The position numbers and the translations under genes are program-made. DNA of 64,000 nucleotides from Pseudomonas brassicacearum. GTDB lineage: Bacteria; Pseudomonadota; Gammaproteobacteria; Pseudomonadales; Pseudomonadaceae. How positions within the stretch are numbered: position 1 is the first letter of the stretch; each line of letters opens with the position of its first letter. Of this stretch, positions 1-64,000 are shown piece after piece. The DNA is taken from the NCBI RefSeq assembly GCF_000585995.1, contig NZ_CP007410.1, forward strand, positions 2,631,430 through 2,695,429. Reading direction: 5' to 3'. The notes beneath the pieces are model-generated. The model was not told where the DNA came from. It saw only the letters and a list, made by a program, of their open reading frames with translations, and ran no database searches.

Positions 1-773
1 TTAACTCCCTTTTACCGCTCATCGATATAGTGGGCGGTTCGGGCGTGCCCAATGTGCTGTTGCCCACTGACCGGGCTTCTCCGGTGATCCCGAAGCTGAA
101 ACTTTATCAGGCGCCGAATCCAGGGGAGCTGCTTGAACTCTACTGGGGCCAATACAATGGAGCCGTCGCCACTTATACCGTGCAGGCAGGGGATGTCGAA
201 GGCGCGGAAGTTTCGTTCTCCGCCGTATCCTGGGACGTAATCGACACAGAACCCAATAACACGAGATTGCCGGTTTACTACACCACCAGTAACGGGGTGA
301 ATGAACAGCAATCCGAAAATACTTATGTGCGAGTTCAAGTCACCACCATCGATGATTTGCCTGCACCGATTTTTGAAGATGCCGATGGTTTTGGTTATAT
401 CGGTTGCGAAGATAAACCGTGGGAAGGGATTCGGGTTCGCATCAAATTCGACAGCGGTCATTTTGCAACAGGCGACCAGATCCTGGTGTTCTGGCAAGGC
501 TATCGAGCATTCAATTCCACCGATCCAATTGCGGAAACCTACGGCGAGTTTCCGCAAGAGATAAGGCCTGAGCATATTCGTGACGGTTTTGTCGACGTCT
601 GGATCCGGCCCTTCGATCCTTACATAAAACTGGTGTCGCGAGGATCGTGGGGCGCCTATTACACACTGACCAAAACGGATGGACAGTTTGGCACTTCTCC
701 GGCACCCGAAAATTTAAAGATCGTTGAAACCGTTACGGAAGAACTGTGTGCCGCTTCTAGACATGAGGATTGA
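1..773 (+). CDS. C-terminal part of an Ig-like modular protein (5' end outside window)
   Basis: The frame is open from the first base of the window, so the gene starts upstream; the GTG at 30 is only the first internal start-like codon. The visible ~255 residues hold a probable Ig-like domain (to about residue 115) and a last domain with an IGCEDKPW motif and an LCAAS motif near the end. These two cysteines are the only ones visible, and the next gene (879-2846) ends with the same pair, so the two are paralogs. No membrane segment or secretion motif is seen. The family is not one I can name; function unknown. A shorter product from an internal start is possible but unlikely, given homology-like continuity across the edge. 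Confidence 0.75.
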   Translation, partial: NSLLPLIDIVGGSGVPNVLLPTDRASPVIPKLKLYQAPNPGELLELYWGQYNGAVATYTVQAGDVEGAEVSFSAVSWDVIDTEPNNTRLPVYYTTSNGVNEQQSENTYVRVQVTTIDDLPAPIFEDADGFGYIGCEDKPWEGIRVRIKFDSGHFATGDQILVFWQGYRAFNSTDPIAETYGEFPQEIRPEHIRDGFVDVWIRPFDPYIKLVSRGSWGAYYTLTKTDGQFGTSPAPENLKIVETVTEELCAASRHED

Positions 774-878
774 AAATCTACGAGCTTCTTGATGTCGGGC
801 TCGTTGGAAAGGCAATGGGTAGTCAGTATTTTAGCTATTCATGGATATATCTGATTGATATCTACCGGAGCTGAAAAA

Positions 879-2846
879 ATGAATGACCAGACCAAAAGCA
901 AGTTGACTGCTGCGCAGGCTCGCCAGGCCTACAATACGTGGTATTTGCATGAACGATCCAAGCAACTAGCAGATAAGTTGGATCCGATAATTATTCCGGA
1001 CTATTTTCCTGGATTCCCCGAATACACAGGGTATGTACCTCGGAGGCTGCAGGAAAAAGATCTTGAATTGCAGGTCGAGGAATGGCCAGAGCCAGCCGGA
1101 AATAACGAGACAGATGTACTCAGGATTTACGTCAGGCCCAAAGGGAGCGAAGAGTGGGGAGAGCCTACGGATACGCATGACGCTGTCGGGCCATTTCTTC
1201 CTGGCGACTTTCCCTATGATACCACCGTCGATGCTTCCGCTTTTGCAGAGGAAGGGACTTACGAGCTGATGTACACCGTATCGATCGAGTCGGGAGACAC
1301 TTCGGAATCTGATATAGCGGAGCTCCATATCGATAAGACTCCGCCCAATGACAATCAATCAGCTGTTGCTTTGGAGTTCCGAGATCAGGAGGCTAAAGAC
1401 AGCGGGTTGACCAGGGCCTACCTGGACAGTGTCCGTACGACAGGCGTGCCTATGATCGTACCTGGTTATACAGGCCGACGTAATCAGGATCAGATCGAAG
1501 TTTACATTAAGGTAGAAGAGGACATTGTTCCGAAACTGATATTTGATGAGGTGATTCCTAATAATCGGATAATTTGGATCCCGGTTATAGTCTTCATGGG
1601 TAAAGAAGATGGACTGCTGGCTATAAGGTTCAAGCTGAAAGATATCGTGGGTAATGTCGGTCCGGAATCGGTGCCTCTCGAAACTCATCTGCTGCTGCTT
1701 GATCCTCCTGTTGGGCCGTTCCGTCCCTTGAGAGTGCCGCTAGCGGAAGACGCCAAGACATTGATTGATCTGGCCGACGTTCGAGCGGGCGTCCGGGCCT
1801 TGGTGCCGCTCTATACAAACCACGGAAAGAACGATCGTATTTACCTGACGTGGGGCACGCATACGGCCCGTTTTCCCCACAGGGTAGGAATTAGTCCATC
1901 AGACCCAATCATTATTGACGTAAGCGATACTGAACTGATCGAACCGGATTACGGTGCCGCGACTGGCGAAAAACCGACGGCCGTTACCTATCAGATAGTA
2001 CGGGGCTACGACACGTACGATGCTGACAGCGCGCGGAACATCAACGTCGATTTATCTCAGGTCATCGACCCTAGCATTCTGCCAATGGTGGTTGTCCAGG
2101 GAGGTGGCCCAGCGCCAGAAGATAATAAGTTGTTGGTGTCCGACATCGGATTTAATGCAACGGCGACTTTCACAGTGCCTGCGGGTCTGGTCGGCGTTGA
2201 CTGGGCGAGGCTGTACTGGGGCGATCTACCCAATTACGTAGCTGAAGTAACACCCGTGCCGGCTGTAGGCGCTGATGTCATATTCGATGTGCCTTGGACC
2301 GAGATCGAGAAGGTACCGGGTATTGAGATTGGCGTGTGGTATGAGGTAGGTGTGACCGATGATAACAACCCTGCCTCTTCTCCCAAGACGCCAGTGAATG
2401 TAGAGGCGGCAGTGCCCATCAGGCTGGAAAATCCGGAGTTTCCTGATGCTCGATTCGTAAACAACCTTTGGTGGATCAATTGCTCGTCCTGGCTCGGTCC
2501 GGACGCTAACTTGCGGTTGCATATTCCACCGAATCCAAGGTTGACGGCAGGTCTGCAAATGGACATTACCGTACAGGGTTATTCCGATTTTCCACCTGTC
2601 ACCCCAGTGGGAACGCCTTGGACAATGTCGATTCCTTCACTGAGCCAATCACAAGTGGAGGATGGCTTTGTAGAAACGGTTGGGCCCAGGACCACTTATT
2701 TTGACGATCTGCTAGGGCGCAGGGGGGCGTTGAAGGTCGACTATACGGTGGTGGTCGGCACGTCGACCTTGTCAGGCACGCTTTCGATACGTGCCGCTTC
2801 GAAGGATGCGGCAGGTCTGTGTCCAATAAACCCTGATATTCCTTAG
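879..2846 (+). CDS. Ig-like modular protein, Cys-pair C-terminal domain
   Basis: About 655 residues from ATG 879, chosen over the longer TTG frame (855) because GGAG lies 7-8 bases before it. No signal peptide: the N-terminus is polar (MNDQTKSKLTAAQARQ). It consists of about five beta-rich Ig-like domains. The first ends in LHIDKTPPND, the counterpart of IHVKIDFAPPGG in the larger paralogs downstream. The only two cysteines are in INCSSW and GLCPIN of the last domain, matching the pair in the upstream gene, which suggests a disulfide or metal site. It follows the upstream paralog by 105 bp in the same orientation and may be cotranscribed. It looks lower in GC than the housekeeping genes here. 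Function is unknown; an adhesive or surface role is inference. Confidence 0.75.
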   Translation: MNDQTKSKLTAAQARQAYNTWYLHERSKQLADKLDPIIIPDYFPGFPEYTGYVPRRLQEKDLELQVEEWPEPAGNNETDVLRIYVRPKGSEEWGEPTDTHDAVGPFLPGDFPYDTTVDASAFAEEGTYELMYTVSIESGDTSESDIAELHIDKTPPNDNQSAVALEFRDQEAKDSGLTRAYLDSVRTTGVPMIVPGYTGRRNQDQIEVYIKVEEDIVPKLIFDEVIPNNRIIWIPVIVFMGKEDGLLAIRFKLKDIVGNVGPESVPLETHLLLLDPPVGPFRPLRVPLAEDAKTLIDLADVRAGVRALVPLYTNHGKNDRIYLTWGTHTARFPHRVGISPSDPIIIDVSDTELIEPDYGAATGEKPTAVTYQIVRGYDTYDADSARNINVDLSQVIDPSILPMVVVQGGGPAPEDNKLLVSDIGFNATATFTVPAGLVGVDWARLYWGDLPNYVAEVTPVPAVGADVIFDVPWTEIEKVPGIEIGVWYEVGVTDDNNPASSPKTPVNVEAAVPIRLENPEFPDARFVNNLWWINCSSWLGPDANLRLHIPPNPRLTAGLQMDITVQGYSDFPPVTPVGTPWTMSIPSLSQSQVEDGFVETVGPRTTYFDDLLGRRGALKVDYTVVVGTSTLSGTLSIRAASKDAAGLCPINPDIP

Positions 2847-2866
2847 GTCCTGAAAAAGTTAGGAAG

Positions 2867-2898
2867 CGGAAAGAAAAAACGCGGATTTTTTCTTTCCG
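2867..2898. terminator. A/T-rich perfect hairpin after the Ig-like gene
   Basis: A perfect 13-bp stem (CGGAAAGAAAAAA pairing with TTTTTTCTTTCCG) closes a 6-base loop, 20 bp after the stop of the 879-2846 gene. The A and T runs lie inside the stem, so it could act as a terminator on either strand. Just downstream, TTTGGGATTTTTC occurs twice (about 2939 and 2961). No gene is seen between 2847 and 3079. Confidence 0.5.
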
Positions 2899-3079
2899 TT
2901 GTTATTTCTCCAAAGGGTCGAGAAGTTCCGTTGATGAATTTGGGATTTTTCTTGGTTGTATTTGGGATTTTTCCTACACGCCGTGGGTAGTTGTTTAAGT
3001 ATCCTGCCGCCGCCTTGCACTTTGATTGCCGCTGAGTCGTGAGGAAGTGCACGTTTACTCTTACTTCAGGTCCATCACT

Positions 3080-5428
3080 ATGTATTCCTCGAATTCCACA
3101 CGATTGCTTTTGTCCGGTATAGCGCCGGTGTCTTGTTCCCTTGTTTTATCGATGTTGGTCAACACATCGGCGCAGGCCGACTTGGTAGGAAATGGCGAAG
3201 TCAGGGATGTTGCCCCAGGTACCCCGAGTGATCGCTACGAAGTTATCACCGGTTCCACGCTCAATGTGAATGGCGCCAATATCATGGATGTCATTTCAAG
3301 AAGCTCCACAATCAATGTCCGCCCGGGTAGTACGACCCAGCAGATATGGGCAAGTGAAGGTTCGCGAGTGAATCTTGATGGTGCCACGGTGACGGCCACG
3401 GGTACCGGAGGCATCGCTGGGGTGCGACTGGAAGCCAGTGAAGCAACGATCAACAACAGCACCGTGACCAATGCCAACGGGATTGGCCTCCACTTGTTGC
3501 AAAGCCTCGGAGTGGGATCGTCGGCGACGGTATCCAACAGCGTTATCAAAGGATCGGAAGGCGGCGCCTTCGCTTCGGCGTTGAGCACCTTGGATATCCG
3601 CAACTCGCATATCGAAGGTACGGGCGCCAATAGCTACGGCGTCAGGTTGTTCAGTGCCGACGCGACATTCACCGACAGCACGATTATCGGCGGCCTGAAT
3701 GGACTCGATCTGCGGGGCAATCGGCCACTTCCCCGCGAAGGCAACGTGTTGCTCGATGGCACGACCGTCGAAGGAAAAACCGGTGCCGCCATCCGTGTCG
3801 TGCCTGCCGGCGCCGCCTCCACGGTATTCAATATCAATCTGACCAATGGCTCGAATCTCATCGCAGGCAATGGCAATTTGCTTGAAGTTGTCGGCGGCGC
3901 CACGGCGAACATGGATGTGAGCAACAGTGGCGGTGTCGTGCTGAAAGGCAATATTGATGTCTCCGAAAACAGCACTGTCAATCTGAGTTTCGATCAGGGC
4001 CGTATGGAAGGTGATTTCATTGTCGAGTCCGGAAGTACCGGCACCCTGAGGCTCGCCAACGGTTCGTTCTTCAAAGGTAATCTGACCAACGTTTCCGGCG
4101 TGACGATCAACAGCGCTTCCGACTGGGAAATGGCTGGCGACAATACGGTTGGCGCCTTGGCCATGGACGGGGGAAGGGTGGTCTTCGGCGGTGCTGGTGA
4201 GTTCTATCAGTTGAATGTGGGCACCCTGACGGGCGATGGAACCTTCAAGATGGATGTCGACTGGGCCACCAATGAACACGATGTGCTCAATGTCACCGGC
4301 GTTGCCAGCGGGGCTCACGAGTTGCAGGTGAACGGTTCCGGCGTCGATCCGGCGTCTCCACAAGCGCTGACCCTGGTGCACACGGCGGCGGGCGACGCTA
4401 CCTTTGGCCTGGTCGGTGATCAAGTGGATGTCGGGACCTACTCGTATAAATTGGTTTCCGCCGCGAATGGTTCAGGGGGAACTGATTGGTTCCTCGACCC
4501 TGAGACGGCGACGATCAGTCCCGGTACCCGTACGGTCATGGCCCTGTTCAATACCGCTCCAACAGTCTGGCTGGGTGAGCTGACCAGCCTGCGCAGCCGC
4601 ATGGGTGAGTTGCGTTTCAACGCAGGCAAAACGGGTGCGTGGGGCCGTACCTATGGCAACAAGTACAATGTGGATGCGGCTTCCGGTACCGGCTACAAGC
4701 AGACTCAGCAAGGCTTCTCCCTCGGTGCCGACGCGCCGCTGCCCGTGGGCGATGGACAATGGCTCATTGGCGCGATGGCGGGTCACAGCAACTCTGACCT
4801 GGATTTGAGCCGCGGCAGTTCAGGCACCGTGAAAAGTTACTATGTGGGGGCTTATACGACGTGGTTGGACGCGGACACGGGCTACTACTTCGACGGTGTG
4901 CTCAAGCTGAACCGTTTTCATAATGAGGCGAAAGTCTCAATGAGTGACAGCCGCCGTGCCAAGGGTTCCTACAACACCACGGGCCTGGGCGGCTCGGCGG
5001 AGTTCGGACGGCATATCAAGCTGGACAACAACTACTTCATTGAACCCTATACCCAGTTCTCCACGGTGGTGATCCAGGGTCAGGATTATGGTTTGGATAA
5101 TGGTATGCAGGCCGAAGGCGACCGCACCTATTCTTTCCTCGGCAAGGTCGGCATGACCGGCGGGCGTAATTTTACGCTGGACGACGGCACGGTGCTGCAG
5201 CCTTATGTCCGGCTGGCGATGGCCCATGAGTTCGCCAAAAACAACGAGGTGAAAGTCAATAACAACGTATTCAATAACGACCTTTCGGGTTCGCGCGGTG
5301 AACTCGGAGCGGGTATAGCCGCGCAGCTCAGCGAGCGTTTGCAACTGCATGCCGATTTCGACTATGCCAATGGCAAGAATATCGAAATGCCGTTCGGCGC
5401 GAACGTGGGGCTACGCTACAGCTGGTAA
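3080..5428 (+). CDS. Autotransporter with pertactin-like passenger
   Basis: A type Va secreted outer-membrane protein of about 782 residues. ATG 3080 is preferred over the upstream in-frame start (3026) because it is followed directly by a signal peptide: MYSSNSTRLLLSG, a hydrophobic stretch, then NTSAQA with cleavage near residue 33. Residues ~35-450 are Ser/Asn/Gly/Thr-rich repeats typical of a right-handed beta-helix. A GALAMDGGRVVF...LTGDGTFKMDVD segment resembles the pertactin autochaperone region. From about residue 520 (TGAWGRTYGNKYNV) to the end is the beta-barrel, finishing in GLRYSW with the aromatic last residue expected for outer-membrane insertion. No protease triad or RGD motif was noticed. 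It is flanked by Ig-like modular genes but shares no sequence with them. An adhesin role is the family expectation. Confidence 0.9.
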   Translation: MYSSNSTRLLLSGIAPVSCSLVLSMLVNTSAQADLVGNGEVRDVAPGTPSDRYEVITGSTLNVNGANIMDVISRSSTINVRPGSTTQQIWASEGSRVNLDGATVTATGTGGIAGVRLEASEATINNSTVTNANGIGLHLLQSLGVGSSATVSNSVIKGSEGGAFASALSTLDIRNSHIEGTGANSYGVRLFSADATFTDSTIIGGLNGLDLRGNRPLPREGNVLLDGTTVEGKTGAAIRVVPAGAASTVFNINLTNGSNLIAGNGNLLEVVGGATANMDVSNSGGVVLKGNIDVSENSTVNLSFDQGRMEGDFIVESGSTGTLRLANGSFFKGNLTNVSGVTINSASDWEMAGDNTVGALAMDGGRVVFGGAGEFYQLNVGTLTGDGTFKMDVDWATNEHDVLNVTGVASGAHELQVNGSGVDPASPQALTLVHTAAGDATFGLVGDQVDVGTYSYKLVSAANGSGGTDWFLDPETATISPGTRTVMALFNTAPTVWLGELTSLRSRMGELRFNAGKTGAWGRTYGNKYNVDAASGTGYKQTQQGFSLGADAPLPVGDGQWLIGAMAGHSNSDLDLSRGSSGTVKSYYVGAYTTWLDADTGYYFDGVLKLNRFHNEAKVSMSDSRRAKGSYNTTGLGGSAEFGRHIKLDNNYFIEPYTQFSTVVIQGQDYGLDNGMQAEGDRTYSFLGKVGMTGGRNFTLDDGTVLQPYVRLAMAHEFAKNNEVKVNNNVFNNDLSGSRGELGAGIAAQLSERLQLHADFDYANGKNIEMPFGANVGLRYSW

Positions 5429-5454
5429 ACGCTGGAACTGACTGGAAATAACCC

Positions 5455-5484
5455 AAAGAACCCTGCCGCAGTGCAGGGTTCTTT
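5455..5484. terminator. Bidirectional terminator
   Basis: AAAGAACCCTGC and GCAGGGTTCTTT form a 12-bp perfect stem with a 6-base loop. It lies between the convergent 3' ends of the autotransporter (5428) and the minus-strand Ig-like gene (5503). The A/T flanks give a U-run on either transcript. Confidence 0.85.
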
Positions 5485-5502
5485 GCGTTTGAAGTGCTCA
5501 TC

Positions 5503-8500
5503 TTACCTCCCGATGCCCAGGCCCGTGCCGCTCGGGTTAAGGTCCCATAACCCCCATGTAGCGCCATTGGACATGGTCAGCGCATACATATACACCGGTG
5601 GTAATGGATACTTGACGCTGCTGGACCATGTGTAGGCGCCCCCCCAAGGCCAGCGGCCCCGGTAGGCGGCGCTGATTGCATTCAGCGTACCGAGATCCGG
5701 AACGCTCAAGCCACGTGAAGCGGCTACGTTGCGAATCGTCTGGTAATGCCCGCCTCCGAGGTTATGACATAGCCAGACACCAGTCACCGTAACGGTGTAG
5801 CTTTTCGACTGCGTTGGAGTGGCCGAGTCGGTCACGGTGATGGTCGTGCCGCCATTGCGGCGCACGGTCACCAGCCCGGATTGATCAATCTCGGCGGCTG
5901 CCGGGTTGCTGGAACTGTACCAATAGGGGGGTATGCCGCCGGTGGCGGTGTGGCGTACCGACGTGCCGCCGCCGAAATTGGGCAGCGCGGCGCTGCCGAC
6001 GAGCATGTAGGCCGCTCCACTCAATGTGACGGGGCTTTGATTGAAGTTCAACGGTGGCGTTGGCGCGCGTACGCTAAAAGTCCGCGGCTGTGAAATGGGT
6101 ACGTTGTCGCCATACAAGGCTTTGGCGGTCAGGCTGTAGTCTGCCGGGGTCACCGCCAGCTGTGGCAGGTGCCAGATACCCCCGGCATCCGCTGTGATTT
6201 CGGGGGCTGTCGTCGTGGTGCCAAGGATCTGCACGACCTGATAGGCACTGGCATTACCGCTCAAGGCCACTCGATTGTCGGTCGTGGTGGCACCGTTATT
6301 GAGTTCGCCGCGGGAGTCTCGAACGCTGCTGATACTCGGATTGACAACGCCCGTCACCGTGAATGACCGCGGTGCGGACGGCGGAACGCCTTGGCCATAC
6401 AGCGCCTCGACCACAACGTTGTAACGCTGAAGGGCCAAGGCGCTGAAGGTGGTACTCCAGACACCGTCGCCATCAGTCGGCTCTTCTGGAGCCGGCGTTG
6501 TAATCCCCGTGATTCTTACGTTCTGCCTGGCATTGGCTTGGCCTGTCACCGTGACTTGCCGATTGGCGGTGTAGCCTTCATGGATAATCTCACGCCAGAC
6601 ATCCCTGATACTGGTGATGGAAGGGGCGTTGGCGGCTTCTACGGAAAAAGTCCGTGGCGATGAAACAAAGCCGCTGCCGTCCAGGGCATGGGCGGTGAGC
6701 CGGTAAGATTTCACGCTCAGCGGGGACATGATATGAAACCAGGATCCATCGATGTCTACCGGTACGGTCGCTCCTGGCGAGCTGCCGTCGTAGAGCTGGA
6801 TACTGGAGTCCGGCGTTGCCGTGCCACTCAATCTCACACTGGTGTCGAGGGTGTTTTCGCCTTCACCCACTTCGCCCCAGGAGTCCCTGACACTGGTGAT
6901 CTCTGGAACGACCCAGTCATGATGGGTCTTGAAGGTGTAGCGGGTGAGGGGAAAGGTAAGCCCATAGATTTCTTCTGTTTCAGCGCCGAAGCCCACCTTG
7001 CACACCACGGTTAACGGTGTGTTGTGGCCGAGTCGTTCCAGCTCGGTTCGCAACGCCACTTCACTCAGGCCATTGGCGACCTGGCTGTCGTTCAGTTCAT
7101 GGCTGTCCAGCAATGCAATGGTGTAGCGCGTTCCAGTCTCAGTGTTGCCCTCAAGTCGAAACCAGATGCGCTGCTTGGCGGCAATGAACGGCCATTTTCC
7201 AAGGGTGACGTTGGCATTTGCGGTAAAGGTTGCCAGGTTCAACACCATCGTCGTGTCGTTTGCCTGGGTAATCCGTGGTTTGGGCAACTGGTGTTCCGGA
7301 TCCTGGAAGGCCAATACTTTCAGCGCCAGGGTTTTGGAAGGAAAGATGAAGCCTTTGTACGTCACCTCATAGCCGAGCATCACGTTACGGTTGATATTGG
7401 CGCCGACCACCGAGGCCGGGACGTTGAAACGAACGCTGCCGGTGGTACTGCCGGGCAATTCCAAATCATCGGAGGTACCCGCTCCGGGGGTACCCAGCCA
7501 ATTCAAATGAACCCCGTGTGGCTCATCCATGCTTGCGTATCGCACCTCTACCGTGGCGCCGGCGAGTGCATTCATCGGATCCAGCTCATCGGCGGGCGAG
7601 GCTTCGATCACCTCCGGCACGGGCAATTCGCCCAGCAGGTCACCGATGACCAGCTCAAGCAAGCCCGAATAGCGATACCGGCCGGTGAGTTTTTCAAGGA
7701 CAACATAACGAATCCGGACGATGTCGTTGATGTTCGGTTCGATGTACTTGCGCAGGATAGTAAAGTCCAGTGCCTTGCCGGCGCTGACCTGGGATATCGA
7801 TACCCAATCGCTGGTGCTGCCATCTCCAGGATTGCCATGCCAGTAGTAGGTGAGAATGTCGCCTTGGGCGGTGCCGAGGTAGCCGATACGCAGTGTCACG
7901 CTGCCGGTATGAATGTACGGGTCGAGTTTATTATCCGGCGCTTCAACGACCCGGGGCGCAGGGATGTCGGCACGGATGACCTGGACCAGGGCGTCGAGGA
8001 CGTCGGACTCCCTGACGTCATACACGACGGCGTTGTCGTTGGAGACCCAGTAGTTCAGTTTCAGGCTGCCTCCCCGCAGGACCTCGATGTGTTCACCGGG
8101 GACGAACATCACAATGTCCGTGCCGACTTCATTGTTGCTGACAATGTGCTCGTCTTCATGCAGGTATGGGCCTGCGTTGTTGGCCTTTTCACCCAACCAG
8201 ACCAGTTTGAGATGGTCGCCATCCTGCATTCCCGGATAAGCGTGGATGATCACTGTGGCGAAGGGCTGGTCCGGTTCGAGTGTGTCCCCAATCAGTTCTA
8301 TAAGGGTCGGCGCGGGTAGGACGGACACCTGCCCCTGGACGTTTGCAAAGGCGTGTTTGGATGACAGCGGAGGATCACCGTTGGCTTTTTCCAGGATATA
8401 GAATGCGTCGCCAGACCCGCCCGCCAGGGCACGGATTTCAGCGTTGGGAATCTCGAACTCATAGACGTAGGGCAGGTTGTCGATGACTTTGGATTGGCGG

Positions 8501-9486
8501 TTTTCCAAGGGCAGGCCGACCACTGGAGTACCGATCCAGGTCATGTTCAACGTGTCGTTCAGGGCAAAGTCGGGTGCGAGCGCGAAAATCTGGATCGTTA
8601 CGGGCCGTTTGCCCAGCGTCGGCAAATCGATAACACCATTGGAAGCGCCCTTGATGATGGGTGCGGACAGTCGCGCGGCGCCGGCATCTACTTGCACATA
8701 AGTGCGCGAAGAATATTTTTCGGCATAATTCCAAACCAGATCGAACACCATGTAGTGCACTAGCAGTCGAGCACTGTCTCCGCCGGCCAGGATGGTCTGC
8801 TGGTCGATCCTGATGAAGATCGAATCGGTAGTCGCCGCCTCTTGCGCGGTTATTTCGCGGTATACAAAGGCGCTACCCCAGGCCAACTGAATGGTGTCGT
8901 GGGCCGCACGACCGGGGTAATGCATGATCTCAAGGTCGAACCCGTCCTTTGCGGAGCCGGCGTCCACCCCGTTATCGATCACATCCTGAGGGGGCAGCGG
9001 AGCCTTCAGTTCCGAATGACCGGGGTTATGAGGTTCTCTATCCTTGCCGCCTGGTCGATCCAGCTTGATACGCAAACGCCAGGGTGTCGACCCGTCGCTG
9101 GGCGCGGTTTCGCCTACGCGGGTCAACTTGAAGTGGAAGTTCTCGCCCCAGGTGGGGGCGATTTTTTCGTGTGGCAGTGGCAAAAACAGGCGCTTGCTAA
9201 GCCCTCCGCGCGGAACAGTCTCCTGGGCGACGATTTCATCGTTCAGGTAGACATCGACATGGTCGCCTTCTTTCTGTTCGTTCCAAGGATCGATAACGCA
9301 AAGTGCGTCCTTGGGAGGGTCTTCGGTCTGGGGCGGGATGGCGAGGTCGAAGACAATGCTGCGGTTGATTCCGAAGTCAGCATCGATTACCGGACTGGTC
9401 CAACCTGCAATGAACAGCCCCCGGAGTTCCAACGGTGCTTGGGAAGGGTCCAGTGGAGGAAGCAGCCAGGGCATGAACCGGGTCAT
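5503..9486 (-). CDS. Large Ig-like modular protein with Big_2 domain and aromatic lectin-like tip
   Basis: 1327 residues, no signal peptide or membrane segment (MTRFMPWLLPPLDPSQAP). Residues 1 to ~700 are Ig-like domains with the recurring pattern GD.I.L.W.G. A module with TLGKWPFIAAKQRIWF is shared with the 9713 and 17054 genes (WPLIA..QRVWL). Three ~95-residue repeats follow, each opening with S(V/I)RD, then a Big_2-type domain with ATGGIPPYWYSSSNP. The last ~90 residues are rich in W, Y and G (GRWPWGGAYTWSSS) and recall the lectin-like tip of intimin/invasin; that link is a guess from pattern. It is divergent from the 9713 paralog, with a lux-box-like dyad 61 bp upstream of its start. Start at 9486 has only a weak GGA. 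Likely a long stalk with a binding tip; export route unknown. Confidence 0.75.
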   Translation of the reverse strand: MTRFMPWLLPPLDPSQAPLELRGLFIAGWTSPVIDADFGINRSIVFDLAIPPQTEDPPKDALCVIDPWNEQKEGDHVDVYLNDEIVAQETVPRGGLSKRLFLPLPHEKIAPTWGENFHFKLTRVGETAPSDGSTPWRLRIKLDRPGGKDREPHNPGHSELKAPLPPQDVIDNGVDAGSAKDGFDLEIMHYPGRAAHDTIQLAWGSAFVYREITAQEAATTDSIFIRIDQQTILAGGDSARLLVHYMVFDLVWNYAEKYSSRTYVQVDAGAARLSAPIIKGASNGVIDLPTLGKRPVTIQIFALAPDFALNDTLNMTWIGTPVVGLPLENRQSKVIDNLPYVYEFEIPNAEIRALAGGSGDAFYILEKANGDPPLSSKHAFANVQGQVSVLPAPTLIELIGDTLEPDQPFATVIIHAYPGMQDGDHLKLVWLGEKANNAGPYLHEDEHIVSNNEVGTDIVMFVPGEHIEVLRGGSLKLNYWVSNDNAVVYDVRESDVLDALVQVIRADIPAPRVVEAPDNKLDPYIHTGSVTLRIGYLGTAQGDILTYYWHGNPGDGSTSDWVSISQVSAGKALDFTILRKYIEPNINDIVRIRYVVLEKLTGRYRYSGLLELVIGDLLGELPVPEVIEASPADELDPMNALAGATVEVRYASMDEPHGVHLNWLGTPGAGTSDDLELPGSTTGSVRFNVPASVVGANINRNVMLGYEVTYKGFIFPSKTLALKVLAFQDPEHQLPKPRITQANDTTMVLNLATFTANANVTLGKWPFIAAKQRIWFRLEGNTETGTRYTIALLDSHELNDSQVANGLSEVALRTELERLGHNTPLTVVCKVGFGAETEEIYGLTFPLTRYTFKTHHDWVVPEITSVRDSWGEVGEGENTLDTSVRLSGTATPDSSIQLYDGSSPGATVPVDIDGSWFHIMSPLSVKSYRLTAHALDGSGFVSSPRTFSVEAANAPSITSIRDVWREIIHEGYTANRQVTVTGQANARQNVRITGITTPAPEEPTDGDGVWSTTFSALALQRYNVVVEALYGQGVPPSAPRSFTVTGVVNPSISSVRDSRGELNNGATTTDNRVALSGNASAYQVVQILGTTTTAPEITADAGGIWHLPQLAVTPADYSLTAKALYGDNVPISQPRTFSVRAPTPPLNFNQSPVTLSGAAYMLVGSAALPNFGGGTSVRHTATGGIPPYWYSSSNPAAAEIDQSGLVTVRRNGGTTITVTDSATPTQSKSYTVTVTGVWLCHNLGGGHYQTIRNVAASRGLSVPDLGTLNAISAAYRGRWPWGGAYTWSSSVKYPLPPVYMYALTMSNGATWGLWDLNPSGTGLGIGR

Positions 9487-9547
9487 GGGGAACGTCCATT
9501 GGTAGGGGGCTGAACCCTAATCTGCTAGTCGGGTGAGGATTTGCCAA

Positions 9548-9563
9548 CTGTCAGGATTGACAG
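9548..9563 (-). promoter_or_regulatory. lux-box-like dyad upstream of the minus-strand Ig-like gene
   Basis: CTGTCAGGATTGACAG is a perfect 6-bp dyad with a 4-base centre, ending 61 bp before the start at 9486. It has the CT-N12-AG form of las/rhl-type boxes. The same arms with a different centre stand before three paralogs (9634, 12788, 16971). Operator function is inferred. Confidence 0.55.
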
Positions 9564-9633
9564 GTTGAGTCGCCGTTGGTCGGTTATGGCCTGGTTTGCG
9601 TATATCCGGTCAGCGGCCACGCTCCCTACGACT

Positions 9634-9653
9634 TACTGTCAACTCTGACAGTA
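9634..9653 (+). promoter_or_regulatory. lux-box-like dyad upstream of the 9713 gene
   Basis: TACTGTCAACTCTGACAGTA has perfect 8-bp arms. Its core CTGTCAACTCTGACAG matches 12 of 16 bases of the P. aeruginosa hcnA lux box as I recall it (CTGCCAGTTCTGGCAG). An AT-rich hexamer GAATAA is centred about 36 bp downstream, where a -10 element would lie if the box sits near -45. The start codon follows 59 bp after the box. Confidence 0.6.
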
Positions 9654-9712
9654 GGCACATCTCCCTTTCAGGCATTGAATAAACCCAGACCTCATCCGAC
9701 TGGGAGCCTGCC

Positions 9713-12661
9713 ATGGACACTGCCGACAACACCCCTCTGGATTACGAACCTCTGGATATTCCCGACGGCGGTCCGGCGCATCTGCCGGCTCCAGTCGACA
9801 GCGTCGGCATCAACATCGCCGCCGCCAAGCTCGTCTTTCCCCACCAGGGGTTGCGCCTGCTTCTACCGCCCTGGGGCGACCGCATGGGCCGGGGCGATTC
9901 CTACAGGATCAAGTTGGGCCCTGTCCCCGTGCTGACGGGCTCTATCGATGAAGAGAGTCAGGTGGGCCAGTGGGTCGAGCGGTTTATCCCGGTAGGCGGG
10001 CTGGTCGATGGGGACTTCGACCTGAGCTACGACGTGAAAATACTCGGGGACCCCGACTACAGGCCTTCGGAGGTGACGAAGATCCACGTCAAGATCGACT
10101 TCGCCCCGCCCGGTGGCCCCGATCAGAACGGCGATACGCCCGGTCACTCCGCACTGAAACTGACGATCCCACCCGAGTTCCTGCCGCCCGGCGCGGTGGA
10201 CCAGGAGGCCGCCAAGCGAGGTGTCCCGGTAACCATCGAGCCTTACCCGATCATGGCCGAAGGGGACCGGATCAAGCTGTTCTGGGGCGGCGAACACGTC
10301 TGGGGCCGTGTAGAGAAAGAGCACCTGCCGCCACAGAACACGCCTTTGGTGATCACCGTCGATGAAGCCACCATTATCGAGGCCAAGGACACCGATGCCA
10401 ACGGCCTGGCGGTGGTCTTTGAAGTCTATGACGTGGTGGACAACAAATCCGACGACTTCAGTGCCGAAGTGCGGGTGATCGTGGACACCGGCAACTCGCG
10501 CTTGACGGCGCCGCTGGTCAAGGAGGTGTTCAATCTGGAGCTGGACGTGGACCAGCTCGGCGAGGCGGACCTGACCTTTCAAGTGGTCGCGATAGATGCC
10601 AATTTCGAGGTGGGTGATGAAATCGAGATGCATTTGACGGGCATAACGGCGGAGGGGGAAAAGATCGACGAAGTCATCTTCGCGCTGGAGAAAATTCTCA
10701 GTGTCCCGAGTATTCCCGAGTTCAAACGTCCGAGCGCCGAGGTGCGACAGCTGGCCGGCGGTCTCCATGCGGCTTTCTTCTACCGGCTGATCAAGGCGGA
10801 TGGGAGCCCCGACCTTTTTTCGAAAGTGTTTGCCCCGCGGATCGTGGGCCGGGCCAATCCCCTGGCGGCCCCGATCCCCCTGGACGAGATCGCCGGCACA
10901 CTCGATCCACAACTGCCCAGTACGACCATCGAGATCCCGCTGGACCCGGCCATGGAAGAGGGCAATGCCATTGCGTTGATCTGGGACGGTATCACCGAGA
11001 GCGGCAGCCCTTACGAGCCCGACTTGCCCCTGCATCCGCTTAGCCAGAACGAAGCGGAGGGTCGCGTGCCGATCGAAATCGTCGTGACCGGCGAGCACCT
11101 CACCGTCATTGAAGGCGGCACGCTCGATCTGTACTACAAGCTGTTGCGCGATGTGGTGAGCCGGGAAGTCATCGCAGAAGAGTCACTGCACGCTGACCTG
11201 CTGAGCATCGGTATTCCCCTGGCTGAATTGCCGCTGCCGGTAGTCGAAGGCGAGAACGACGGCGTGCTGGACCCGGCGGACAAACCGAACGGCACGCGCT
11301 TGATCGTTCGCCAATACAGCGGGCAAAAGGCCGGAGACCGGGTGCATAGCTTGTGGTGGGGGTCGAAAACCGGGCGGTATCGGGACTCGATTCGGGTGAC
11401 TGAATTTACCGAGAACCAAGACCTCCCGTTCCCCATCACCGCCGCGTTGATCGAGGGGAATCGGGATGGCACGGTGCGGGCGATGTATTGGGTCAAGCGG
11501 GTTGCGGGCGGGACCAGTCCGTCAGAAATCTTGCAGATGAGCATTGGCTCGGCCTTGGACTTGACTGCACCTTCGATAAAAGAAGCCAACGGCGCCACCC
11601 TGAACCCAGTCAATGCCAAGGACGAGTTGACAGTCGTCGTGCCGGCCAACGCCGCGCTGCGTCCCGACGACAAACTGAAAGTCACTTGGACCGGCGCACC
11701 GGGCACGCCCGCCGAGGGTTCGCACACCTCGGGCGAATGGCCGGTCAGGGATGGGTGGAATGTTCCGATTCCGAACAGCGTGGTGGCTTTCAGCTTGGGT
11801 AAAGCGGTGATGGTGACCTACACGGTGATCCAGAACGGGGTGGAGTCACCGCGCTCGGATCCGTTTACGTTGAATGTGCAGGCGATGCCTGTGGCTAGCC
11901 TGCCGATGCCGCTGATTCCGGAGGCGGCGCAGGGTGGGATTGGTACTGAGTTGGATTTGAGTACATTTACCGGACATGCTCGCGTCACTGTCGCCCCCTG
12001 GCCGTTGATTGCCGTTGATCAACGAGTCTGGCTGAAGTGTGAGGGGACTGCGAGCGATGGCTCGGATTACACGATTCCGCTTTATATCGGCTCAGAGATC
12101 ACCTCAGGCCAAGTGGCCGGCGGGCTCTCCACGACGCTATCACGGAGCGAGCTGGAGAAGCTTCGCGATGGTTCTGAGCTCAAGGTTGTGCTACTGGTGA
12201 CGTTCAATCGCACTAATAATCAGAGCGAGGCCATTCCCTTCCCGTTGCGCACCTATGTCTTGGTTTCTTTCGATCACTACACCCCGTTCACGAATGGAGA
12301 CATGAACGGCTGGGAGAAATCGAACGGAGTCGTTACGATCAAAAATGAGAGCGGTAATGACTATTGCCAGCTTGGATTCGGGACTATGCAAGTATCGACC
12401 ATAATTGCGAACATAGGAGGGCTGCGTCCCGGGGGCAGATATGAGTTCAGCATACGTGCCCGTAAAGCGTCTCCGGCAGGTGCTTTGCACTGTAGGGTGC
12501 AACAGGTATTACATGCTAAGTCGCTCGCTCCAGAGTGGAGAACGTTCTCAATCACATTCGAACCAATTAATACAGTGGTGCGGATAGAAATTCATAATGG
12601 AACGCAGCCTGGACAAGACTATGTGACCGACATCGACGACATCCGGATTCGTTCGCTTTGA
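9713..12661 (+). CDS. Ig-like modular protein, paralog 1 (jelly-roll-like C-terminus)
   Basis: 982 residues from ATG 9713, with GGGAG six bases before it. The N-terminus MDTADNTPLDY is acidic and polar; no signal peptide or membrane segment is present. Residues 1 to ~611 are Ig-like domains nearly identical to those of the next two genes. Then come one more Ig-like domain, the WPLIA..QRVWL module (~720-850), and a unique last ~130 residues. These start at SFDHYTPFTNGDMNGWEKSN and end VTDIDDIRIRSL, with the beta-sandwich pattern of carbohydrate-binding modules (FTNGDMNGW opening, L.PGGRYEFSI, closing DDI.I). It lies 226 bp from the divergent 5503-9486 paralog. Function unknown; the C-terminus suggests glycan binding, which is inference. 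Confidence 0.8.
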   Translation: MDTADNTPLDYEPLDIPDGGPAHLPAPVDSVGINIAAAKLVFPHQGLRLLLPPWGDRMGRGDSYRIKLGPVPVLTGSIDEESQVGQWVERFIPVGGLVDGDFDLSYDVKILGDPDYRPSEVTKIHVKIDFAPPGGPDQNGDTPGHSALKLTIPPEFLPPGAVDQEAAKRGVPVTIEPYPIMAEGDRIKLFWGGEHVWGRVEKEHLPPQNTPLVITVDEATIIEAKDTDANGLAVVFEVYDVVDNKSDDFSAEVRVIVDTGNSRLTAPLVKEVFNLELDVDQLGEADLTFQVVAIDANFEVGDEIEMHLTGITAEGEKIDEVIFALEKILSVPSIPEFKRPSAEVRQLAGGLHAAFFYRLIKADGSPDLFSKVFAPRIVGRANPLAAPIPLDEIAGTLDPQLPSTTIEIPLDPAMEEGNAIALIWDGITESGSPYEPDLPLHPLSQNEAEGRVPIEIVVTGEHLTVIEGGTLDLYYKLLRDVVSREVIAEESLHADLLSIGIPLAELPLPVVEGENDGVLDPADKPNGTRLIVRQYSGQKAGDRVHSLWWGSKTGRYRDSIRVTEFTENQDLPFPITAALIEGNRDGTVRAMYWVKRVAGGTSPSEILQMSIGSALDLTAPSIKEANGATLNPVNAKDELTVVVPANAALRPDDKLKVTWTGAPGTPAEGSHTSGEWPVRDGWNVPIPNSVVAFSLGKAVMVTYTVIQNGVESPRSDPFTLNVQAMPVASLPMPLIPEAAQGGIGTELDLSTFTGHARVTVAPWPLIAVDQRVWLKCEGTASDGSDYTIPLYIGSEITSGQVAGGLSTTLSRSELEKLRDGSELKVVLLVTFNRTNNQSEAIPFPLRTYVLVSFDHYTPFTNGDMNGWEKSNGVVTIKNESGNDYCQLGFGTMQVSTIIANIGGLRPGGRYEFSIRARKASPAGALHCRVQQVLHAKSLAPEWRTFSITFEPINTVVRIEIHNGTQPGQDYVTDIDDIRIRSL

Positions 12662-12689
12662 CAGGGGTCAAGCAGATAATTTGATCGTT

Positions 12690-12706
12690 TCCCCAAGAAA
12701 AGGGGA
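12690..12706. repeat. Small TCCCC/GGGGA inverted repeat
   Basis: TCCCC-AAGAAAA-GGGGA lies just after the stop of the 9713 gene. With the flanking GGGGACGCATTTATT it recalls the ends of Pseudomonas REP-associated transposase cassettes, but no transposase is present here. It could equally be a weak terminator. Confidence 0.25.
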
Positions 12707-12707
12707 C

Positions 12708-12870
12708 GCATTTATTATCCGCTTGGCGAACGGTTTGGAAGTGGATAACAGAACAGCGGCGAGACCCTACAGGACAATCCCGAGGAGTGCCTACTGTCAA
12801 CTCTGACAGTAGGCACATCCTCCTTTCAGGCATTGAATAAACCCAGACCTCATCCGACTGGGACCCTGCC
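12708..12870 (+). repeat. 163-bp upstream block, copy 1 (duplicated at 16891-17053)
   Basis: The 163 bp before the 12871 start are almost identical, base for base and equal in length, to those before the 17054 start. Only the last ~85 bp, from the dyad onward, are shared with the 9713 gene. The block holds the dyad, the GAATAA element and a weak GGGAC ribosome site (GGGAG in the 9713 copy). The genes therefore duplicated together with their promoters. Confidence 0.85.
12788..12815 (+). promoter_or_regulatory. lux-box-like 12-bp-arm dyad upstream of the 12871 gene
   Basis: Perfect arms TGCCTACTGTCA and TGACAGTAGGCA around ACTC, ending 55 bp before the ATG. The core is the same as at 9634, and GAATAA is again centred 36 bp downstream of the dyad centre. 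As RNA it would form a strong hairpin, so a post-transcriptional role is an alternative to an operator. Confidence 0.6.
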
Positions 12871-15800
12871 ATGGACACTGCCGACAACACCCCCCTGGAT
12901 TACGACGCGCTGGTCATTCCCGACGGCGGCCCTGCGCATCCGCCGGCTCCAGTCGACAGCGTCGGCATCAACATTGCTGCCGCCAAGCTCGTCTTTCCCC
13001 ACCAAGGGTTGCGCCTGCTTCTACCGCCCTGGGGGGACCGCATGGGCCGGGGCGATTCCTACAGGATCAAGTTGGGCCTTGTCCCCGTGTTGACGGGCTC
13101 TATCGATGAAGAGAGTCAGGTGGGCCAGTGGGTCGAGCGGTTTATCCCGGTAGGCGGGCTGGTCGATGGGGACTTCGACCTGAGCTACGACGTGAAAATA
13201 CTCGGGGACCCCGACTTCAGGCCTTCAGTGGTGACGAAGATCCACGTCAAGATTGACTTCGCCCCGCCCGGTGGCCCGGATCGGGATAGCGATACGCCCG
13301 GTCACTCCGCACTGATACTGAAGATCCCGGCAGAGTTCCTGCCACCCGGTGCGGTGGATCAAGAAGCTGCGAAACAAGGCGTTCCAGTGACCATCGAGCC
13401 TTACCCGATCATGGCCGAAGGGGATCGGATCAAGTTGTTCTGGGGTCGTGAACACGTCTGGGGAACGGTAGAAAAAGAACATTTGCCGCCACAGAACACC
13501 CCCCTGGTGATCACCGTCGATGAAACCACCATTGTCGAGGACACCGATGCCAACGGGCTGGCGGTGGTCTTCGAAGTCTATGACGTGGTGGACAACAAAT
13601 CCGACGACTTCAGTGCCGAAGTGCGGGTGATCGTGGACACCGGCAACTCGCGCTTGACGGCGCCGCTGGTCAAGGAGGTGTTCAAACTGGAACTGGACGT
13701 GGACCAGCTCGGCGAGGCGGACCTGACTTTTCAGGTGATCGCGGTGGATGCCAACTTCGAGGTGGGCGATGAAGTCGAGATGCATTTGACGGGCATAACG
13801 GCGGAGGGGGAAAAGATCGAAGAAGTCATCTTCGCGCCGGAAAAAATTATCGATGTCCCGAGTATTCCTGAGTTCAAACGCCCCAGCGCTGCGGTGCGAC
13901 AGCTGGCCGGCGGTCTCCATGCGGCTTTCTTCTACCGGCTGATCAAAGCGGATGGAAGCGATGACTTGATCTCCAAAATATTCTCCCCACGGATCGTGGG
14001 CCGGGCCAATCCCTTGGCAGCCCCGATTCCCCTGGACGAAATCGCCGGCACACTCGATCCACAACTGCCCAGTACGACCATCGAGATCCCGCTGGACCCG
14101 GCCATGGAAGAGGGCAATGCCATTGCGTTGATCTGGGACGGTATCACCGAGAGCGGCAGCCCTTACGAGCCCGACTTGCCCCTGCATCCGCTTAGCCAGA
14201 ACGAAGCGGAGGGTCGCGTGCCGATCGAAATCGTCGTGACCGGCGAGCACCTCACCGTCATTGAAGGCGGCACGCTCGATCTGTACTACAAGCTGTTGCG
14301 CGATGTGGTGAGCCGGGAAGTCATCGCAGAAGAGTCACTGCACGCTGACCTGCTGAGCATCGGTATTCCCCTGGCTGAATTGCCGCTGCCGGTAGTCGAA
14401 GGCGAGAACGACGGCGTGCTGGACCCGGCGGACAAACCGAACGGCACGCGCTTGATCGTTCGCCAATACAGCGGGCAAAAGGCCGGAGACCGGGTGCATA
14501 GCTTGTGGTGGGGGTCGAAAACCGGGCGGTATCGGGACTCGATTCGGGTGACTGAATTTACCGAGAACCAAGACCTCCCGTTCCCCATCACCGCCGCGTT
14601 GATCGAGGGGAATCGGGATGGCACGGTGCGGGCGATGTATTGGGTCAAGCGGGTTGCGGGTGGTACTTCTGCCTCAGAAATATTGCACATCAGCATCGGC
14701 GTGCAGGCGATGCCGACCCTCGATAACGTCAAGGATGACAAGGGTGCAGAAATTCCGGAATGCACTGAAACGGTCACGGCTACCGTTTCGGTAAACGGAA
14801 CGGCCAGCAAGGGACGTGATGTCGAGATCTACGATGGCAGCGGGCCAACGGCTGAATTGAAAGGTACCGCAACAGCTGACGCTGTGACGGGTATCTGGTC
14901 GCTCGCGGACATCGCGGTTGCTGAAGGAGGGCATCGGTTTTATGCCAAGGCGCTGTATAACACGGGTGGATCACCTTACTCGAATGTTCGGTTATTTACG
15001 GTGGGTTCGGTCCTGAACCCTGACGCCCCTTCAGTAAAGGAGGCTATCGGAGATCAGATCAACCTCATTGATGTGCCCAACGGCGCCACTGTGCAGATCC
15101 CGATTGAGGCTGCTCTCAAGGATGGCGACTCCGGCATGGTGCGTTGGGTTGGTCTGGCTGGCGTTGGCAGTATTGAGGTGCCCTTCAACGTCGTGGCCGG
15201 CGATGAGGGAAAGATCAAGGAGGTAACTGTTCCGCGTTCGGTGGTGGAGGCAAACGTCGATCGATCCATTACGTTGGACTATCTATTACAGCGCCGCGGT
15301 AGCGAGTCTGCGGTGCCTTCCGAGTCGGCGGTCTACGATGTAAGACAACAGGCAGGCTCCGGCCAGTTATTGGTCATGGGGGCGCGCGCTAACTCGTTTG
15401 GGTATTGGACGCGCCGCAGGGGGCCCATCTACCTGGTAGCGCTGGATGCAACGACGCGTCAGCCGCTCGAGGCGCTTTGGCAATATGAGGGGGAGGTGGA
15501 GGAGGTCAGAGCAAGCCGTTTCAGGGATACTCAACCCTGGCGGCTGTTGCGGGTACACACTACCAACGATCAGCTTCGACTAAACCCTGCCAATGTTTTT
15601 GCCAATGGGGACGCTTCCCTATTAGGACAACAAGCAGCTGCGTTTGCGGCTCGGCGCGATTGCGGGAACTTGGTGGGGTGGGGAATTGCCGGTTACGGCG
15701 GTTCGATTCCCGAGCCCATCGCTGCATTGAACGACATCCTTGAAGTAACAGGCGGCCTCGCTGTGTTTGTCGCACGAAGAGCCAATGGCCAAGTGGTGGC

Positions 15801-16302
15801 CTGGGGCGACAGGAATCATGGCGGCGTGGTACCTGAGCCGATCAGCGAATTACGTGACATCGTCGAGGTAACCAGCTCTCAATGGGCTTTTGTTGCACGG
15901 CGCGCCACTGGCCAAGTGATAGCTTGGGGCGACCGTGCATATGGTGGTAGTGTCCCCGAACCGATCGCCAACCTGAGCGACATTGTCGAGGTGACGGGTG
16001 CTCTACGTGCCTTTGCAGCTAGGCGCATCACCGGTCAGGTCGTGGCCTGGGGCTACCCTGGGGGGCCGGAAAGCAATCCACCAGGGGCTATCACCGATCT
16101 AGTGGACATCGTAGACGTAGCGGGCGCTAGCGCTGCTTTTGCTGTCCGCCGTGCCAACGGTCAGGTGGCGGCTTGGGGGGCAATGGCGGCGATGTCCCGG
16201 AGGCAATCTCCATGCTGGAGGACATCATCGAGGTGGTGGGTTCCAATCTGGCTTTTGCAGCGCGCCGTGCCAATGGTTGCGTGGTGGGCTGGGGCAGTGT
16301 GA
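12871..16302 (+). CDS. Ig-like modular protein, paralog 2, RCC1-like repeats, frameshifted near its 3' end
   Basis: 1143 residues as read. Residues 1 to ~611 are the constant Ig-like region, and a 619-bp segment (14042-14660) is identical by eye to 10890-11508 of paralog 1. Two further Ig-like domains run to about residue 830. From ~925 come ~45-50-residue RCC1-like repeats of the form FAARRANGQVVAWG..yGG..PEPI..L.DIVEVT. Five are in frame; at a run of six Gs (16175-16180) the frame shifts, giving ...WGAMAAMSRRQ and a stop at 16302. Four more repeats continue in the +1 frame to 16790. Seven Gs would restore a product of ~1306 residues. RCC1-like repeats usually fold as a propeller for protein binding. 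No signal peptide. Confidence 0.75.
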   Translation: MDTADNTPLDYDALVIPDGGPAHPPAPVDSVGINIAAAKLVFPHQGLRLLLPPWGDRMGRGDSYRIKLGLVPVLTGSIDEESQVGQWVERFIPVGGLVDGDFDLSYDVKILGDPDFRPSVVTKIHVKIDFAPPGGPDRDSDTPGHSALILKIPAEFLPPGAVDQEAAKQGVPVTIEPYPIMAEGDRIKLFWGREHVWGTVEKEHLPPQNTPLVITVDETTIVEDTDANGLAVVFEVYDVVDNKSDDFSAEVRVIVDTGNSRLTAPLVKEVFKLELDVDQLGEADLTFQVIAVDANFEVGDEVEMHLTGITAEGEKIEEVIFAPEKIIDVPSIPEFKRPSAAVRQLAGGLHAAFFYRLIKADGSDDLISKIFSPRIVGRANPLAAPIPLDEIAGTLDPQLPSTTIEIPLDPAMEEGNAIALIWDGITESGSPYEPDLPLHPLSQNEAEGRVPIEIVVTGEHLTVIEGGTLDLYYKLLRDVVSREVIAEESLHADLLSIGIPLAELPLPVVEGENDGVLDPADKPNGTRLIVRQYSGQKAGDRVHSLWWGSKTGRYRDSIRVTEFTENQDLPFPITAALIEGNRDGTVRAMYWVKRVAGGTSASEILHISIGVQAMPTLDNVKDDKGAEIPECTETVTATVSVNGTASKGRDVEIYDGSGPTAELKGTATADAVTGIWSLADIAVAEGGHRFYAKALYNTGGSPYSNVRLFTVGSVLNPDAPSVKEAIGDQINLIDVPNGATVQIPIEAALKDGDSGMVRWVGLAGVGSIEVPFNVVAGDEGKIKEVTVPRSVVEANVDRSITLDYLLQRRGSESAVPSESAVYDVRQQAGSGQLLVMGARANSFGYWTRRRGPIYLVALDATTRQPLEALWQYEGEVEEVRASRFRDTQPWRLLRVHTTNDQLRLNPANVFANGDASLLGQQAAAFAARRDCGNLVGWGIAGYGGSIPEPIAALNDILEVTGGLAVFVARRANGQVVAWGDRNHGGVVPEPISELRDIVEVTSSQWAFVARRATGQVIAWGDRAYGGSVPEPIANLSDIVEVTGALRAFAARRITGQVVAWGYPGGPESNPPGAITDLVDIVDVAGASAAFAVRRANGQVAAWGAMAAMSRRQSPCWRTSSRWWVPIWLLQRAVPMVAWWAGAV

Positions 16303-16790
16303 ATTCTGGCGGCTCAATTCCAGAGCCTATCGCCGCATTGGATGACATCGTCGAGGTGACTGGCAGTAGAGGTGCTTTTGTCGCACTGCGTGCCAGTGGC
16401 CATGTCGTGGGCTGGGGCGATATCACCTATGGCGGCGGAATCCCATTATTGATCCGCGAATTGAACGATATCGTCAAGGTGACCAGCAATTATGGTGCTT
16501 TTGCCGCTCTGCGTTCCAACGGTACAGTGGTTACCTGGGGGCATTCAGAATGGGGCGGTGAATCCAGTGCAGTGATCGATCAATTGGTCGATGTAAGGGC
16601 TATCTATAGCAATGCCGTGGCTTTCGTAGCGTTGACCGCAGACGGACGCGTTGTCACCTGGGGCAGGGCGGAATCGGGCGGCGACAGCGAAGCCGTCCAG
16701 GGCGAGTTACGCGGACAACTGTCCTACTACGCCACTGCGGCATCGCGCGGTGCTGTGCTCAAGAGGCAGGCTCGCGGTGGCTACTCATAG
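16173..16790 (+). pseudogene. Out-of-frame 3' part of the 12871 gene (RCC1-like repeats 6-9)
   Basis: This frame continues the repeat pattern without loss (LAFAARRANGCVVGWG, GAFVALRASGHVVGWG, GAFAALRSNGTVVTWG, VAFVALTADGRVVTWG) and ends YYATAASRGAVLKRQARGGYS. It has no plausible start of its own: TTG 16173 lies inside the repeat that spans the shift. It is therefore the displaced tail of the upstream gene. The join is two residues shorter than most repeats, so a 7-bp loss is an alternative to a single-base slip in the G-run. Confidence 0.8.
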
Positions 16791-16821
16791 CCGGATGGAG
16801 AAATAAATCAACCAACCTGTG

Positions 16822-16838
16822 AGACGCATCTCGCGTCT
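16822..16838. terminator. Short hairpin after the RCC1-like gene (weak)
   Basis: AGACGC-ATCTC-GCGTCT, 32 bp after the stop at 16790, without a clear T-run. Possible weak terminator. Confidence 0.25.
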
Positions 16839-16890
16839 TAATCCCGATCACGAATCCGCCAACAATCCAGATTTTGAAGATAAAGGGGGC

Positions 16891-17053
16891 GCATCTATTA
16901 TCCGCTTGGCGAACGGTTTGGAAGTGGATAACAGAACAGCGGCGAGACCCTACAGGACGATCCCGAGGAGTGCCTACTGTCAACTCTGACAGTAGGCACA
17001 TCCTCCTTTCAGGCATTGAATAAACCCAGACCTCATCCGACTGGGACCCCGCC
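16891..17053 (+). repeat. 163-bp upstream block, copy 2
   Basis: The counterpart of 12708-12870 with a handful of substitutions and no indel, ending at the ATG of the 17054 gene. Marks a tandem duplication of promoter plus gene. Confidence 0.85.
16971..16998 (+). promoter_or_regulatory. lux-box-like 12-bp-arm dyad upstream of the 17054 gene
   Basis: Identical to the dyad at 12788-12815 (TGCCTACTGTCA / TGACAGTAGGCA around ACTC), again 55 bp before the start codon. Confidence 0.6.
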
Positions 17054-20000
17054 ATGGACACTGCCGACAACACCCCTCTGGATTACGACGCGCTGGTCAT
17101 TCCCGACGGCGGCCCTGCGCATCTGCCGGCTCCGGTGGGCAGCGTCGGCATCAACATCGCTGCCGCCAAGCTCGTCTTTCCCCACCAAGGGTTGCGCCTG
17201 CTTCTACCGCCCTGGGGCGACCGCATGGGCCGGGGGGATTCCTACAGGATCAAGTTGGGCCCTGTCCCCGTGTTGACGGGCTCTATCGATGAAGAGAGTC
17301 AGGTGGGCCAGTGGGTCGAGCGGTTTATCCCGGTAGGCGGGCTGGTCGATGGGGACTTCGACCTGAGCTACGACGTGAAAATACTCGGGGACCCCGACTT
17401 CAGGCCTTCAGTGGTGACGAAGATCCACGTCAAGATCGACTTCGCCCCGCCCGGTGGCCCCGATCAGAACGGCGATACGCCCGGTCATTCCGCACTGAAA
17501 CTGACGATCCCCCCCGAGTTCCTGCCACCCGGCGCGGTGGACCAGGAAGCTGCGAAACAAGGCGTTCCAGTGACCATCGAGCCTTACCCGATCATGGCCG
17601 AAGGGGATCGGATCAAGTTGTTCTGGGGCCGTGAATTCGTTTGGAAAACGGTAGAAAAAGAACATTTGCCGCCACAGAACACCCCTCTGGTGATCACCGT
17701 CGATGAAACCACCATTGTCGAGGACACTGATGCCAACGGCCTGGCGGTGGTCTTCGAAGTCTATGACGTGGTGGACAACAAATCCGAAGACTTCAGTGCC
17801 GAAGTTCGAGTGATCGTGGACACCGGCAACTCGCGCTTGACGGCGCCGCTGGTCAAGGAGGTGTTCAATCTGGAGCTGGACGTGGACCAGCTCGGCGAGG
17901 CGGACCTGACCTTTCAAGTGGTCGCGATAGATGCCAACTTCGAGGTGGGCGATGAAGTCGAGATGCATTTGACGGGCATAACGGCGGAGGGGGAAAAGAT
18001 CGACGAAGTCATCTTCGCGCTGGAGAAAATTCTCAGTGTCCCGAGTATTCCCGAGTTCAAACGCCCCAGCGCCGAGGTGCGACAGCTGGCCGGCGGTCTC
18101 CATGCGGCTTTCTTCTACCGGCTGATCAAGGCGGATGGGAGCCCCGACCTGTTCTCCAAAGTATTTGCGCCGAGGATCGTGGGCCGGGCCAATCCCTTGG
18201 CAGCCCCGATTCCCCTGGACGAGATCGCCGGCACACTCGACCCACAACTGCCCAGTACAACCATCGAGATCCCGCTGGACCCGGCCATGGAAGAGGGCAA
18301 TGCCATTGCCTTGATTTGGAAGGGGGTCACCGAGACCAGCAGCCCTTACGAGCCCGACTTGCCCCTGCACCCGCTCAGCCAGAACGAGGCGGAGGGGCGC
18401 GTGCCGATCGAAATCGTCGTGACCGGCGAGCACCTCACCGCCATCGAAGGCGGCACGCTCGATCTGTACTACAGGCTGTTGCGCGATGTGGTGAGCCGGG
18501 AAGTCATCGAAGAGGAATCGCTGCACGCCGACCTGCTGAGCATCGGCATTCCCCAGGCTGAATTGCCGCTGCCGGTGGTCGAAGGCGAGAACGACGGCGT
18601 ACTGGATCCGGCGGACAAGCCGAACGGCACACGCTTGATCGTTCGCCAATACAGCGGGCAAAAGGCCGGCGACCGGGTGCATAGCTTGTGGTGGGGGTCG
18701 AAAACCGGGCGGTATCGGGACTCGATCCGGGTGACCGAAATTACCGAGACCCAAGACCTTCCGTTCCCCATCACCGCCGCGTTGATCGAGGGGAATCGGG
18801 ATGGCACGGTACGGGCGATGTATTGGGTCAAGCGGGTTGCAGGTGGGACCAGTCCGTCAGAAATTTTGCAGATGCGCATTGGCGTAGGCATGGATTTCAT
18901 AGCGCCCAGCATCAAGCAGGCGACCGGCACTGCGCCCAACCAGCAACTGAATCCGGTGGCGGCCAAGGATGCCTTGACCGTGGTGATTCCAGATTACGGT
19001 ATCCAGCCCGGCGATCAGGTCAGCGTCACCTGGACCGGCACTGCAGGCCCGGGTTCCTACACCAAGCCGACAGGTGATTTGCCTTCCAACCGAGAGATTG
19101 AACTGCCGGTCGAGGTAATCGCTTATAACTTGGCAAGGTCGGTGACAGTCACCTACACCGTGACCCGCGAGGGTAAGGAGTGGCCAGCGTCAGCACCACT
19201 GACCCTGAGCGTGCAGGCGTTCGCCGCGGGCGATCTGCCGACACCGCTGATTCGCGAAGCGGCACAGAGTGGCATTGGCAGTGAACTGGATCTGAACAGC
19301 TTCACCGGCAATGCCCGCGTCACGGAAGCGCCGTGGCCGCTGATTGCCGCAGGCCAGCGGGTCTGGTTGCGCTGCGAGGGCACCGCCAGCGATAACACCG
19401 ATCACACGATCACCCTTTACACCAATTCAGCGGTAAGCGGAAGTGAAGTGGGCGCCGGCCTCTCCAAGGAAATCCCGCGGGCCGAGCTTGCGAAGTTGCG
19501 CGATGGCTCCGCGCTCAAGGTGGTGCTTGAGGTCACGTTTAACCGCAGTAGCAACCAGAGCGAGGTCGTTGCGTTCCCACTGCGTACTTATATCGTCAGG
19601 GCCGTGGCATGGCTTACACCGACCCTCACCGATATCCGTGACTCTAAAGGTACTGTCGTGGGCGGCAGTACCGTGGAGACCAGCGTCACCGTCACGGGTA
19701 CCGGACACAGTGGTGAACGGATCCAGTTGATGGACGGTACGGCCAATATCGGCAATCCCGTGTCCATTTCTGCTGGTGGGACAACGTGGAGTACCCCACT
19801 CACGGGCCTGAGCGTCAAGGCCTACAGTATCAAGGCCAAGGCTCTCTATGGCTCGGGAATACCGGAGTCGGCCGCAAAAGCTTTCAATGTAGTGCCCCCT
19901 TTGAGCTTCGGGACGGCCTATAGGATGGTCACGCAAAATTACGTCATTGCGAAGGTCAAAATACCGAATAATCCATTGCCTGTTAATAACGCCAGCTATA

Positions 20001-20545
20001 CCCGTGTTGCAACAGGAGGCATTCCACCCTACCGATATTCATCAGCGAATCCTGAGGTCGCCGTAGTAGACAGTAGTTCGGGTTATGTACGTGCCGCCGG
20101 CAACGGAGATGCAGTGATCACCGCCACCGATCAGGATAACGCCACCGCCTCCTATACCATCACTGTTTCCCACGTAATGCAGGTGGCACTTCTCGGGAGT
20201 GTCCAGTGGGGACAGGCGGGAGTACTCGATTACCCCGTGTATGAGCTTCTCATTGAAAATTACAGGCCTGAAGGCTATTTACCTTCAATCATCCCAGGGT
20301 GGCCGAATAGTTGGTACTGGGCGAGGACGGGGCATATAGATGCAAGGTATGGAATGGTAAAAAATATGAGAGGTGAAGGGGACTATGAAGAAAAAACAAA
20401 ATTTTACCCTGCCCTGATGCATCTTCAGACCCGTGCCGAAATGCCCGAAGGCTGCGACTTTCTGGAAGAACATTCTGAAGAGGGCAAGGTGAATTCATCT
20501 TCCACTGGCGATGCTGACCTTCCCCCAATGGATGGCAATACGTAA
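17054..20545 (+). CDS. Ig-like modular protein, paralog 3 (Big_2 stalk and unique tip)
   Basis: 1163 residues. Residues 1 to ~611 match paralogs 1 and 2 closely. Then follow an Ig-like domain, the WPLIA..QRVWL module shared with paralog 1, and a domain starting PTLTDIRDSKG that matches the SxRD repeats of the 5503-9486 gene. Next is a Big_2-type domain with ATGGIPPYRYSSANP, nearly the same motif as in that gene. The ~110-residue tail (NSWYWARTGHIDARYG, then an acidic end) has no counterpart in the window. It is thus a mosaic: N-terminal half from the tandem family, C-terminal half related to the minus-strand gene. No signal peptide. Downstream is a REP pair (20641-20730). Confidence 0.8.
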   Translation: MDTADNTPLDYDALVIPDGGPAHLPAPVGSVGINIAAAKLVFPHQGLRLLLPPWGDRMGRGDSYRIKLGPVPVLTGSIDEESQVGQWVERFIPVGGLVDGDFDLSYDVKILGDPDFRPSVVTKIHVKIDFAPPGGPDQNGDTPGHSALKLTIPPEFLPPGAVDQEAAKQGVPVTIEPYPIMAEGDRIKLFWGREFVWKTVEKEHLPPQNTPLVITVDETTIVEDTDANGLAVVFEVYDVVDNKSEDFSAEVRVIVDTGNSRLTAPLVKEVFNLELDVDQLGEADLTFQVVAIDANFEVGDEVEMHLTGITAEGEKIDEVIFALEKILSVPSIPEFKRPSAEVRQLAGGLHAAFFYRLIKADGSPDLFSKVFAPRIVGRANPLAAPIPLDEIAGTLDPQLPSTTIEIPLDPAMEEGNAIALIWKGVTETSSPYEPDLPLHPLSQNEAEGRVPIEIVVTGEHLTAIEGGTLDLYYRLLRDVVSREVIEEESLHADLLSIGIPQAELPLPVVEGENDGVLDPADKPNGTRLIVRQYSGQKAGDRVHSLWWGSKTGRYRDSIRVTEITETQDLPFPITAALIEGNRDGTVRAMYWVKRVAGGTSPSEILQMRIGVGMDFIAPSIKQATGTAPNQQLNPVAAKDALTVVIPDYGIQPGDQVSVTWTGTAGPGSYTKPTGDLPSNREIELPVEVIAYNLARSVTVTYTVTREGKEWPASAPLTLSVQAFAAGDLPTPLIREAAQSGIGSELDLNSFTGNARVTEAPWPLIAAGQRVWLRCEGTASDNTDHTITLYTNSAVSGSEVGAGLSKEIPRAELAKLRDGSALKVVLEVTFNRSSNQSEVVAFPLRTYIVRAVAWLTPTLTDIRDSKGTVVGGSTVETSVTVTGTGHSGERIQLMDGTANIGNPVSISAGGTTWSTPLTGLSVKAYSIKAKALYGSGIPESAAKAFNVVPPLSFGTAYRMVTQNYVIAKVKIPNNPLPVNNASYTRVATGGIPPYRYSSANPEVAVVDSSSGYVRAAGNGDAVITATDQDNATASYTITVSHVMQVALLGSVQWGQAGVLDYPVYELLIENYRPEGYLPSIIPGWPNSWYWARTGHIDARYGMVKNMRGEGDYEEKTKFYPALMHLQTRAEMPEGCDFLEEHSEEGKVNSSSTGDADLPPMDGNT

Positions 20546-20640
20546 GCCGCATATATTTACCAGAAATAAATCCTGTGAAAGCGAGCAAAACTCCCACAGT
20601 GTTTTTGGGTGTTCACAAAATCGGTGTTTCACCCAGACCC

Positions 20641-20730
20641 TGTGGGAGCGAGCTTGCTCGCGATAGCGGTGTAACAGCCAACATCAATCTCGACTGACCT
20701 GACGCCTTCGCGAACAAGCCCGCTCCCACG
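20641..20730. repeat. REP pair (GTGGGAGCG family)
   Basis: Two inverted copies of the GTGGGAGCGAGCTTGCTCGC palindrome, between the 3' ends of the Ig-like gene and the RND permease gene. It may stabilise or terminate either transcript. It is the first REP seen in the window. Confidence 0.9.
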
Positions 20731-20733
20731 GAT

Positions 20734-23700
20734 TCAGCGCTGTTTGCCAGACCTGCGCACGAGTCTCATCACCGCCACAAAAAACACCGGCACAAACACC
20801 ACGGCCAATGTCGCGGTGATCATCCCGCCAATCACCCCGGTGCCGATGGCCTGCTGGCTCGCCGAGCTGGCGCCGGTGGCGATGGCCAGGGGCACCACGC
20901 CGAGGATGAAGGCCAGGGAGGTCATGATGATCGGGCGCAAACGCAGGCGTGCCGCCTGGAGCGTGGCGTCGACCAGGTCATGGCCTTCGTCGTACAGGCT
21001 CTTGGCGAACTCGATGATCAGGATGGCGTTCTTGGCCGACAGGCCGATGATGGTGACCAGTCCGACCTTGAAGAACACGTCGTTGGGCATGCCGCGCAAC
21101 GACACCGCCAGCACCGCGCCGAGCACGCCCAGCGGCACCACCAGCAGCACCGAGGTGGGGATCGACCAGCTCTCGTAGAGCGCCGCCAGGCACAGGAACA
21201 CCACCAGCAGCGACAGGCCCAGCAAGATCGGCGCCTGGCTGCCGGATAGGCGTTCCTGCAACGACAGCCCGGTCCATTCCTGGCCCAGTCCCGCCGGGCC
21301 TTGGGCCACCAGCCGTTCGATTTCCGCCATGGCCTCGCCGGTGCTGTGACCGGGCGCCGGCTCGCCGGAAATGCTGATGGCCGGGTAGCCGTTGTAACGG
21401 GTCAATTGAGTCGGGCCCTGGGTCCACTTGGCCTGGACAAAGGCCGACAGCGGCACCATTTTCCCGGTGTCGTTGCGCACATGGATCTTCAACAGATCGG
21501 CGACCTGGCTGCGTTGATCACCTTCCGCTTGGACCACCACCCGCTGCATGCGCCCCTGGTTGGGGAAGTCATTGATGTAGCTCGAGCCCACGGCAGTCGC
21601 CAGCACACTGCCGACATCGGCAAAGGACACGCCCAGGGCGTTGGCTTGCTTGCGGTCCACTTCCAATTGCACCTGCGGCGCTTCGGCCAGGGCGCTTTCG
21701 CGCACGCTCATCAGCACCGGGCTTTTTTCAGCGGCGGCGAGCAAAGCCGTGCGAGCCTGCATCAGCGTGGCATGGCCGAGGCCACCGCGATCCTGCAAGC
21801 GGAACTCGAAACCGCTGGAAGTCCCCAGGCCATCCACCGGCGGCGGGAGAACAGCGAAGGCCACGGCATCCTTGATCCGGCCGAAGGCCTGGTTGGCGCG
21901 CTCGGCAATGGAACTGGCCGAGTCATCGCTGCCACGGTCCGACCAGTCCTTGAGGGTGGTAAACGCCAACGCGGCGTTCTGCCCGCTGCCGGAAAAGCTG
22001 AAGCCCAGGATCACCGTGCTGTCGCCCACCCCGGGCTCGCTGGCGTTGTGGGCTTCGATCTGCTCGACCACCTGCACCGTGCGGTTCTTGCTCGCGCCGG
22101 GCGGCAATTGAATGTCGGTGATGGTGTAGCCCTGGTCTTCCACCGGCAGGAAGGAGGAGGGCAAGCGGCTGAACAGCAGCCCCAGGCCCACCAACAGCAC
22201 GCCGTAGATCAGCAGATAGCGTCCGGTGCGCTTCAATGCATAGGCCACCCAACCTTGATAACGATCACCCAATTGATCGAAACGCCGATTGAACCAGCCG
22301 AAGAATCCGCCTTTGGCGTGGTGATCGTCCTGGGCGATGGGTTTTAACAAGGTCGCGCAAAGCGCAGGGGTCAACGTCAAGGCGAGGAAGGCCGAGAACA
22401 GAATCGACGTGGCCATGGACAGCGAGAACTGCCGATAGATGACCCCCACCGAGCCTTGCATGAACGCCATCGGGATAAACACTGCCACCAGCACCAGGGT
22501 GATGCCGATGATCGCGCCGGTGATCTGCTGCATCGCCTTGCGCGTCGCTTCCTTGGGCGACAACCCTTCGCTGGCCATGATCCGCTCGACGTTTTCCACC
22601 ACCACGATGGCATCGTCCACCAGGATGCCGATGGCCAGCACCATGCCGAACATGGTCAGCACGTTGATGGAAAAGCCCAGGGCAAACATCGTCGCGAAGG
22701 TGCCCATCAGGGCCACCGGCACCACCAGTGTCGGAATCAAGGTGTAGCGCACGTTCTGCAGGAACAGGAACATCACGGCGAACACCAGCAGCATCGCCTC
22801 GGCGAGGGTATAGACCACCTTGGTGATGGAGACTTTGACGAAGGGCGACGTGTCGTACGGGATCTTGTATTCCACACCGGCCGGGAAATAGCGCGCCAGT
22901 TCGTCCATCTTCTGGCGCACCCGGTCTGCCGTGCTCACGGCGTTGGCTCCCGGTGACAATTGCACGCTGACGGCGGTGGACGGCTTGCCGTTCAAGCGCG
23001 TGGAAAATTGATATTCCTGGCTGCCGACTTCGACCCGGGCCACATCGGCAATGCGCACGGTGGAGCCGTCGGGGTTGGCCTTGAGCACGATGTCGGCGAA
23101 TTCTTCAGGCGTCGACAGTTGGCCCTTGACCAGGACGGTCGCGGTGATTTCCTGGGTCGTGCGGGTGGGCAAGTCACCGATGCTGCCCGCCGACACCTGG
23201 GCGTTCTGCGCCACGATGGCCGCGTTGACGTCGGCTGGGGTCAGGTTGAAACTCAGCAGCTTTTGCGGGTCGATCCAGATCCGCATCGCCCGCTCGGCGC
23301 CATACAGCTGGGCCTTGCCGACACCGTCCAGGCGCTTGATCTCGTTCATCACGTTGCGCGCCAGGTAATCGCTGAGGGCCACATCGTCGAGCTTGCCGTC
23401 ACTGGAGGTCAGGGTGATGAGCAGCAGGAAGCCGGCCGAGACCTTGTCCACCTGCAGGCCTTGCTGGGTGACCGATTGGGGCAGGCGCGACTCCACGGCC
23501 TTGAGGCGATTCTGTACGTCGACCTGTGCCAGTTCGGGGTTGGTGCCGGGCTGGAACGTCGCGGTGATGGTGGCGCTGCCCAGGCTGCTCTGGGAACCGA
23601 AGTACAACAGGTTGTCGGCGCCGTTGAGTTCTTCCTCGATCAGGCTGACCACGCTTTCGTCCACGGTCTGCGCCGAGGCGCCCGGGTATACCGCATAGAT

Positions 23701-23832
23701 CTCGATCTGCGGTGGCGCGACGTCGGGGTACTGCGCCACCGGCAGCTTCGGGATGGCCAGCGCACCGGCCAACAGGATGAACAACGCGACCACCCAGGCG
23801 AACACCGGGCGGTCGATAAAGAACTGCGGCAT
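20734..23832 (-). CDS. RND multidrug efflux permease, MexD-like (HAE1 family)
   Basis: 1032 residues, the usual size of an inner-membrane proton/drug antiporter that forms a tripartite pump. MPQFFIDRPVFAWVVALFI is the first membrane helix; GILVDDAIVVVENVERIM in helix 4 carries the Asp-Asp proton relay. From memory it resembles P. aeruginosa MexD (SKLPVAQYPNVAPPQI and DVQNRLKxxEARxPQ blocks) more than MexB. It starts 14 bp after the adaptor gene, so the two form an operon. No outer-membrane channel gene follows, so it probably borrows an OprM-type channel. Substrate not deducible. Confidence 0.93.
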   Translation of the reverse strand: MPQFFIDRPVFAWVVALFILLAGALAIPKLPVAQYPDVAPPQIEIYAVYPGASAQTVDESVVSLIEEELNGADNLLYFGSQSSLGSATITATFQPGTNPELAQVDVQNRLKAVESRLPQSVTQQGLQVDKVSAGFLLLITLTSSDGKLDDVALSDYLARNVMNEIKRLDGVGKAQLYGAERAMRIWIDPQKLLSFNLTPADVNAAIVAQNAQVSAGSIGDLPTRTTQEITATVLVKGQLSTPEEFADIVLKANPDGSTVRIADVARVEVGSQEYQFSTRLNGKPSTAVSVQLSPGANAVSTADRVRQKMDELARYFPAGVEYKIPYDTSPFVKVSITKVVYTLAEAMLLVFAVMFLFLQNVRYTLIPTLVVPVALMGTFATMFALGFSINVLTMFGMVLAIGILVDDAIVVVENVERIMASEGLSPKEATRKAMQQITGAIIGITLVLVAVFIPMAFMQGSVGVIYRQFSLSMATSILFSAFLALTLTPALCATLLKPIAQDDHHAKGGFFGWFNRRFDQLGDRYQGWVAYALKRTGRYLLIYGVLLVGLGLLFSRLPSSFLPVEDQGYTITDIQLPPGASKNRTVQVVEQIEAHNASEPGVGDSTVILGFSFSGSGQNAALAFTTLKDWSDRGSDDSASSIAERANQAFGRIKDAVAFAVLPPPVDGLGTSSGFEFRLQDRGGLGHATLMQARTALLAAAEKSPVLMSVRESALAEAPQVQLEVDRKQANALGVSFADVGSVLATAVGSSYINDFPNQGRMQRVVVQAEGDQRSQVADLLKIHVRNDTGKMVPLSAFVQAKWTQGPTQLTRYNGYPAISISGEPAPGHSTGEAMAEIERLVAQGPAGLGQEWTGLSLQERLSGSQAPILLGLSLLVVFLCLAALYESWSIPTSVLLVVPLGVLGAVLAVSLRGMPNDVFFKVGLVTIIGLSAKNAILIIEFAKSLYDEGHDLVDATLQAARLRLRPIIMTSLAFILGVVPLAIATGASSASQQAIGTGVIGGMITATLAVVFVPVFFVAVMRLVRRSGKQR

Positions 23833-23846
23833 AAGAAACGTCCTGC

Positions 23847-25004
23847 TTACTGCCCAGGGACCTGGGCAAAGGGAAGAGGGGAGTCGTCGATCCGGACTTT
23901 TTCACCGGGGCGGGCGTGTTGCAGGCCTTGCACCACGATGCGGTCGCCGGGCTTCAGGCCGTGGGTGACGATCCAGCGGTCGTCTTGCACGGCGCCCAGT
24001 TCCACCGGTTGCAGGCTGACCTGTTGCTGCGCGTCGAGCAGCAACACCTGGGCCACGCCGACACTGTCTCGCTGGATGGCCTGTTGCGGCACACTGATGC
24101 CTTGCCGATCGAAGGCTTGCTCCAGGCGTACGCGCACGAAGCTGCCCGGCAGCAGGTCGAGGTCGGGGTTGGGAAATTCGCTGCGCAGGGTGATCTGGCC
24201 GGTGCCCGGGTCGACGGCGATGTCGGTGAACAGCAACTTGCCCGGCAACGGGTAGAGGCTGCCGTCGTCCTGGATCAGGGTGGCTTTGGCCTGACCCTGG
24301 CCGATCTGCTCCAACTGTCCGGAACGCAGGGCGCGGCGCAGTTCGTTGAGCTCGCGGGTCGATTGCGTGAGGTCGGCGTGGATCGGGTTCAGCTGCTGGA
24401 TGAGGGCCAGGGGCGTGGTTTCGTTCTGCCCCACCAGCGCGCCTTCGGTGACCAACGCCCGGCCGATGCGCCCGGCAATTGGCGCGGTGACGGTGGCATA
24501 GCCCAGGTTCAGCCTGGCCCGTTCCACGGCGGCCTTGTTGGCGGCGACATCGGCGGCGGTCTGGCGGACGGCGGCGCGGGCATTGTCGTAGTCCTGGCCG
24601 CTGATGGCGTTGTCGTCGATCAACTGCGAGTAACGCTGCGCTTGCAGGCGAGCCTGGAACGCGTTGGCCTCGGCTTTGCGCAGCGCGGCTTCGGCGCTGT
24701 CCAGGTCGGCCTTGAGTGGCGCCGGGTCGATCCGGAACAACACGTCGCCTTTGTTCACGTCGCTGCCTTCGCGAAAGACCCGCTGCAACACCACGCCGGG
24801 TACGCGTGCGCGGACTTCGGCGGTCCGCGGCGCCGCAATGCGCCCGCTCAGTTCGCTGCTGATGGACAGTGGCCGGGCTTGGAGGGTCTCGACGGTCACG
24901 GTGGCCAACGGCGCTTCATCGGCGGGGGGCGAGGAGGTGTCGCAGGCGCTCAACAGCAGTGCCCCGAGCAATAGGCCCAGGGTGGCGAAGGTGTTCGTTG
25001 ACAT
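23847..25004 (-). CDS. RND periplasmic adaptor lipoprotein, MexC-like
   Basis: 385 residues. A lipoprotein signal with lipobox LSAC puts the acylated Cys at 21. The lipoyl/barrel-sandwich halves (RVFREGSDVNKGDVLFRIDP and ATVTAPIAGRIGRALVTEGALV) flank a coiled-coil hairpin (~95-155), followed by beta-barrel and membrane-proximal domains. GGGGA-type ribosome site before ATG 25004. It links the permease to an outer-membrane channel. Divergent from an RstA-like regulator 265 bp away, which probably controls it. Confidence 0.92.
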   Translation of the reverse strand: MSTNTFATLGLLLGALLLSACDTSSPPADEAPLATVTVETLQARPLSISSELSGRIAAPRTAEVRARVPGVVLQRVFREGSDVNKGDVLFRIDPAPLKADLDSAEAALRKAEANAFQARLQAQRYSQLIDDNAISGQDYDNARAAVRQTAADVAANKAAVERARLNLGYATVTAPIAGRIGRALVTEGALVGQNETTPLALIQQLNPIHADLTQSTRELNELRRALRSGQLEQIGQGQAKATLIQDDGSLYPLPGKLLFTDIAVDPGTGQITLRSEFPNPDLDLLPGSFVRVRLEQAFDRQGISVPQQAIQRDSVGVAQVLLLDAQQQVSLQPVELGAVQDDRWIVTHGLKPGDRIVVQGLQHARPGEKVRIDDSPLPFAQVPGQ

Positions 25005-25165
25005 GGTGCTTCCCCAATAATGAACGTTGCCATGCTACGAGGCGCGACCGCGGGCAACGGTAAAGCTTTGTAGGGGGTGTGTGAAATTGTGTAAGGGGTT
25101 TGCTCGGGAGTGGGCGAGGGCGTATATCCTTGGCAGCTTGAGATTTTCCGCGCTTGTCCTATCGC

Positions 25166-25231
25166 CATCGCGAGCAAGCTCGCTCCCACAATGATCACGC
25201 GAACCCTGTGGGAGCGAGCCTGCTCGCGATG
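25166..25231. repeat. REP pair (GTGGGAGCG family)
   Basis: Two inverted units in the 265-bp gap between the divergent adaptor and response-regulator genes, ending 38 bp before the latter's start. The position is unusual: most REPs in this window lie at 3' ends, so here it may sit inside a 5' leader. Confidence 0.88.
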
Positions 25232-25269
25232 AGGCCCTGCCAGGCGCCACAGCACTTTCTGGAAACACC

Positions 25270-25971
25270 ATGCCCAACATCCTCCTGGTCGAAGACGACA
25301 CCGCCCTCTCCGAGCTGATCGCCAGTTACCTGGAGCGCAACGGCTACCAGGTCAGCGTGCTCAGCCGTGGCGACCATGTCCGCGAGCGGGCCCGCGTCGA
25401 TCCGCCGGACCTGGTGATCCTCGACCTGATGTTGCCGGGGCTGGACGGCTTGCAGGTCTGCCGCTTGCTGCGGGCCGATTCGGCGACCTTGCCGATCCTG
25501 ATGCTCACCGCCCGGGATGACAGCCATGACCAAGTGCTGGGCCTGGAAATGGGCGCCGACGACTACGTCACCAAACCCTGCGAGCCCCGGGTGTTGCTGG
25601 CGCGGGTGCGTACCTTGTTGCGTCGCAGCAGCCTCACCGAACCGCAGACCGTCAACGATCGCATCCTCATGGGTAACCTGTGCATCGACCTGTCCGAGCG
25701 CACCGTGACCTGGCGCGGGCAAGCGGTGGAGTTGTCCAGCGGCGAATACAACCTGCTGGTGGTGCTGGCCCGTCATTCCGGGGAAGTGCTGAGCCGCGAC
25801 CAGATCCTGCAACGCCTGCGGGGCATCGAGTTCAATGGCACCGACCGCTCGGTGGACGTGGCGATTTCCAAGCTGCGGCGCAAGTTCGACGACAACGCCG
25901 GTGAGGCGCGCAAGATCAAGACCGTGTGGGGCAAGGGTTATCTGTTCAGTCGTTCCGAGTGGGAATGCTGA
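25270..25971 (+). CDS. RstA-like OmpR-family response regulator
   Basis: 233 residues. Receiver domain 1-115 with acidic pocket E8-D9-D10, phospho-acceptor D52 (VILDLMLPG) and conserved Lys in YVTKPCE. The C-terminal winged-helix DNA-binding domain ends with DRSVDVAISKLRRKF and KTVWGKGYLFS, which match E. coli RstA closely as I recall it (DRSVDVAISRLRKKL, KTVRNKGYLF). The sensor kinase starts 3 bp after its stop. It probably regulates the divergent RND operon or its own pair; target not shown. Confidence 0.9.
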   Translation: MPNILLVEDDTALSELIASYLERNGYQVSVLSRGDHVRERARVDPPDLVILDLMLPGLDGLQVCRLLRADSATLPILMLTARDDSHDQVLGLEMGADDYVTKPCEPRVLLARVRTLLRRSSLTEPQTVNDRILMGNLCIDLSERTVTWRGQAVELSSGEYNLLVVLARHSGEVLSRDQILQRLRGIEFNGTDRSVDVAISKLRRKFDDNAGEARKIKTVWGKGYLFSRSEWEC

Positions 25972-25974
25972 CCG

Positions 25975-27276
25975 ATGTGGAAGCTGCTGATTCGTCTGTA
26001 CCTGGTCACCATCGTCTCCTACAGCGCGGCGATCTACCTGATGCCTGAGCTGGTGATCCGCTTGTTCCATGAGCGTTTCCTGACCTACAACCTCGATCAT
26101 TCCCGGGGGCTGCAAAGCTTGATGGCCAAGCAGTTTCGCGCTGTGCCCAGCGCGCAATGGCCGGCGTTGGCGGCGCAGATGGACAAGGAGTTCGAGCCGT
26201 TGCGCATCGAACTGGCGGCTATCGACGATCAAGGCTTCAGCGCCAATGAGCAGGCGCGTCTCAAGCGCGGCGAGAACGTGGTGCGCCTCGGCGACTGGGC
26301 CTGGCGCACCCTGGCGGTTGCGCCGTTGGATGAGCACACGGCGGTCAAGATGATCGTGCCGCCGGACCCGGCGGATGTGAGTTGGTTGTATTGGAGCATC
26401 AACGTGCTGATCGGCGCGACGATGCTCGCCTGCCTGCTGCTCTGGCTGCGGCCGCACTGGCGTGATCTGGAGCGTCTCAAGCGCACCGCCGAGCGCTTCG
26501 GTAAAGGTCACCTGGGCGAGCGTACGCACATCGCCTCACGGTCGAACATCGGCAGCCTCGCCCATGTGTTCGACACCATGGCCGGCGACATCGAGAACCT
26601 GCTCAACCAGCAGCGGGATCTGCTCAACGCCGTGTCCCACGAACTGCGCACGCCGCTGACCCGGCTGGATTTCGGCCTGGCCCTGGCGCTGTCCGACGAC
26701 CTGCCATCGGCCAGTCGTGAACGCTTGCAAGGGTTGGTGGCACACATTCGTGAGTTGGATGAGCTGGTGTTGGAGTTGCTGTCCTACAGCCGTTTGCAGA
26801 ACCCCGAGCGTTTGCCCGAGCGGGTCGAAGTACCGCTGGATGAGTTCATCGACAGCATCCTGGGCAGTGTCGACGAGGATCTGGCGGCGCCGGACGTGGT
26901 GATCGATGTGCTGTTGCACGGGACGTTGGAGCGCTTCGTGCTGGACCCGCGCCTGACCGCCCGGGCCTTGCAGAACCTGCTACGCAATGCCATGCGTTAT
27001 TGCGAGAGGCGGATCCAGGTGGGTGTGCGGGTCAGCGACCGAGGTTGCGAAATCTGGGTCGACGACGACGGTATCGGAATTCCCGATAGCGAACGCGAGC
27101 GTGTGTTCGAGCCGTTCTATCGCCTGGACCGCAGCCGCGACCGCGCCACGGGCGGCTTCGGCCTCGGCCTGGCCATCAGCCGCCGCGCCCTGGAAGCCCA
27201 GGGCGGCACCCTGACGGCCGAAGCCTCGCCCCTGGGCGGAGCGCGCTTCAGGCTATGGCTGCCCACACCGTCCTGA
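25975..27276 (+). CDS. RstB-like sensor histidine kinase
   Basis: 433 residues, inner membrane. First membrane segment 7-25, periplasmic sensor ~26-137, second membrane segment ~140-160, then WLRPHWRDLERLK opening the HAMP (as in RstB, WMRPHWQDM). H-box NAVSHELRTPLTR puts the phosphorylated His at 222. The ATPase domain has LLRNAMRYCE (N-box), DDDGIGIPDSERERVFEPF and GGFGLGLAISRR. Partner of the preceding regulator in one operon. Confidence 0.92.
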   Translation: MWKLLIRLYLVTIVSYSAAIYLMPELVIRLFHERFLTYNLDHSRGLQSLMAKQFRAVPSAQWPALAAQMDKEFEPLRIELAAIDDQGFSANEQARLKRGENVVRLGDWAWRTLAVAPLDEHTAVKMIVPPDPADVSWLYWSINVLIGATMLACLLLWLRPHWRDLERLKRTAERFGKGHLGERTHIASRSNIGSLAHVFDTMAGDIENLLNQQRDLLNAVSHELRTPLTRLDFGLALALSDDLPSASRERLQGLVAHIRELDELVLELLSYSRLQNPERLPERVEVPLDEFIDSILGSVDEDLAAPDVVIDVLLHGTLERFVLDPRLTARALQNLLRNAMRYCERRIQVGVRVSDRGCEIWVDDDGIGIPDSERERVFEPFYRLDRSRDRATGGFGLGLAISRRALEAQGGTLTAEASPLGGARFRLWLPTPS

Positions 27277-27280
27277 ATCC

Positions 27281-27322
27281 TGTGGCGAGGGAGCTTGCTC
27301 CCGCTGGACCGCGAAGCGGTCC
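27281..27322. repeat. Single REP (GTGGCGAGGGAG family)
   Basis: One unit with its internal hairpin, between the convergent kinase gene and DUF1345 gene. Singletons are rare in this window. Confidence 0.8.
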
Positions 27323-27332
27323 CAATGGCCCC

Positions 27333-27974
27333 TTACCCAAACAACCCCGCCGCAATATTGATCGAAAACCCAAGAATCGCCGTGTTGAACACAAATCCGA
27401 TCAACGACTGCGCCAGCACGATCTTGCGCAGTTGCCGGGTGGCAACCCCCACGTCCGACGTCTGCACCGCGACCCCGATGGTGAACGAGAAATACAGGAA
27501 GTCCCAGTAGTTGGGCGTGGTCAGCCCTTCGGCAAACCGCAGGGCCGGCTCCTTGCCCTCCCAGGTGTAATACAACCGCGCATAGTGAACACTGAAAATC
27601 ACCCCGATCAGCAACCACGAACCGATCACGGTCATGGCCGTGAAACCGTAGTGCAACAGCTTGCCGGCGGTTTGCAGGTCGCGGCTGCCGGCCAGTTCAA
27701 AGGTGATGGTCGCCAGGCTGGCCAACGCGGCGATGCAGACCACCAGCAGGACCAGCCCGGCATTTTCATCTTCGATTTCGGCGATGCGTTTGACGTCGGG
27801 CGCCTTGGCCCGCACGGTCAGCCAGGACATCAGTATCAGGTAGGTCCAGACCCCGGCGTTCCAGCCGATGAGGATTTTGCTGATGATGGAATCCATTGGC
27901 GCCAGAAGGCCCACCGCCAGGCCAAGGACCGTGGCGCTGGAAAGACGCGGGTGAGTGCGGGCGAGGAAGGGCAT
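27333..27974 (-). CDS. DUF1345 integral membrane protein
   Basis: 213 residues with about five hydrophobic helices and the DUF1345 signature [20 protein letters not shown] followed by an aromatic [13 protein letters not shown] segment. The family is common in pseudomonads and uncharacterised. It is 49 bp from the 5' end of pncA and on the same strand, possibly cotranscribed, without an obvious functional link. Confidence 0.85.
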
Positions 27975-28023
27975 GGAGGCTCACTGTTCGAGAAAGGTGC
28001 GCTGAGTATGAGCCATCAGGCGA

Positions 28024-28677
28024 TCATTGGAGGAGTCGGCCGGCTATCGCCGTCGATTGAATCAATTCCACCCCTGCGGTCTGCATCCTCCGGATCGCGC
28101 TGTCCATCGAGCCGTCGATATCAATGCCGCGGCAGGCGTCGAGCACCACAAAGGCGTTGAATCCCGCCGTCCGCGCGTCCAGCGCCGTGAACATCACGCA
28201 GAAGTCCAGGGCCAGGCCCACCACGTACACCGTGTCGATGCCGCGCTCTTTCAGGTAACCCGCCAATCCGGTCGGGGTCTGGCGGTCGGCTTCCATGAAG
28301 GCCGAATAACTGTCGATGTCCGGGTTGCAACCCTTGCGAATGATCAGTTGGGCGTGGGGCAATTCCAGCGCCGGGTGCAGTGCGGCGCCTTGACTGCCCT
28401 GTATGCAGTGGTCGGGCCAGAGTTTCTGCTCGCCGTACGGCAGCTGAATGATGTCGAAAGGTTGCTTGCCAGGATGGCTGGAGGCAAACGACGCATGTCC
28501 GGCCGGGTGCCAGTCCTGGGCGAGGATGACGTGCCTGAATGAGCGCCCCAACTGATTGATCAACGGCACAATCTCGTCGCCTTCCGGCACGGCCAATTGA
28601 CCGCCAGGGATGAAGTCGTTTTGTACGTCTATCACCAGTAAGGCAGCGGTCGTGGTTCGGGTGACGGGAACTGTCAT
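28024..28677 (-). CDS. pncA: Nicotinamidase
   Basis: 217 residues, cysteine hydrolase of the isochorismatase fold; converts nicotinamide to nicotinate for NAD salvage. Catalytic triad D17 (LLVIDVQNDF), K115 (IIRKGCNPD) and C160 (GLALDFCVMF); metal ligands D55, H57 and H90 (QDWHPAGH, WPDHC). The start is fixed at 28677 by a perfect AGGAGG eight bases upstream. The frame stays open for a further ~398 codons through the upstream REP array, but that extension is repeat translation, not protein. Confidence 0.95.
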   Translation of the reverse strand: MTVPVTRTTTAALLVIDVQNDFIPGGQLAVPEGDEIVPLINQLGRSFRHVILAQDWHPAGHASFASSHPGKQPFDIIQLPYGEQKLWPDHCIQGSQGAALHPALELPHAQLIIRKGCNPDIDSYSAFMEADRQTPTGLAGYLKERGIDTVYVVGLALDFCVMFTALDARTAGFNAFVVLDACRGIDIDGSMDSAIRRMQTAGVELIQSTAIAGRLLQ

Positions 28678-28770
28678 GAATAAATCCTCCTGGAAGTGGT
28701 TCTTCGATATTAGCCGAGCCGCTTGGGGCTCAGGTTTTTGTCGCCAACTTCCTCGCTGGCTGATACACCG

Positions 28771-29739
28771 CCTTCGCGAGCAAGCCCGCTCCCACAGGGG
28801 GCTGGTGGTGGGCAGGATTGCTGAGAACTCCCCGTAAAACTGTGGGAGCGGGCTTGCCCGCGAAGGCGGCGGCACATTCAATATCTTTGCAAGCTGACCC
28901 ACCGCCTTCGCGAGCAAGCTCGCTCCCACAGGGGGCTGGTGGTGGGCAGGATTGCTGAGAACTCCCCGTAAAACTGTGGGAGCGGGCTTGCCCGCGAAGG
29001 CGGCGGCACATCCAATAACTTTGCAAGCTGAACCACCGCTTTCGCGAGCGAGCCCGCTCCCACAAGGGATTGGTGGTGGGCAGGATTCCAGAGAACACTC
29101 CGTAAAAACTGTGGGAGCGGGCTTGCCCGCGAAGGCGGCGGCACATCCAATAACTTTGCAAGCTGAACCACCGCTTTCGCGAGCGAGCCCGCTCCCACAA
29201 GGGATTGGTGGTGGGCAGGATTCCAGAGAACACTCCGTAAAAACTGTGGGAGCGGGCTTGCCCGCGAAGGCGGCGGCACATTCAATATCTTTGCAAGCTG
29301 ACCCACCGCCTTCGCGAGCGAGCCGGCTCCCACAAGGGATTGGTGGTGGGCAGGATTCCAGAGAACACTCCGTAAAAACTGTGGGAGCGGGCTTGCCCGC
29401 GAAGGCGGCGGCACATTCAATATCTTTGCAAGCTGAACCACCGCTTTCGCGAGCGAGCCGGCTCCCACAAGGGATTGGTGGTGGGCAGGATTCCAGAGAA
29501 CACTCCGTAAAAACTGTGGGAGCGGGCTTGCCCGCGAAGGCGGCGGCACATTCAATATCTTTGCAAGCTGAACCACCGCTTTCGCGAGCGAGCCGGCTCC
29601 CACAAGGGATTGGTGGTGGGCAGGATTCCAGAGAACACTCCGTAAAAACTGTGGGAGCGGGCTTGCCCGCGAAGGCGGCGGCACATTCAATATATTTGCA
29701 AGCTGAACCACCGCTTTCGCGAGCGAGCCCGCTTCCACA
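28771..29739. repeat. REP (BIME-like) array: seven 134-135-bp double-REP units plus a terminal half
   Basis: Forward units start at about 28771, 28905, 29039, 29174, 29309, 29444, 29579 and 29714, so the period is 134, 134, then 135 five times. Each period has one CTTCGCGAGC-type REP, a spacer with TGGTGGTGGGCAGGATT, an inverted REP, and a second spacer ending TTTGCAAGCTGA. That makes 15 palindromes. The first two units carry one spacer variant (GGGGGCTGG) and the rest another (AAGGGATTGG), so the array grew by local duplication. The 28678-29930 gap holds nothing else except the leader of the next gene. Confidence 0.95.
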
Positions 29740-29930
29740 GCGGGATTGCGGCGGGGGTGTGGATCCAAGATTGTCTCGAAAGGGTAAGCAAAATGTCTTT
29801 CGTCGAAAACATTCCAGGTTTGATGGCTTTTTGATATTTGGATGATGCGTCGGCGATCCGATTGCGTACAATCGCCAGCCTCCAATCGGGCATGGAAGCA
29901 GTTCGGCTTTGCAGTCACGAGAAAAAAACC

Positions 29931-32009
29931 ATGCTCATCGGTAGTTACTCCCCTGCCTTAGTTTCGATTTCCCTGTTTGTTGCCGTATTAGCCTCCTATA
30001 CCGCGCTGGACCTGACGGGACGTATCGCCACCACCCAGGGGCGTGCGGCCCATCTGTGGATGGCGGGGGGCGCTTTGGCCATGGGCGTGGGCGTCTGGTC
30101 CATGCATTTCATCGGCATGCTCGCGTTCACTTTGCCGATTGAGCTTGGCTACGATGTAGCGATCACCGCGCTGTCACTGCTGATCGCCATTCTTTCCTGC
30201 GGTTTTGCCCTGTGGCTGGTCAGCCAGCCGAAGTTGCCGGTGTGGCAGCTGGCCTTCGGCGCGCTGATCATGGGCGCCGGCATCAGCGCCATGCATTACA
30301 CCGGCATGGCCGCCCTGCAAATACAACCGGGCATCGATTACGCCCCGACGTTGTTCGGGGCTTCGCTGGTCATTGCCGTCGGGGCTTGCGCGGTAGCGCT
30401 GTGGATTGCCTTTCGCCTGCGCCAGAACTCTCCTCACGTGCGCCTGGCCCGTGCCGGGGCTGCGGTGGTGATGGGCGTCGCCATTGTGGGTATGCATTAC
30501 ACCGGCATGGCCAGCGCACAGTTCAGCGAGGGCAGTTTTTGCGGGTCCTTGGACGGCTTGAGCGGCAAGGGCCTGGACAATCTGGTGCTGATCACCACCC
30601 TGGCGGTGTTGGCCATTGCCTTGCTGACGTCGATTCTCGACGCGCGCCTGGAAGCCCGTACCGCGGAACTGGCCCAATCGCTGACCCTGGCCAACCGGGA
30701 ACTGACCCAATTGGCCCTGCACGACCCCCTCACCGCACTGCCCAACCGGGTGCTGCTGGCTGATCGTATTGACCAGGCCATGCATCGGGTGCAGGAGCAG
30801 GGTGGTTGTTTCGCCTTGATGTTCATCGACCTGGATGGCTTCAAACCGGTCAACGATGCCTTTGGTCACCACATGGGTGATTTGCTGTTGCGGGACGTGG
30901 CCCTGCGCTTGCGCGAAGACTTGCGTAGCCAGGACACCTTGGCGCGGATCGGCGGTGATGAATTCGTGCTGCTGGTGCAACTGGCCGAGCCCGACGATGC
31001 CTTGCGCCTGGCGGCGCGCCAGGTCGGATTGATCGCGCGTACCTTCCGGGTGGCCGAACACGACTTGCAGATCTCCGCCAGCGTCGGCATTGCGCTTTAT
31101 CCCGGTAACGGCCAAGGCGCTGAGGAACTGTTGATGAATGCCGACGCGGCGATGTACCACGCCAAAGGCGCCGGCAAAAACGGCTACAGTTTTTTCGATG
31201 CGTCGATGAACAGCAACGCCCGCAAGCAATTGCAGTTGCTGCAAGACCTGCGCATCGCCGTCGAACAGCGGCAATTCAGCCTGTACTACCAACCGAAGTT
31301 CGACGCCGCCAACGGCCGGCCGGTCGGCGCCGAGGCGTTGTTACGCTGGACCCACCCGACCCAGGGCCTGCTGATGCCCGACACCTTCATCGACCTGGCG
31401 GAAAAGACCGGGTTGATCATCCCCATCGGTGAATGGGTGCTGAACGAAGCCTGTCGCCAGATGCGCGAATGGTACGTGCTCGGTTACACCGACTGGCGCA
31501 TCGCGGTGAACCTGTCGGCCTTACAGTTTTGCCACACGGGTTTGGTGCAGAGTGTGGCCAAGGCGCTGGAGACCCATAAACTGCCGGCCAACAGCCTGAC
31601 CCTGGAAATCACTGAAACCACCGCCATGAGTGATGCGGATGCGAGCATGACCGTGCTGCAGCAGCTCTCGGACATGGGCGTGGACCTGTCCATCGATGAC
31701 TTTGGCACCGGCTATTCGAGCCTGATGTACCTCAAGCGCCTGCCGGCCAACGAGCTGAAGATCGATCGTGGCTTCGTCCGCGACCTGGAGCATGACAGCG
31801 ATGACGCGGCGATCGTCTCCGCCATCGTTGCCCTCGGCCAGGCCCTGGGCCTGCGGATCGTTGCCGAAGGGGTGGAAACCAATGTGCAGCAGAGCTTCCT
31901 GACGAAGTTGGGTTGCGATTCGTTGCAGGGCTACCTCCTGGGCCATCCGCTGCCGGCCGAACGTTTCATCCATGACATCCGTCAGGCGCAACGCGTGGCG
32001 ACCGCCTGA
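29931..32009 (+). CDS. mucR: MHYT-GGDEF-EAL c-di-GMP enzyme, MucR-like
   Basis: 692 residues from ATG 29931; the frame opens earlier (29838) but MLIGSYSPALVSIS is the standard start of this family. Seven membrane helices (~1-245) carry three MHYT motifs (WSMHFIGM, SAMHYTGM, VGMHYTGM), proposed to bind copper and sense O2, NO or CO. The GGDEF domain has intact ARIGGDEF and the EAL domain intact GAEALLRW and TAMSD...DDFGTGYSS, so both cyclase and phosphodiesterase activities are possible. P. aeruginosa MucR (same layout, similar length) raises c-di-GMP for alginate synthesis. Convergent with the AlkD-like gene, 6 bp apart. Confidence 0.88.
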   Translation: MLIGSYSPALVSISLFVAVLASYTALDLTGRIATTQGRAAHLWMAGGALAMGVGVWSMHFIGMLAFTLPIELGYDVAITALSLLIAILSCGFALWLVSQPKLPVWQLAFGALIMGAGISAMHYTGMAALQIQPGIDYAPTLFGASLVIAVGACAVALWIAFRLRQNSPHVRLARAGAAVVMGVAIVGMHYTGMASAQFSEGSFCGSLDGLSGKGLDNLVLITTLAVLAIALLTSILDARLEARTAELAQSLTLANRELTQLALHDPLTALPNRVLLADRIDQAMHRVQEQGGCFALMFIDLDGFKPVNDAFGHHMGDLLLRDVALRLREDLRSQDTLARIGGDEFVLLVQLAEPDDALRLAARQVGLIARTFRVAEHDLQISASVGIALYPGNGQGAEELLMNADAAMYHAKGAGKNGYSFFDASMNSNARKQLQLLQDLRIAVEQRQFSLYYQPKFDAANGRPVGAEALLRWTHPTQGLLMPDTFIDLAEKTGLIIPIGEWVLNEACRQMREWYVLGYTDWRIAVNLSALQFCHTGLVQSVAKALETHKLPANSLTLEITETTAMSDADASMTVLQQLSDMGVDLSIDDFGTGYSSLMYLKRLPANELKIDRGFVRDLEHDSDDAAIVSAIVALGQALGLRIVAEGVETNVQQSFLTKLGCDSLQGYLLGHPLPAERFIHDIRQAQRVATA

Positions 32010-32015
32010 GCGGCT

Positions 32016-33119
32016 TCAAGGCAGGATCTCGAATGCCGTGCTGCCCAGGCGCTCGCCATTGACCAACAGATGCACCGCATGCCGGCCTGCATAGTGCCGG
32101 CGGGTGGTCAGTTCGCGAATGTGTTGGGCGCGGCTGAGGGTGACGCAACCCTGGGCGGGCAGGTCGAAGGTCTTGAGCTTGAAGACTTTGGCCGACGTAC
32201 CGCCCGAGGCTTTCACGTAATCGATGGCGTAATCGATCACCAGGCGCTGGTTCTGCCCAAGGGTTGACTGCACCTTGAAGGACAGCGTGATCGGGTCCCC
32301 CAGGCGAATGACCGCCGGCGTCACCTTCAGCTCCAGGACTTCGACCTCGGCCTTGCCACCCACCCCGATCACGGCCAGCGCCCGAGGGTTGCCTTGTTTG
32401 ATCAGGCTGCGCAACGCATGCCGGGCGATCCATGCAGTGTGGCGCTCTTGCAAGGGCCAGCTTTCGATCCGCTCCAGCACCCAGTCGGGATGCTGCTTGG
32501 TAATGTCGTTGAGGTGATTGGCCACGGACTTGCGCACATAGAGGCTGTTGTCGGCCTTGAGGGCGTCGAGAATCGCGGCGGCGAGGTCGGGGTTGGCCTG
32601 GATCGGCTCCAAGTGAAACGACCACGGCAAGCGCGGTCGGCTGCCTTCGCTGGCCAGGCGGCGGACGTGCTCGTTGGTATCCCGTGCCCAGGTGTGCATG
32701 ACCTTGAGGGTGCGCGCCAGGTCGTCACGCAGGAAGTGCCGTACCGCGAACTCCGAAGAGCCAAATTGGGTGAAGTACTTGAGCGCGTCCATGGACAGGT
32801 CGAAGCGGTGCCGGCCGTAAGCCGCCACGTAGTGCGGCAGGAACATGCTGACGAACATGCTGTTCAGGCGCGGGGCCAGGTCGCGCAGCACCTCCAATGA
32901 GGCTTCATAGCTCAAGGGCAGCACGGCATGCAGGCACTCGCTGACCCGCGCCATGCGCTGCATCACCGACAACTCGGCCAGCCCGTCGTTGGCCATGTTC
33001 AGGAATGCCCGGGCGTCGAATGCCGGATACACCGCGCTCATTTCGCTGGCGATATGCTCCAGGCGCGCGGCGTTGAAAATTTCCTTCAGGGCAGGGGAGG
33101 CAGTGGTCGGGGTCGTCAT
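32016..33119 (-). CDS. AlkD-like DNA alkylation repair protein (HEAT-like repeats)
   Basis: 367 residues from ATG 33119 (MTTPTTASPALKEIF). The frame extends 34 codons further upstream but that part is translated REP. An all-helical HEAT-like superhelix (~1-235) with SSEFAVRHFL and SLYVRKSVANHLNDI is typical of the AlkD/AlkC family, which excises 3- and 7-alkyl purines. The last ~110 residues form a beta-rich extension (VEVLELKVTPAVIRLGDPITLSFKV) seen in AlkC-type members and possibly Ig-like. Catalytic residues could not be assigned by eye. Confidence 0.82.
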   Translation of the reverse strand: MTTPTTASPALKEIFNAARLEHIASEMSAVYPAFDARAFLNMANDGLAELSVMQRMARVSECLHAVLPLSYEASLEVLRDLAPRLNSMFVSMFLPHYVAAYGRHRFDLSMDALKYFTQFGSSEFAVRHFLRDDLARTLKVMHTWARDTNEHVRRLASEGSRPRLPWSFHLEPIQANPDLAAAILDALKADNSLYVRKSVANHLNDITKQHPDWVLERIESWPLQERHTAWIARHALRSLIKQGNPRALAVIGVGGKAEVEVLELKVTPAVIRLGDPITLSFKVQSTLGQNQRLVIDYAIDYVKASGGTSAKVFKLKTFDLPAQGCVTLSRAQHIRELTTRRHYAGRHAVHLLVNGERLGSTAFEILP

Positions 33120-33156
33120 GGTGGGGTCCGTCGTCCAAGGTTCGTCACTATATCCC

Positions 33157-33284
33157 GTGGCGAGGGAGCTTGCTCCCGCTCGGCTGCGCAGCAGTCGTAG
33201 ACCCGGTGAATGCCGTATCACTGAAGGACCGCGTCGCCTGGATTGGGGCTGCTGCGCAGCCCAGCGGGAGCAAGCTCCCTCGCC
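33157..33284. repeat. REP pair (GTGGCGAGGGAG family)
   Basis: Two inverted units separated by a short spacer, in the 269-bp gap between the divergent AlkD-like and RcnB-like genes. Confidence 0.9.
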
Positions 33285-33388
33285 TCGGGGGGATGGGAGG
33301 CTTTCCGCTCCAGTCGCTGCTGTGAAGGGAATGATTCGCCGCCCGCGAAGTCCCAGTTTCAGTCCCTCGAATAACTGGAGTTTTTTCT

Positions 33389-33697
33389 ATGCGCAAACCC
33401 ACCCTGATCGCCAGCCTGGTCCTGATCTCCGGTCTCACAGCCCTTGGGCCTGCCGCGCAAGCCGTCGAGAAAACCGGGGATGCCTTGGAGCATTCGCCAA
33501 GCAATGGCCGCAGGCTGGTGGAGAACGACCGGGTACCGGCGGATTACCAGCGCGCGGACAGGGCCATGAAAGACTGGAAACAGAAGCAGCTCGAGCAGCC
33601 GACAAGCGAGCAGCAATGGGTGCATATCGACGACAAATACTTGTTGATCGAAACCGTGTCCGGCGCAATCGTCAAGATCGTTCCGGCCACGCGTTAG
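33389..33697 (+). CDS. RcnB-like small periplasmic protein
   Basis: 102 residues. Signal peptide MRKPTLIASLVLISGL...AAQA, cleaved near residue 25. The mature part has VPADYQRADRAMKDWK and ends QWVHIDDKYLLIETVSGAIVKI, the pattern of the RcnB family, whose E. coli founder helps control Ni/Co export. GGAG lies eight bases before ATG 33389. No metal exporter is nearby, so the role here is open. Confidence 0.82.
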   Translation: MRKPTLIASLVLISGLTALGPAAQAVEKTGDALEHSPSNGRRLVENDRVPADYQRADRAMKDWKQKQLEQPTSEQQWVHIDDKYLLIETVSGAIVKIVPATR

Positions 33698-33701
33698 TCC
33701 C

Positions 33702-34025
33702 TCAGAGCACTTCGCCTTTGTCCCACAGGTGCACCAGTTCACCGGGTGCCTGGTCCTCAGGCACCTGCAGCACCATCTCGTCATCGTGGTCGTCGGTGCG
33801 ATAGCGCACCTCGATCTGAAAAAAACGCTGATCGCCCCGGCCTGGGGTGGACGAAGTCAGCGGCAGGCAGCCTTCCAATACCGAGCAGATGCGCGTGCGC
33901 TGGTCGAGGTCGCACTGGGCGAACTCGATTTCCCGGGGGCGGGTCAAGGCATGGATAGCCGCCACGCCGCCCTGGCGTGACAGCCGTACCACGGCGTTAT
34001 CGTCGAGGTTTGGAAGGGTTTTCAT
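33702..34025 (-). CDS. Emfourin-type inhibitor of the adjacent M4 protease
   Basis: 107 residues from ATG 34025 (MKTLPNLDDNAVVRLSRQGG). Its ATG overlaps the protease stop in ATGA, so translation is coupled. GAGG lies upstream inside the protease gene. The sequence (VRLSRQGGVAA..., FFQIEVRYRTDDHDDEMVLQVPED) fits the emfourin family, small inhibitors encoded next to protealysin-like proteases. No signal peptide, so it acts in the cytoplasm where the protease is made. The longer frame to 34175 lies inside the protease gene and is rejected. Confidence 0.82.
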   Translation of the reverse strand: MKTLPNLDDNAVVRLSRQGGVAAIHALTRPREIEFAQCDLDQRTRICSVLEGCLPLTSSTPGRGDQRFFQIEVRYRTDDHDDEMVLQVPEDQAPGELVHLWDKGEVL

Positions 34026-35086
34026 CAGCTTTCCTCTGTCAGGTCGACGCCGACCTGGGCCCAGCCATCCTGCACCGCTTGCACCTCCCGTGCGCCGAAG
34101 CGCTGGCGGGCGTGCTCGACGGTCAGGCGGGCGAAAGCGCTGAAGGACGCGTCGTTGGCCAGTTTGCGGTCGCACAAGGTGTCATACCAGATCCGGCCGG
34201 CCTTTTCCCAGGCAAATCCGCCCAGCGCGGTGGCCACCAGATAAAAGGCTCGGTTGGGAATGCCGGAATTGATGTGCACGCCACCGTTGTCTTCGCGCGT
34301 GATGACGAATTCGCGCATGTGGGCCGGTTGCGGATCCTTGCCCAGCATCGGGTCATCGTAGGCCGTGCCGGGGTTGGACATGCTGCGCAGGCCGTCGCCG
34401 TTGATCTTGTCGGTGAGCAGGTCGGCGCCGATCAGCCAGTCGGCCTGGTCGGCGGTCTGTTCGAGCACGAACTGCTTGACCAGCACGCCGAACACATCGG
34501 AGATGGACTCGTTCAACGCCCCGGACTGATTGGCATAGATCAGCCCGGCTTCGCTTTCGGTGACGCCGTGGGCCAACTCATGGGCCACGACGTCCAGAGA
34601 GCGGGTGAAACGCTGGAAAATTTCACCGTCACCGTCGCCGAACACCATTTGCGCGCCGTTCCAGAACGCGTTTTCGTAGCCCTGGCCATAATGCACGCTG
34701 CCTACCAGGGCGAAGCCTTTATTGTCGATGGAATCGCGGCCCAGGATTTTCCAGAAAAAATCATAGGTGGCGCCGAGGGCATCGTAGGCTTCGTCCACAG
34801 CCGGGTCACCGCTGGCCGGTTGGCCTTCCAGGCGTATCGGCTGGCCGGGCAGTTCCATGGTGTTTTGGGCGTCATGCACACTGCGCTGCGGCTGCCCGGC
34901 CTTGCCTGGCTTGGGCAGCTTCGCGGCGGCGGGCGGGTTGTGCGGCGGACCGGGATTGTGCCGCAGGCTGCGCACGTGGGTCAGGGTGCCCAGGGCCCTG
35001 GAGCGTTGCTGTTCGGAGCCGTGGGCGATGATGCGGTTGAGAATGTACGGAGGAATGAAACTGTGAAGCGGGCGAAAATCAGTCAT
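34025..35086 (-). CDS. Protealysin-like M4 metalloprotease without signal peptide
   Basis: 353 residues. A short N-terminal propeptide with IPPYILNRI (the PPL-type motif of protealysins) runs to about residue 70, instead of the long thermolysin propeptide. Zn site H169-E170-LA-H173 (VVAHELAHGVTE) with third ligand E193 in NESISDVFG; a GGVHINSGIPNRAFY block is the proton-donor region. No signal peptide is seen. Family members are made in the cytoplasm and act on host or self proteins such as actin or OmpX in Serratia. Paired with its inhibitor gene. Confidence 0.92.
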   Translation of the reverse strand: MTDFRPLHSFIPPYILNRIIAHGSEQQRSRALGTLTHVRSLRHNPGPPHNPPAAAKLPKPGKAGQPQRSVHDAQNTMELPGQPIRLEGQPASGDPAVDEAYDALGATYDFFWKILGRDSIDNKGFALVGSVHYGQGYENAFWNGAQMVFGDGDGEIFQRFTRSLDVVAHELAHGVTESEAGLIYANQSGALNESISDVFGVLVKQFVLEQTADQADWLIGADLLTDKINGDGLRSMSNPGTAYDDPMLGKDPQPAHMREFVITREDNGGVHINSGIPNRAFYLVATALGGFAWEKAGRIWYDTLCDRKLANDASFSAFARLTVEHARQRFGAREVQAVQDGWAQVGVDLTEES

Positions 35087-35202
35087 CAGAAAATCCTTAT
35101 CTGAAATGCAGGGCCGATACCCATGTGAACCGAAGTGGCTGCTGCGGTTCCCTAGGGGCGGGTTTGTGTGACCGACCCAGGCGCTCAGCCATGCACGAAA
35201 CC

Positions 35203-35333
35203 GTGGCGAGGGAGCTTGCTCCCGCTGGGCTGCGAAGCAGCCCCAAAACCTCGCCCCTCAATGTGCCAGGCAGATCGCACCCAACCTGTCGGGATTGCTG
35301 CGCAACCCGGCGGGAGCAAGCTCCCTCGTCACA
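35203..35333. repeat. REP pair (GTGGCGAGGGAG family)
   Basis: Two inverted units in the 311-bp gap (35087-35397) upstream of both the protease and the FKBP genes. Nothing else was recognised in that gap. Confidence 0.9.
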
Positions 35334-35397
35334 AAAATTTGCCAGGTTCGCCTATTTCTGAGAAAACCCGCGCCTTGGATCACTCGGGAACGCCCTC

Positions 35398-35739
35398 ATG
35401 AACGAAGAACTGCAAATCATCGACCTGGAACAGGGTGACGGCAAAAGCGTAGTCAAAGGTGCGCTGATCACCACCCAATATCGCGGCACACTTGAAGACG
35501 GTACTGAATTCGATTCCTCCTACAGCCGCGGCAAACCCTTCCAGTGTGTGATCGGCACCGGTCGCGTTATCAAGGGCTGGGACCTGGGGCTGATGGGCAT
35601 GAAGGTCGGCGGCAAGCGCAAGCTGCTGGTGCCGGCCCACCTGGCCTACGGTGAACGGTCCATGGGCGCGCACATCAAGCCCAACGCCAACCTCATCTTT
35701 GAAATCGAGTTGCTGGAAGTGCTGACCCGGGACGATTGA
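35398..35739 (+). CDS. FKBP-type peptidyl-prolyl cis-trans isomerase
   Basis: 113 residues, a single FKBP domain: VKGALITTQYRGTLEDGTEFDSSY, then FQCVIGTGRVIKGWDLGLMGMKVGGKRKLLVPAHLAYGERS and LIFEIELLEV. The canonical Y, F, D, W, Y pocket residues are all present. No signal peptide, so cytoplasmic folding catalyst. Stands alone between a REP pair and an ArsR-type regulator. Confidence 0.92.
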   Translation: MNEELQIIDLEQGDGKSVVKGALITTQYRGTLEDGTEFDSSYSRGKPFQCVIGTGRVIKGWDLGLMGMKVGGKRKLLVPAHLAYGERSMGAHIKPNANLIFEIELLEVLTRDD

Positions 35740-35875
35740 AGGGCGCAGGCGCGGGCCCGCAGGTTCGTGTAGTCGGGTAGGGATCAGGTCCATGAAGCGC
35801 TGTCTTGTTCGCGAGGGAGAAAGTGTTGCTACTCTCTCCAGTCGAGACATGGCTTTGTTCGTCCGGGAGCGAAAT

Positions 35876-36631
35876 ATGAACGCAGAACATCATGATGCAG
35901 GCGTGTCCCAGGTGGCCGCCGCCATTGCCGAACCGGCTCGTACCCGGATGCTGTGTGCCTTGATGGACGGCCATGCCCGCACCAGCACCGAATTGGCGAG
36001 CATCGCCGAGGTCAGCGCCTCCACCGCCAGTGCCCACCTGGCCAAGCTCAAGGACCTGGCCTTGGTACGCCTGCACGTCCAGGGCCGGCATCGCTACTAC
36101 AGCCTGGCGGACCCGCGCGTCGCCCAGGCCCTCGAAGCGCTGATGGTGATCGGTCAGAATGCCGCACCGACCTTCACGCCGCGCACCCCGGATCGCCTGC
36201 AATTCGCCCGTACCTGCTACGACCACATGGCCGGCACCCTGGCGGTGCGGCTGCATGATCGGATGATCGAGGCCGGGTGGCTGGTGGAGGTACAAGGACA
36301 GGGTTATCGGTTGAGTGAACCCGGCGCGGCGTTGTTCGAGGGGTTGGGCATCGACGTCCAGTTACTCGCCGCGCAACGGCGCCGATTCGCCTGCCCCTGC
36401 CTGGACTGGAGCATGCGCCGTCCGCACCTGGGCGGGGCCCTGGGGGCGGCGTTGCTGCAAGTGGCGATCAAGCGCAAGTGGGTGATCCAGGACCTGGATA
36501 GCCGGGCGCTGGGATTGACGGCCAGTGGTCGTCGGGAGATGGCGGGGCGGTTTGGGATCAGTGCCGAAATTGACGTCAACCCCACTGGCGCTATCGCGAG
36601 CAAGCTCGCTCCCACAGTGGGCCTGCGCTGA
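35876..36631 (+). CDS. ArsR-family winged-helix regulator with REP-encoded C-terminus
   Basis: 251 residues from ATG 35876 (GGGAG six bases upstream; the earlier start at 35792 lacks one). Winged helix at ~12-85: IAEPARTRMLCALMDGHARTSTELASIAEVSASTASAHLAKL, then LHVQGRHRYYSLADPRVAQAL. The C-terminal half (~95-235) is a ligand-like region with LQFARTCYDHMAGTLAV and ACPCLDWS, the CPCLDW motif common in this group. The last residues (AIASKLAPTVGLR) are translated from a REP that supplies the stop codon. No heavy-metal genes are near, so the target is unknown. Confidence 0.88.
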   Translation: MNAEHHDAGVSQVAAAIAEPARTRMLCALMDGHARTSTELASIAEVSASTASAHLAKLKDLALVRLHVQGRHRYYSLADPRVAQALEALMVIGQNAAPTFTPRTPDRLQFARTCYDHMAGTLAVRLHDRMIEAGWLVEVQGQGYRLSEPGAALFEGLGIDVQLLAAQRRRFACPCLDWSMRRPHLGGALGAALLQVAIKRKWVIQDLDSRALGLTASGRREMAGRFGISAEIDVNPTGAIASKLAPTVGLR

Positions 36632-36687
36632 ACACAGGGTTGATGTCCGCCGACAGACCCTGTGGGAGCGAGCTTGCTCGCGATAGC
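36591..36687. repeat. REP pair (GTGGGAGCG family), first unit inside the ArsR-type gene
   Basis: The first unit (from 36591) lies within the last codons of the regulator gene; the inverted partner ends at 36687, 23 bp before the AraC-type gene's stop. Confidence 0.9.
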
Positions 36688-36709
36688 CGTTTCAGCACCA
36701 CCCCCATTA

Positions 36710-37501
36710 TCAAGCCATATGCCTGCGTCGATACTCATCCGGCGTAGTCCCCATCATTTTGCGAAACATGCTGATGAATGCCGAGGCGCTGCTGTAGCCC
36801 AGGTCCAGGCCGATGGTTTCCACGGTCTGGCCACGTGCGAGCAAGGCCAGGGCTTCGATGACTTTCACACGCTGGCGCCATTCCACCAATGACATGCCCA
36901 GGTCCCGCTGGGCCCGACGCATCAGCGTGCGTTCGGTGGTGTTGGCGGCGCGGGCCAATTCCGGCAGTGAGCGCGGATCGCCTGGATTGGCCTCCAAGGC
37001 CCGCAGCACAGGGCCCAGAAGCGGGTCATCGGAAGAGGGCAGGTAGCTGCCGACATGAGGCGCTTCGGTCAGTTTGTCCACCAGCACCTGCAACAGGCGT
37101 TCCTGCTGAGGCGTCTGTGGTTGGCTGGGCGGGTCGCTGCGCAGCTCTTCCAGGAGGGCGCGGATCAACGGGCTCAAGGTCAGCGCACAGGGCTCGGCAG
37201 GCAGCGCACTGCACAGTTCGGCCGCCAGGTACAACGAACAGTGGCAAGCCTCATGCCGATTGAACCCAACGTGCTCCATGTCCGGCGGCAGCCAGATGCC
37301 GTACTGCGGTGGCGCCAGGTAATGGTGCTGGGCGATCTCGATTTCCATCACTCCACTGTAGGAGTAGACGAACTCACCCCAGGCATGCCGATGCCGGGGA
37401 TAAGTGGCGTGGGCCGGCATGCAGGCGCTGCGAAAGAAAATCGGCGAGGGCAGGTCCGCGTCGAACGGAGGCATTTTCAGATGTTGGGCTGGAGGCTGCA
37501 T
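36710..37501 (-). CDS. AraC-family transcriptional regulator
   Basis: 263 residues. N-terminal cupin with YPRHRHAWGEFVYSYSGVMEIEI and YLAPPQYGIWLPPDMEHV; C-terminal double HTH with ANTTERTLMRRAQRDLGMSLVEWRQRVKVIEALALLARG and IGLDLGYSSASAFISMFRKMMGTTPDEYRR. Divergent from the EamA exporter gene, 109 bp apart; the usual arrangement is regulator controlling that transporter. Start at 37501 or at the Met ten residues in; neither has a strong ribosome site. Confidence 0.9.
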   Translation of the reverse strand: MQPPAQHLKMPPFDADLPSPIFFRSACMPAHATYPRHRHAWGEFVYSYSGVMEIEIAQHHYLAPPQYGIWLPPDMEHVGFNRHEACHCSLYLAAELCSALPAEPCALTLSPLIRALLEELRSDPPSQPQTPQQERLLQVLVDKLTEAPHVGSYLPSSDDPLLGPVLRALEANPGDPRSLPELARAANTTERTLMRRAQRDLGMSLVEWRQRVKVIEALALLARGQTVETIGLDLGYSSASAFISMFRKMMGTTPDEYRRRHMA

Positions 37502-37610
37502 ATCGACCGCAATGGCGGATTACCGGGATGGCTTGTCGGGTAATCACTATATCCAGCAAAGGTGTCAGGCAGACAATCCTTTCATCCATTTCTGCCCAAG
37601 GACCTTTCCC

Positions 37611-38540
37611 ATGACCACCCGCCGCGCCCTGGATGGCCAGGTCAGTGCCCTTATGACTGGACTCTGTGCCATCTGGGGTTTCCAGCAAGTCGCGATCAAG
37701 GCCAGCGCCGCTGACATGGCACCGATGCTGCAACTGGGCGTGCGCTCGGCCATCGCCGCGGTACTGGTCTGGCTGTTGGTGCTGGCGCGGGGTGAACGCC
37801 TGTCCCTGGCCGACGGCAGTTGGCGGCCGGGCCTGCTGGTGGGCCTGCTGTTTGCCCTGGAGTTCGTGATGGTGGGCGAAGGCCTGCGGCATACGACGGC
37901 TTCGCACATGGTGATTTTCCTGTACACCGCACCGATGTTCGCTGCCCTCGGCTTGCACTGGAGGCTGCCGAGCGAACGCCTCAAGCCGGCGCAATGGCTG
38001 GGTATCGCCGTCGCATTCGCCGGGATCGTGGTGGCCTTCAGTGGTGGCTCGGGAGCGCCGAACGGCAGTTCATTGCTCGGCGACTGCATGGGGTTGTTGG
38101 CCGGTGCGCTGTGGGGCGCGACCACGGTGACGGTCCGTTGTTCGCGATTGACGGACCTGCCCGCCAGCCAGACGCTGTTGTATCAATTAGTCGGCGCCGG
38201 GGTGCTGCTGATCGGGATGTCGGTGGCCTTGGCACAGACCACGATCAACCCCACGCCGCAACTCATTGCCAGCCTGGCGTTCCAGGTGTTGCTGGTGTCC
38301 TTCGCCAGTTTTCTGATCTGGTTCTCGCTGCTGCGTCACTACCTGGCTTCGCAGTTGGGCGTGCTGTCGTTCATGACACCGTTGTTCGGCATTGGCTTTG
38401 GTGTCTGGCTGCTGGACGAACCGTTGGAGCCGAACTTCATCCTCGGCGCGGTCCTGGTGCTGGGTGGGATTCTGCTGGTCAGTGGCTACGGTTGGTTTCA
38501 CCAGCGCTGGGGACGATGGCTGGTATTGCGTCGGGGGTAG
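37611..38540 (+). CDS. EamA/DMT-family inner-membrane exporter
   Basis: 309 residues with ten hydrophobic helices in two EamA halves (LMTGLCAIWGFQQVAIKAS... and GDCMGLLAGALWGATTVTVRCS...). ATG 37611 is preceded by AAGGA at eight bases; the frame opens 69 codons earlier but that part overlaps the divergent regulator gene. Substrate is not predictable, metabolite or amino acid efflux being typical. Ends 14 bp before a strong terminator. Confidence 0.9.
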   Translation: MTTRRALDGQVSALMTGLCAIWGFQQVAIKASAADMAPMLQLGVRSAIAAVLVWLLVLARGERLSLADGSWRPGLLVGLLFALEFVMVGEGLRHTTASHMVIFLYTAPMFAALGLHWRLPSERLKPAQWLGIAVAFAGIVVAFSGGSGAPNGSSLLGDCMGLLAGALWGATTVTVRCSRLTDLPASQTLLYQLVGAGVLLIGMSVALAQTTINPTPQLIASLAFQVLLVSFASFLIWFSLLRHYLASQLGVLSFMTPLFGIGFGVWLLDEPLEPNFILGAVLVLGGILLVSGYGWFHQRWGRWLVLRRG

Positions 38541-38554
38541 CCGAAGCAGCCAGT

Positions 38555-38592
38555 AAAAAGCCCACCCTTGCCGAGGCAGGGGTGGGCTTTTT
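38555..38592. terminator. Bidirectional terminator between EamA gene and ilvE
   Basis: AAAAAGCCCACCC and GGGTGGGCTTTTT form a 13-bp stem with a 12-base loop. A T-run ends the transcript in either direction. It separates the convergent EamA and ilvE genes. Confidence 0.93.
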
Positions 38593-38621
38593 CATGCAGG
38601 CTGAACAGGCAGTTGCTTAGG

Positions 38622-39641
38622 TCAAACCTTGACGATCCAACCCGCTGGCGCTTCCACGTCGCCGGTCTGCACGCCGGTCAGCTCTTTGTAGAGCTTCTGG
38701 GTGATCGGACCGACTTCGGTTTCGCTGTGGAACACGTGCAGCTTGTCTTTGTAGCTGATGCCGCCAATCGGGGTGATCACCGCGGCGGTACCGCAGGCCC
38801 CGGCTTCCTTGAAGTCCGACAGCTTGTCGATGAACACGTCGCCTTCGATCACTTCCAGCCCCAGGCGCGATTTGGCCAGTTCGATCAGCGACAGGCGGGT
38901 GATGCCCGGCAGGACCGAAGGGGATTTGGGGGTGACGAATTTGTTGTCGTGGGTGATGCCGAAGAAGTTCGCCGAGCCGACTTCCTCGATTTTCGAGTGG
39001 GTCATCGGGTCCAGGTAGATGCAGTCGGCGAAGCTGGCTTTCTTGGCCTGGGAGCCGGGCATCAGGCTGGCGGCATAGTTGCCACCGACCTTGGCCGCGC
39101 CGGTGCCTTGTGGGGCGGCGCGGTCGAAGCTGGAGATCAGGAAGTTGTGCGGGGTCAGGCCGCCCTTGAAGTAGGCGCCGACCGGGATGCAGAAAATCGA
39201 GAAGATGAACTCGGGTGCGGTGCGCACGCCGATGTTGTCACCCACGCCGATCACGAACGGACGCAGGTACAGCGCGCCGCCAGTGCCGTAGGGCGGGATG
39301 AAGCGCTCGTTGGCGCGGACCACTTGCTTGCAGGCTTCGATGAACTGCTCGGTCTCGACGTGCGGCATCAGCAGGCGGGCGCAGCTGCGTTGCATGCGGG
39401 CGGCGTTCTGGTCCGGGCGGAACAGGTTGATCGAACCGTCCTTGCAGCGATAGGCCTTCAGGCCTTCGAAGCACTGCTGGCCATAGTGCAGGGCGGTGGA
39501 GCCCTCGCTGATGTGCAGTACGTTGTCGTCGGTCAGGGTGCCGGCGTCCCAGGCGCCATCGCGCCAGTGCGACAGGTAGCGCTTGTCGGTCTTGATGTAG
39601 TCAAAGCCCAGTTTGTCCCAATTGATGCTCTCGTTACCCAT
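38622..39641 (-). CDS. ilvE: Branched-chain amino acid aminotransferase
   Basis: 339 residues, class IV PLP enzyme of the long (group II) type. Interconverts Leu, Ile and Val with their 2-oxoacids, the substrates of the neighbouring BKD complex. HYGQQCFEGLKAYR, the GTGAAKVGGNYAASL segment with the PLP Lys, EEVGSANFF and the EAGACGTAAVITPI phosphate-binding region are all present. GAGGG lies just upstream of ATG 39641. It has its own terminator and is about 300 bp from lpdV, so it is likely a separate transcript. Confidence 0.95.
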   Translation of the reverse strand: MGNESINWDKLGFDYIKTDKRYLSHWRDGAWDAGTLTDDNVLHISEGSTALHYGQQCFEGLKAYRCKDGSINLFRPDQNAARMQRSCARLLMPHVETEQFIEACKQVVRANERFIPPYGTGGALYLRPFVIGVGDNIGVRTAPEFIFSIFCIPVGAYFKGGLTPHNFLISSFDRAAPQGTGAAKVGGNYAASLMPGSQAKKASFADCIYLDPMTHSKIEEVGSANFFGITHDNKFVTPKSPSVLPGITRLSLIELAKSRLGLEVIEGDVFIDKLSDFKEAGACGTAAVITPIGGISYKDKLHVFHSETEVGPITQKLYKELTGVQTGDVEAPAGWIVKV

Positions 39642-39779
39642 GACACCCTCTATTACTTAACAACCGTCGAAACGGTTCAAGGCTTCTGACGTTTTGTGGA
39701 TGGGGACAACAATACTTCATTCCGGGGCTGTTTCGCAGCCTGCACGATAGGTGACAGGCAGATTTCTGCAGACTCCCCC

Positions 39780-39909
39780 GTGGCGAGGGAGCTTGCTCCC
39801 GCTCGGCTGCGAAGCAGTCGTAACCCGGTCAACGCGGTGTGACTGAACGATCCCGGTGCTCGGCTTGGGGCTGCTTCGCAGCCCAGCGGGAGCAAGCTCC
39901 CTCGCCACA
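39780..39909. repeat. REP pair (GTGGCGAGGGAG family)
   Basis: Two inverted units in the 301-bp gap between the lpdV 3' end and the ilvE start, 34 bp after the lpdV stop on its transcript. It may protect the 3' end of the bkd mRNA. Nothing else was recognised in 39642-39942 beyond the ilvE leader. Confidence 0.92.
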
Positions 39910-39942
39910 GGTGAAACTCATGCCTTCAGATGCACTGCACGG

Positions 39943-41328
39943 CTATAGATGCAACGCATGCCCCAACGCCCGCAACGCCGCTTCCTGCACGGCCTCGCCC
40001 AGCGTCGGATGGGCGTGGATGGTGCCGGCGATGTCTTCCAGGCGCGCGCCCATTTCCAGGGACTGACCAAACGCGGTGGACAGCTCCGACACGCCGACGC
40101 CGACCGCCTGCCAGCCAACGATCAAGTGGTTGTCCCGGCGCGCCACCACCCGTACGAAACCGCTTTTCGATTCCAGGGTCATGGCCCGGCCGTTGGCGGC
40201 GAACGGGAAGCTCGACACGATGCAATCGAGCCCGGCCGCCTGGGCTTCGTCCGGCGTCTTGCCGACCACCACAAGCTCCGGGTCGGTGAAGCACACAGCG
40301 GCGATAGCCGTTGGATTGAACTCCCGGTGCTGGCCGGCGATCAGCTCGGCGACCATTTCCCCCTGGGCCATGGCCCGGTGGGCGAGCATCGGTTCGCCGC
40401 TCAGGTCGCCGATGGCCCAGACGTTGCGCATGCTGGTCTGGCAGCGGTGGTCGATTTTCACCGCCGCACCGTTCATCGCCAAGTCCAACGCTTCGAGATT
40501 CCAGCCTTGGCTATTGGGCTTGCGCCCGACCGCCACCAGCACCCGGTCGGTGGCCAGGTTCAGCGTGTCGCCAGCGGGGTCACGCACTTGCAAGGTGCTG
40601 GCCTGGGCATCGAACCCTTCGACGCTGTGCTTGAGGTAGAGCTTCACCCCCAACTGCTTGAGCGCCTCGTGCACCGGTTGGGTCAGTTCGCCATCGTAGG
40701 CCGGCAGGATCCGCTCCTGGGCCTCGACCACGCTGACCTCGGCGCCAAGCTTGCGGTAGGCGATGCCCAGCTCCAGGCCAATGTAGCCACCGCCGACCAC
40801 CACCAGGTGCTTGGGCACCGAAGTGGGAGCGAGGGCTTCGGTGGAGGAGATGATCGGCCCGCCCACCGGCAGCATCGGCAAGTTGACGCTTTTCGAACCG
40901 GTGGCGAGCAGCAGGTGCTCGCACTGGATGCGGGTGTCGCCGACGTCAACGGTCTTGCCATCGACCACCTTGGCCCAGCCGTGGATGACCTGGACCTTGT
41001 GCTTCTTCAACAGCGCGGCGACCCCGGTGGTCAGGCGATCGACGATGCCGTCCTTCCATTCCACGCTCTTGCCGATGTCCAGGGTCGGCGCCGACACCGT
41101 GATGCCCAAGGCTGAGCCTTGGCTGTGGTGCCGCGTCTGGTGAAATTGCTCGGCCACGTGGATCAACGCCTTGGACGGAATACAGCCGATGTTCAGGCAG
41201 GTCCCGCCCAACGCCTGGCCTTCCACCAGGATGGTCGGGATGCCCAACTGGCCGGCGCGGATTGCCGCCACATAGCCGCCGGGGCCGCCGCCGATGATCA
41301 GCAGCGTGGTGCTCAAAGTCTGTTGCAT
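39943..41328 (-). CDS. lpdV: Dihydrolipoamide dehydrogenase (E3) of the branched-chain complex
   Basis: 461 residues. FAD-binding [12 protein letters not shown] at 11-22, redox disulfide C44/C49 in [16 protein letters not shown]-binding [13 protein letters not shown], second FAD motif [15 protein letters not shown], and the C-terminal His-Glu dyad [10 protein letters not shown]. Reoxidises the lipoyl groups on BkdB and makes NADH. Last gene of bkdA1A2B-lpdV, 3 bp after bkdB. Confidence 0.96.
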
Positions 41329-41331
41329 TCG

Positions 41332-42603
41332 TTACTCCACGAACAGCGTTGCGGGTTGTTCGAGCAGGCCGCGCAGGGCCTGGATGAATTGCGCCGCGTC
41401 CATGCCGTCGACCACCCGGTGATCGAAGGAGCTGGAGAGGTTCATCATCTTGCGAATCACGATCTGGCCCTTGATCATCATGGGCCGCTCGACGATTTTG
41501 TTCACGCCGACGATCGCCACTTCCGGCAGGTTCAGCACCGGGGTGCTGACGATGCCGCCGAGGGCGCCGAGGCTGGTCAGGGTGATGGTCGAACCGGACA
41601 ACTCGTCGCGGCTGGCCTTGCCCGTGCGCGCAGCTGTTGCCAGGCGCGAAATTTCCGCCGCGCTGTCCCACAAGCTGCGGGCTTCGGCGTGACGCACCAC
41701 CGGTACCATCAGGCCGACGTCGCTCTGGGTGGCGACACCCACATGCACCGCGCCTGCGCGGTGGATGACCTGGGCTTCGTCGTCGTAGCGCGCGTTCATC
41801 TGCGGGAAGTCCCGCAGGGCCACGACCAGGGCCCGCACCAGAAATGGCAGCAGGGTCAGCTTGCCCCGACTGGCACCGTGTTTTTCATTCAGGTGAACCC
41901 GCAGTTCTTCCAGGGCGGTGACGTCGATTTCCTCGACGTAGCTGAAATGCGCGGCGCGTTGGGTCGCCTCCTGCATGCGCTGGGCGATCTTGCGGCGCAT
42001 GCCGATCACCGGGATTTGCTGCTCGTCGTGGCGCTCGGCGTAGCCCGAACCGCCCTTGGCCTGGATCGACGGACCTTGGGCCAGATAGGCCTCGAGGTCT
42101 TCGTGCAGGACACGCCCGGCCGGGCCGCTGCCCTGGACCAGGCGCAACTGAATGCCCAGGTCCAACGCGTGTTTACGCACGGCCGGGGAGGCCAATGGGC
42201 GTTCTTCGGGGGCGCGGGCGACCGGGGCTTGCGCAACCGTTCTTGGCGCGGCCGTTTTTTCCACGACCGGTTCAGGGGCAGCCACTGGCTCGGACTTCGG
42301 TGCTGGTACAGCCGCAGCCGGTTGCACCGATTCCTTCGGGCCTTCCTTCAGGTTGCCCGCGCCTTCCACTTCAATGCGGATCAGTTCGCTGCCCACCGCC
42401 ATGACTTCACCGGGTTCGCCGCCCAAGGCGATGACCCGGCCATGCACCGGCGAGGGGATGTCGACCATGGCCTTGTCAGTCATGACATCGGCCAGCACCT
42501 GGTCTTCGACCACCATGTCGCCGACCTTGACGTGCCACACCGACAGTTCAACTTCGGCGATGCCTTCGCCAATGTCCGGCATCTTGATAACGTGCGTGCC
42601 CAT
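41332..42603 (-). CDS. bkdB: Branched-chain 2-oxoacid dehydrogenase E2 (lipoamide acyltransferase)
   Basis: 423 residues. One lipoyl domain with K44 in TDKAMVDIP, an Ala/Pro-rich linker (~85-130), a subunit-binding domain (~140-175: SPAVRKHALDLGIQL...GPAGRVLHEDLEAYL), and a CoA-acyltransferase core ending with SSFDHRVVDGMDAAQF, whose His is catalytic. It forms the 24-mer core of the complex. Its ATG directly abuts the bkdA2 stop. Confidence 0.96.
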   Translation of the reverse strand: MGTHVIKMPDIGEGIAEVELSVWHVKVGDMVVEDQVLADVMTDKAMVDIPSPVHGRVIALGGEPGEVMAVGSELIRIEVEGAGNLKEGPKESVQPAAAVPAPKSEPVAAPEPVVEKTAAPRTVAQAPVARAPEERPLASPAVRKHALDLGIQLRLVQGSGPAGRVLHEDLEAYLAQGPSIQAKGGSGYAERHDEQQIPVIGMRRKIAQRMQEATQRAAHFSYVEEIDVTALEELRVHLNEKHGASRGKLTLLPFLVRALVVALRDFPQMNARYDDEAQVIHRAGAVHVGVATQSDVGLMVPVVRHAEARSLWDSAAEISRLATAARTGKASRDELSGSTITLTSLGALGGIVSTPVLNLPEVAIVGVNKIVERPMMIKGQIVIRKMMNLSSSFDHRVVDGMDAAQFIQALRGLLEQPATLFVE

Positions 42604-43662
42604 TCAGACCTCCATGACCCGTTTCAACGCCGCGCCCACACGGGACGGCCCTGGGAAATACGCCCACTCCTGCGCATGCGGGTAGGGGGTGTCCCAACCG
42701 GTGACACGCTCGATGGGCGCTTCCAGGTGGTGGAAGCAGTGTTCCTGGACCAGCGATACCAGTTCGGCGCCAAAACCGCAGGTGCGGGTGGCTTCATGGA
42801 CGATCACGCAGCGGCCGGTCTTCTTCACGGACTTGACGATGGTGTCCAGGTCCAGTGGCCACAGGCTGCGCAGGTCGATGACTTCGGCGTCGATGCCGGT
42901 TTCCTCGGCGGCGGCCTGGGACACATACACTGTGGTGCCATAGGTGAGGATGGTCACGTCCTTGCCTGGGCGGGTGATGGCGGCCACGTCCAACGGCACG
43001 GTGTAGTAGCCGTCCGGCACTTGCGCCGAAGGGTGTTTCGACCACGGGGTTACCGGGCGGTCGTGGTGGCCGTCGAACGGGCCGTTATACAGGCGCTTGG
43101 GTTCGAGGAAAATCACCGGGTCATCGTTTTCGATGGAGGCGATCAACAGGCCCTTGGCGTCGTAGGGGTTCGAAGGCATCACGGTACGCAGGCCGCAGAC
43201 CTGGGTGAACATCGCCTCGATGCTCTGGCTGTGGGTCTGGCCGCCATAGATGCCGCCGCCGCAAGGCATGCGCAGGGTCATCGGCGCGGTGAACTCGCCG
43301 GCCGAGCGATAGCGCAGGCGCGCCGCTTCGGAAATGATCTGGTCCGAGGCCGGGTAGACGTAGTCGGCGAACTGGATCTCGGCCACCGGCCGCAATCCGT
43401 AGGCGCCCATGCCGACAGCCACGCCAACGATGCCGCTTTCGGAAATCGGTGCGTCGAACACCCGCGAAGTGCCGTATTTGTTCTGCAAGCCTTCGGTGCA
43501 GCGGAACACGCCGCCGAAGTAGCCCACGTCCTGGCCGAATACCACGACGTTGTCATCGCGTTCGAGCATCACGTCCATGGCCGAGCGCAGGGCCTGGATC
43601 ATGGTCATGGTGGTAGTGGTCATGGCGGTATCCAACGCAATATTGGTGTTGTGATCGTTCAT
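42604..43662 (-). CDS. bkdA2: Branched-chain 2-oxoacid dehydrogenase E1 beta
   Basis: 352 residues, transketolase-like beta subunit: VVVFGQDVGYFGGVFRCTEGL, then PISESGIVGVAVGMGAYGLRPVAEIQFADYVYPASDQI, and VDLRSLWPLDLDTI near the C-terminus. With BkdA1 it forms the TPP-dependent a2b2 decarboxylase. One base separates its ATG from the bkdA1 stop. Confidence 0.96.
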   Translation of the reverse strand: MNDHNTNIALDTAMTTTTMTMIQALRSAMDVMLERDDNVVVFGQDVGYFGGVFRCTEGLQNKYGTSRVFDAPISESGIVGVAVGMGAYGLRPVAEIQFADYVYPASDQIISEAARLRYRSAGEFTAPMTLRMPCGGGIYGGQTHSQSIEAMFTQVCGLRTVMPSNPYDAKGLLIASIENDDPVIFLEPKRLYNGPFDGHHDRPVTPWSKHPSAQVPDGYYTVPLDVAAITRPGKDVTILTYGTTVYVSQAAAEETGIDAEVIDLRSLWPLDLDTIVKSVKKTGRCVIVHEATRTCGFGAELVSLVQEHCFHHLEAPIERVTGWDTPYPHAQEWAYFPGPSRVGAALKRVMEV

Positions 43663-43663
43663 G

Positions 43664-44905
<1,242 letters not shown>

Positions 44906-45044
44906 CTACGCTCGATCTTGTGAATTTCTTGTAGTGGGCGCGCTAGCTGACGAATGTCCCCGGGTAGGGGAAATTGTCCTACAACAATCATAGGCTCGAC
45001 GAAGAAGAATATTTTTCTCTGTTAGCTTGCTGTTCAGATCATTT

Positions 45045-45061
45045 GCAGATAAAAAATCTGC
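45045..45061. promoter_or_regulatory. Lrp-type dyad in the bkdR-bkdA1 control region
   Basis: GCAGAT-AAAAA-ATCTGC is a perfect 6-bp inverted repeat with an A-rich centre, 30 bp before the bkdR ATG. This is the form of an Lrp/AsnC-family site. In P. putida BkdR activates bkd and represses itself by binding this intergenic region; the assignment of this exact site is inference. Confidence 0.55.
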
Positions 45062-45091
45062 ACAACGATAAAAAACAGGATTATTTGTCTC

Positions 45092-45580
45092 ATGCGTAAA
45101 TTGGATCGCACTGACATCGGGATTCTGAATAGCCTTCAGGAAAACGCCCGCATCACCAACGCCGATCTTGCCCGCTCGGTCAACCTGTCGCCGACGCCGT
45201 GCTTCAACCGGGTCCGGGCCATGGAGGAGCTGGGCGTGATCCGCGAGCAGGTCACCTTGCTCAACGCCGATATGCTGGGTTTGCACGTGAACGTGTTCAT
45301 CCACGTCAGCCTGGAGAAACAGGTGGAAGAGGCGTTGCAGCACTTCGAAGAGGCGATCTCCGACCGGCCGGAGGTGATGGAGTGCTACCTGATGGCCGGC
45401 GATCCGGATTACCTGATCCGCGTGCTGGTGCCGACCATCCAGTCGTTGGAGCGGTTCATGATGGACTTCCTGACCAAAGTCCCGGGGGTGGCGAATATCC
45501 GCTCCAGCTTTGCCCTCAAGCAGGTGCGCTACAAGACCGCGTTGCCGTTGCCGGCCAATGGGTTGACCTTGGGGACCTAG
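45092..45580 (+). CDS. bkdR: Lrp-family activator of the bkd operon
   Basis: 162 residues. N-terminal HTH ([39 protein letters not shown]) and a C-terminal RAM/effector domain ([20 protein letters not shown]). Divergent from bkdA1 as in P. putida, where it responds to branched-chain amino acids. It ends 39 bp from the convergent helicase gene. Confidence 0.95.
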
Positions 45581-45590
45581 TACCTGTGAG

Positions 45591-45613
45591 GTGAGGCCCC
45601 ATCCTGGTCTCAC
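45591..45613. terminator. Weak hairpin between bkdR and helicase 3' ends
   Basis: GTGAGGCC and GGTCTCAC pair over eight positions, one of them G-U or mismatched, around a 7-base loop. There is no T-run, so it is a weak bidirectional terminator at best. Confidence 0.35.
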
Positions 45614-45619
45614 GTTCCC

Positions 45620-48133
45620 TTAGCGCGTAGTGGCCTCGACAGCCTCGTGAGCGGTCCATTTCTTGTAGCATCCGGATTTCAAGTTGGCGTAACCCGAAGC
45701 CTTGTTCCCGCTACTCTTGTCAGTCGCCGTTATCTCTCGATCCACCAGCCAGTGACAGCACAGTTCCGCGCGGGTAATCCCGACATAGGCCAGGCGCAAC
45801 GCTTCCTCGGCCTGGGCCTTGTCGTAAGGCATCGGGCTGCCATCGCCCAGAGCGGCCAATTGGTATAGCTCGTTTCGCTTGGACTTCGTCGGTGTGTAAA
45901 AACAATCACCAATAACGAATACCGTCTGGGCTTGCAGCCCTTTGGACTTATGGAATGTCATCAGTTTCACATTTCGTTCCTCTTTCCTGGCATCGCTCAA
46001 TAAATCGCTCAGCACCTTGCGATAGGCTTTTTCCACAATGCCCACGCGGAACACCATGAGGATGCTGTCACCTTCGTCATAGGCTTGCCTGACCAGGCCG
46101 AGGATGGTTTCGTCGGGTGTGGTGATTTTTGAGTTTTGTGCCACGTAATGCAGATACACCGGCGAAACCCGGTCGATCACGTTGGGATTCGCTGCGACAC
46201 CGTGCTTGGCCGGGTCAGCAGAGGTAGAGCGAACGACTTGCTCCGCCGCGTCGATGATCGCCTGGTGAGACCGGTAGTTGTTTTGCATATACAGGGTTTG
46301 TCGCGTATGGGCGGCAAAATGCTGGTGAAACTCCATCAAGTACTGCGGTGAGCTTCCGCGCCAGCCATAGATGCTTTGCCAGTCGTCGCCAACCGCCATC
46401 AAGGTGTTGCCCATGTCGGGCTTGCCCTGGTTGCGTCGACGAATTTCCTTGCAGCACTGGCGGATCCAGGAAATGTTCAGGCCGGACACGTCTTGGAATT
46501 CATCAATCATCAAGTGCCGCATGCCATCGAGTTCGGAGGTGGGAATGCGTTTTATGTTCTCGGGATTCTGCTCGCCGAACAGGGCGAACGCTTGATTGAA
46601 GGTGATGAGTGGTTTGGGCGACATGCTTTTCAGATACCCGTGGAACCCTCTCCAGAATAACTTCAAGGCCAGGTAAAACAGTTGGCGTGGATCACCAGGC
46701 GCAAAAGTCATGGCGCCTATGGCCTTGTCCACATCAAGCCCCAGGTTCTCGATGTAGTTGCCTTCGCTGAAAAAGACTTCGATCAGGTCCGCCTCTTTGA
46801 GCGTTGTACCAGGCAGGTGATACGCAAACTTTGGGGCCTGGACGACCATGTGCCTGGCGTTGTCCAGCAAGGTTTGCGCCGCCGTCACATTATTGAGGAG
46901 CAAGAACTTCTTGGGGTAGCACTCGCCAATTACAGCTTGGCGGCTCCAGCTTTCCTGTTTCAGGTTGTAGCGCTCGCCCTCTCGTGTGGGCACGTCGGCG
47001 TTTCGTTCACCGGTATCCGGCCAGCCAAGAATCAACGCGGCGTCATACTCCGGCAAATAGCCATTGGCGATGAACGGCTGCCCTTCAATGATCAGTACCT
47101 GTCGCTCGCCCACGCCTGGAATAGGCCATAAACCCAGGGCTGCCCAAGCGTTCTCGATTTCGTCGCACACCGCCAGGTCTTTTTGCGATATGGATTTAAT
47201 GATGTGTTTTTTCTTTTTACGCATCTCCTCCGTCATGGGCTCGGCAGGAGCGAAAGCCACGGACTTGTAGAGTTCGAGAATGTGTTTCTTGAAAGCCTCA
47301 TCCTGCTCGTAAAGGGTATTGAACACTTTATAAAGCACGACGCGTTGTTCGGTGTTGATAGTGGAAGAAAACGGATTTTCGACTTCTTCTTCGTCATCGT
47401 TCGAGTTCGGTCCGAGAAAATCGAAATACCCCACCGGGCCGTCCGAGAATGCCCTCATGAATCCGAACACCTTGCTGTGGAAGGTTCGGACCAGGCTTTT
47501 AATTTGTTCTTCGCTCAGGTGGATATCCCACAATGCAAAGATCTTGACGATTTTCTTCATCAAGTCTTTTTTGGATTCGGTCGTAAACGTGGTGACTTGC
47601 AGGTGATTGAGCGCAATGCCTAGATGAACGTGCTTGAGCAGCACGCGTAAAGCCAGTGTGGTCGACTTACCTGAACCGGCACCGGCAATGACCGAGGTGC
47701 AGGTGGTGTCTGCGAAGATCATCGCCCACTGCTCAGGGCTCGGTTGCTCATGGGCCGGTAAATTGTCCAGCACCTCGGCGCGCATTTTCTGTCGGATGGC
47801 GTCGGTAATCGGCAGTAATTCGTTATCGAACAGGCAGTGATCCTCTCCGGGTAACGGTGCAATGGTTCTCAGGTCGTTGAACTCGAGCACCGCGTGTCCA
47901 GCTGCATATCCCTCTTCATATCCACTGAGTTTTCCCTCGGCCAGGCCGGTTTCTTTGCCTTGTGCCTGTCCTTCTTTCTGCCCTTTTCTAAATGAAGCGG
48001 CATCTGTGGCACCTAATGCTTTGAGGGCTTGGGAAAATAAATAGGCGAAGGCGCGTCTTAAGAGCGACAGATGTTGATTGAGCCCCGGCTGGACGGCGTC
48101 CTTGGTCTTCTCTTGGGGGGATATCTTGTTCAT
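45620..48133 (-). CDS. UvrD/Rep-type superfamily 1 helicase
   Basis: 837 residues from ATG 48133 (AAGGA upstream); the frame opens 26 codons earlier without a ribosome site. The N-terminal ~85 residues carry a Gly/Glu/Lys-rich low-complexity stretch (GKETGLAEGKLSGYEEGYAAGHA). Helicase motifs in order: I AGAGSGKSTTLALR, II DEFQDVSGL, III GDDWQSIYGWRGS, IV NNYRSHQAI, V HKSKGLQAQTVFVIG, VI AYVGITRAE. A ~300-residue insert lies between motifs I and II. No nuclease motif was found at the C-terminus, which ends with a small basic, aromatic segment. Not UvrD or Rep itself, by its N-terminus and insert. It is a single gene and less GC-rich than its neighbours; a DNA repair or defence role is open. 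Confidence 0.88.
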   Translation of the reverse strand: MNKISPQEKTKDAVQPGLNQHLSLLRRAFAYLFSQALKALGATDAASFRKGQKEGQAQGKETGLAEGKLSGYEEGYAAGHAVLEFNDLRTIAPLPGEDHCLFDNELLPITDAIRQKMRAEVLDNLPAHEQPSPEQWAMIFADTTCTSVIAGAGSGKSTTLALRVLLKHVHLGIALNHLQVTTFTTESKKDLMKKIVKIFALWDIHLSEEQIKSLVRTFHSKVFGFMRAFSDGPVGYFDFLGPNSNDDEEEVENPFSSTINTEQRVVLYKVFNTLYEQDEAFKKHILELYKSVAFAPAEPMTEEMRKKKKHIIKSISQKDLAVCDEIENAWAALGLWPIPGVGERQVLIIEGQPFIANGYLPEYDAALILGWPDTGERNADVPTREGERYNLKQESWSRQAVIGECYPKKFLLLNNVTAAQTLLDNARHMVVQAPKFAYHLPGTTLKEADLIEVFFSEGNYIENLGLDVDKAIGAMTFAPGDPRQLFYLALKLFWRGFHGYLKSMSPKPLITFNQAFALFGEQNPENIKRIPTSELDGMRHLMIDEFQDVSGLNISWIRQCCKEIRRRNQGKPDMGNTLMAVGDDWQSIYGWRGSSPQYLMEFHQHFAAHTRQTLYMQNNYRSHQAIIDAAEQVVRSTSADPAKHGVAANPNVIDRVSPVYLHYVAQNSKITTPDETILGLVRQAYDEGDSILMVFRVGIVEKAYRKVLSDLLSDARKEERNVKLMTFHKSKGLQAQTVFVIGDCFYTPTKSKRNELYQLAALGDGSPMPYDKAQAEEALRLAYVGITRAELCCHWLVDREITATDKSSGNKASGYANLKSGCYKKWTAHEAVEATTR

Positions 48134-48399
48134 GGCGTCCTTACAAAAAAGTCCTGTCGTCGAGGTCTGTCTTCGACGATTACCGTGTGGATGGCCGACC
48201 CGAGCAAACATTTGAGCGTCGGATCGGCGCTGGAATTATTTCTTTTCCAGATACTACACGGTGCTGGCTTTTTGGCTAAGGCTTGGTTTAGAGCGGCTGG
48301 GTCGATGCCGCGTTAGGAGGCCTATGCGCCAGGGGCTCCCATCCGGTAAGTGGAATCTTCAAATAGATCACACCATTTTCTTCCGCGGGCGGCAGGGGT

Positions 48400-49269
48400 C
48401 TACAGCAACTTGCACTGCATCGAAAACCCGAGCGTCACCGACTGGCCTTGTTCGAGCAAGCGCAACCCCGGCTGCCCCGGCAGGTGATGGGCGTTGACCG
48501 GATGGCTGACCGGTTCGATGCAAAAGAAGTCCAGGCCCACGGGGCAGTAGAGCAGGAAATAGTCGCTGCCGCTGGCCCAGCATTGCAGTTCATAACCCAG
48601 GTCTGGTTGCTGGATCAGGCACTGCCCGTCCCAACCGCCGAAGCCGTTGTCGACAAGCGTGTCCGGCAGTAAACGGAGCGCCTGGAAATCCCAGTGTTCA
48701 GGAATGTCGGTCAGTTCCGTGGGCAGTTTCGTGGCATCGCACATCCATACCTCGCTGGCGCGGGTTTGCAGGCGCGTGGCGGCAGTGCGTGGAAAGTACG
48801 GATGCAAGCCCAGCCCATGCCACGCGGGCTGTTCGGCCATGTGGGTGACGTGCATTGCGATTTGCAACTGGCCGCCATTCAAGCGGATCCGCAGGCTGGC
48901 GCAATAGGCGAATGGCTGCTGGCTGTCGAGTTGCAACAACACTTGCTGGGCACTCTGCTCGACCACCTGCCACGCTTGTTGCCAGGCGCTGCCATGGATC
49001 GGAAACGGATCGTTGGGGCTGTTGGCGTCCAGGGCCAGCCAGCCGCCAGGGCAATCGAAGCCGCCGTTGGCGATCCGGTTCGACCAGGGAATCAACGGGA
49101 AACCGCCGAGCTTGCCGGGCAGGCCGTTTTCCAGGGCTTGGGGCGCTGGCGGACGTAGCAGCGGGGCGCCGTTACTGCGCAAGGTCCAGTCGACCAGGCT
49201 GGCGCCCAGGTGTGGGGCGAGGGTGAGGCGGGTCAGTTCGTCTTCGAGGTGGAGAAGGGGTGGCGTCAT
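48400..49269 (-). CDS. Aldose 1-epimerase family protein
   Basis: 289 residues from ATG 49269; the longer frame to 49443 is translated REP. Galactose-mutarotase fold: LAPHLGASLVDWTLRSN, IPWSNRIANGGFDCPG (catalytic Arg region), GLGLHPYFPR with the catalytic His and DNGFGGWDG, and CIEPVSHP near the C-terminus. Interconverts sugar anomers. Downstream of the hexuronate cluster on the same strand but beyond a REP pair, so a link to uronate anomers is plausible rather than shown. The 266-bp gap 48134-48399 shows no gene. Confidence 0.88.
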   Translation of the reverse strand: MTPPLLHLEDELTRLTLAPHLGASLVDWTLRSNGAPLLRPPAPQALENGLPGKLGGFPLIPWSNRIANGGFDCPGGWLALDANSPNDPFPIHGSAWQQAWQVVEQSAQQVLLQLDSQQPFAYCASLRIRLNGGQLQIAMHVTHMAEQPAWHGLGLHPYFPRTAATRLQTRASEVWMCDATKLPTELTDIPEHWDFQALRLLPDTLVDNGFGGWDGQCLIQQPDLGYELQCWASGSDYFLLYCPVGLDFFCIEPVSHPVNAHHLPGQPGLRLLEQGQSVTLGFSMQCKLL

Positions 49270-49329
49270 GGTGGTTGTCTGCTGGATTGAAAAGCAGTGA
49301 GGGGAATGCAGATTCTGTGTGGACGCTGT

Positions 49330-49443
49330 TGTGGCGAGGGAGCTTGCTCCCGCTGGACTGCGAAGCAGGCCCAAGTTCTTCGTTTTAGCACAAATTTTTG
49401 GGGCGGCTTCGCCACCCAGCGGGAGCAAGCTCCCTCGCCACAA
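49330..49443. repeat. REP pair (GTGGCGAGGGAG family)
   Basis: Two inverted units between the TRAP large-permease stop and the epimerase start; likely marks the 3' end of the main uronate transcript. Confidence 0.9.
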
Positions 49444-49465
49444 GGGGGCTTGCTGGCTGATGGGG

Positions 49466-50746
49466 TTACAACACCAGATGCGGCAACCACAGCGACAGGG
49501 CTGGCACGTAGGTCACGAGCATCAGCACCAGGAACAGCACGGCGTAGAACGGCAGCAGCGCCTTGACTGTGCTTTCGATACTGACCTTGCCGATGGCCGA
49601 GCCGACGAACAGCACCGCGCCCACCGGTGGGGTAATCAGCCCGATGCCCAGGTTCACCAGCATGATCATGCCGAACTGCACCGGGTCCACGCCGATGCCG
49701 AGGATGACCGGCATCAGGATCGGCGTCAGGATCAGGATCAGCGGCGCCATGTCCATCACGGTGCCCAACAGCAGCAACATCACGTTGATGCACATCAGGA
49801 TCACGTAACGGTTGTCCGACAGGGTCAGGAACATCGTGGTGATCTTCGCCGGGATCTGCATCAGCGTCATGATGTAGCCGAAACTGGCGGCAAAGCCGAT
49901 CAGGATCATCACGATGGAGATGGTGCGCACCGTGCGGTGCATCAGCTTCGGCAGTTCGCGCCACTTGTAGTCGCGGTAGATGAACATGGTCACGAAGAAC
50001 GACCACAGCACTGCGATGGCCGCCGATTCGGTGGCGGTGAAGATGCCCGACAGAATGCCGCCGAGGATGATCACCATCGCCATCAGGCCCCACAAGGCCT
50101 CGCCGACGATTTTCAGCGCCTGGCGCATCGGGATCACTTCGCCCTTGGGGTAGTTGCGCTTTTTCGCGAAGATCAGGCACAGCACCATCAGGCAGGCGCT
50201 CATCAGCAAGCCCGGTACGATGCCTGCCATGAACAGCGAGGCAATCGAGACCGTGCCGCCGGCGGCCAGGGAGTAGAGCACCGAGTTATGGCTTGGCGGG
50301 GTGAGCAGGGCTTGTACCGAACCACTGACGGTCACGGCGGTGGAGAAGTCCCGCGGATAGCCCTTGCGTTCCATTTCCGGAATCAGCACTGAGCCCACCG
50401 AGGCGGTGTCGGCCACCGACGAACCGGAGATCGCGCCGAAGAAGGTCGACGCGACGATGTTGACCAGCGACAGGCCGCCGCGCACGAAGCCCACCAGCAC
50501 ACCGGCACACGCCACCAAGCGGCGGGACATGCCACCTTCGGCCATGATCGCGCCAGCCAGCACGAAGAATGGAATGGCCAGTAGCGAGAACTTGTTCACC
50601 CCGCCCGCGACCTGGATCATCACGGCCTGGAACGGGATGTCGATCCACCATGCACCGATCAGGGCGGCAGCGCCCAAGGCGTAGGCGACCGGCATGCCGA
50701 TCAGGATCAAAGCGATAAAACTGCCCAGCAGAATCAGAGCGTCCAT
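49466..50746 (-). CDS. TRAP transporter large permease (DctM/SiaM-type)
   Basis: 426 residues, about twelve hydrophobic helices. Motifs MPVAYALGAAALIGAW, IPFFVLAGAIMAEGGMSRRL and GSSVADTASVGSVLIPEMERKGY are typical. It couples Na+ flow to substrate uptake with the small permease. Start and stop overlap in TAATG with the preceding gene. Confidence 0.94.
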   Translation of the reverse strand: MDALILLGSFIALILIGMPVAYALGAAALIGAWWIDIPFQAVMIQVAGGVNKFSLLAIPFFVLAGAIMAEGGMSRRLVACAGVLVGFVRGGLSLVNIVASTFFGAISGSSVADTASVGSVLIPEMERKGYPRDFSTAVTVSGSVQALLTPPSHNSVLYSLAAGGTVSIASLFMAGIVPGLLMSACLMVLCLIFAKKRNYPKGEVIPMRQALKIVGEALWGLMAMVIILGGILSGIFTATESAAIAVLWSFFVTMFIYRDYKWRELPKLMHRTVRTISIVMILIGFAASFGYIMTLMQIPAKITTMFLTLSDNRYVILMCINVMLLLLGTVMDMAPLILILTPILMPVILGIGVDPVQFGMIMLVNLGIGLITPPVGAVLFVGSAIGKVSIESTVKALLPFYAVLFLVLMLVTYVPALSLWLPHLVL

Positions 50747-51273
50747 TAAGCGGCACCTTCACTTTCTTCAACCAGGTCGAATTGCACGACCCGCCGTTTG
50801 CTCTGGTCACCGAGCAAGAGTTTTTCCAGGACAAAAACCAGCGTCAGCAAACCGCCCAGGGGAATCGGCAAATAGGTCACGCCAACTCGTAGACCCGGCA
50901 GGGAAGCCATGAACTGGTTCCAGGTGGACATGCACAGCTTGAAGCCCCAGACCGTCATGAAGATGCAGATCATGGCCATGAGCAATTGGGAAAAAATCGA
51001 CGCCGCGGATTTCAGGTGCGGTGGCATGCGGTCGGTGGCCATGGCCACGGCCATGTGCGCACCGGCGCGGTAACTGGCGGCGGCACCAATGAAGGTGAAC
51101 ACCATCATCAGCAGGATCGCCGTGGGCTCGGGCCAGCTCGAGCCGGAACCCAGCACGTAGCGGGCGAACACGCCCCAGGGAATCATCAGGGAAATCGCCA
51201 GGACGGAAAGGCCGGCAACCCAGATGCACGTCATGTAGATCTTATCGTTGATACGCAGCAGCAAATTCTTCAT
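50746..51273 (-). CDS. TRAP transporter small permease (DctQ-type)
   Basis: 175 residues, four hydrophobic helices, with VFARYVLGSGSSWPEPTAILLMMVFTFIGAAASYRAGAHMAV as the family signature. Translationally coupled to the large permease; 75 bp after the binding-protein gene. Confidence 0.92.
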   Translation of the reverse strand: MKNLLLRINDKIYMTCIWVAGLSVLAISLMIPWGVFARYVLGSGSSWPEPTAILLMMVFTFIGAAASYRAGAHMAVAMATDRMPPHLKSAASIFSQLLMAMICIFMTVWGFKLCMSTWNQFMASLPGLRVGVTYLPIPLGGLLTLVFVLEKLLLGDQSKRRVVQFDLVEESEGAA

Positions 51274-51348
51274 CGGGTTCCACCGTAACCGGGCACGCCT
51301 TGGGCATCAGGCGCGCCGGGCCTTTTCATGAATACAGAACGGGAGGCG

Positions 51349-52323
51349 TTACTGAACGGCTTCGATACGCTTGATCAGGTCGGCGTAGGGCGCGCCGTAC
51401 TTGGCCCGAACGGGGGCGGTGGCGTCGTAGAAGGGTTTCTTGTCGACAGCGATGAACTCGACACCCGCGGCCTTGAGTTTTTCTTCGCTGGCCGTTGATT
51501 TCTGGTCCCACAACGCGCGCTCTTCGGCCTGGGCAGCCTTGGCGGCCTTCCTGACCATCGCCTGTTGATCCGGGGTCAGTTTTTCCCAGGTGATTTTCGA
51601 CATCACGATCGGCTCTGGCAGGATCAGGTGGCCGGTGAGGCTGTAGTACTTGGCGTTTTGGTAGTGGTTGTGTTCGAGCAGGGTCGGTGGGTTGTTTTCC
51701 GCGCCGTCGATCACGCCGGTCTGCAGGGCGCTGAAGATTTCACCGGTGTCCATCGCGATACCGTTGGCGCCCATGGCGTTCATCATCTCGATGAACATCG
51801 GGTTGCCTTGCACACGGATCTTCATGCCCTTGAGGTCTTCGAGCTTGCGCACTGGCTTCTTGGTGTAGATGTTGCGCGTGCCGCCGTCCATCCAGGCCAG
51901 GGCCACCAGGCCGAACTCGGAGTTGGTGATCCGGTCGAGGATCGCATCGCCCACATCACCATCGATGACGGCGCGCATGTGGGCCTGGTCGCGGAAGATG
52001 AACGGCATGTTGAACACGTTCACATCCGGCACCACAGGACCGACGATACCCAGGCTGACCCGGGACATCTGTATCGCGCCGACTTGCATCTGCTCGATGA
52101 CTTCCTTCTCGGAACCCAGTACGCCGCCTGGGAAGTATTTGAAGGTCAGCTCGCCGTTGGTCTCTTTGGTCAGGGTCTTGCCCATGCTTTCTTCGGCCAC
52201 CACGGTGGGGTAGCCCTTGGGGTGGATGTCGGCGATCTTGAGCTCAAGGGCATGGGCCGCCTGGGCCAGGAAGGCCAGGGGGAGGGCTGCGATCAGAAGC
52301 GTGCGTTTGAAATTCATGGTCAA
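51349..52323 (-). CDS. TRAP substrate-binding protein (DctP-type), probable hexuronate binder
   Basis: 324 residues. Signal peptide MNFKRTLLIAALPLAFLAQAAHA, cleaved near residue 25. Family blocks: FKYFPGGVLGSEKEVIEQMQVGAIQM, the ligand-carboxylate Arg in GMKIRVQGNPMFIEMMNAMGANGIAM, and SALQTGVIDGAENNPPTLLEHNHYQ. Captures the acid sugar in the periplasm. Neighbouring udh and lactonase point to galacturonate or glucuronate; that is inferred from context. Confidence 0.92.
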   Translation of the reverse strand: MTMNFKRTLLIAALPLAFLAQAAHALELKIADIHPKGYPTVVAEESMGKTLTKETNGELTFKYFPGGVLGSEKEVIEQMQVGAIQMSRVSLGIVGPVVPDVNVFNMPFIFRDQAHMRAVIDGDVGDAILDRITNSEFGLVALAWMDGGTRNIYTKKPVRKLEDLKGMKIRVQGNPMFIEMMNAMGANGIAMDTGEIFSALQTGVIDGAENNPPTLLEHNHYQNAKYYSLTGHLILPEPIVMSKITWEKLTPDQQAMVRKAAKAAQAEERALWDQKSTASEEKLKAAGVEFIAVDKKPFYDATAPVRAKYGAPYADLIKRIEAVQ

Positions 52324-52375
52324 TCTCCAGTTTGTTGTTTTTTTTATGGCTCATTCAGCAAAGCGGTGAAGCAGA

Positions 52376-53281
52376 TCATTTCGCGGCGTGTTTCAGCCCT
52401 CCGAAAACCGGTTCAGCCAGGCCTTTGACACCGGGGTTCAGCGCGAACACGCCACCGGCCAGGGATTGCGGGTCGTTGTCGTCACCAGGGCGGATCGAGG
52501 TCACGAAAAGGGTGTCCAGGCGGCTGCCACCAAAGGCGCACATCGTCGGTTTCTTTACCGGCACCGCCAGCGACCGATCCAGGCGGCCATCCGGGGTGAA
52601 GCGATGAATGAGGCCGGCGTCGTTGGCGCAGATCCAGTAGCAACCCTCGGCGTCAACCGCCGCGCCGTCCGGGCGCCCGGCCAACGGCATCATGTCGACG
52701 AACAACCGCCGGTTGGACGGCGTGCCGCTGTCGATGTCGTAATCGAAAGCCCAGATTTGCTGGACCAATGGGTGTGAATCGGAGAGGTACATCGTCCGCC
52801 CGTCCGGGCTGAATCCCAGGCCGTTGGGCACGATGAAACCGCTCAGTTGCGCCTCGACCGGGCTGCGTTGCCCGGCTTCATAGCGGTACATCCGGCCTTC
52901 GTCAGCGTTGGCACCCATGTTCAGCACCATGCTCCCGGCCCAGAAACGGCCCTGGCGGTCGCAGCGGCCATCGTTGAGGCGCATGTCGGTGCGGCTGTGC
53001 TCGACGCTCGCGCACAGTTCGCTGTCCAGGCTGCCGTCATCATTGGGGTGCAGGCGAAAGAAACCGCTCTCCATGCCCGCGATCCAACCGCCGTCCTGGT
53101 GACGGGCGATGCAGGCAAGCATTTCCGGCGTTTCCCAGCCCTTGAGCTGACCGGTCCCGGCGTTCCAGCACTGCAAGCCACCACTGGGAATGTCCACCCA
53201 GTACAGGGCGTTTTCCTCGGGGACCCACACCGGGCTTTCCCCGACGGCGTTGCGTGCATCGACAATCAATTCGGCTTGCAT
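52376..53281 (-). CDS. SMP-30/gluconolactonase-family lactonase
   Basis: 301 residues, six-bladed propeller. Metal ligands by family pattern: E15 (NAVGESPVW), Asn in FIVPNGLGFSPDG and Asp in GRPDGAAVDAEG; the RLNDGRCDRQGRFWAGSM block is also typical. It should open the aldaro-lactone formed by uronate dehydrogenase. Starts 43 bp after udh in the same operon. Confidence 0.9.
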   Translation of the reverse strand: MQAELIVDARNAVGESPVWVPEENALYWVDIPSGGLQCWNAGTGQLKGWETPEMLACIARHQDGGWIAGMESGFFRLHPNDDGSLDSELCASVEHSRTDMRLNDGRCDRQGRFWAGSMVLNMGANADEGRMYRYEAGQRSPVEAQLSGFIVPNGLGFSPDGRTMYLSDSHPLVQQIWAFDYDIDSGTPSNRRLFVDMMPLAGRPDGAAVDAEGCYWICANDAGLIHRFTPDGRLDRSLAVPVKKPTMCAFGGSRLDTLFVTSIRPGDDNDPQSLAGGVFALNPGVKGLAEPVFGGLKHAAK

Positions 53282-53324
53282 GGTGATTCCTTAATGCGTT
53301 CGTATCCCATGGAAAACAGGCGAA

Positions 53325-54146
53325 TCAGTCATCGAACGGGCCGGCGGCGACAAAGGCACCACCCTGGTAAATCCTCGCCGGATCATCGGCGGCCGGCATC
53401 GGCTGGGCTTCGATCTTGGCGCGGAAAATTTCGGAGCTGTCCTTGGGCTGGTAGCCCAGGTGCGCGGCCTGGCTGTTGTCCCACCAGACGTCACGATTCG
53501 CAGACACGCCGTAGACCACGGTGTGGCCAACGTTCGGGGTGTAGAGCGAGCATTCGATCAGTTGGGTGAGGTCGTCGAAACTCAGCCAGGTGCTCATCAT
53601 CCGGCGGTTTTGCGGTTCGGGAAACGACGAGCCGATGCGGATGCTCACGGTCTCGATGCCGTAGCGATCGAAGTAGAAACTGGCGACGTCTTCGCCGTAG
53701 GACTTGGACAGGCCGTAGTAGCCATCCGGGCGACGCGGGGAGAGGGCGTCGAGGGCCTGATCCTGCTTGTAGAAACCGATGACATGGTTGGAACTGGCGA
53801 AAATCACCCGCTTGACGCCGTGCTTGCGGGCGGCTTCATAGATATGAAACACGCCGCTGATGTTGGCACCGAGGATTTCTTCGAACGAGCGCTCAACCGA
53901 AACACCGCCGAAATGCAGAATGGCATCGACACCTTCCACCAATTGGTGCACGGCCTGTTTATCGGACAGGTCGCACGGCACCACTTCTTCGCTTTCATCG
54001 ATGGCCGGGGCCATGTCGGCGATGTCCGACAGGCGAATGTGGCGGGCGAAAGGCTTGAGGCGTTCACGCAGGACTTTGCCCAGGCCTCCGGCGGCACCGG
54101 TCAGCAGCAGGCGATTGAGGGGGCGGCGAGTGTGTGTCGTAGTCAT
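53325..54146 (-). CDS. udh: Uronate dehydrogenase
   Basis: 273 residues, SDR-type enzyme. NAD-binding TGAAGGLG at 16-23, catalytic S117/S118 region (FASSNHVIGFYK) and Y144-xxx-K148 (YYGLSK). The blocks ILHFGGVSVERSFEEILGAN and SIRIGSSFPEPQNRRMMSTW match P. syringae/P. putida Udh closely from memory. Oxidises galacturonate or glucuronate to the aldaro-lactone with NAD+. It opens the operon udh-lactonase-TRAP and has an operator 35 bp upstream. Confidence 0.95.
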   Translation of the reverse strand: MTTTHTRRPLNRLLLTGAAGGLGKVLRERLKPFARHIRLSDIADMAPAIDESEEVVPCDLSDKQAVHQLVEGVDAILHFGGVSVERSFEEILGANISGVFHIYEAARKHGVKRVIFASSNHVIGFYKQDQALDALSPRRPDGYYGLSKSYGEDVASFYFDRYGIETVSIRIGSSFPEPQNRRMMSTWLSFDDLTQLIECSLYTPNVGHTVVYGVSANRDVWWDNSQAAHLGYQPKDSSEIFRAKIEAQPMPAADDPARIYQGGAFVAAGPFDD

Positions 54147-54180
54147 GAAGTTACCTGAGCAAACAGTGAGAGGTATTAGT

Positions 54181-54202
54181 TGTTATAGGTTGTCGTATGA
54201 CT
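54181..54202 (-). promoter_or_regulatory. Uronate-regulon operator before udh
   Basis: TGTTATAGGTTGTCGTATGA plus CT agrees at 17 of 22 positions with the operator before the porin gene, at nearly the same distance from the start codon (34-35 bp). It lies downstream of the -10, where a bound repressor would block RNA polymerase. A GntR-type factor is likely by family habit; none is encoded in the window. Confidence 0.65.
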
Positions 54203-54209
54203 GTGGGGA

Positions 54210-54238
54210 ATATCCTTATCCTTCCGCTACCTTGTCAA
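54210..54238 (-). promoter_or_regulatory. Sigma-70-type promoter of udh
   Basis: On the minus strand TTGACA (54238-54233), 17-bp spacer, GGATAT (54215-54210). The -35 is perfect and followed by AGG as in the porin promoter; the -10 is weak. Confidence 0.55.
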
Positions 54239-54291
54239 CGTTTGATCGACGAAGCGCTCTAAACCGAGGTCCTTGCCGCGCTACGATCCCC

Positions 54292-54396
54292 TGTGGCGAG
54301 GGAGCTTGCTCCCGCTCGGCTGCGCAGCAGACGCCGTGTTTCGCAACCTTATGGGCCTGCTTCGCAGTCCAGCGGGAGCAAGCTCCCTCGCCACAG
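54292..54396. repeat. REP pair (GTGGCGAGGGAG family)
   Basis: Two inverted units between the porin stop and the udh promoter (gap 54147-54449), separating the two transcripts. Confidence 0.9.
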
Positions 54397-54449
54397 GTGA
54401 TTCGGTTTATCTCAACAAAGCGCTTCGCCCCACGGTGCGCGCTTGCTGC

Positions 54450-55751
54450 TTACAACAGCGACAGCGGGTAGCTGATGAAGATACGGTTCTCGTCGAATTC
54501 GTTGGTGCTGTAATCCCGACGAATCGACGCGTTACGCCACTTCACGTTGAGGCTTTTCAGCGCACCGCTCTGCACGGTGTAGGCCAGTTCGGTTTCGCGG
54601 CCCCATTCCTTGCCATCGTCGACGGTGGCGGTGTGCACGTTGTCGCCGCTGATATAGCGGTTCATCAACGTCAGGCCCGGTACGCCGACGGCGGCGAAGT
54701 TGAAGTCGTGGCGTACTTGCCAGGATTTTTCCTGGGCGTTGTCGTAGCTGGAGTTGTAGCTGTCGTTCGCCAGCGTGCCGCCGCTGGTGCCGTTGACGCG
54801 CATCCAGGCGTCATCGCCGCTGAGTTTTTGCAGGCCGACGTAGAAGGTGTTGCCGCCGTACTTGGCCGAGAGCATGGCGAAGGCGGTTTTGTTGTCCAGG
54901 TCGCCGGCCAAGGCGTTGCCGTCTTCCTTGCCGATGAAGTAGCCGAGGTTGGCGCCCAGGGTCCAGTCGCCGATGGGCTGGCTGTGGGTCAGGTTGAAAT
55001 ACTTTTGCTGGTAGATGTCGGACAGTTCCGAGTACCAGACGCCGACCTGGGTGCGTTTTTCGTTGAAGGCGTATTCGCCGCCGCCGAAGTTGAAACGGTC
55101 GGAGGTGAACGCGCCCCGGCCGTTCATCGACATGTCTTCCATGCTCGCGTCGTTGCGCGGGCTGTTGGCGCGGAACTGGCCACCGTACAGGGTCAGGCCG
55201 CTGATTTCGGTGGAAGTCACCTGGCCGCCACGGAAGGTTTGCGGCAGGGAACGGCCATCATCGGAGCGCAGGATCGGCAGCACCGGCATCCACTCGCCGA
55301 CCTTCAATTCGGTCTTCGAGACCTTGCCCTTGAGGGCCACGCCCAGGCGACCGAAGTCATCGGCAGGACGACCGTCGTCATGCACCGGCAGCAGCTGCGT
55401 ACCCGTTGTGCCGCGCCCGCCGTCGAGCTTGACCGAGTACATACCCAGCACGTCCACACCGAAACCGACTGTGCCCTGGGTGAAACCGGACTTGGCGTCG
55501 AGGATGAAACTCTGGGTCCATTCCTCGGCCTTGCCCTGGGCATTGTTCGAGTTGGTGAAGTTGCGGTTGAAATAGGCGTTGCGCAGGTTCAGCGTGGCCT
55601 TGGCGTCATCGACGAAGCCTTCGGCGCTGGCGGTCATCGGCAGGAACAGGGACAGGCTGCTGCAACCGAGCAGGATCAGCGCGGGGCTGGTGTTGAGGAG
55701 GGTACGGCGGTTGGGACGGTTGTCGGGCGAAAAACGGACACGTGTGCTCAC
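54450..55751 (-). CDS. OprD-family outer-membrane porin, probable hexuronate channel
   Basis: 433 residues from GTG 55751, chosen because AGGGAG stands seven bases before it; the ATG-like start at 55832 would place the operator inside the gene. Signal peptide with a long basic lead (STRVRFSPDNRPNRR) and hydrophobic core ending MTASA. The mature barrel has GFVDDAKATLNLRNAYFNR, EEWTQSFILDAKSGFTQGTVGFGVD, GRLGVALKGKVSKTELKVGEW and a C-terminal strand ending ISYPLSLL. These are standard OprD-family landmarks. Shares promoter and operator design with udh, so it likely lets uronates into the periplasm. Confidence 0.92.
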   Translation of the reverse strand: MSTRVRFSPDNRPNRRTLLNTSPALILLGCSSLSLFLPMTASAEGFVDDAKATLNLRNAYFNRNFTNSNNAQGKAEEWTQSFILDAKSGFTQGTVGFGVDVLGMYSVKLDGGRGTTGTQLLPVHDDGRPADDFGRLGVALKGKVSKTELKVGEWMPVLPILRSDDGRSLPQTFRGGQVTSTEISGLTLYGGQFRANSPRNDASMEDMSMNGRGAFTSDRFNFGGGEYAFNEKRTQVGVWYSELSDIYQQKYFNLTHSQPIGDWTLGANLGYFIGKEDGNALAGDLDNKTAFAMLSAKYGGNTFYVGLQKLSGDDAWMRVNGTSGGTLANDSYNSSYDNAQEKSWQVRHDFNFAAVGVPGLTLMNRYISGDNVHTATVDDGKEWGRETELAYTVQSGALKSLNVKWRNASIRRDYSTNEFDENRIFISYPLSLL

Positions 55752-55784
55752 TATGACGCTCCCTACTTTTTTGTTGTTTTTATT

Positions 55785-55806
55785 TGTTATACGTCGTCGT
55801 ACAACA
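55785..55806 (-). promoter_or_regulatory. Uronate-regulon operator before the porin gene
   Basis: Arms TGTTATACG and CGTACAACA around TCGT form an 8-of-9 dyad, 33 bp before the GTG start and just downstream of the -10. Matches the udh operator in sequence and position. Confidence 0.7.
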
Positions 55807-55814
55807 TGGAGGCG

Positions 55815-55843
55815 ATTATTTGGAAGCCGCACGTCCTTGTCAA
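55815..55843 (-). promoter_or_regulatory. Sigma-70-type promoter of the porin gene
   Basis: On the minus strand TTGACA (55843-55838), 17-bp spacer, AATAAT (55820-55815): six of six and five of six consensus bases. Confidence 0.75.
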
Positions 55844-56046
55844 CTGGCCATTATCGGAATTGTCCAACTCTTGAGTGCCTCGAAATGAGGCATTTCAATG
55901 GTTGCAGCTGAGCGAAGTGAAGATGGAAGGCTTTGAGGTCAGGCCAGTGCGGGACTTTGAGGATTAGTGATGTGGGGTTTAGTTGTGCGATGACTGGTCT
56001 AAGACATTAGTCGAATGCCGGCGATCTCATGGACGCTGAGGTCTTT

Positions 56047-56180
56047 TGTGGCGAGGGAGCTTGCTCCCGCTGGACTGCGCAGCAGCCCCAAAATGAACTG
56101 ACGCGGTTCTTCCAGGAACACCGCTCCAGCCGGTTTTACGACTGCTGCGCAGCCGAGCGGGAGCAAGCTCCCTCGCCACA
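56047..56180. repeat. REP pair (GTGGCGAGGGAG family)
   Basis: Two inverted units in the 542-bp gap (55752-56293) between the divergent porin and RutR-like genes. Apart from this pair, the porin promoter region and a TTGACCA motif about 22 bp before the regulator start, nothing was recognised in the gap. Confidence 0.9.
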
Positions 56181-56293
56181 AGGGCACCGTGTACATCCGC
56201 TTGAACATACACGGTCAAATAGGGAGCGAGCCCCAGTGTTTTCGAAAGTGGGCGGATGCTAGTCTTGACCAACGCTGTTGCCAGGGAGCCCTC

Positions 56294-56914
56294 ATGGGCA
56301 ATCACAAGATCGAGATTCGTCGCAGTAACGTCGAGAAAATCCTGTTGGCCGCCGAGAAGGTCTTTGCCGAAAAAGGTTTCGGCAGCACCGCCATGGCCGA
56401 CATCGCCGCCGAAGTGCAACTGCCCCGTTCCAACCTGCATTACTACTTCAGCACCAAGAGCGAACTCTACAGCGCCGTGTTGTTCGACCTGCTGGAGGTG
56501 TGGAAGCAGGACGCCTTGTGCTTCGAGATGTTCGACGACCCACGGGTAGTGCTCAGCAGCTACATCCGCGCCAAGATGAACCACTCCCGCAGCCGCCCCT
56601 ACGGCTCGAAAGTCTGGGCCAACGAAATCATCCACGGCGCCCCGACCCTGGGCCAGGCGCTGGACGCCAGCCTCTATGACTGGGCCAAGATGAAGGAAGA
56701 AAAAATCCGCCAATGGGTGGAAGACAAACGCATCCTCCCGATAGAACCCTCGAGCCTGCTCTACATGATCTGGGCCTCGACCCAGCACTACGCCGACTTC
56801 GACCACCAGATCAACATCCTCAACGACCACCAGCCGCTGTCGGACATGCAGTTCGAACGGGCGGTGCAGACCGTGACCAGTGTGATTTTGCGGGGGATTG
56901 GGTTGGAGCCATGA
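56294..56914 (+). CDS. rutR: RutR-like TetR-family regulator of pyrimidine catabolism
   Basis: 206 residues from ATG 56294 (GGGAG upstream); the longer frame from 56189 begins in the REP flank. HTH: ILLAAEKVFAEKGFGSTAMADIAAEVQLPRSNLHYYF. The C-terminal ligand domain contains LLYMIWASTQHYADF, which matches E. coli RutR as I recall it. E. coli RutR binds uracil/thymine and TTGACCA-N2-TGGTCAA-type sites. Placed next to preA/preT, so it is the likely controller of this cluster. A TTGACCA half-site lies ~22 bp before its own start. Confidence 0.85.
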   Translation: MGNHKIEIRRSNVEKILLAAEKVFAEKGFGSTAMADIAAEVQLPRSNLHYYFSTKSELYSAVLFDLLEVWKQDALCFEMFDDPRVVLSSYIRAKMNHSRSRPYGSKVWANEIIHGAPTLGQALDASLYDWAKMKEEKIRQWVEDKRILPIEPSSLLYMIWASTQHYADFDHQINILNDHQPLSDMQFERAVQTVTSVILRGIGLEP

Positions 56915-56940
56915 AGTTTTGTGGTGAAGCTGATGGCCTC

Positions 56941-57032
56941 ATCGCGAGCAAGCTCGCTCCCACACTGGATCTGTGCTGTACACAACATCTGTGAACGACA
57001 CGATCCACTGTGGGAGCGAGCTTACTCGCGAT
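56941..57032. repeat. REP pair (GTGGGAGCG family)
   Basis: Two inverted units between the convergent 3' ends of the regulator gene and preA. Confidence 0.9.
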
Positions 57033-57057
57033 GGCGCCAGTCCAGACACTCCAACCT

Positions 57058-58332
57058 TCAAGCTGTTACATGATAGGGATTGCGCGGATCATGGTTCCAA
57101 TCCAGGAACGGCTTGCCGGTGTCCACCGTCACCATTTCGATGCAGTCCTGCACCGGGCAGGTGATCTGGCAGAGGTTGCAGCCCACGCACTCTTCATCGA
57201 TCACTTCATATTTACGCGTGCCGTCCGCCTGTTTGAGACTGGCAATGGCCTGGTGTGAGGTGTCTTCGCAGGCGATGTGGCAGCGACCGCAACCGATGCA
57301 CGCCTCTTGGTCGATTTTTGCGATGACCTGATAGTTGATGTCCAGGTACTTCCAGTCGGTGGTGTTGCCCACCGCGCGACCGGAGAACGCCTGGAGGTTG
57401 GCGTGGCCATGCTCGTCCATCCACCGCGATAGGCCGTCCTTCATCTCTTCGACGATGCGAAAGCCGTGCAGCATCGCCGCCGTGCACACCTGCACCGCGC
57501 CGCTGCCCAGGGCGATGAATTCCGCCGCGTCGCGCCAACTGCCGATGCCGCCGATGCCGCAGATCGGCAAGCCGTGGGTCTGCGGATCGCGGGCGATTTC
57601 GGCGACCATGTTCAGCGCGATCGGCTTGACCGCCGAGCCGCAATAACCACCATGGGTGCTCTGGCTGCCGACGCTGGGCAGGGCGACCATGCGGTCGAGG
57701 TCGACGCTGGTGATGGAGTTGATGGTGTTGATCAACGACACCGCGTCCGCACCGCCCCGATGAGCCGCCCGGGCGGCGACGCGAATGTCGGTGATGTTCG
57801 GCGTGAGCTTGACGATCACCGGCAGCGAACAATAGGTCTTGCACCAGCGGGTCACTTGTTCGACGTATTCCGGCACCTGGCCGACCGCCGCGCCCATGCC
57901 GCGTTCCGGCATGCCGTGGGGGCAGCCGAAGTTCAGTTCGATGCCGTCGGCACCGGTGGCTTCCACCAATGGCAGGATGCGTTTCCAGGACTCCTCGACG
58001 CAGGGCACCATCAGCGACACGATCAACGCCCGGTCCGGCCAGTCCTTTTTCACCTGGGTGATTTCCCGCAGGTTGATCTCCAGGGCGCGGTCGGTGATCA
58101 GCTCGATGTTGTTGATGCCCAAGACCTCGCGATTGGCGCCGTAATGGGCTGAGTAGCGCGACGACACGTTCACCGCCGCCGGATCCTCCCCGAGGGTTTT
58201 CCAGACCACGCCACCCCAACCGGCCTCGAAGGCGCGGACCACGTTGTAGGCCTTGTCGGTGGGCGGCGCGGAGGCCAGCCAGAACGGATTGGGGGCTTTG
58301 ATGCCGGCGAAGACAATCGACAGATCGGCCAT
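57058..58332 (-). CDS. preA: NAD-dependent dihydropyrimidine dehydrogenase subunit PreA
   Basis: 424 residues. FMN barrel with active-site Cys137 in GIELNFGCPHGMPERGMG; eukaryotic DPD has Ser just before this Cys, here Gly136. Two C-terminal ferredoxin-type 4Fe-4S motifs lie at 345-355 (CIGCGRCHIAC) and 382-397 (CVGCNLCQITCPVQDC). With PreT it reduces uracil and thymine to the dihydro forms. Its ATG directly follows the preT stop, so they are translated together. Confidence 0.95.
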   Translation of the reverse strand: MADLSIVFAGIKAPNPFWLASAPPTDKAYNVVRAFEAGWGGVVWKTLGEDPAAVNVSSRYSAHYGANREVLGINNIELITDRALEINLREITQVKKDWPDRALIVSLMVPCVEESWKRILPLVEATGADGIELNFGCPHGMPERGMGAAVGQVPEYVEQVTRWCKTYCSLPVIVKLTPNITDIRVAARAAHRGGADAVSLINTINSITSVDLDRMVALPSVGSQSTHGGYCGSAVKPIALNMVAEIARDPQTHGLPICGIGGIGSWRDAAEFIALGSGAVQVCTAAMLHGFRIVEEMKDGLSRWMDEHGHANLQAFSGRAVGNTTDWKYLDINYQVIAKIDQEACIGCGRCHIACEDTSHQAIASLKQADGTRKYEVIDEECVGCNLCQITCPVQDCIEMVTVDTGKPFLDWNHDPRNPYHVTA

Positions 58333-59700
58333 TTACGCAGCCTCCACGTTGAGCATGAGTTGGGCGTTGATCGCCTCGGCGGCGAGCTTGCCGTGCTGCA
58401 CGGCCTGCACGGTGAGGTCCTGGTCGAGGCTGGTGCAATCGCCGCCGGCGTAGACACCGGGAATGCTGGTGCGCAGGTGTTCGTCCACCAGGATCCGCCC
58501 ATCCTGGCGCTTGAGCTCCCGGGCCAGCGGGTCCGCCAGCGCGTTGTCGTCGAAGGCTTGGCCGATGGCCTTGAAAATACCATCGGCGGGGAGGTCGAAG
58601 GTTTCGCCGCTGGTGACCAGTCGACCGTTTTCCAGGTGGGTGCGGGAGAAACGCATGCCGCGCACATTCCCGGCGTCATCGAGCAAAACCTGTTGCGGCT
58701 GGGCCCAGGTCAACAGGCGCACCTGATTGGCCTTGGCGATGTCCTGTTCATGGCCGGTGGCGCCCATGTCTTCCAAGCCACGGCGGTACACCAGGCTGAC
58801 GTCCCGGGCGCCGAGGCGGGCCATTTGCACGGCCATGTCGATGGCGGTGTTGCCGGCGCCGAGCACGATGCAGCGGTCGGCCAGGGGCAACTGGCTGAGG
58901 TCGTCGGCTTGGCGCAATTCGCGGATGTACTCGGTGGCGGCCAGTAGCCCGGGCGCTTGTTCATCGCTCAGGCCCAATTGCTTGCTGGCGGCCAGGCCAA
59001 GGCCGAGGAACACCGCGTCGAACTGCTGATGCAGGTCGCTCAGGCTCAGGTTTTCCCCGAGTTTCTGGCCGTGGCGGATTTCGATGCCGCCGATCTCCAG
59101 CAGAAAGTCCAGTTCGTGCTGGGCGTAATCGTCCACCAGTTTGTACTTGGCGATCCCGTATTCGTTGAGGCCACCGGCTTTCTCACGGGCTTCGAAAACC
59201 ACCACGTCATGACCGTGCATCGCGCTGCGATGGGCGCAGGACAACCCTGCCGGGCCGGCCCCGACCACCGCGATGCGCTTGCCAGTGGCGGTGGCACGCT
59301 TGAACGGGTGTTCGCTGAAGTGCGCATTGTCCACGGCGTAGCGTTGCAGCTGGCCGATCAATACCGGCGCGCATTCATGGACGTTGTTGCGCACGCAGGC
59401 TTGCTGGCAAAGAACCTCCGTAGGACAGACCCGGGCGCAACTGCCGCCGAGGATGTTGGCCGAGAGGATTTTCTGTGCCGCGCCTTGGACGTTGTCCTGG
59501 TGGATGTTGCGAATGAACGAAGGAATATCGATCTCGCTCGGACAGGCGTTCACGCACGGTGCGTCGTAGCAATACAGGCAACGGGACGCTTCCAGGTGGG
59601 CCTGGCGCGCGTTGAGCGGCGGCGCCAGGTCGCTGAAACGGGCGGCGAGGGTAGCCGGGTCTTCCAGGGAATGGGGGAGGTGACTCAAGGGCTGGATCAT
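58333..59700 (-). CDS. preT: Dihydropyrimidine dehydrogenase subunit PreT
   Basis: 455 residues from ATG 59700 (GAGG eight bases upstream); the frame to 59826 is translated REP. N-terminal Cys clusters (41-54 CLYCYDAPCVNAC, 88-102) for 4Fe-4S centres, FAD-binding GAGPAG at 147-152, NAD(P)H-binding GAGNTA at 281-286, and GVYAGGDC near the end. Passes electrons from NADH to PreA. Confidence 0.95.
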   Translation of the reverse strand: MIQPLSHLPHSLEDPATLAARFSDLAPPLNARQAHLEASRCLYCYDAPCVNACPSEIDIPSFIRNIHQDNVQGAAQKILSANILGGSCARVCPTEVLCQQACVRNNVHECAPVLIGQLQRYAVDNAHFSEHPFKRATATGKRIAVVGAGPAGLSCAHRSAMHGHDVVVFEAREKAGGLNEYGIAKYKLVDDYAQHELDFLLEIGGIEIRHGQKLGENLSLSDLHQQFDAVFLGLGLAASKQLGLSDEQAPGLLAATEYIRELRQADDLSQLPLADRCIVLGAGNTAIDMAVQMARLGARDVSLVYRRGLEDMGATGHEQDIAKANQVRLLTWAQPQQVLLDDAGNVRGMRFSRTHLENGRLVTSGETFDLPADGIFKAIGQAFDDNALADPLARELKRQDGRILVDEHLRTSIPGVYAGGDCTSLDQDLTVQAVQHGKLAAEAINAQLMLNVEAA

Positions 59701-59771
59701 GGAATGGGCCTCACGGTGTTTGAGGTGCTGCCTCTGGTGGGCAGTGGTTTTTTCGGTGTCTGGACTGGTCT

Positions 59772-59865
59772 CATCGCGAGCAAGCTCGCTCCCACAGGGG
59801 CTCTGCAGTGCCCATGGCTTTCGCATCCACCCAAATCCAGTGTGGGAGCGAGCTTGCTCGCGATA
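59772..59865. repeat. REP pair (GTGGGAGCG family)
   Basis: Two inverted units in the 181-bp gap between the dihydropyrimidinase stop and the preT start, which may set different expression of the two halves of the operon. Confidence 0.9.
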
Positions 59866-59881
59866 GGCCGAAGGCCTGGGT

Positions 59882-61929
<2,048 letters not shown>

Positions 61930-63414
61930 ATGACCAGATCAACAGTGACTGAGCGCGACGGGTTGTTCGAGCTTGAAGCCGGCAACGACGTCCTCGACAG
62001 CCCCCGTTATAACCACGATATCGCGCCGACCAAGGTGCACGAGCGAACCTGGAACAAATGGCACATCACCGCGCTCTGGGTGGGCATGGCGATCTGCGTG
62101 CCGACCTACACCCTTGGCGGCGTGCTCACCGCTTATTTCGGCCTGACGGTGGGCGAGGCGCTGCTGGCGATCCTGTTTGCCAACATCATCGTGTTGATTC
62201 CCCTGACCTTGAACGCCTTCGCCGGGACCAAGTACGGCATTCCATTTCCGGTGCTGTTGCGCTCGTCCTTCGGCGTCATCGGCTCCAACGTCCCGTGCCT
62301 GATTCGCGCGCTGGTGGCGTGTGGCTGGTTCGGGATCCAGACGATGTTCGGCGGGCTGGCGATCCACCTGTTTCTCGGCTCGGTGTTCGAAGGCTGGAAG
62401 AGCCTGGGCGGCACCGGCGAAGTAATCGGCTTCATGGTGTTCTGGGTCATTAACCTGTGGGTGGTGTTGCGCGGTGCCGAGTCGATCAAGTGGCTGGAAA
62501 CCTTGTCCGCGCCGCTGCTGGTGCTGGTGGGGGCCGGCCTGTTGGTGTGGGCGCTGCCCAACGTCTCCCTGACCGAACTGATGGCGGTCCCGGCCAAGCG
62601 TCCCGAGGGCGCCGGAGTGACCAGCTACTTCCTCGCCGGGCTGACGGCCATGGTCGGTTTCTGGGCGACCCTGTCGTTGAACATCCCTGACTTCAGTCGT
62701 TACGCCAAGAGCCAGAAGGACCAGATCGTGGGGCAGATCATCGGCTTGCCGCTGACCATGTTCCTGTTCGCCTCCCTCGGCGTGGTCATGACCGCAGCCT
62801 CGGAGAAACTGGTGGGCGTGACCGTCTCCGATCCGGTGACCTTGATCGGGCACATCCAGAGCCCGATCTGGGTAGCGCTGGCCATGGTGTTGATCATCGT
62901 CGCCACGCTCTCGACCAACACCGCCGCCAACATCGTCTCGCCGACCAACGACTTCCAGAACCTGGCGCCCAAACTGATCGGCCGGACCAAGGCGGTGATG
63001 CTCACCGGGTTGGTGGGGCTGGCGCTGATGGCCCACGAGTTGCTGAAAAAACTTGGCCTGATCGTGTCCGAGGTCAGTCTTGAATCGGTCTATTCCAACT
63101 GGCTGCTGGGCTATTCGAGCCTGCTGGGGCCGATTGCCGGGATCATGGTGGTGGATTATTTCCTGATCAAGAAACAGCAACTGGACCTGGCCGGACTGTA
63201 CCGCGACGACGTGTATCCCGCGTGGAACTGGAACGGTTTCATCGCCTTTGGCGTGCCGGTGGTGCTGACCCTGTTGTCCCTGGGCAGCGACGCGTTCAGC
63301 TGGTTCTACAGCTACGGCTGGTTCACCGGCTCGGCCCTGGGCGGGGTGATTTATTACGGGTTGTGCAGTATGCAGGGGGCCAGCCCGGCTGTCGCCAAGT
63401 CACCTCTGCAATAA
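61930..63414 (+). CDS. NCS1-family nucleobase:cation symporter
   Basis: 494 residues from ATG 61930, chosen for the GGAG six bases upstream over the ATG at 61897. About twelve membrane helices. NCS1 marks: NKWHITALWVGMAICVPTYTLGG, NAFAGTKYGIPFPVLLRSSFGVIGSNVP, and SLNIPDFSRYAKSQKDQIVGQ. Probably imports uracil, thymine or hydantoin-like compounds for the reductive pathway. Divergent from hydA. Confidence 0.93.
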   Translation: MTRSTVTERDGLFELEAGNDVLDSPRYNHDIAPTKVHERTWNKWHITALWVGMAICVPTYTLGGVLTAYFGLTVGEALLAILFANIIVLIPLTLNAFAGTKYGIPFPVLLRSSFGVIGSNVPCLIRALVACGWFGIQTMFGGLAIHLFLGSVFEGWKSLGGTGEVIGFMVFWVINLWVVLRGAESIKWLETLSAPLLVLVGAGLLVWALPNVSLTELMAVPAKRPEGAGVTSYFLAGLTAMVGFWATLSLNIPDFSRYAKSQKDQIVGQIIGLPLTMFLFASLGVVMTAASEKLVGVTVSDPVTLIGHIQSPIWVALAMVLIIVATLSTNTAANIVSPTNDFQNLAPKLIGRTKAVMLTGLVGLALMAHELLKKLGLIVSEVSLESVYSNWLLGYSSLLGPIAGIMVVDYFLIKKQQLDLAGLYRDDVYPAWNWNGFIAFGVPVVLTLLSLGSDAFSWFYSYGWFTGSALGGVIYYGLCSMQGASPAVAKSPLQ

Positions 63415-63431
63415 CAGATGAATGCGGTTCC

Positions 63432-63522
63432 TGTGGGAGCGGGCTTGCTCGCGAATGCGGTGGGTCAATCAACATCAATGCGGGCTGATACACCGCCTTC
63501 GCGAGCAAGCCCGCTCCCACAC
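63432..63522. repeat. REP pair (GTGGGAGCG family)
   Basis: Two inverted units between the transporter and amidohydrolase genes. Confidence 0.9.
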
Positions 63523-63564
63523 TGGACCGCGTTGAAATGAGATAACTGCCTGAAGGAGATCCCC

Positions 63565-64000
63565 ATGAACGCAGCCATCGACGTCCTGCAATCCACCCTC
63601 CCGCACATCAACCGCGACCGCCTGTGGCAGTCGCTCATGGACCTGGCCCAGCTCGGTGCTACGGTCAAGGGCGGTGTGTGTCGGCTGGCCCTGACCGACC
63701 TGGACCGCCAGGCACGGGACCTGTTCGTGCAATGGACCGAAGCCGCTGGCTGCACCGTCAGCATCGATGCGGTGGGCAACATCTTCGCCCGTCGTCCGGG
63801 GCGCAATCCGAACCTGCCACCGGTCATGACCGGCAGCCACATCGATACCCAACCCACCGGCGGCAAGTTCGACGGTTGTTTTGGCGTGCTGTCCGGGCTG
63901 GAGGTCTTGCGCACCCTCAATGACCTGAACGTTGAAACCGAAGCGCCGCTGGAAGTGGTGGTGTGGACCAACGAAGAAGGCTCGCGCTTCGCCCCGTGCA
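63565..64000 (+). CDS. N-carbamoyl-beta-alanine amidohydrolase (Zn-dependent, M20 family), 3' end outside window
   Basis: ATG 63565 with AAGGAG eight bases upstream; 145 residues visible and the frame is open at the window end. Starts MNAAIDVLQSTLPHINRDRLW; GSHIDTQPTGGKFDGCFGVLSGLEVL holds metal ligands (His and Asp) and VVVWTNEEGSRFAP the catalytic/metal Glu pair, as in beta-ureidopropionases and allantoate amidohydrolases. Context (dihydropyrimidinase) favours release of beta-alanine from the carbamoyl product, the third pathway step. Confidence 0.92.
   Translation, partial: MNAAIDVLQSTLPHINRDRLWQSLMDLAQLGATVKGGVCRLALTDLDRQARDLFVQWTEAAGCTVSIDAVGNIFARRPGRNPNLPPVMTGSHIDTQPTGGKFDGCFGVLSGLEVLRTLNDLNVETEAPLEVVVWTNEEGSRFAPC

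Follow-up and report, generated by a model that had tools for sequence, protein, structure and literature searches.

The tandem genes A, B and C of a Pseudomonas brassicacearum genome encode long proteins that begin almost identically and end differently, which raises the question of what a set of proteins with a common base and unlike ends does for the cell, and of how such proteins are exported and regulated. The window, i.e., the whole stretch of 64,000 nucleotides that was analysed, covers positions 2631430-2695429 of the 6.65 Mb single-contig genome (G000:C1). From left to right, the locus consists of the end of the short rod gene P0001, the short rod gene P0002, the autotransporter gene P0003, the minus-strand rod gene P0004 and the tandem rod genes A, B and C (Table 1). 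Gene B reads as frameshifted within its RCC1 repeats, being either a broken gene or an assembly error. A fourth rod copy with the same constant part, D, lies at G000:C1:2797046, ~150 kb from A-C, and has a weakly propeller-like end (the Pfam match is far below the cut-off).

Table 1. Genes, parts of genes and palindromes at the left end of the window (positions counted from its first letter).
Feature	Position	Strand	Description
Short rod P0001, 3' part	3..773	+	cut by the window edge; whole gene 657 aa at L009:13800-15773
Short rod P0002	855..2846	+	663 aa; immediately 5' of autotransporter P0003
Autotransporter P0003, pertactin-type	3026..5428	+	800 aa; Pfam PF03797 and PF03212
Rod P0004	5503..9486	-	1327 aa; Ig-like modules followed by Big_2 and a lectin-like tip
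P0004 C-terminal 208 residues	5506..6129	-	modelled separately: Big_2 and start of C-type-lectin-like fold
Palindrome CTGTCAGGATTGACAG	9548..9563	.	62 nt ahead of P0004
Palindrome CTGTCAACTCTGACAG	9636..9651	.	62 nt ahead of gene A
Gene A (P0005)	9713..12661	+	982 aa; constant residues 1-611, two more modules, jelly-roll-like end
Palindrome	12794..12809	.	62 nt ahead of gene B
Gene B (P0006)	12871..16302	+	read as 1143 aa; Ig module(s) and RCC1-like repeats after constant residues 1-609
P0008, RCC1 repeats of gene B carried on in another frame	16173..16790	+	
Palindrome	16977..16992	.	62 nt ahead of gene C
Gene C (P0007)	17054..20545	+	1163 aa; constant residues 1-609, further modules, Big_2, divergent aromatic tip

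The original prediction that the three tandem genes share about 611 nearly constant residues and then switch to different ends is borne out: the constant part comprises 609-611 residues and is 94-96% identical among the A, B and C proteins. At the DNA level, identity is 93.6-93.8% across the first ~1835 nt, with sharp divergence thereafter; in steps of 100 nt, it amounts to ~77-100% up to nt 1770 and drops beyond. The palindrome discussed below is part of the conserved stretch, which starts ahead of the coding sequence, and C and D stay alike for 338 residues past the constant part (92% identical). The constant parts of the copies inside this genome are 93-96% identical to one another compared with at most 84% identity to ten compared homologs, suggesting that A-D were recently duplicated, or homogenised by conversion, while their ends were replaced. 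Nearly identical constant parts combined with tips from different clusters are found elsewhere as well, namely in the pairs P0013/P0015 (99% identical) and P0020/P0021 (98%).

The minus-strand gene, which had been proposed to share modules with the tandem genes, is indeed a relative: P0004 matches the rod profile across residues 15-962 and has modules in common with A, C and D. The six-member family originally outlined for this interval has to be revised, as P0003, which lies inside it, is a pertactin-type autotransporter and not a member. As to the two shorter upstream relatives, the likeness is there and is weak: full-length P0001 matches the rod profile at E 2e-10, and P0002, with a local match of only 92 residues to the rods (E about 2e-4), does not match the rod profile even at E 10. 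P0001 and P0002 share 26% identity (E 4e-20) and, judged from these comparisons, are a separate short-rod family.

The tip-swapping Ig-rod family is real, unnamed and large, and is spread genus-wide in soil pseudomonads. Of 199 sampled Pseudomonas genomes, one per species, 149 contain matches at E 0.001, distant ones counted. The nearest named homologs belong to Pseudomonas, and two weaker matches are named Janthinobacterium and Xanthomonas. The original statement that the family could not be named stands: Pfam and NCBIfam scans of the window proteins assigned no family to the constant region, and literature searches on the rod family found no paper that describes this region. The newer Pfam entry PF26918, which was absent from the Pfam scans run here, is listed for C and others and not for A, and so is not the constant region.

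Two other possible contexts were considered. A phage or plasmid origin of the rods appears improbable: one phage record among 50,697 matched (an unannotated faecal record of 5.7 kb, at 25% identity), as did one of 72,556 plasmid records; PHROG matches of the rods are restricted to the Big_2 part. A role in anti-phage defence was dismissed, as PADLOC gave no match.

The constant part is, in the structural models, an array of Ig/FN3-like modules that makes up a rod. The AlphaFold2 model of gene A, built from 50 sequences, has a mean pLDDT of 81, with most constant modules at 80-95, and contains approximately seven beta-sandwich modules up to residue 850, as counted from strands and sequence; the angles between the modules are undefined given the pTM of 0.45. 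Foldseek and VIA searches with the whole rod yielded generic Ig/FN3 arrays only (complement, receptors, fibronectin), from which no inference was taken. The ends had been described as a jelly-roll-like domain in A, RCC1-like repeats in B and an Ig/Big_2 stalk with an aromatic tip in C; they do differ, and the latter two labels hold, whereas the A tip has pLDDT mostly below 50 and its model was discarded, so that 'jelly-roll' describes the look of the sequence only. Clustering of the last 150 residues of 94 homologs gives 25 classes, and the kinds of tip include jelly-roll-like domains, propellers of the RCC1 or YncE type, and Big_2 followed by a lectin-like tip. A Pfam scan of 29 proteins that span all 25 tip classes detected Ig and beta-propeller families, along with the uninformative DUF3438, DUF5074 and FlaG, and no toxin family. 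Some tips, that of A included, match nothing in Pfam and could be unrecognised toxins. The P0004 tip resembles the intimin tip both by sequence, mostly over the Big_2 part, and by fold: intimin is the sole listed match that spans the modelled C-terminal 208 residues, where the lectin half includes a long low-confidence stretch (164-199).

Export was examined together with gene neighbourhoods in 21 rod loci from 19 genomes, the 20 comparison loci having been chosen among the best rod matches and not at random. As originally predicted, hydropathy, a crude check, reveals no signal peptide in A, B, C, P0004 or the short rods, and the cysteine content of the rods is low (2.4 per 1000 residues). No outer-membrane barrel was detected in P0004-P0007, and no two-partner secretion domain in the rods, with Pfam and NCBIfam. 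Of the 21 loci, 11 encode a P0003 homolog and 8 a P0002-type short rod; the short rod adjoins the autotransporter on the same strand in 7, often convergent to the rod. For comparison, this genome has four places with autotransporters above the cut-off, which translates into ~0.25 expected in 21 such loci. Flanking genes are shared to the extent that the 11 autotransporter loci represent only about four genomic sites, i.e., an ABC-transporter site (L190, L200, L201, L202 and L206), the site of the window and L189, probably including L197 through the neighbouring L196, a third site (L198 and perhaps L204) and a fourth (L207). The 11 pairings are accordingly not independent events. Among the recurrent neighbours, as judged by eye, no other secretion gene was seen. 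The single plasmid match comes from Yersinia frederiksenii; there, a row of three genes encodes a short rod at E 2e-51, a rod with 35% identity over 1197 residues, whose last residues look RCC1-like, and an autotransporter with 29% identity at E 2e-29. This plasmid locus contains no palindrome of the kind described next, and in the examined Pseudomonas loci no exact palindrome was found close upstream of the autotransporter.

Most rod genes are preceded by the palindrome CTGTCA-N4-TGACAG, which occurs in four perfect copies in the window compared with 0.13 expected even when one mismatch is allowed, and at 25 sites in the genome, the backward control giving 0; it also lies 113 nt ahead of the called start of P0001. 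In a sample made up of L009, L010, the whole window and 20 rod loci from other genomes (one rod enters twice because L196 and L197 overlap), the palindrome with at most one mismatch is located within 250 nt upstream of 36 of 50 rods, 14 lacking it, compared with 10 of 231 other genes (control, 0/50 and 1/231). The exact form precedes 25/50 rods and 6/231 other genes; with up to two mismatches, the counts are 39 and 19 (control, 2 and 2). On a larger scale, the 14-base form is found at 454 sites in 112 of the 199 Pseudomonas genomes (control, one site in one genome), and the 18-base form in at least 119 stretches of GTDB genomes; among the 80 matches listed, 79 are from Pseudomonas and one from Streptomyces. 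Of the 100 genomes that match a rod at E<=1e-20, 82 have the palindrome, and of the remaining 99, 30 do, a difference that is uncorrected for phylogeny.

The palindrome is not confined to rods. In this genome, 17 of the 25 sites precede genes for rods (six sites), delta-60-type proteins (six; the three scanned all match DUF5122), a Big_13 protein, two RHS proteins, a protein with VRP1 and Big_1 domains that has a Tc-A-like N-terminus, and a ricin-type lectin; one of the RHS-gene sites also lies ahead of a divergently oriented ToxA_N gene of the dermonecrotic type. At the other eight sites, the gene that follows is unrelated or of unclear nature (aminotransferase, DUF6124, cold-shock, bestrophin-like, small unclear ORFs) or is absent. 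In other species, the gene 3' of the palindrome encodes VRP1 (L081, L084), RHS (L076) or Big_2 proteins (L127, L133). Only examples with Pfam support are quoted here because several mechanically chosen 'best' ORFs are doubtful, and 7 of the 85 sites in the 80 listed loci have no called ORF nearby. This distribution suggests that the palindrome may be an operator that co-activates rods with insect-toxin-like genes.

Several individual palindrome loci deserve mention on their own account. Delta-60-repeat (DUF5122-type) genes with the palindrome upstream are present in L060, L058 and L069, with three together in L060. The VRP1 protein with Big_1 near its C-terminus (L063:1287-4967) adjoins a 934-aa Big_13/Big_6 protein (5030-7834). 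The DUF6124 and aminotransferase genes are those at L010:14373-14885 and L009:12341-13522, respectively. The gene at L102:3727-4251, downstream of a palindrome, encodes a 174-aa protein that matches the SET domain weakly, and look-alikes located ~103 nt after the 18-base palindrome are found in many other Pseudomonas species among the 80 matches listed.

The motif was compared with known operators. The afe-box of AfeR from Acidithiobacillus, GCTGTCAA-NN-TTGACAGC, is a LuxR-type lux box with the core CTGTCA-N4-TGACAG, identical to the rod palindrome (PMC3759942, as far as the text is available). AfeR is a different regulator from a different bacterium. The palindrome here is a putative LuxR site; lux-box-type palindromes at promoters are what a LuxR regulon should display, and they are found here. 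The consensus of the cep box differs (PMC1766932, available part). SrpA was rejected as a reader, its site being NTATC-N(0,9)-GATAN according to the excerpt of PMC5945682. The motif is not mentioned in the accessible portions of the P. syringae transcription factor compendium (PMC7532196), nor, by term search, in those of the Tc survey (PMC5006985).

Four LuxR proteins with an AHL domain are encoded in this genome (L209, L210, L211 and L212). L209 adjoins what looks like a LuxI gene; the prevalence counts below cover the other three. L211 is located between fpr and a gene that fits a 23S rRNA methyltransferase (named after PMC8546723), and the same position is given for subgroup A of the LuxR solos in the available text of that paper, which also mentions no direct evidence of gene targets for the subgroup A member Ppu16R. 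PpoR of P. putida is another member of subgroup A; for PpoR, the consulted part of PMC2703642 gives putative targets from a microarray, direct or indirect. Homologs of L211 at E 1e-40 are present in 92 of the 112 palindrome-positive and 13 of the 87 palindrome-negative genomes, uncorrected for phylogeny. Among the 20 positive genomes without such a match, 19 encode a protein at the fpr/methyltransferase site, which is divergent in three, partial in one, broken in one and HTH-only in 14; in the remaining genome (G166, with one palindrome), no regulator was found at this locus. In many species, an HTH-only protein of roughly 77-130 residues replaces the full LuxR solo there. Palindrome-negative genomes that lack an E-value match carry a protein at this site in at least 25 of 74 cases, as judged from the best 30 loci.

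Taken together, 111 of the 112 genomes with the palindrome have a subgroup-A locus or an L211 homolog (92 identified through the E-value alone and 19 through synteny; the 105 genomes found by E-value count irrespective of synteny), as do at least 38 of the 87 without it. The near absence of palindromes without the regulator locus, along with retention of the HTH domain where the sensor domain is lost, points to a subgroup-A reader, as a lead and not as proof. The chance that the palindrome is read by another regulator, either a different LuxR protein or a member of a different family, falls in our estimate just short of even. Such a reader would be compatible with the confounding of the co-occurrence by phylogeny, with the 3.4 kb locus of L211 itself, which contains no palindrome within 3 mismatches, and with those at least 38 genomes that have the regulator locus and no exact palindromes; against it stand the 111 of 112 genomes, and the two other solos, L210 and L212, were dismissed as general regulators because they are present in only 14 and 9 of the 199 genomes, too few to serve 112.

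With respect to function, the original prediction offered two designs for a constant N-terminus with a variable C-terminus, namely polymorphic effectors and adhesins that change receptor. The adhesin-like half is supported and the effector half is not, given that the tips that Pfam can name are of the Ig and propeller kinds, with no toxin family among them. A receptor-changing adhesin fits the Ig/FN3-like rod, the binding-type character of the nameable ends, the intimin-like P0004 tip and the occurrence of the same rod with different tips elsewhere. That the constant part delivers and the ends are toxic appears very improbable to us, even though the abrupt switch from a constant N-terminus to variable ends, and the palindrome in common with RHS and VRP1 (Tc-like) genes, fit polymorphic toxins: the ends that can be named are Ig, RCC1 or YncE-type propeller and lectin-like, the constant region matches no known delivery domain, and the absence of a toxin family from the ends scanned led us to reject toxins as the main reading. 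Intracellular scaffolds of Ig modules and propellers that are co-regulated with toxins and never exported would account for the apparent lack of signal peptides and for the low cysteine content, and yet are quite unlikely, considering the intimin-like tip and the outer-membrane autotransporter that is encoded alongside rods in 11 of the 21 loci and, as well, in a second genus. Another unlikely alternative is a matrix role, in which the rods would be released by lysis, serve self-aggregation or biofilm formation and bind the cell's own polysaccharides through their tips. Ig arrays and carbohydrate-binding-like tips would suit a matrix, release by lysis would suit proteins without a signal peptide, and the partner autotransporter could serve as a surface receptor, but neither the diversity of tips inside one genome, where A, B, C and D all differ, nor a palindrome common to toxin-like genes would be expected.

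The reading that we favour, with confidence evenly divided between its being right and wrong, is that the rods are binding or attachment proteins of an arsenal directed at hosts or neighbours, each composed of a constant rod and an exchangeable tip. Several rods with the same base and different tips would be produced together, so that a cell would present several binding specificities at once. The palindrome would act as the operator, and the subgroup-A LuxR solo encoded between fpr and the 23S rRNA methyltransferase gene might be the protein that reads it. Exit from the cytoplasm would be by lysis or some other route, with the rods perhaps coming to rest on the partner autotransporter; glycans or surface proteins on other organisms might be the ligands of the tips. 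A wider and rather doubtful proposal is that subgroup-A LuxR solos control a palindrome-marked, genus-wide arsenal of Tc/RHS-type proteins, propellers and rods, in which the short rod and the autotransporter would be a new export or display device for signal-less rods. If these ideas are right, a large uncharacterised protein family acquires an architecture, a partner gene and a regulatory switch; the palindrome supplies an orphan class of LuxR solos with a candidate target list and ties signal perception to insect-toxin-like genes; and the paired autotransporter makes the exit of large signal-less proteins from Pseudomonas cells testable.

Several known systems share parts of this organisation. 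The conserved neighbour P0003 is a pertactin-type autotransporter, whereas the rods themselves have no autotransporter domain by Pfam. Polymorphic toxin systems are alike in the constant N-terminal part, the sharply variable C-terminal part and the presence of several paralogs per genome, and differ in that the rod ends scanned include no toxin family. Tc and RHS proteins of Pseudomonas are large, too, and the Pfam-supported examples have the palindrome 34-98 nt upstream; VRP1, RHS and other Tc domains are absent from the rods in the Pfam and NCBIfam scans and were detected only in other palindrome genes. Finally, the inverse autotransporters intimin and invasin possess an Ig-like stalk that ends in Big_2 and a C-type-lectin-like tip, as seen among the rods in P0004 only; the rods differ from them in showing neither a signal peptide nor an N-terminal barrel, in their uncatalogued Ig-like modules and in tips that vary between paralogs.
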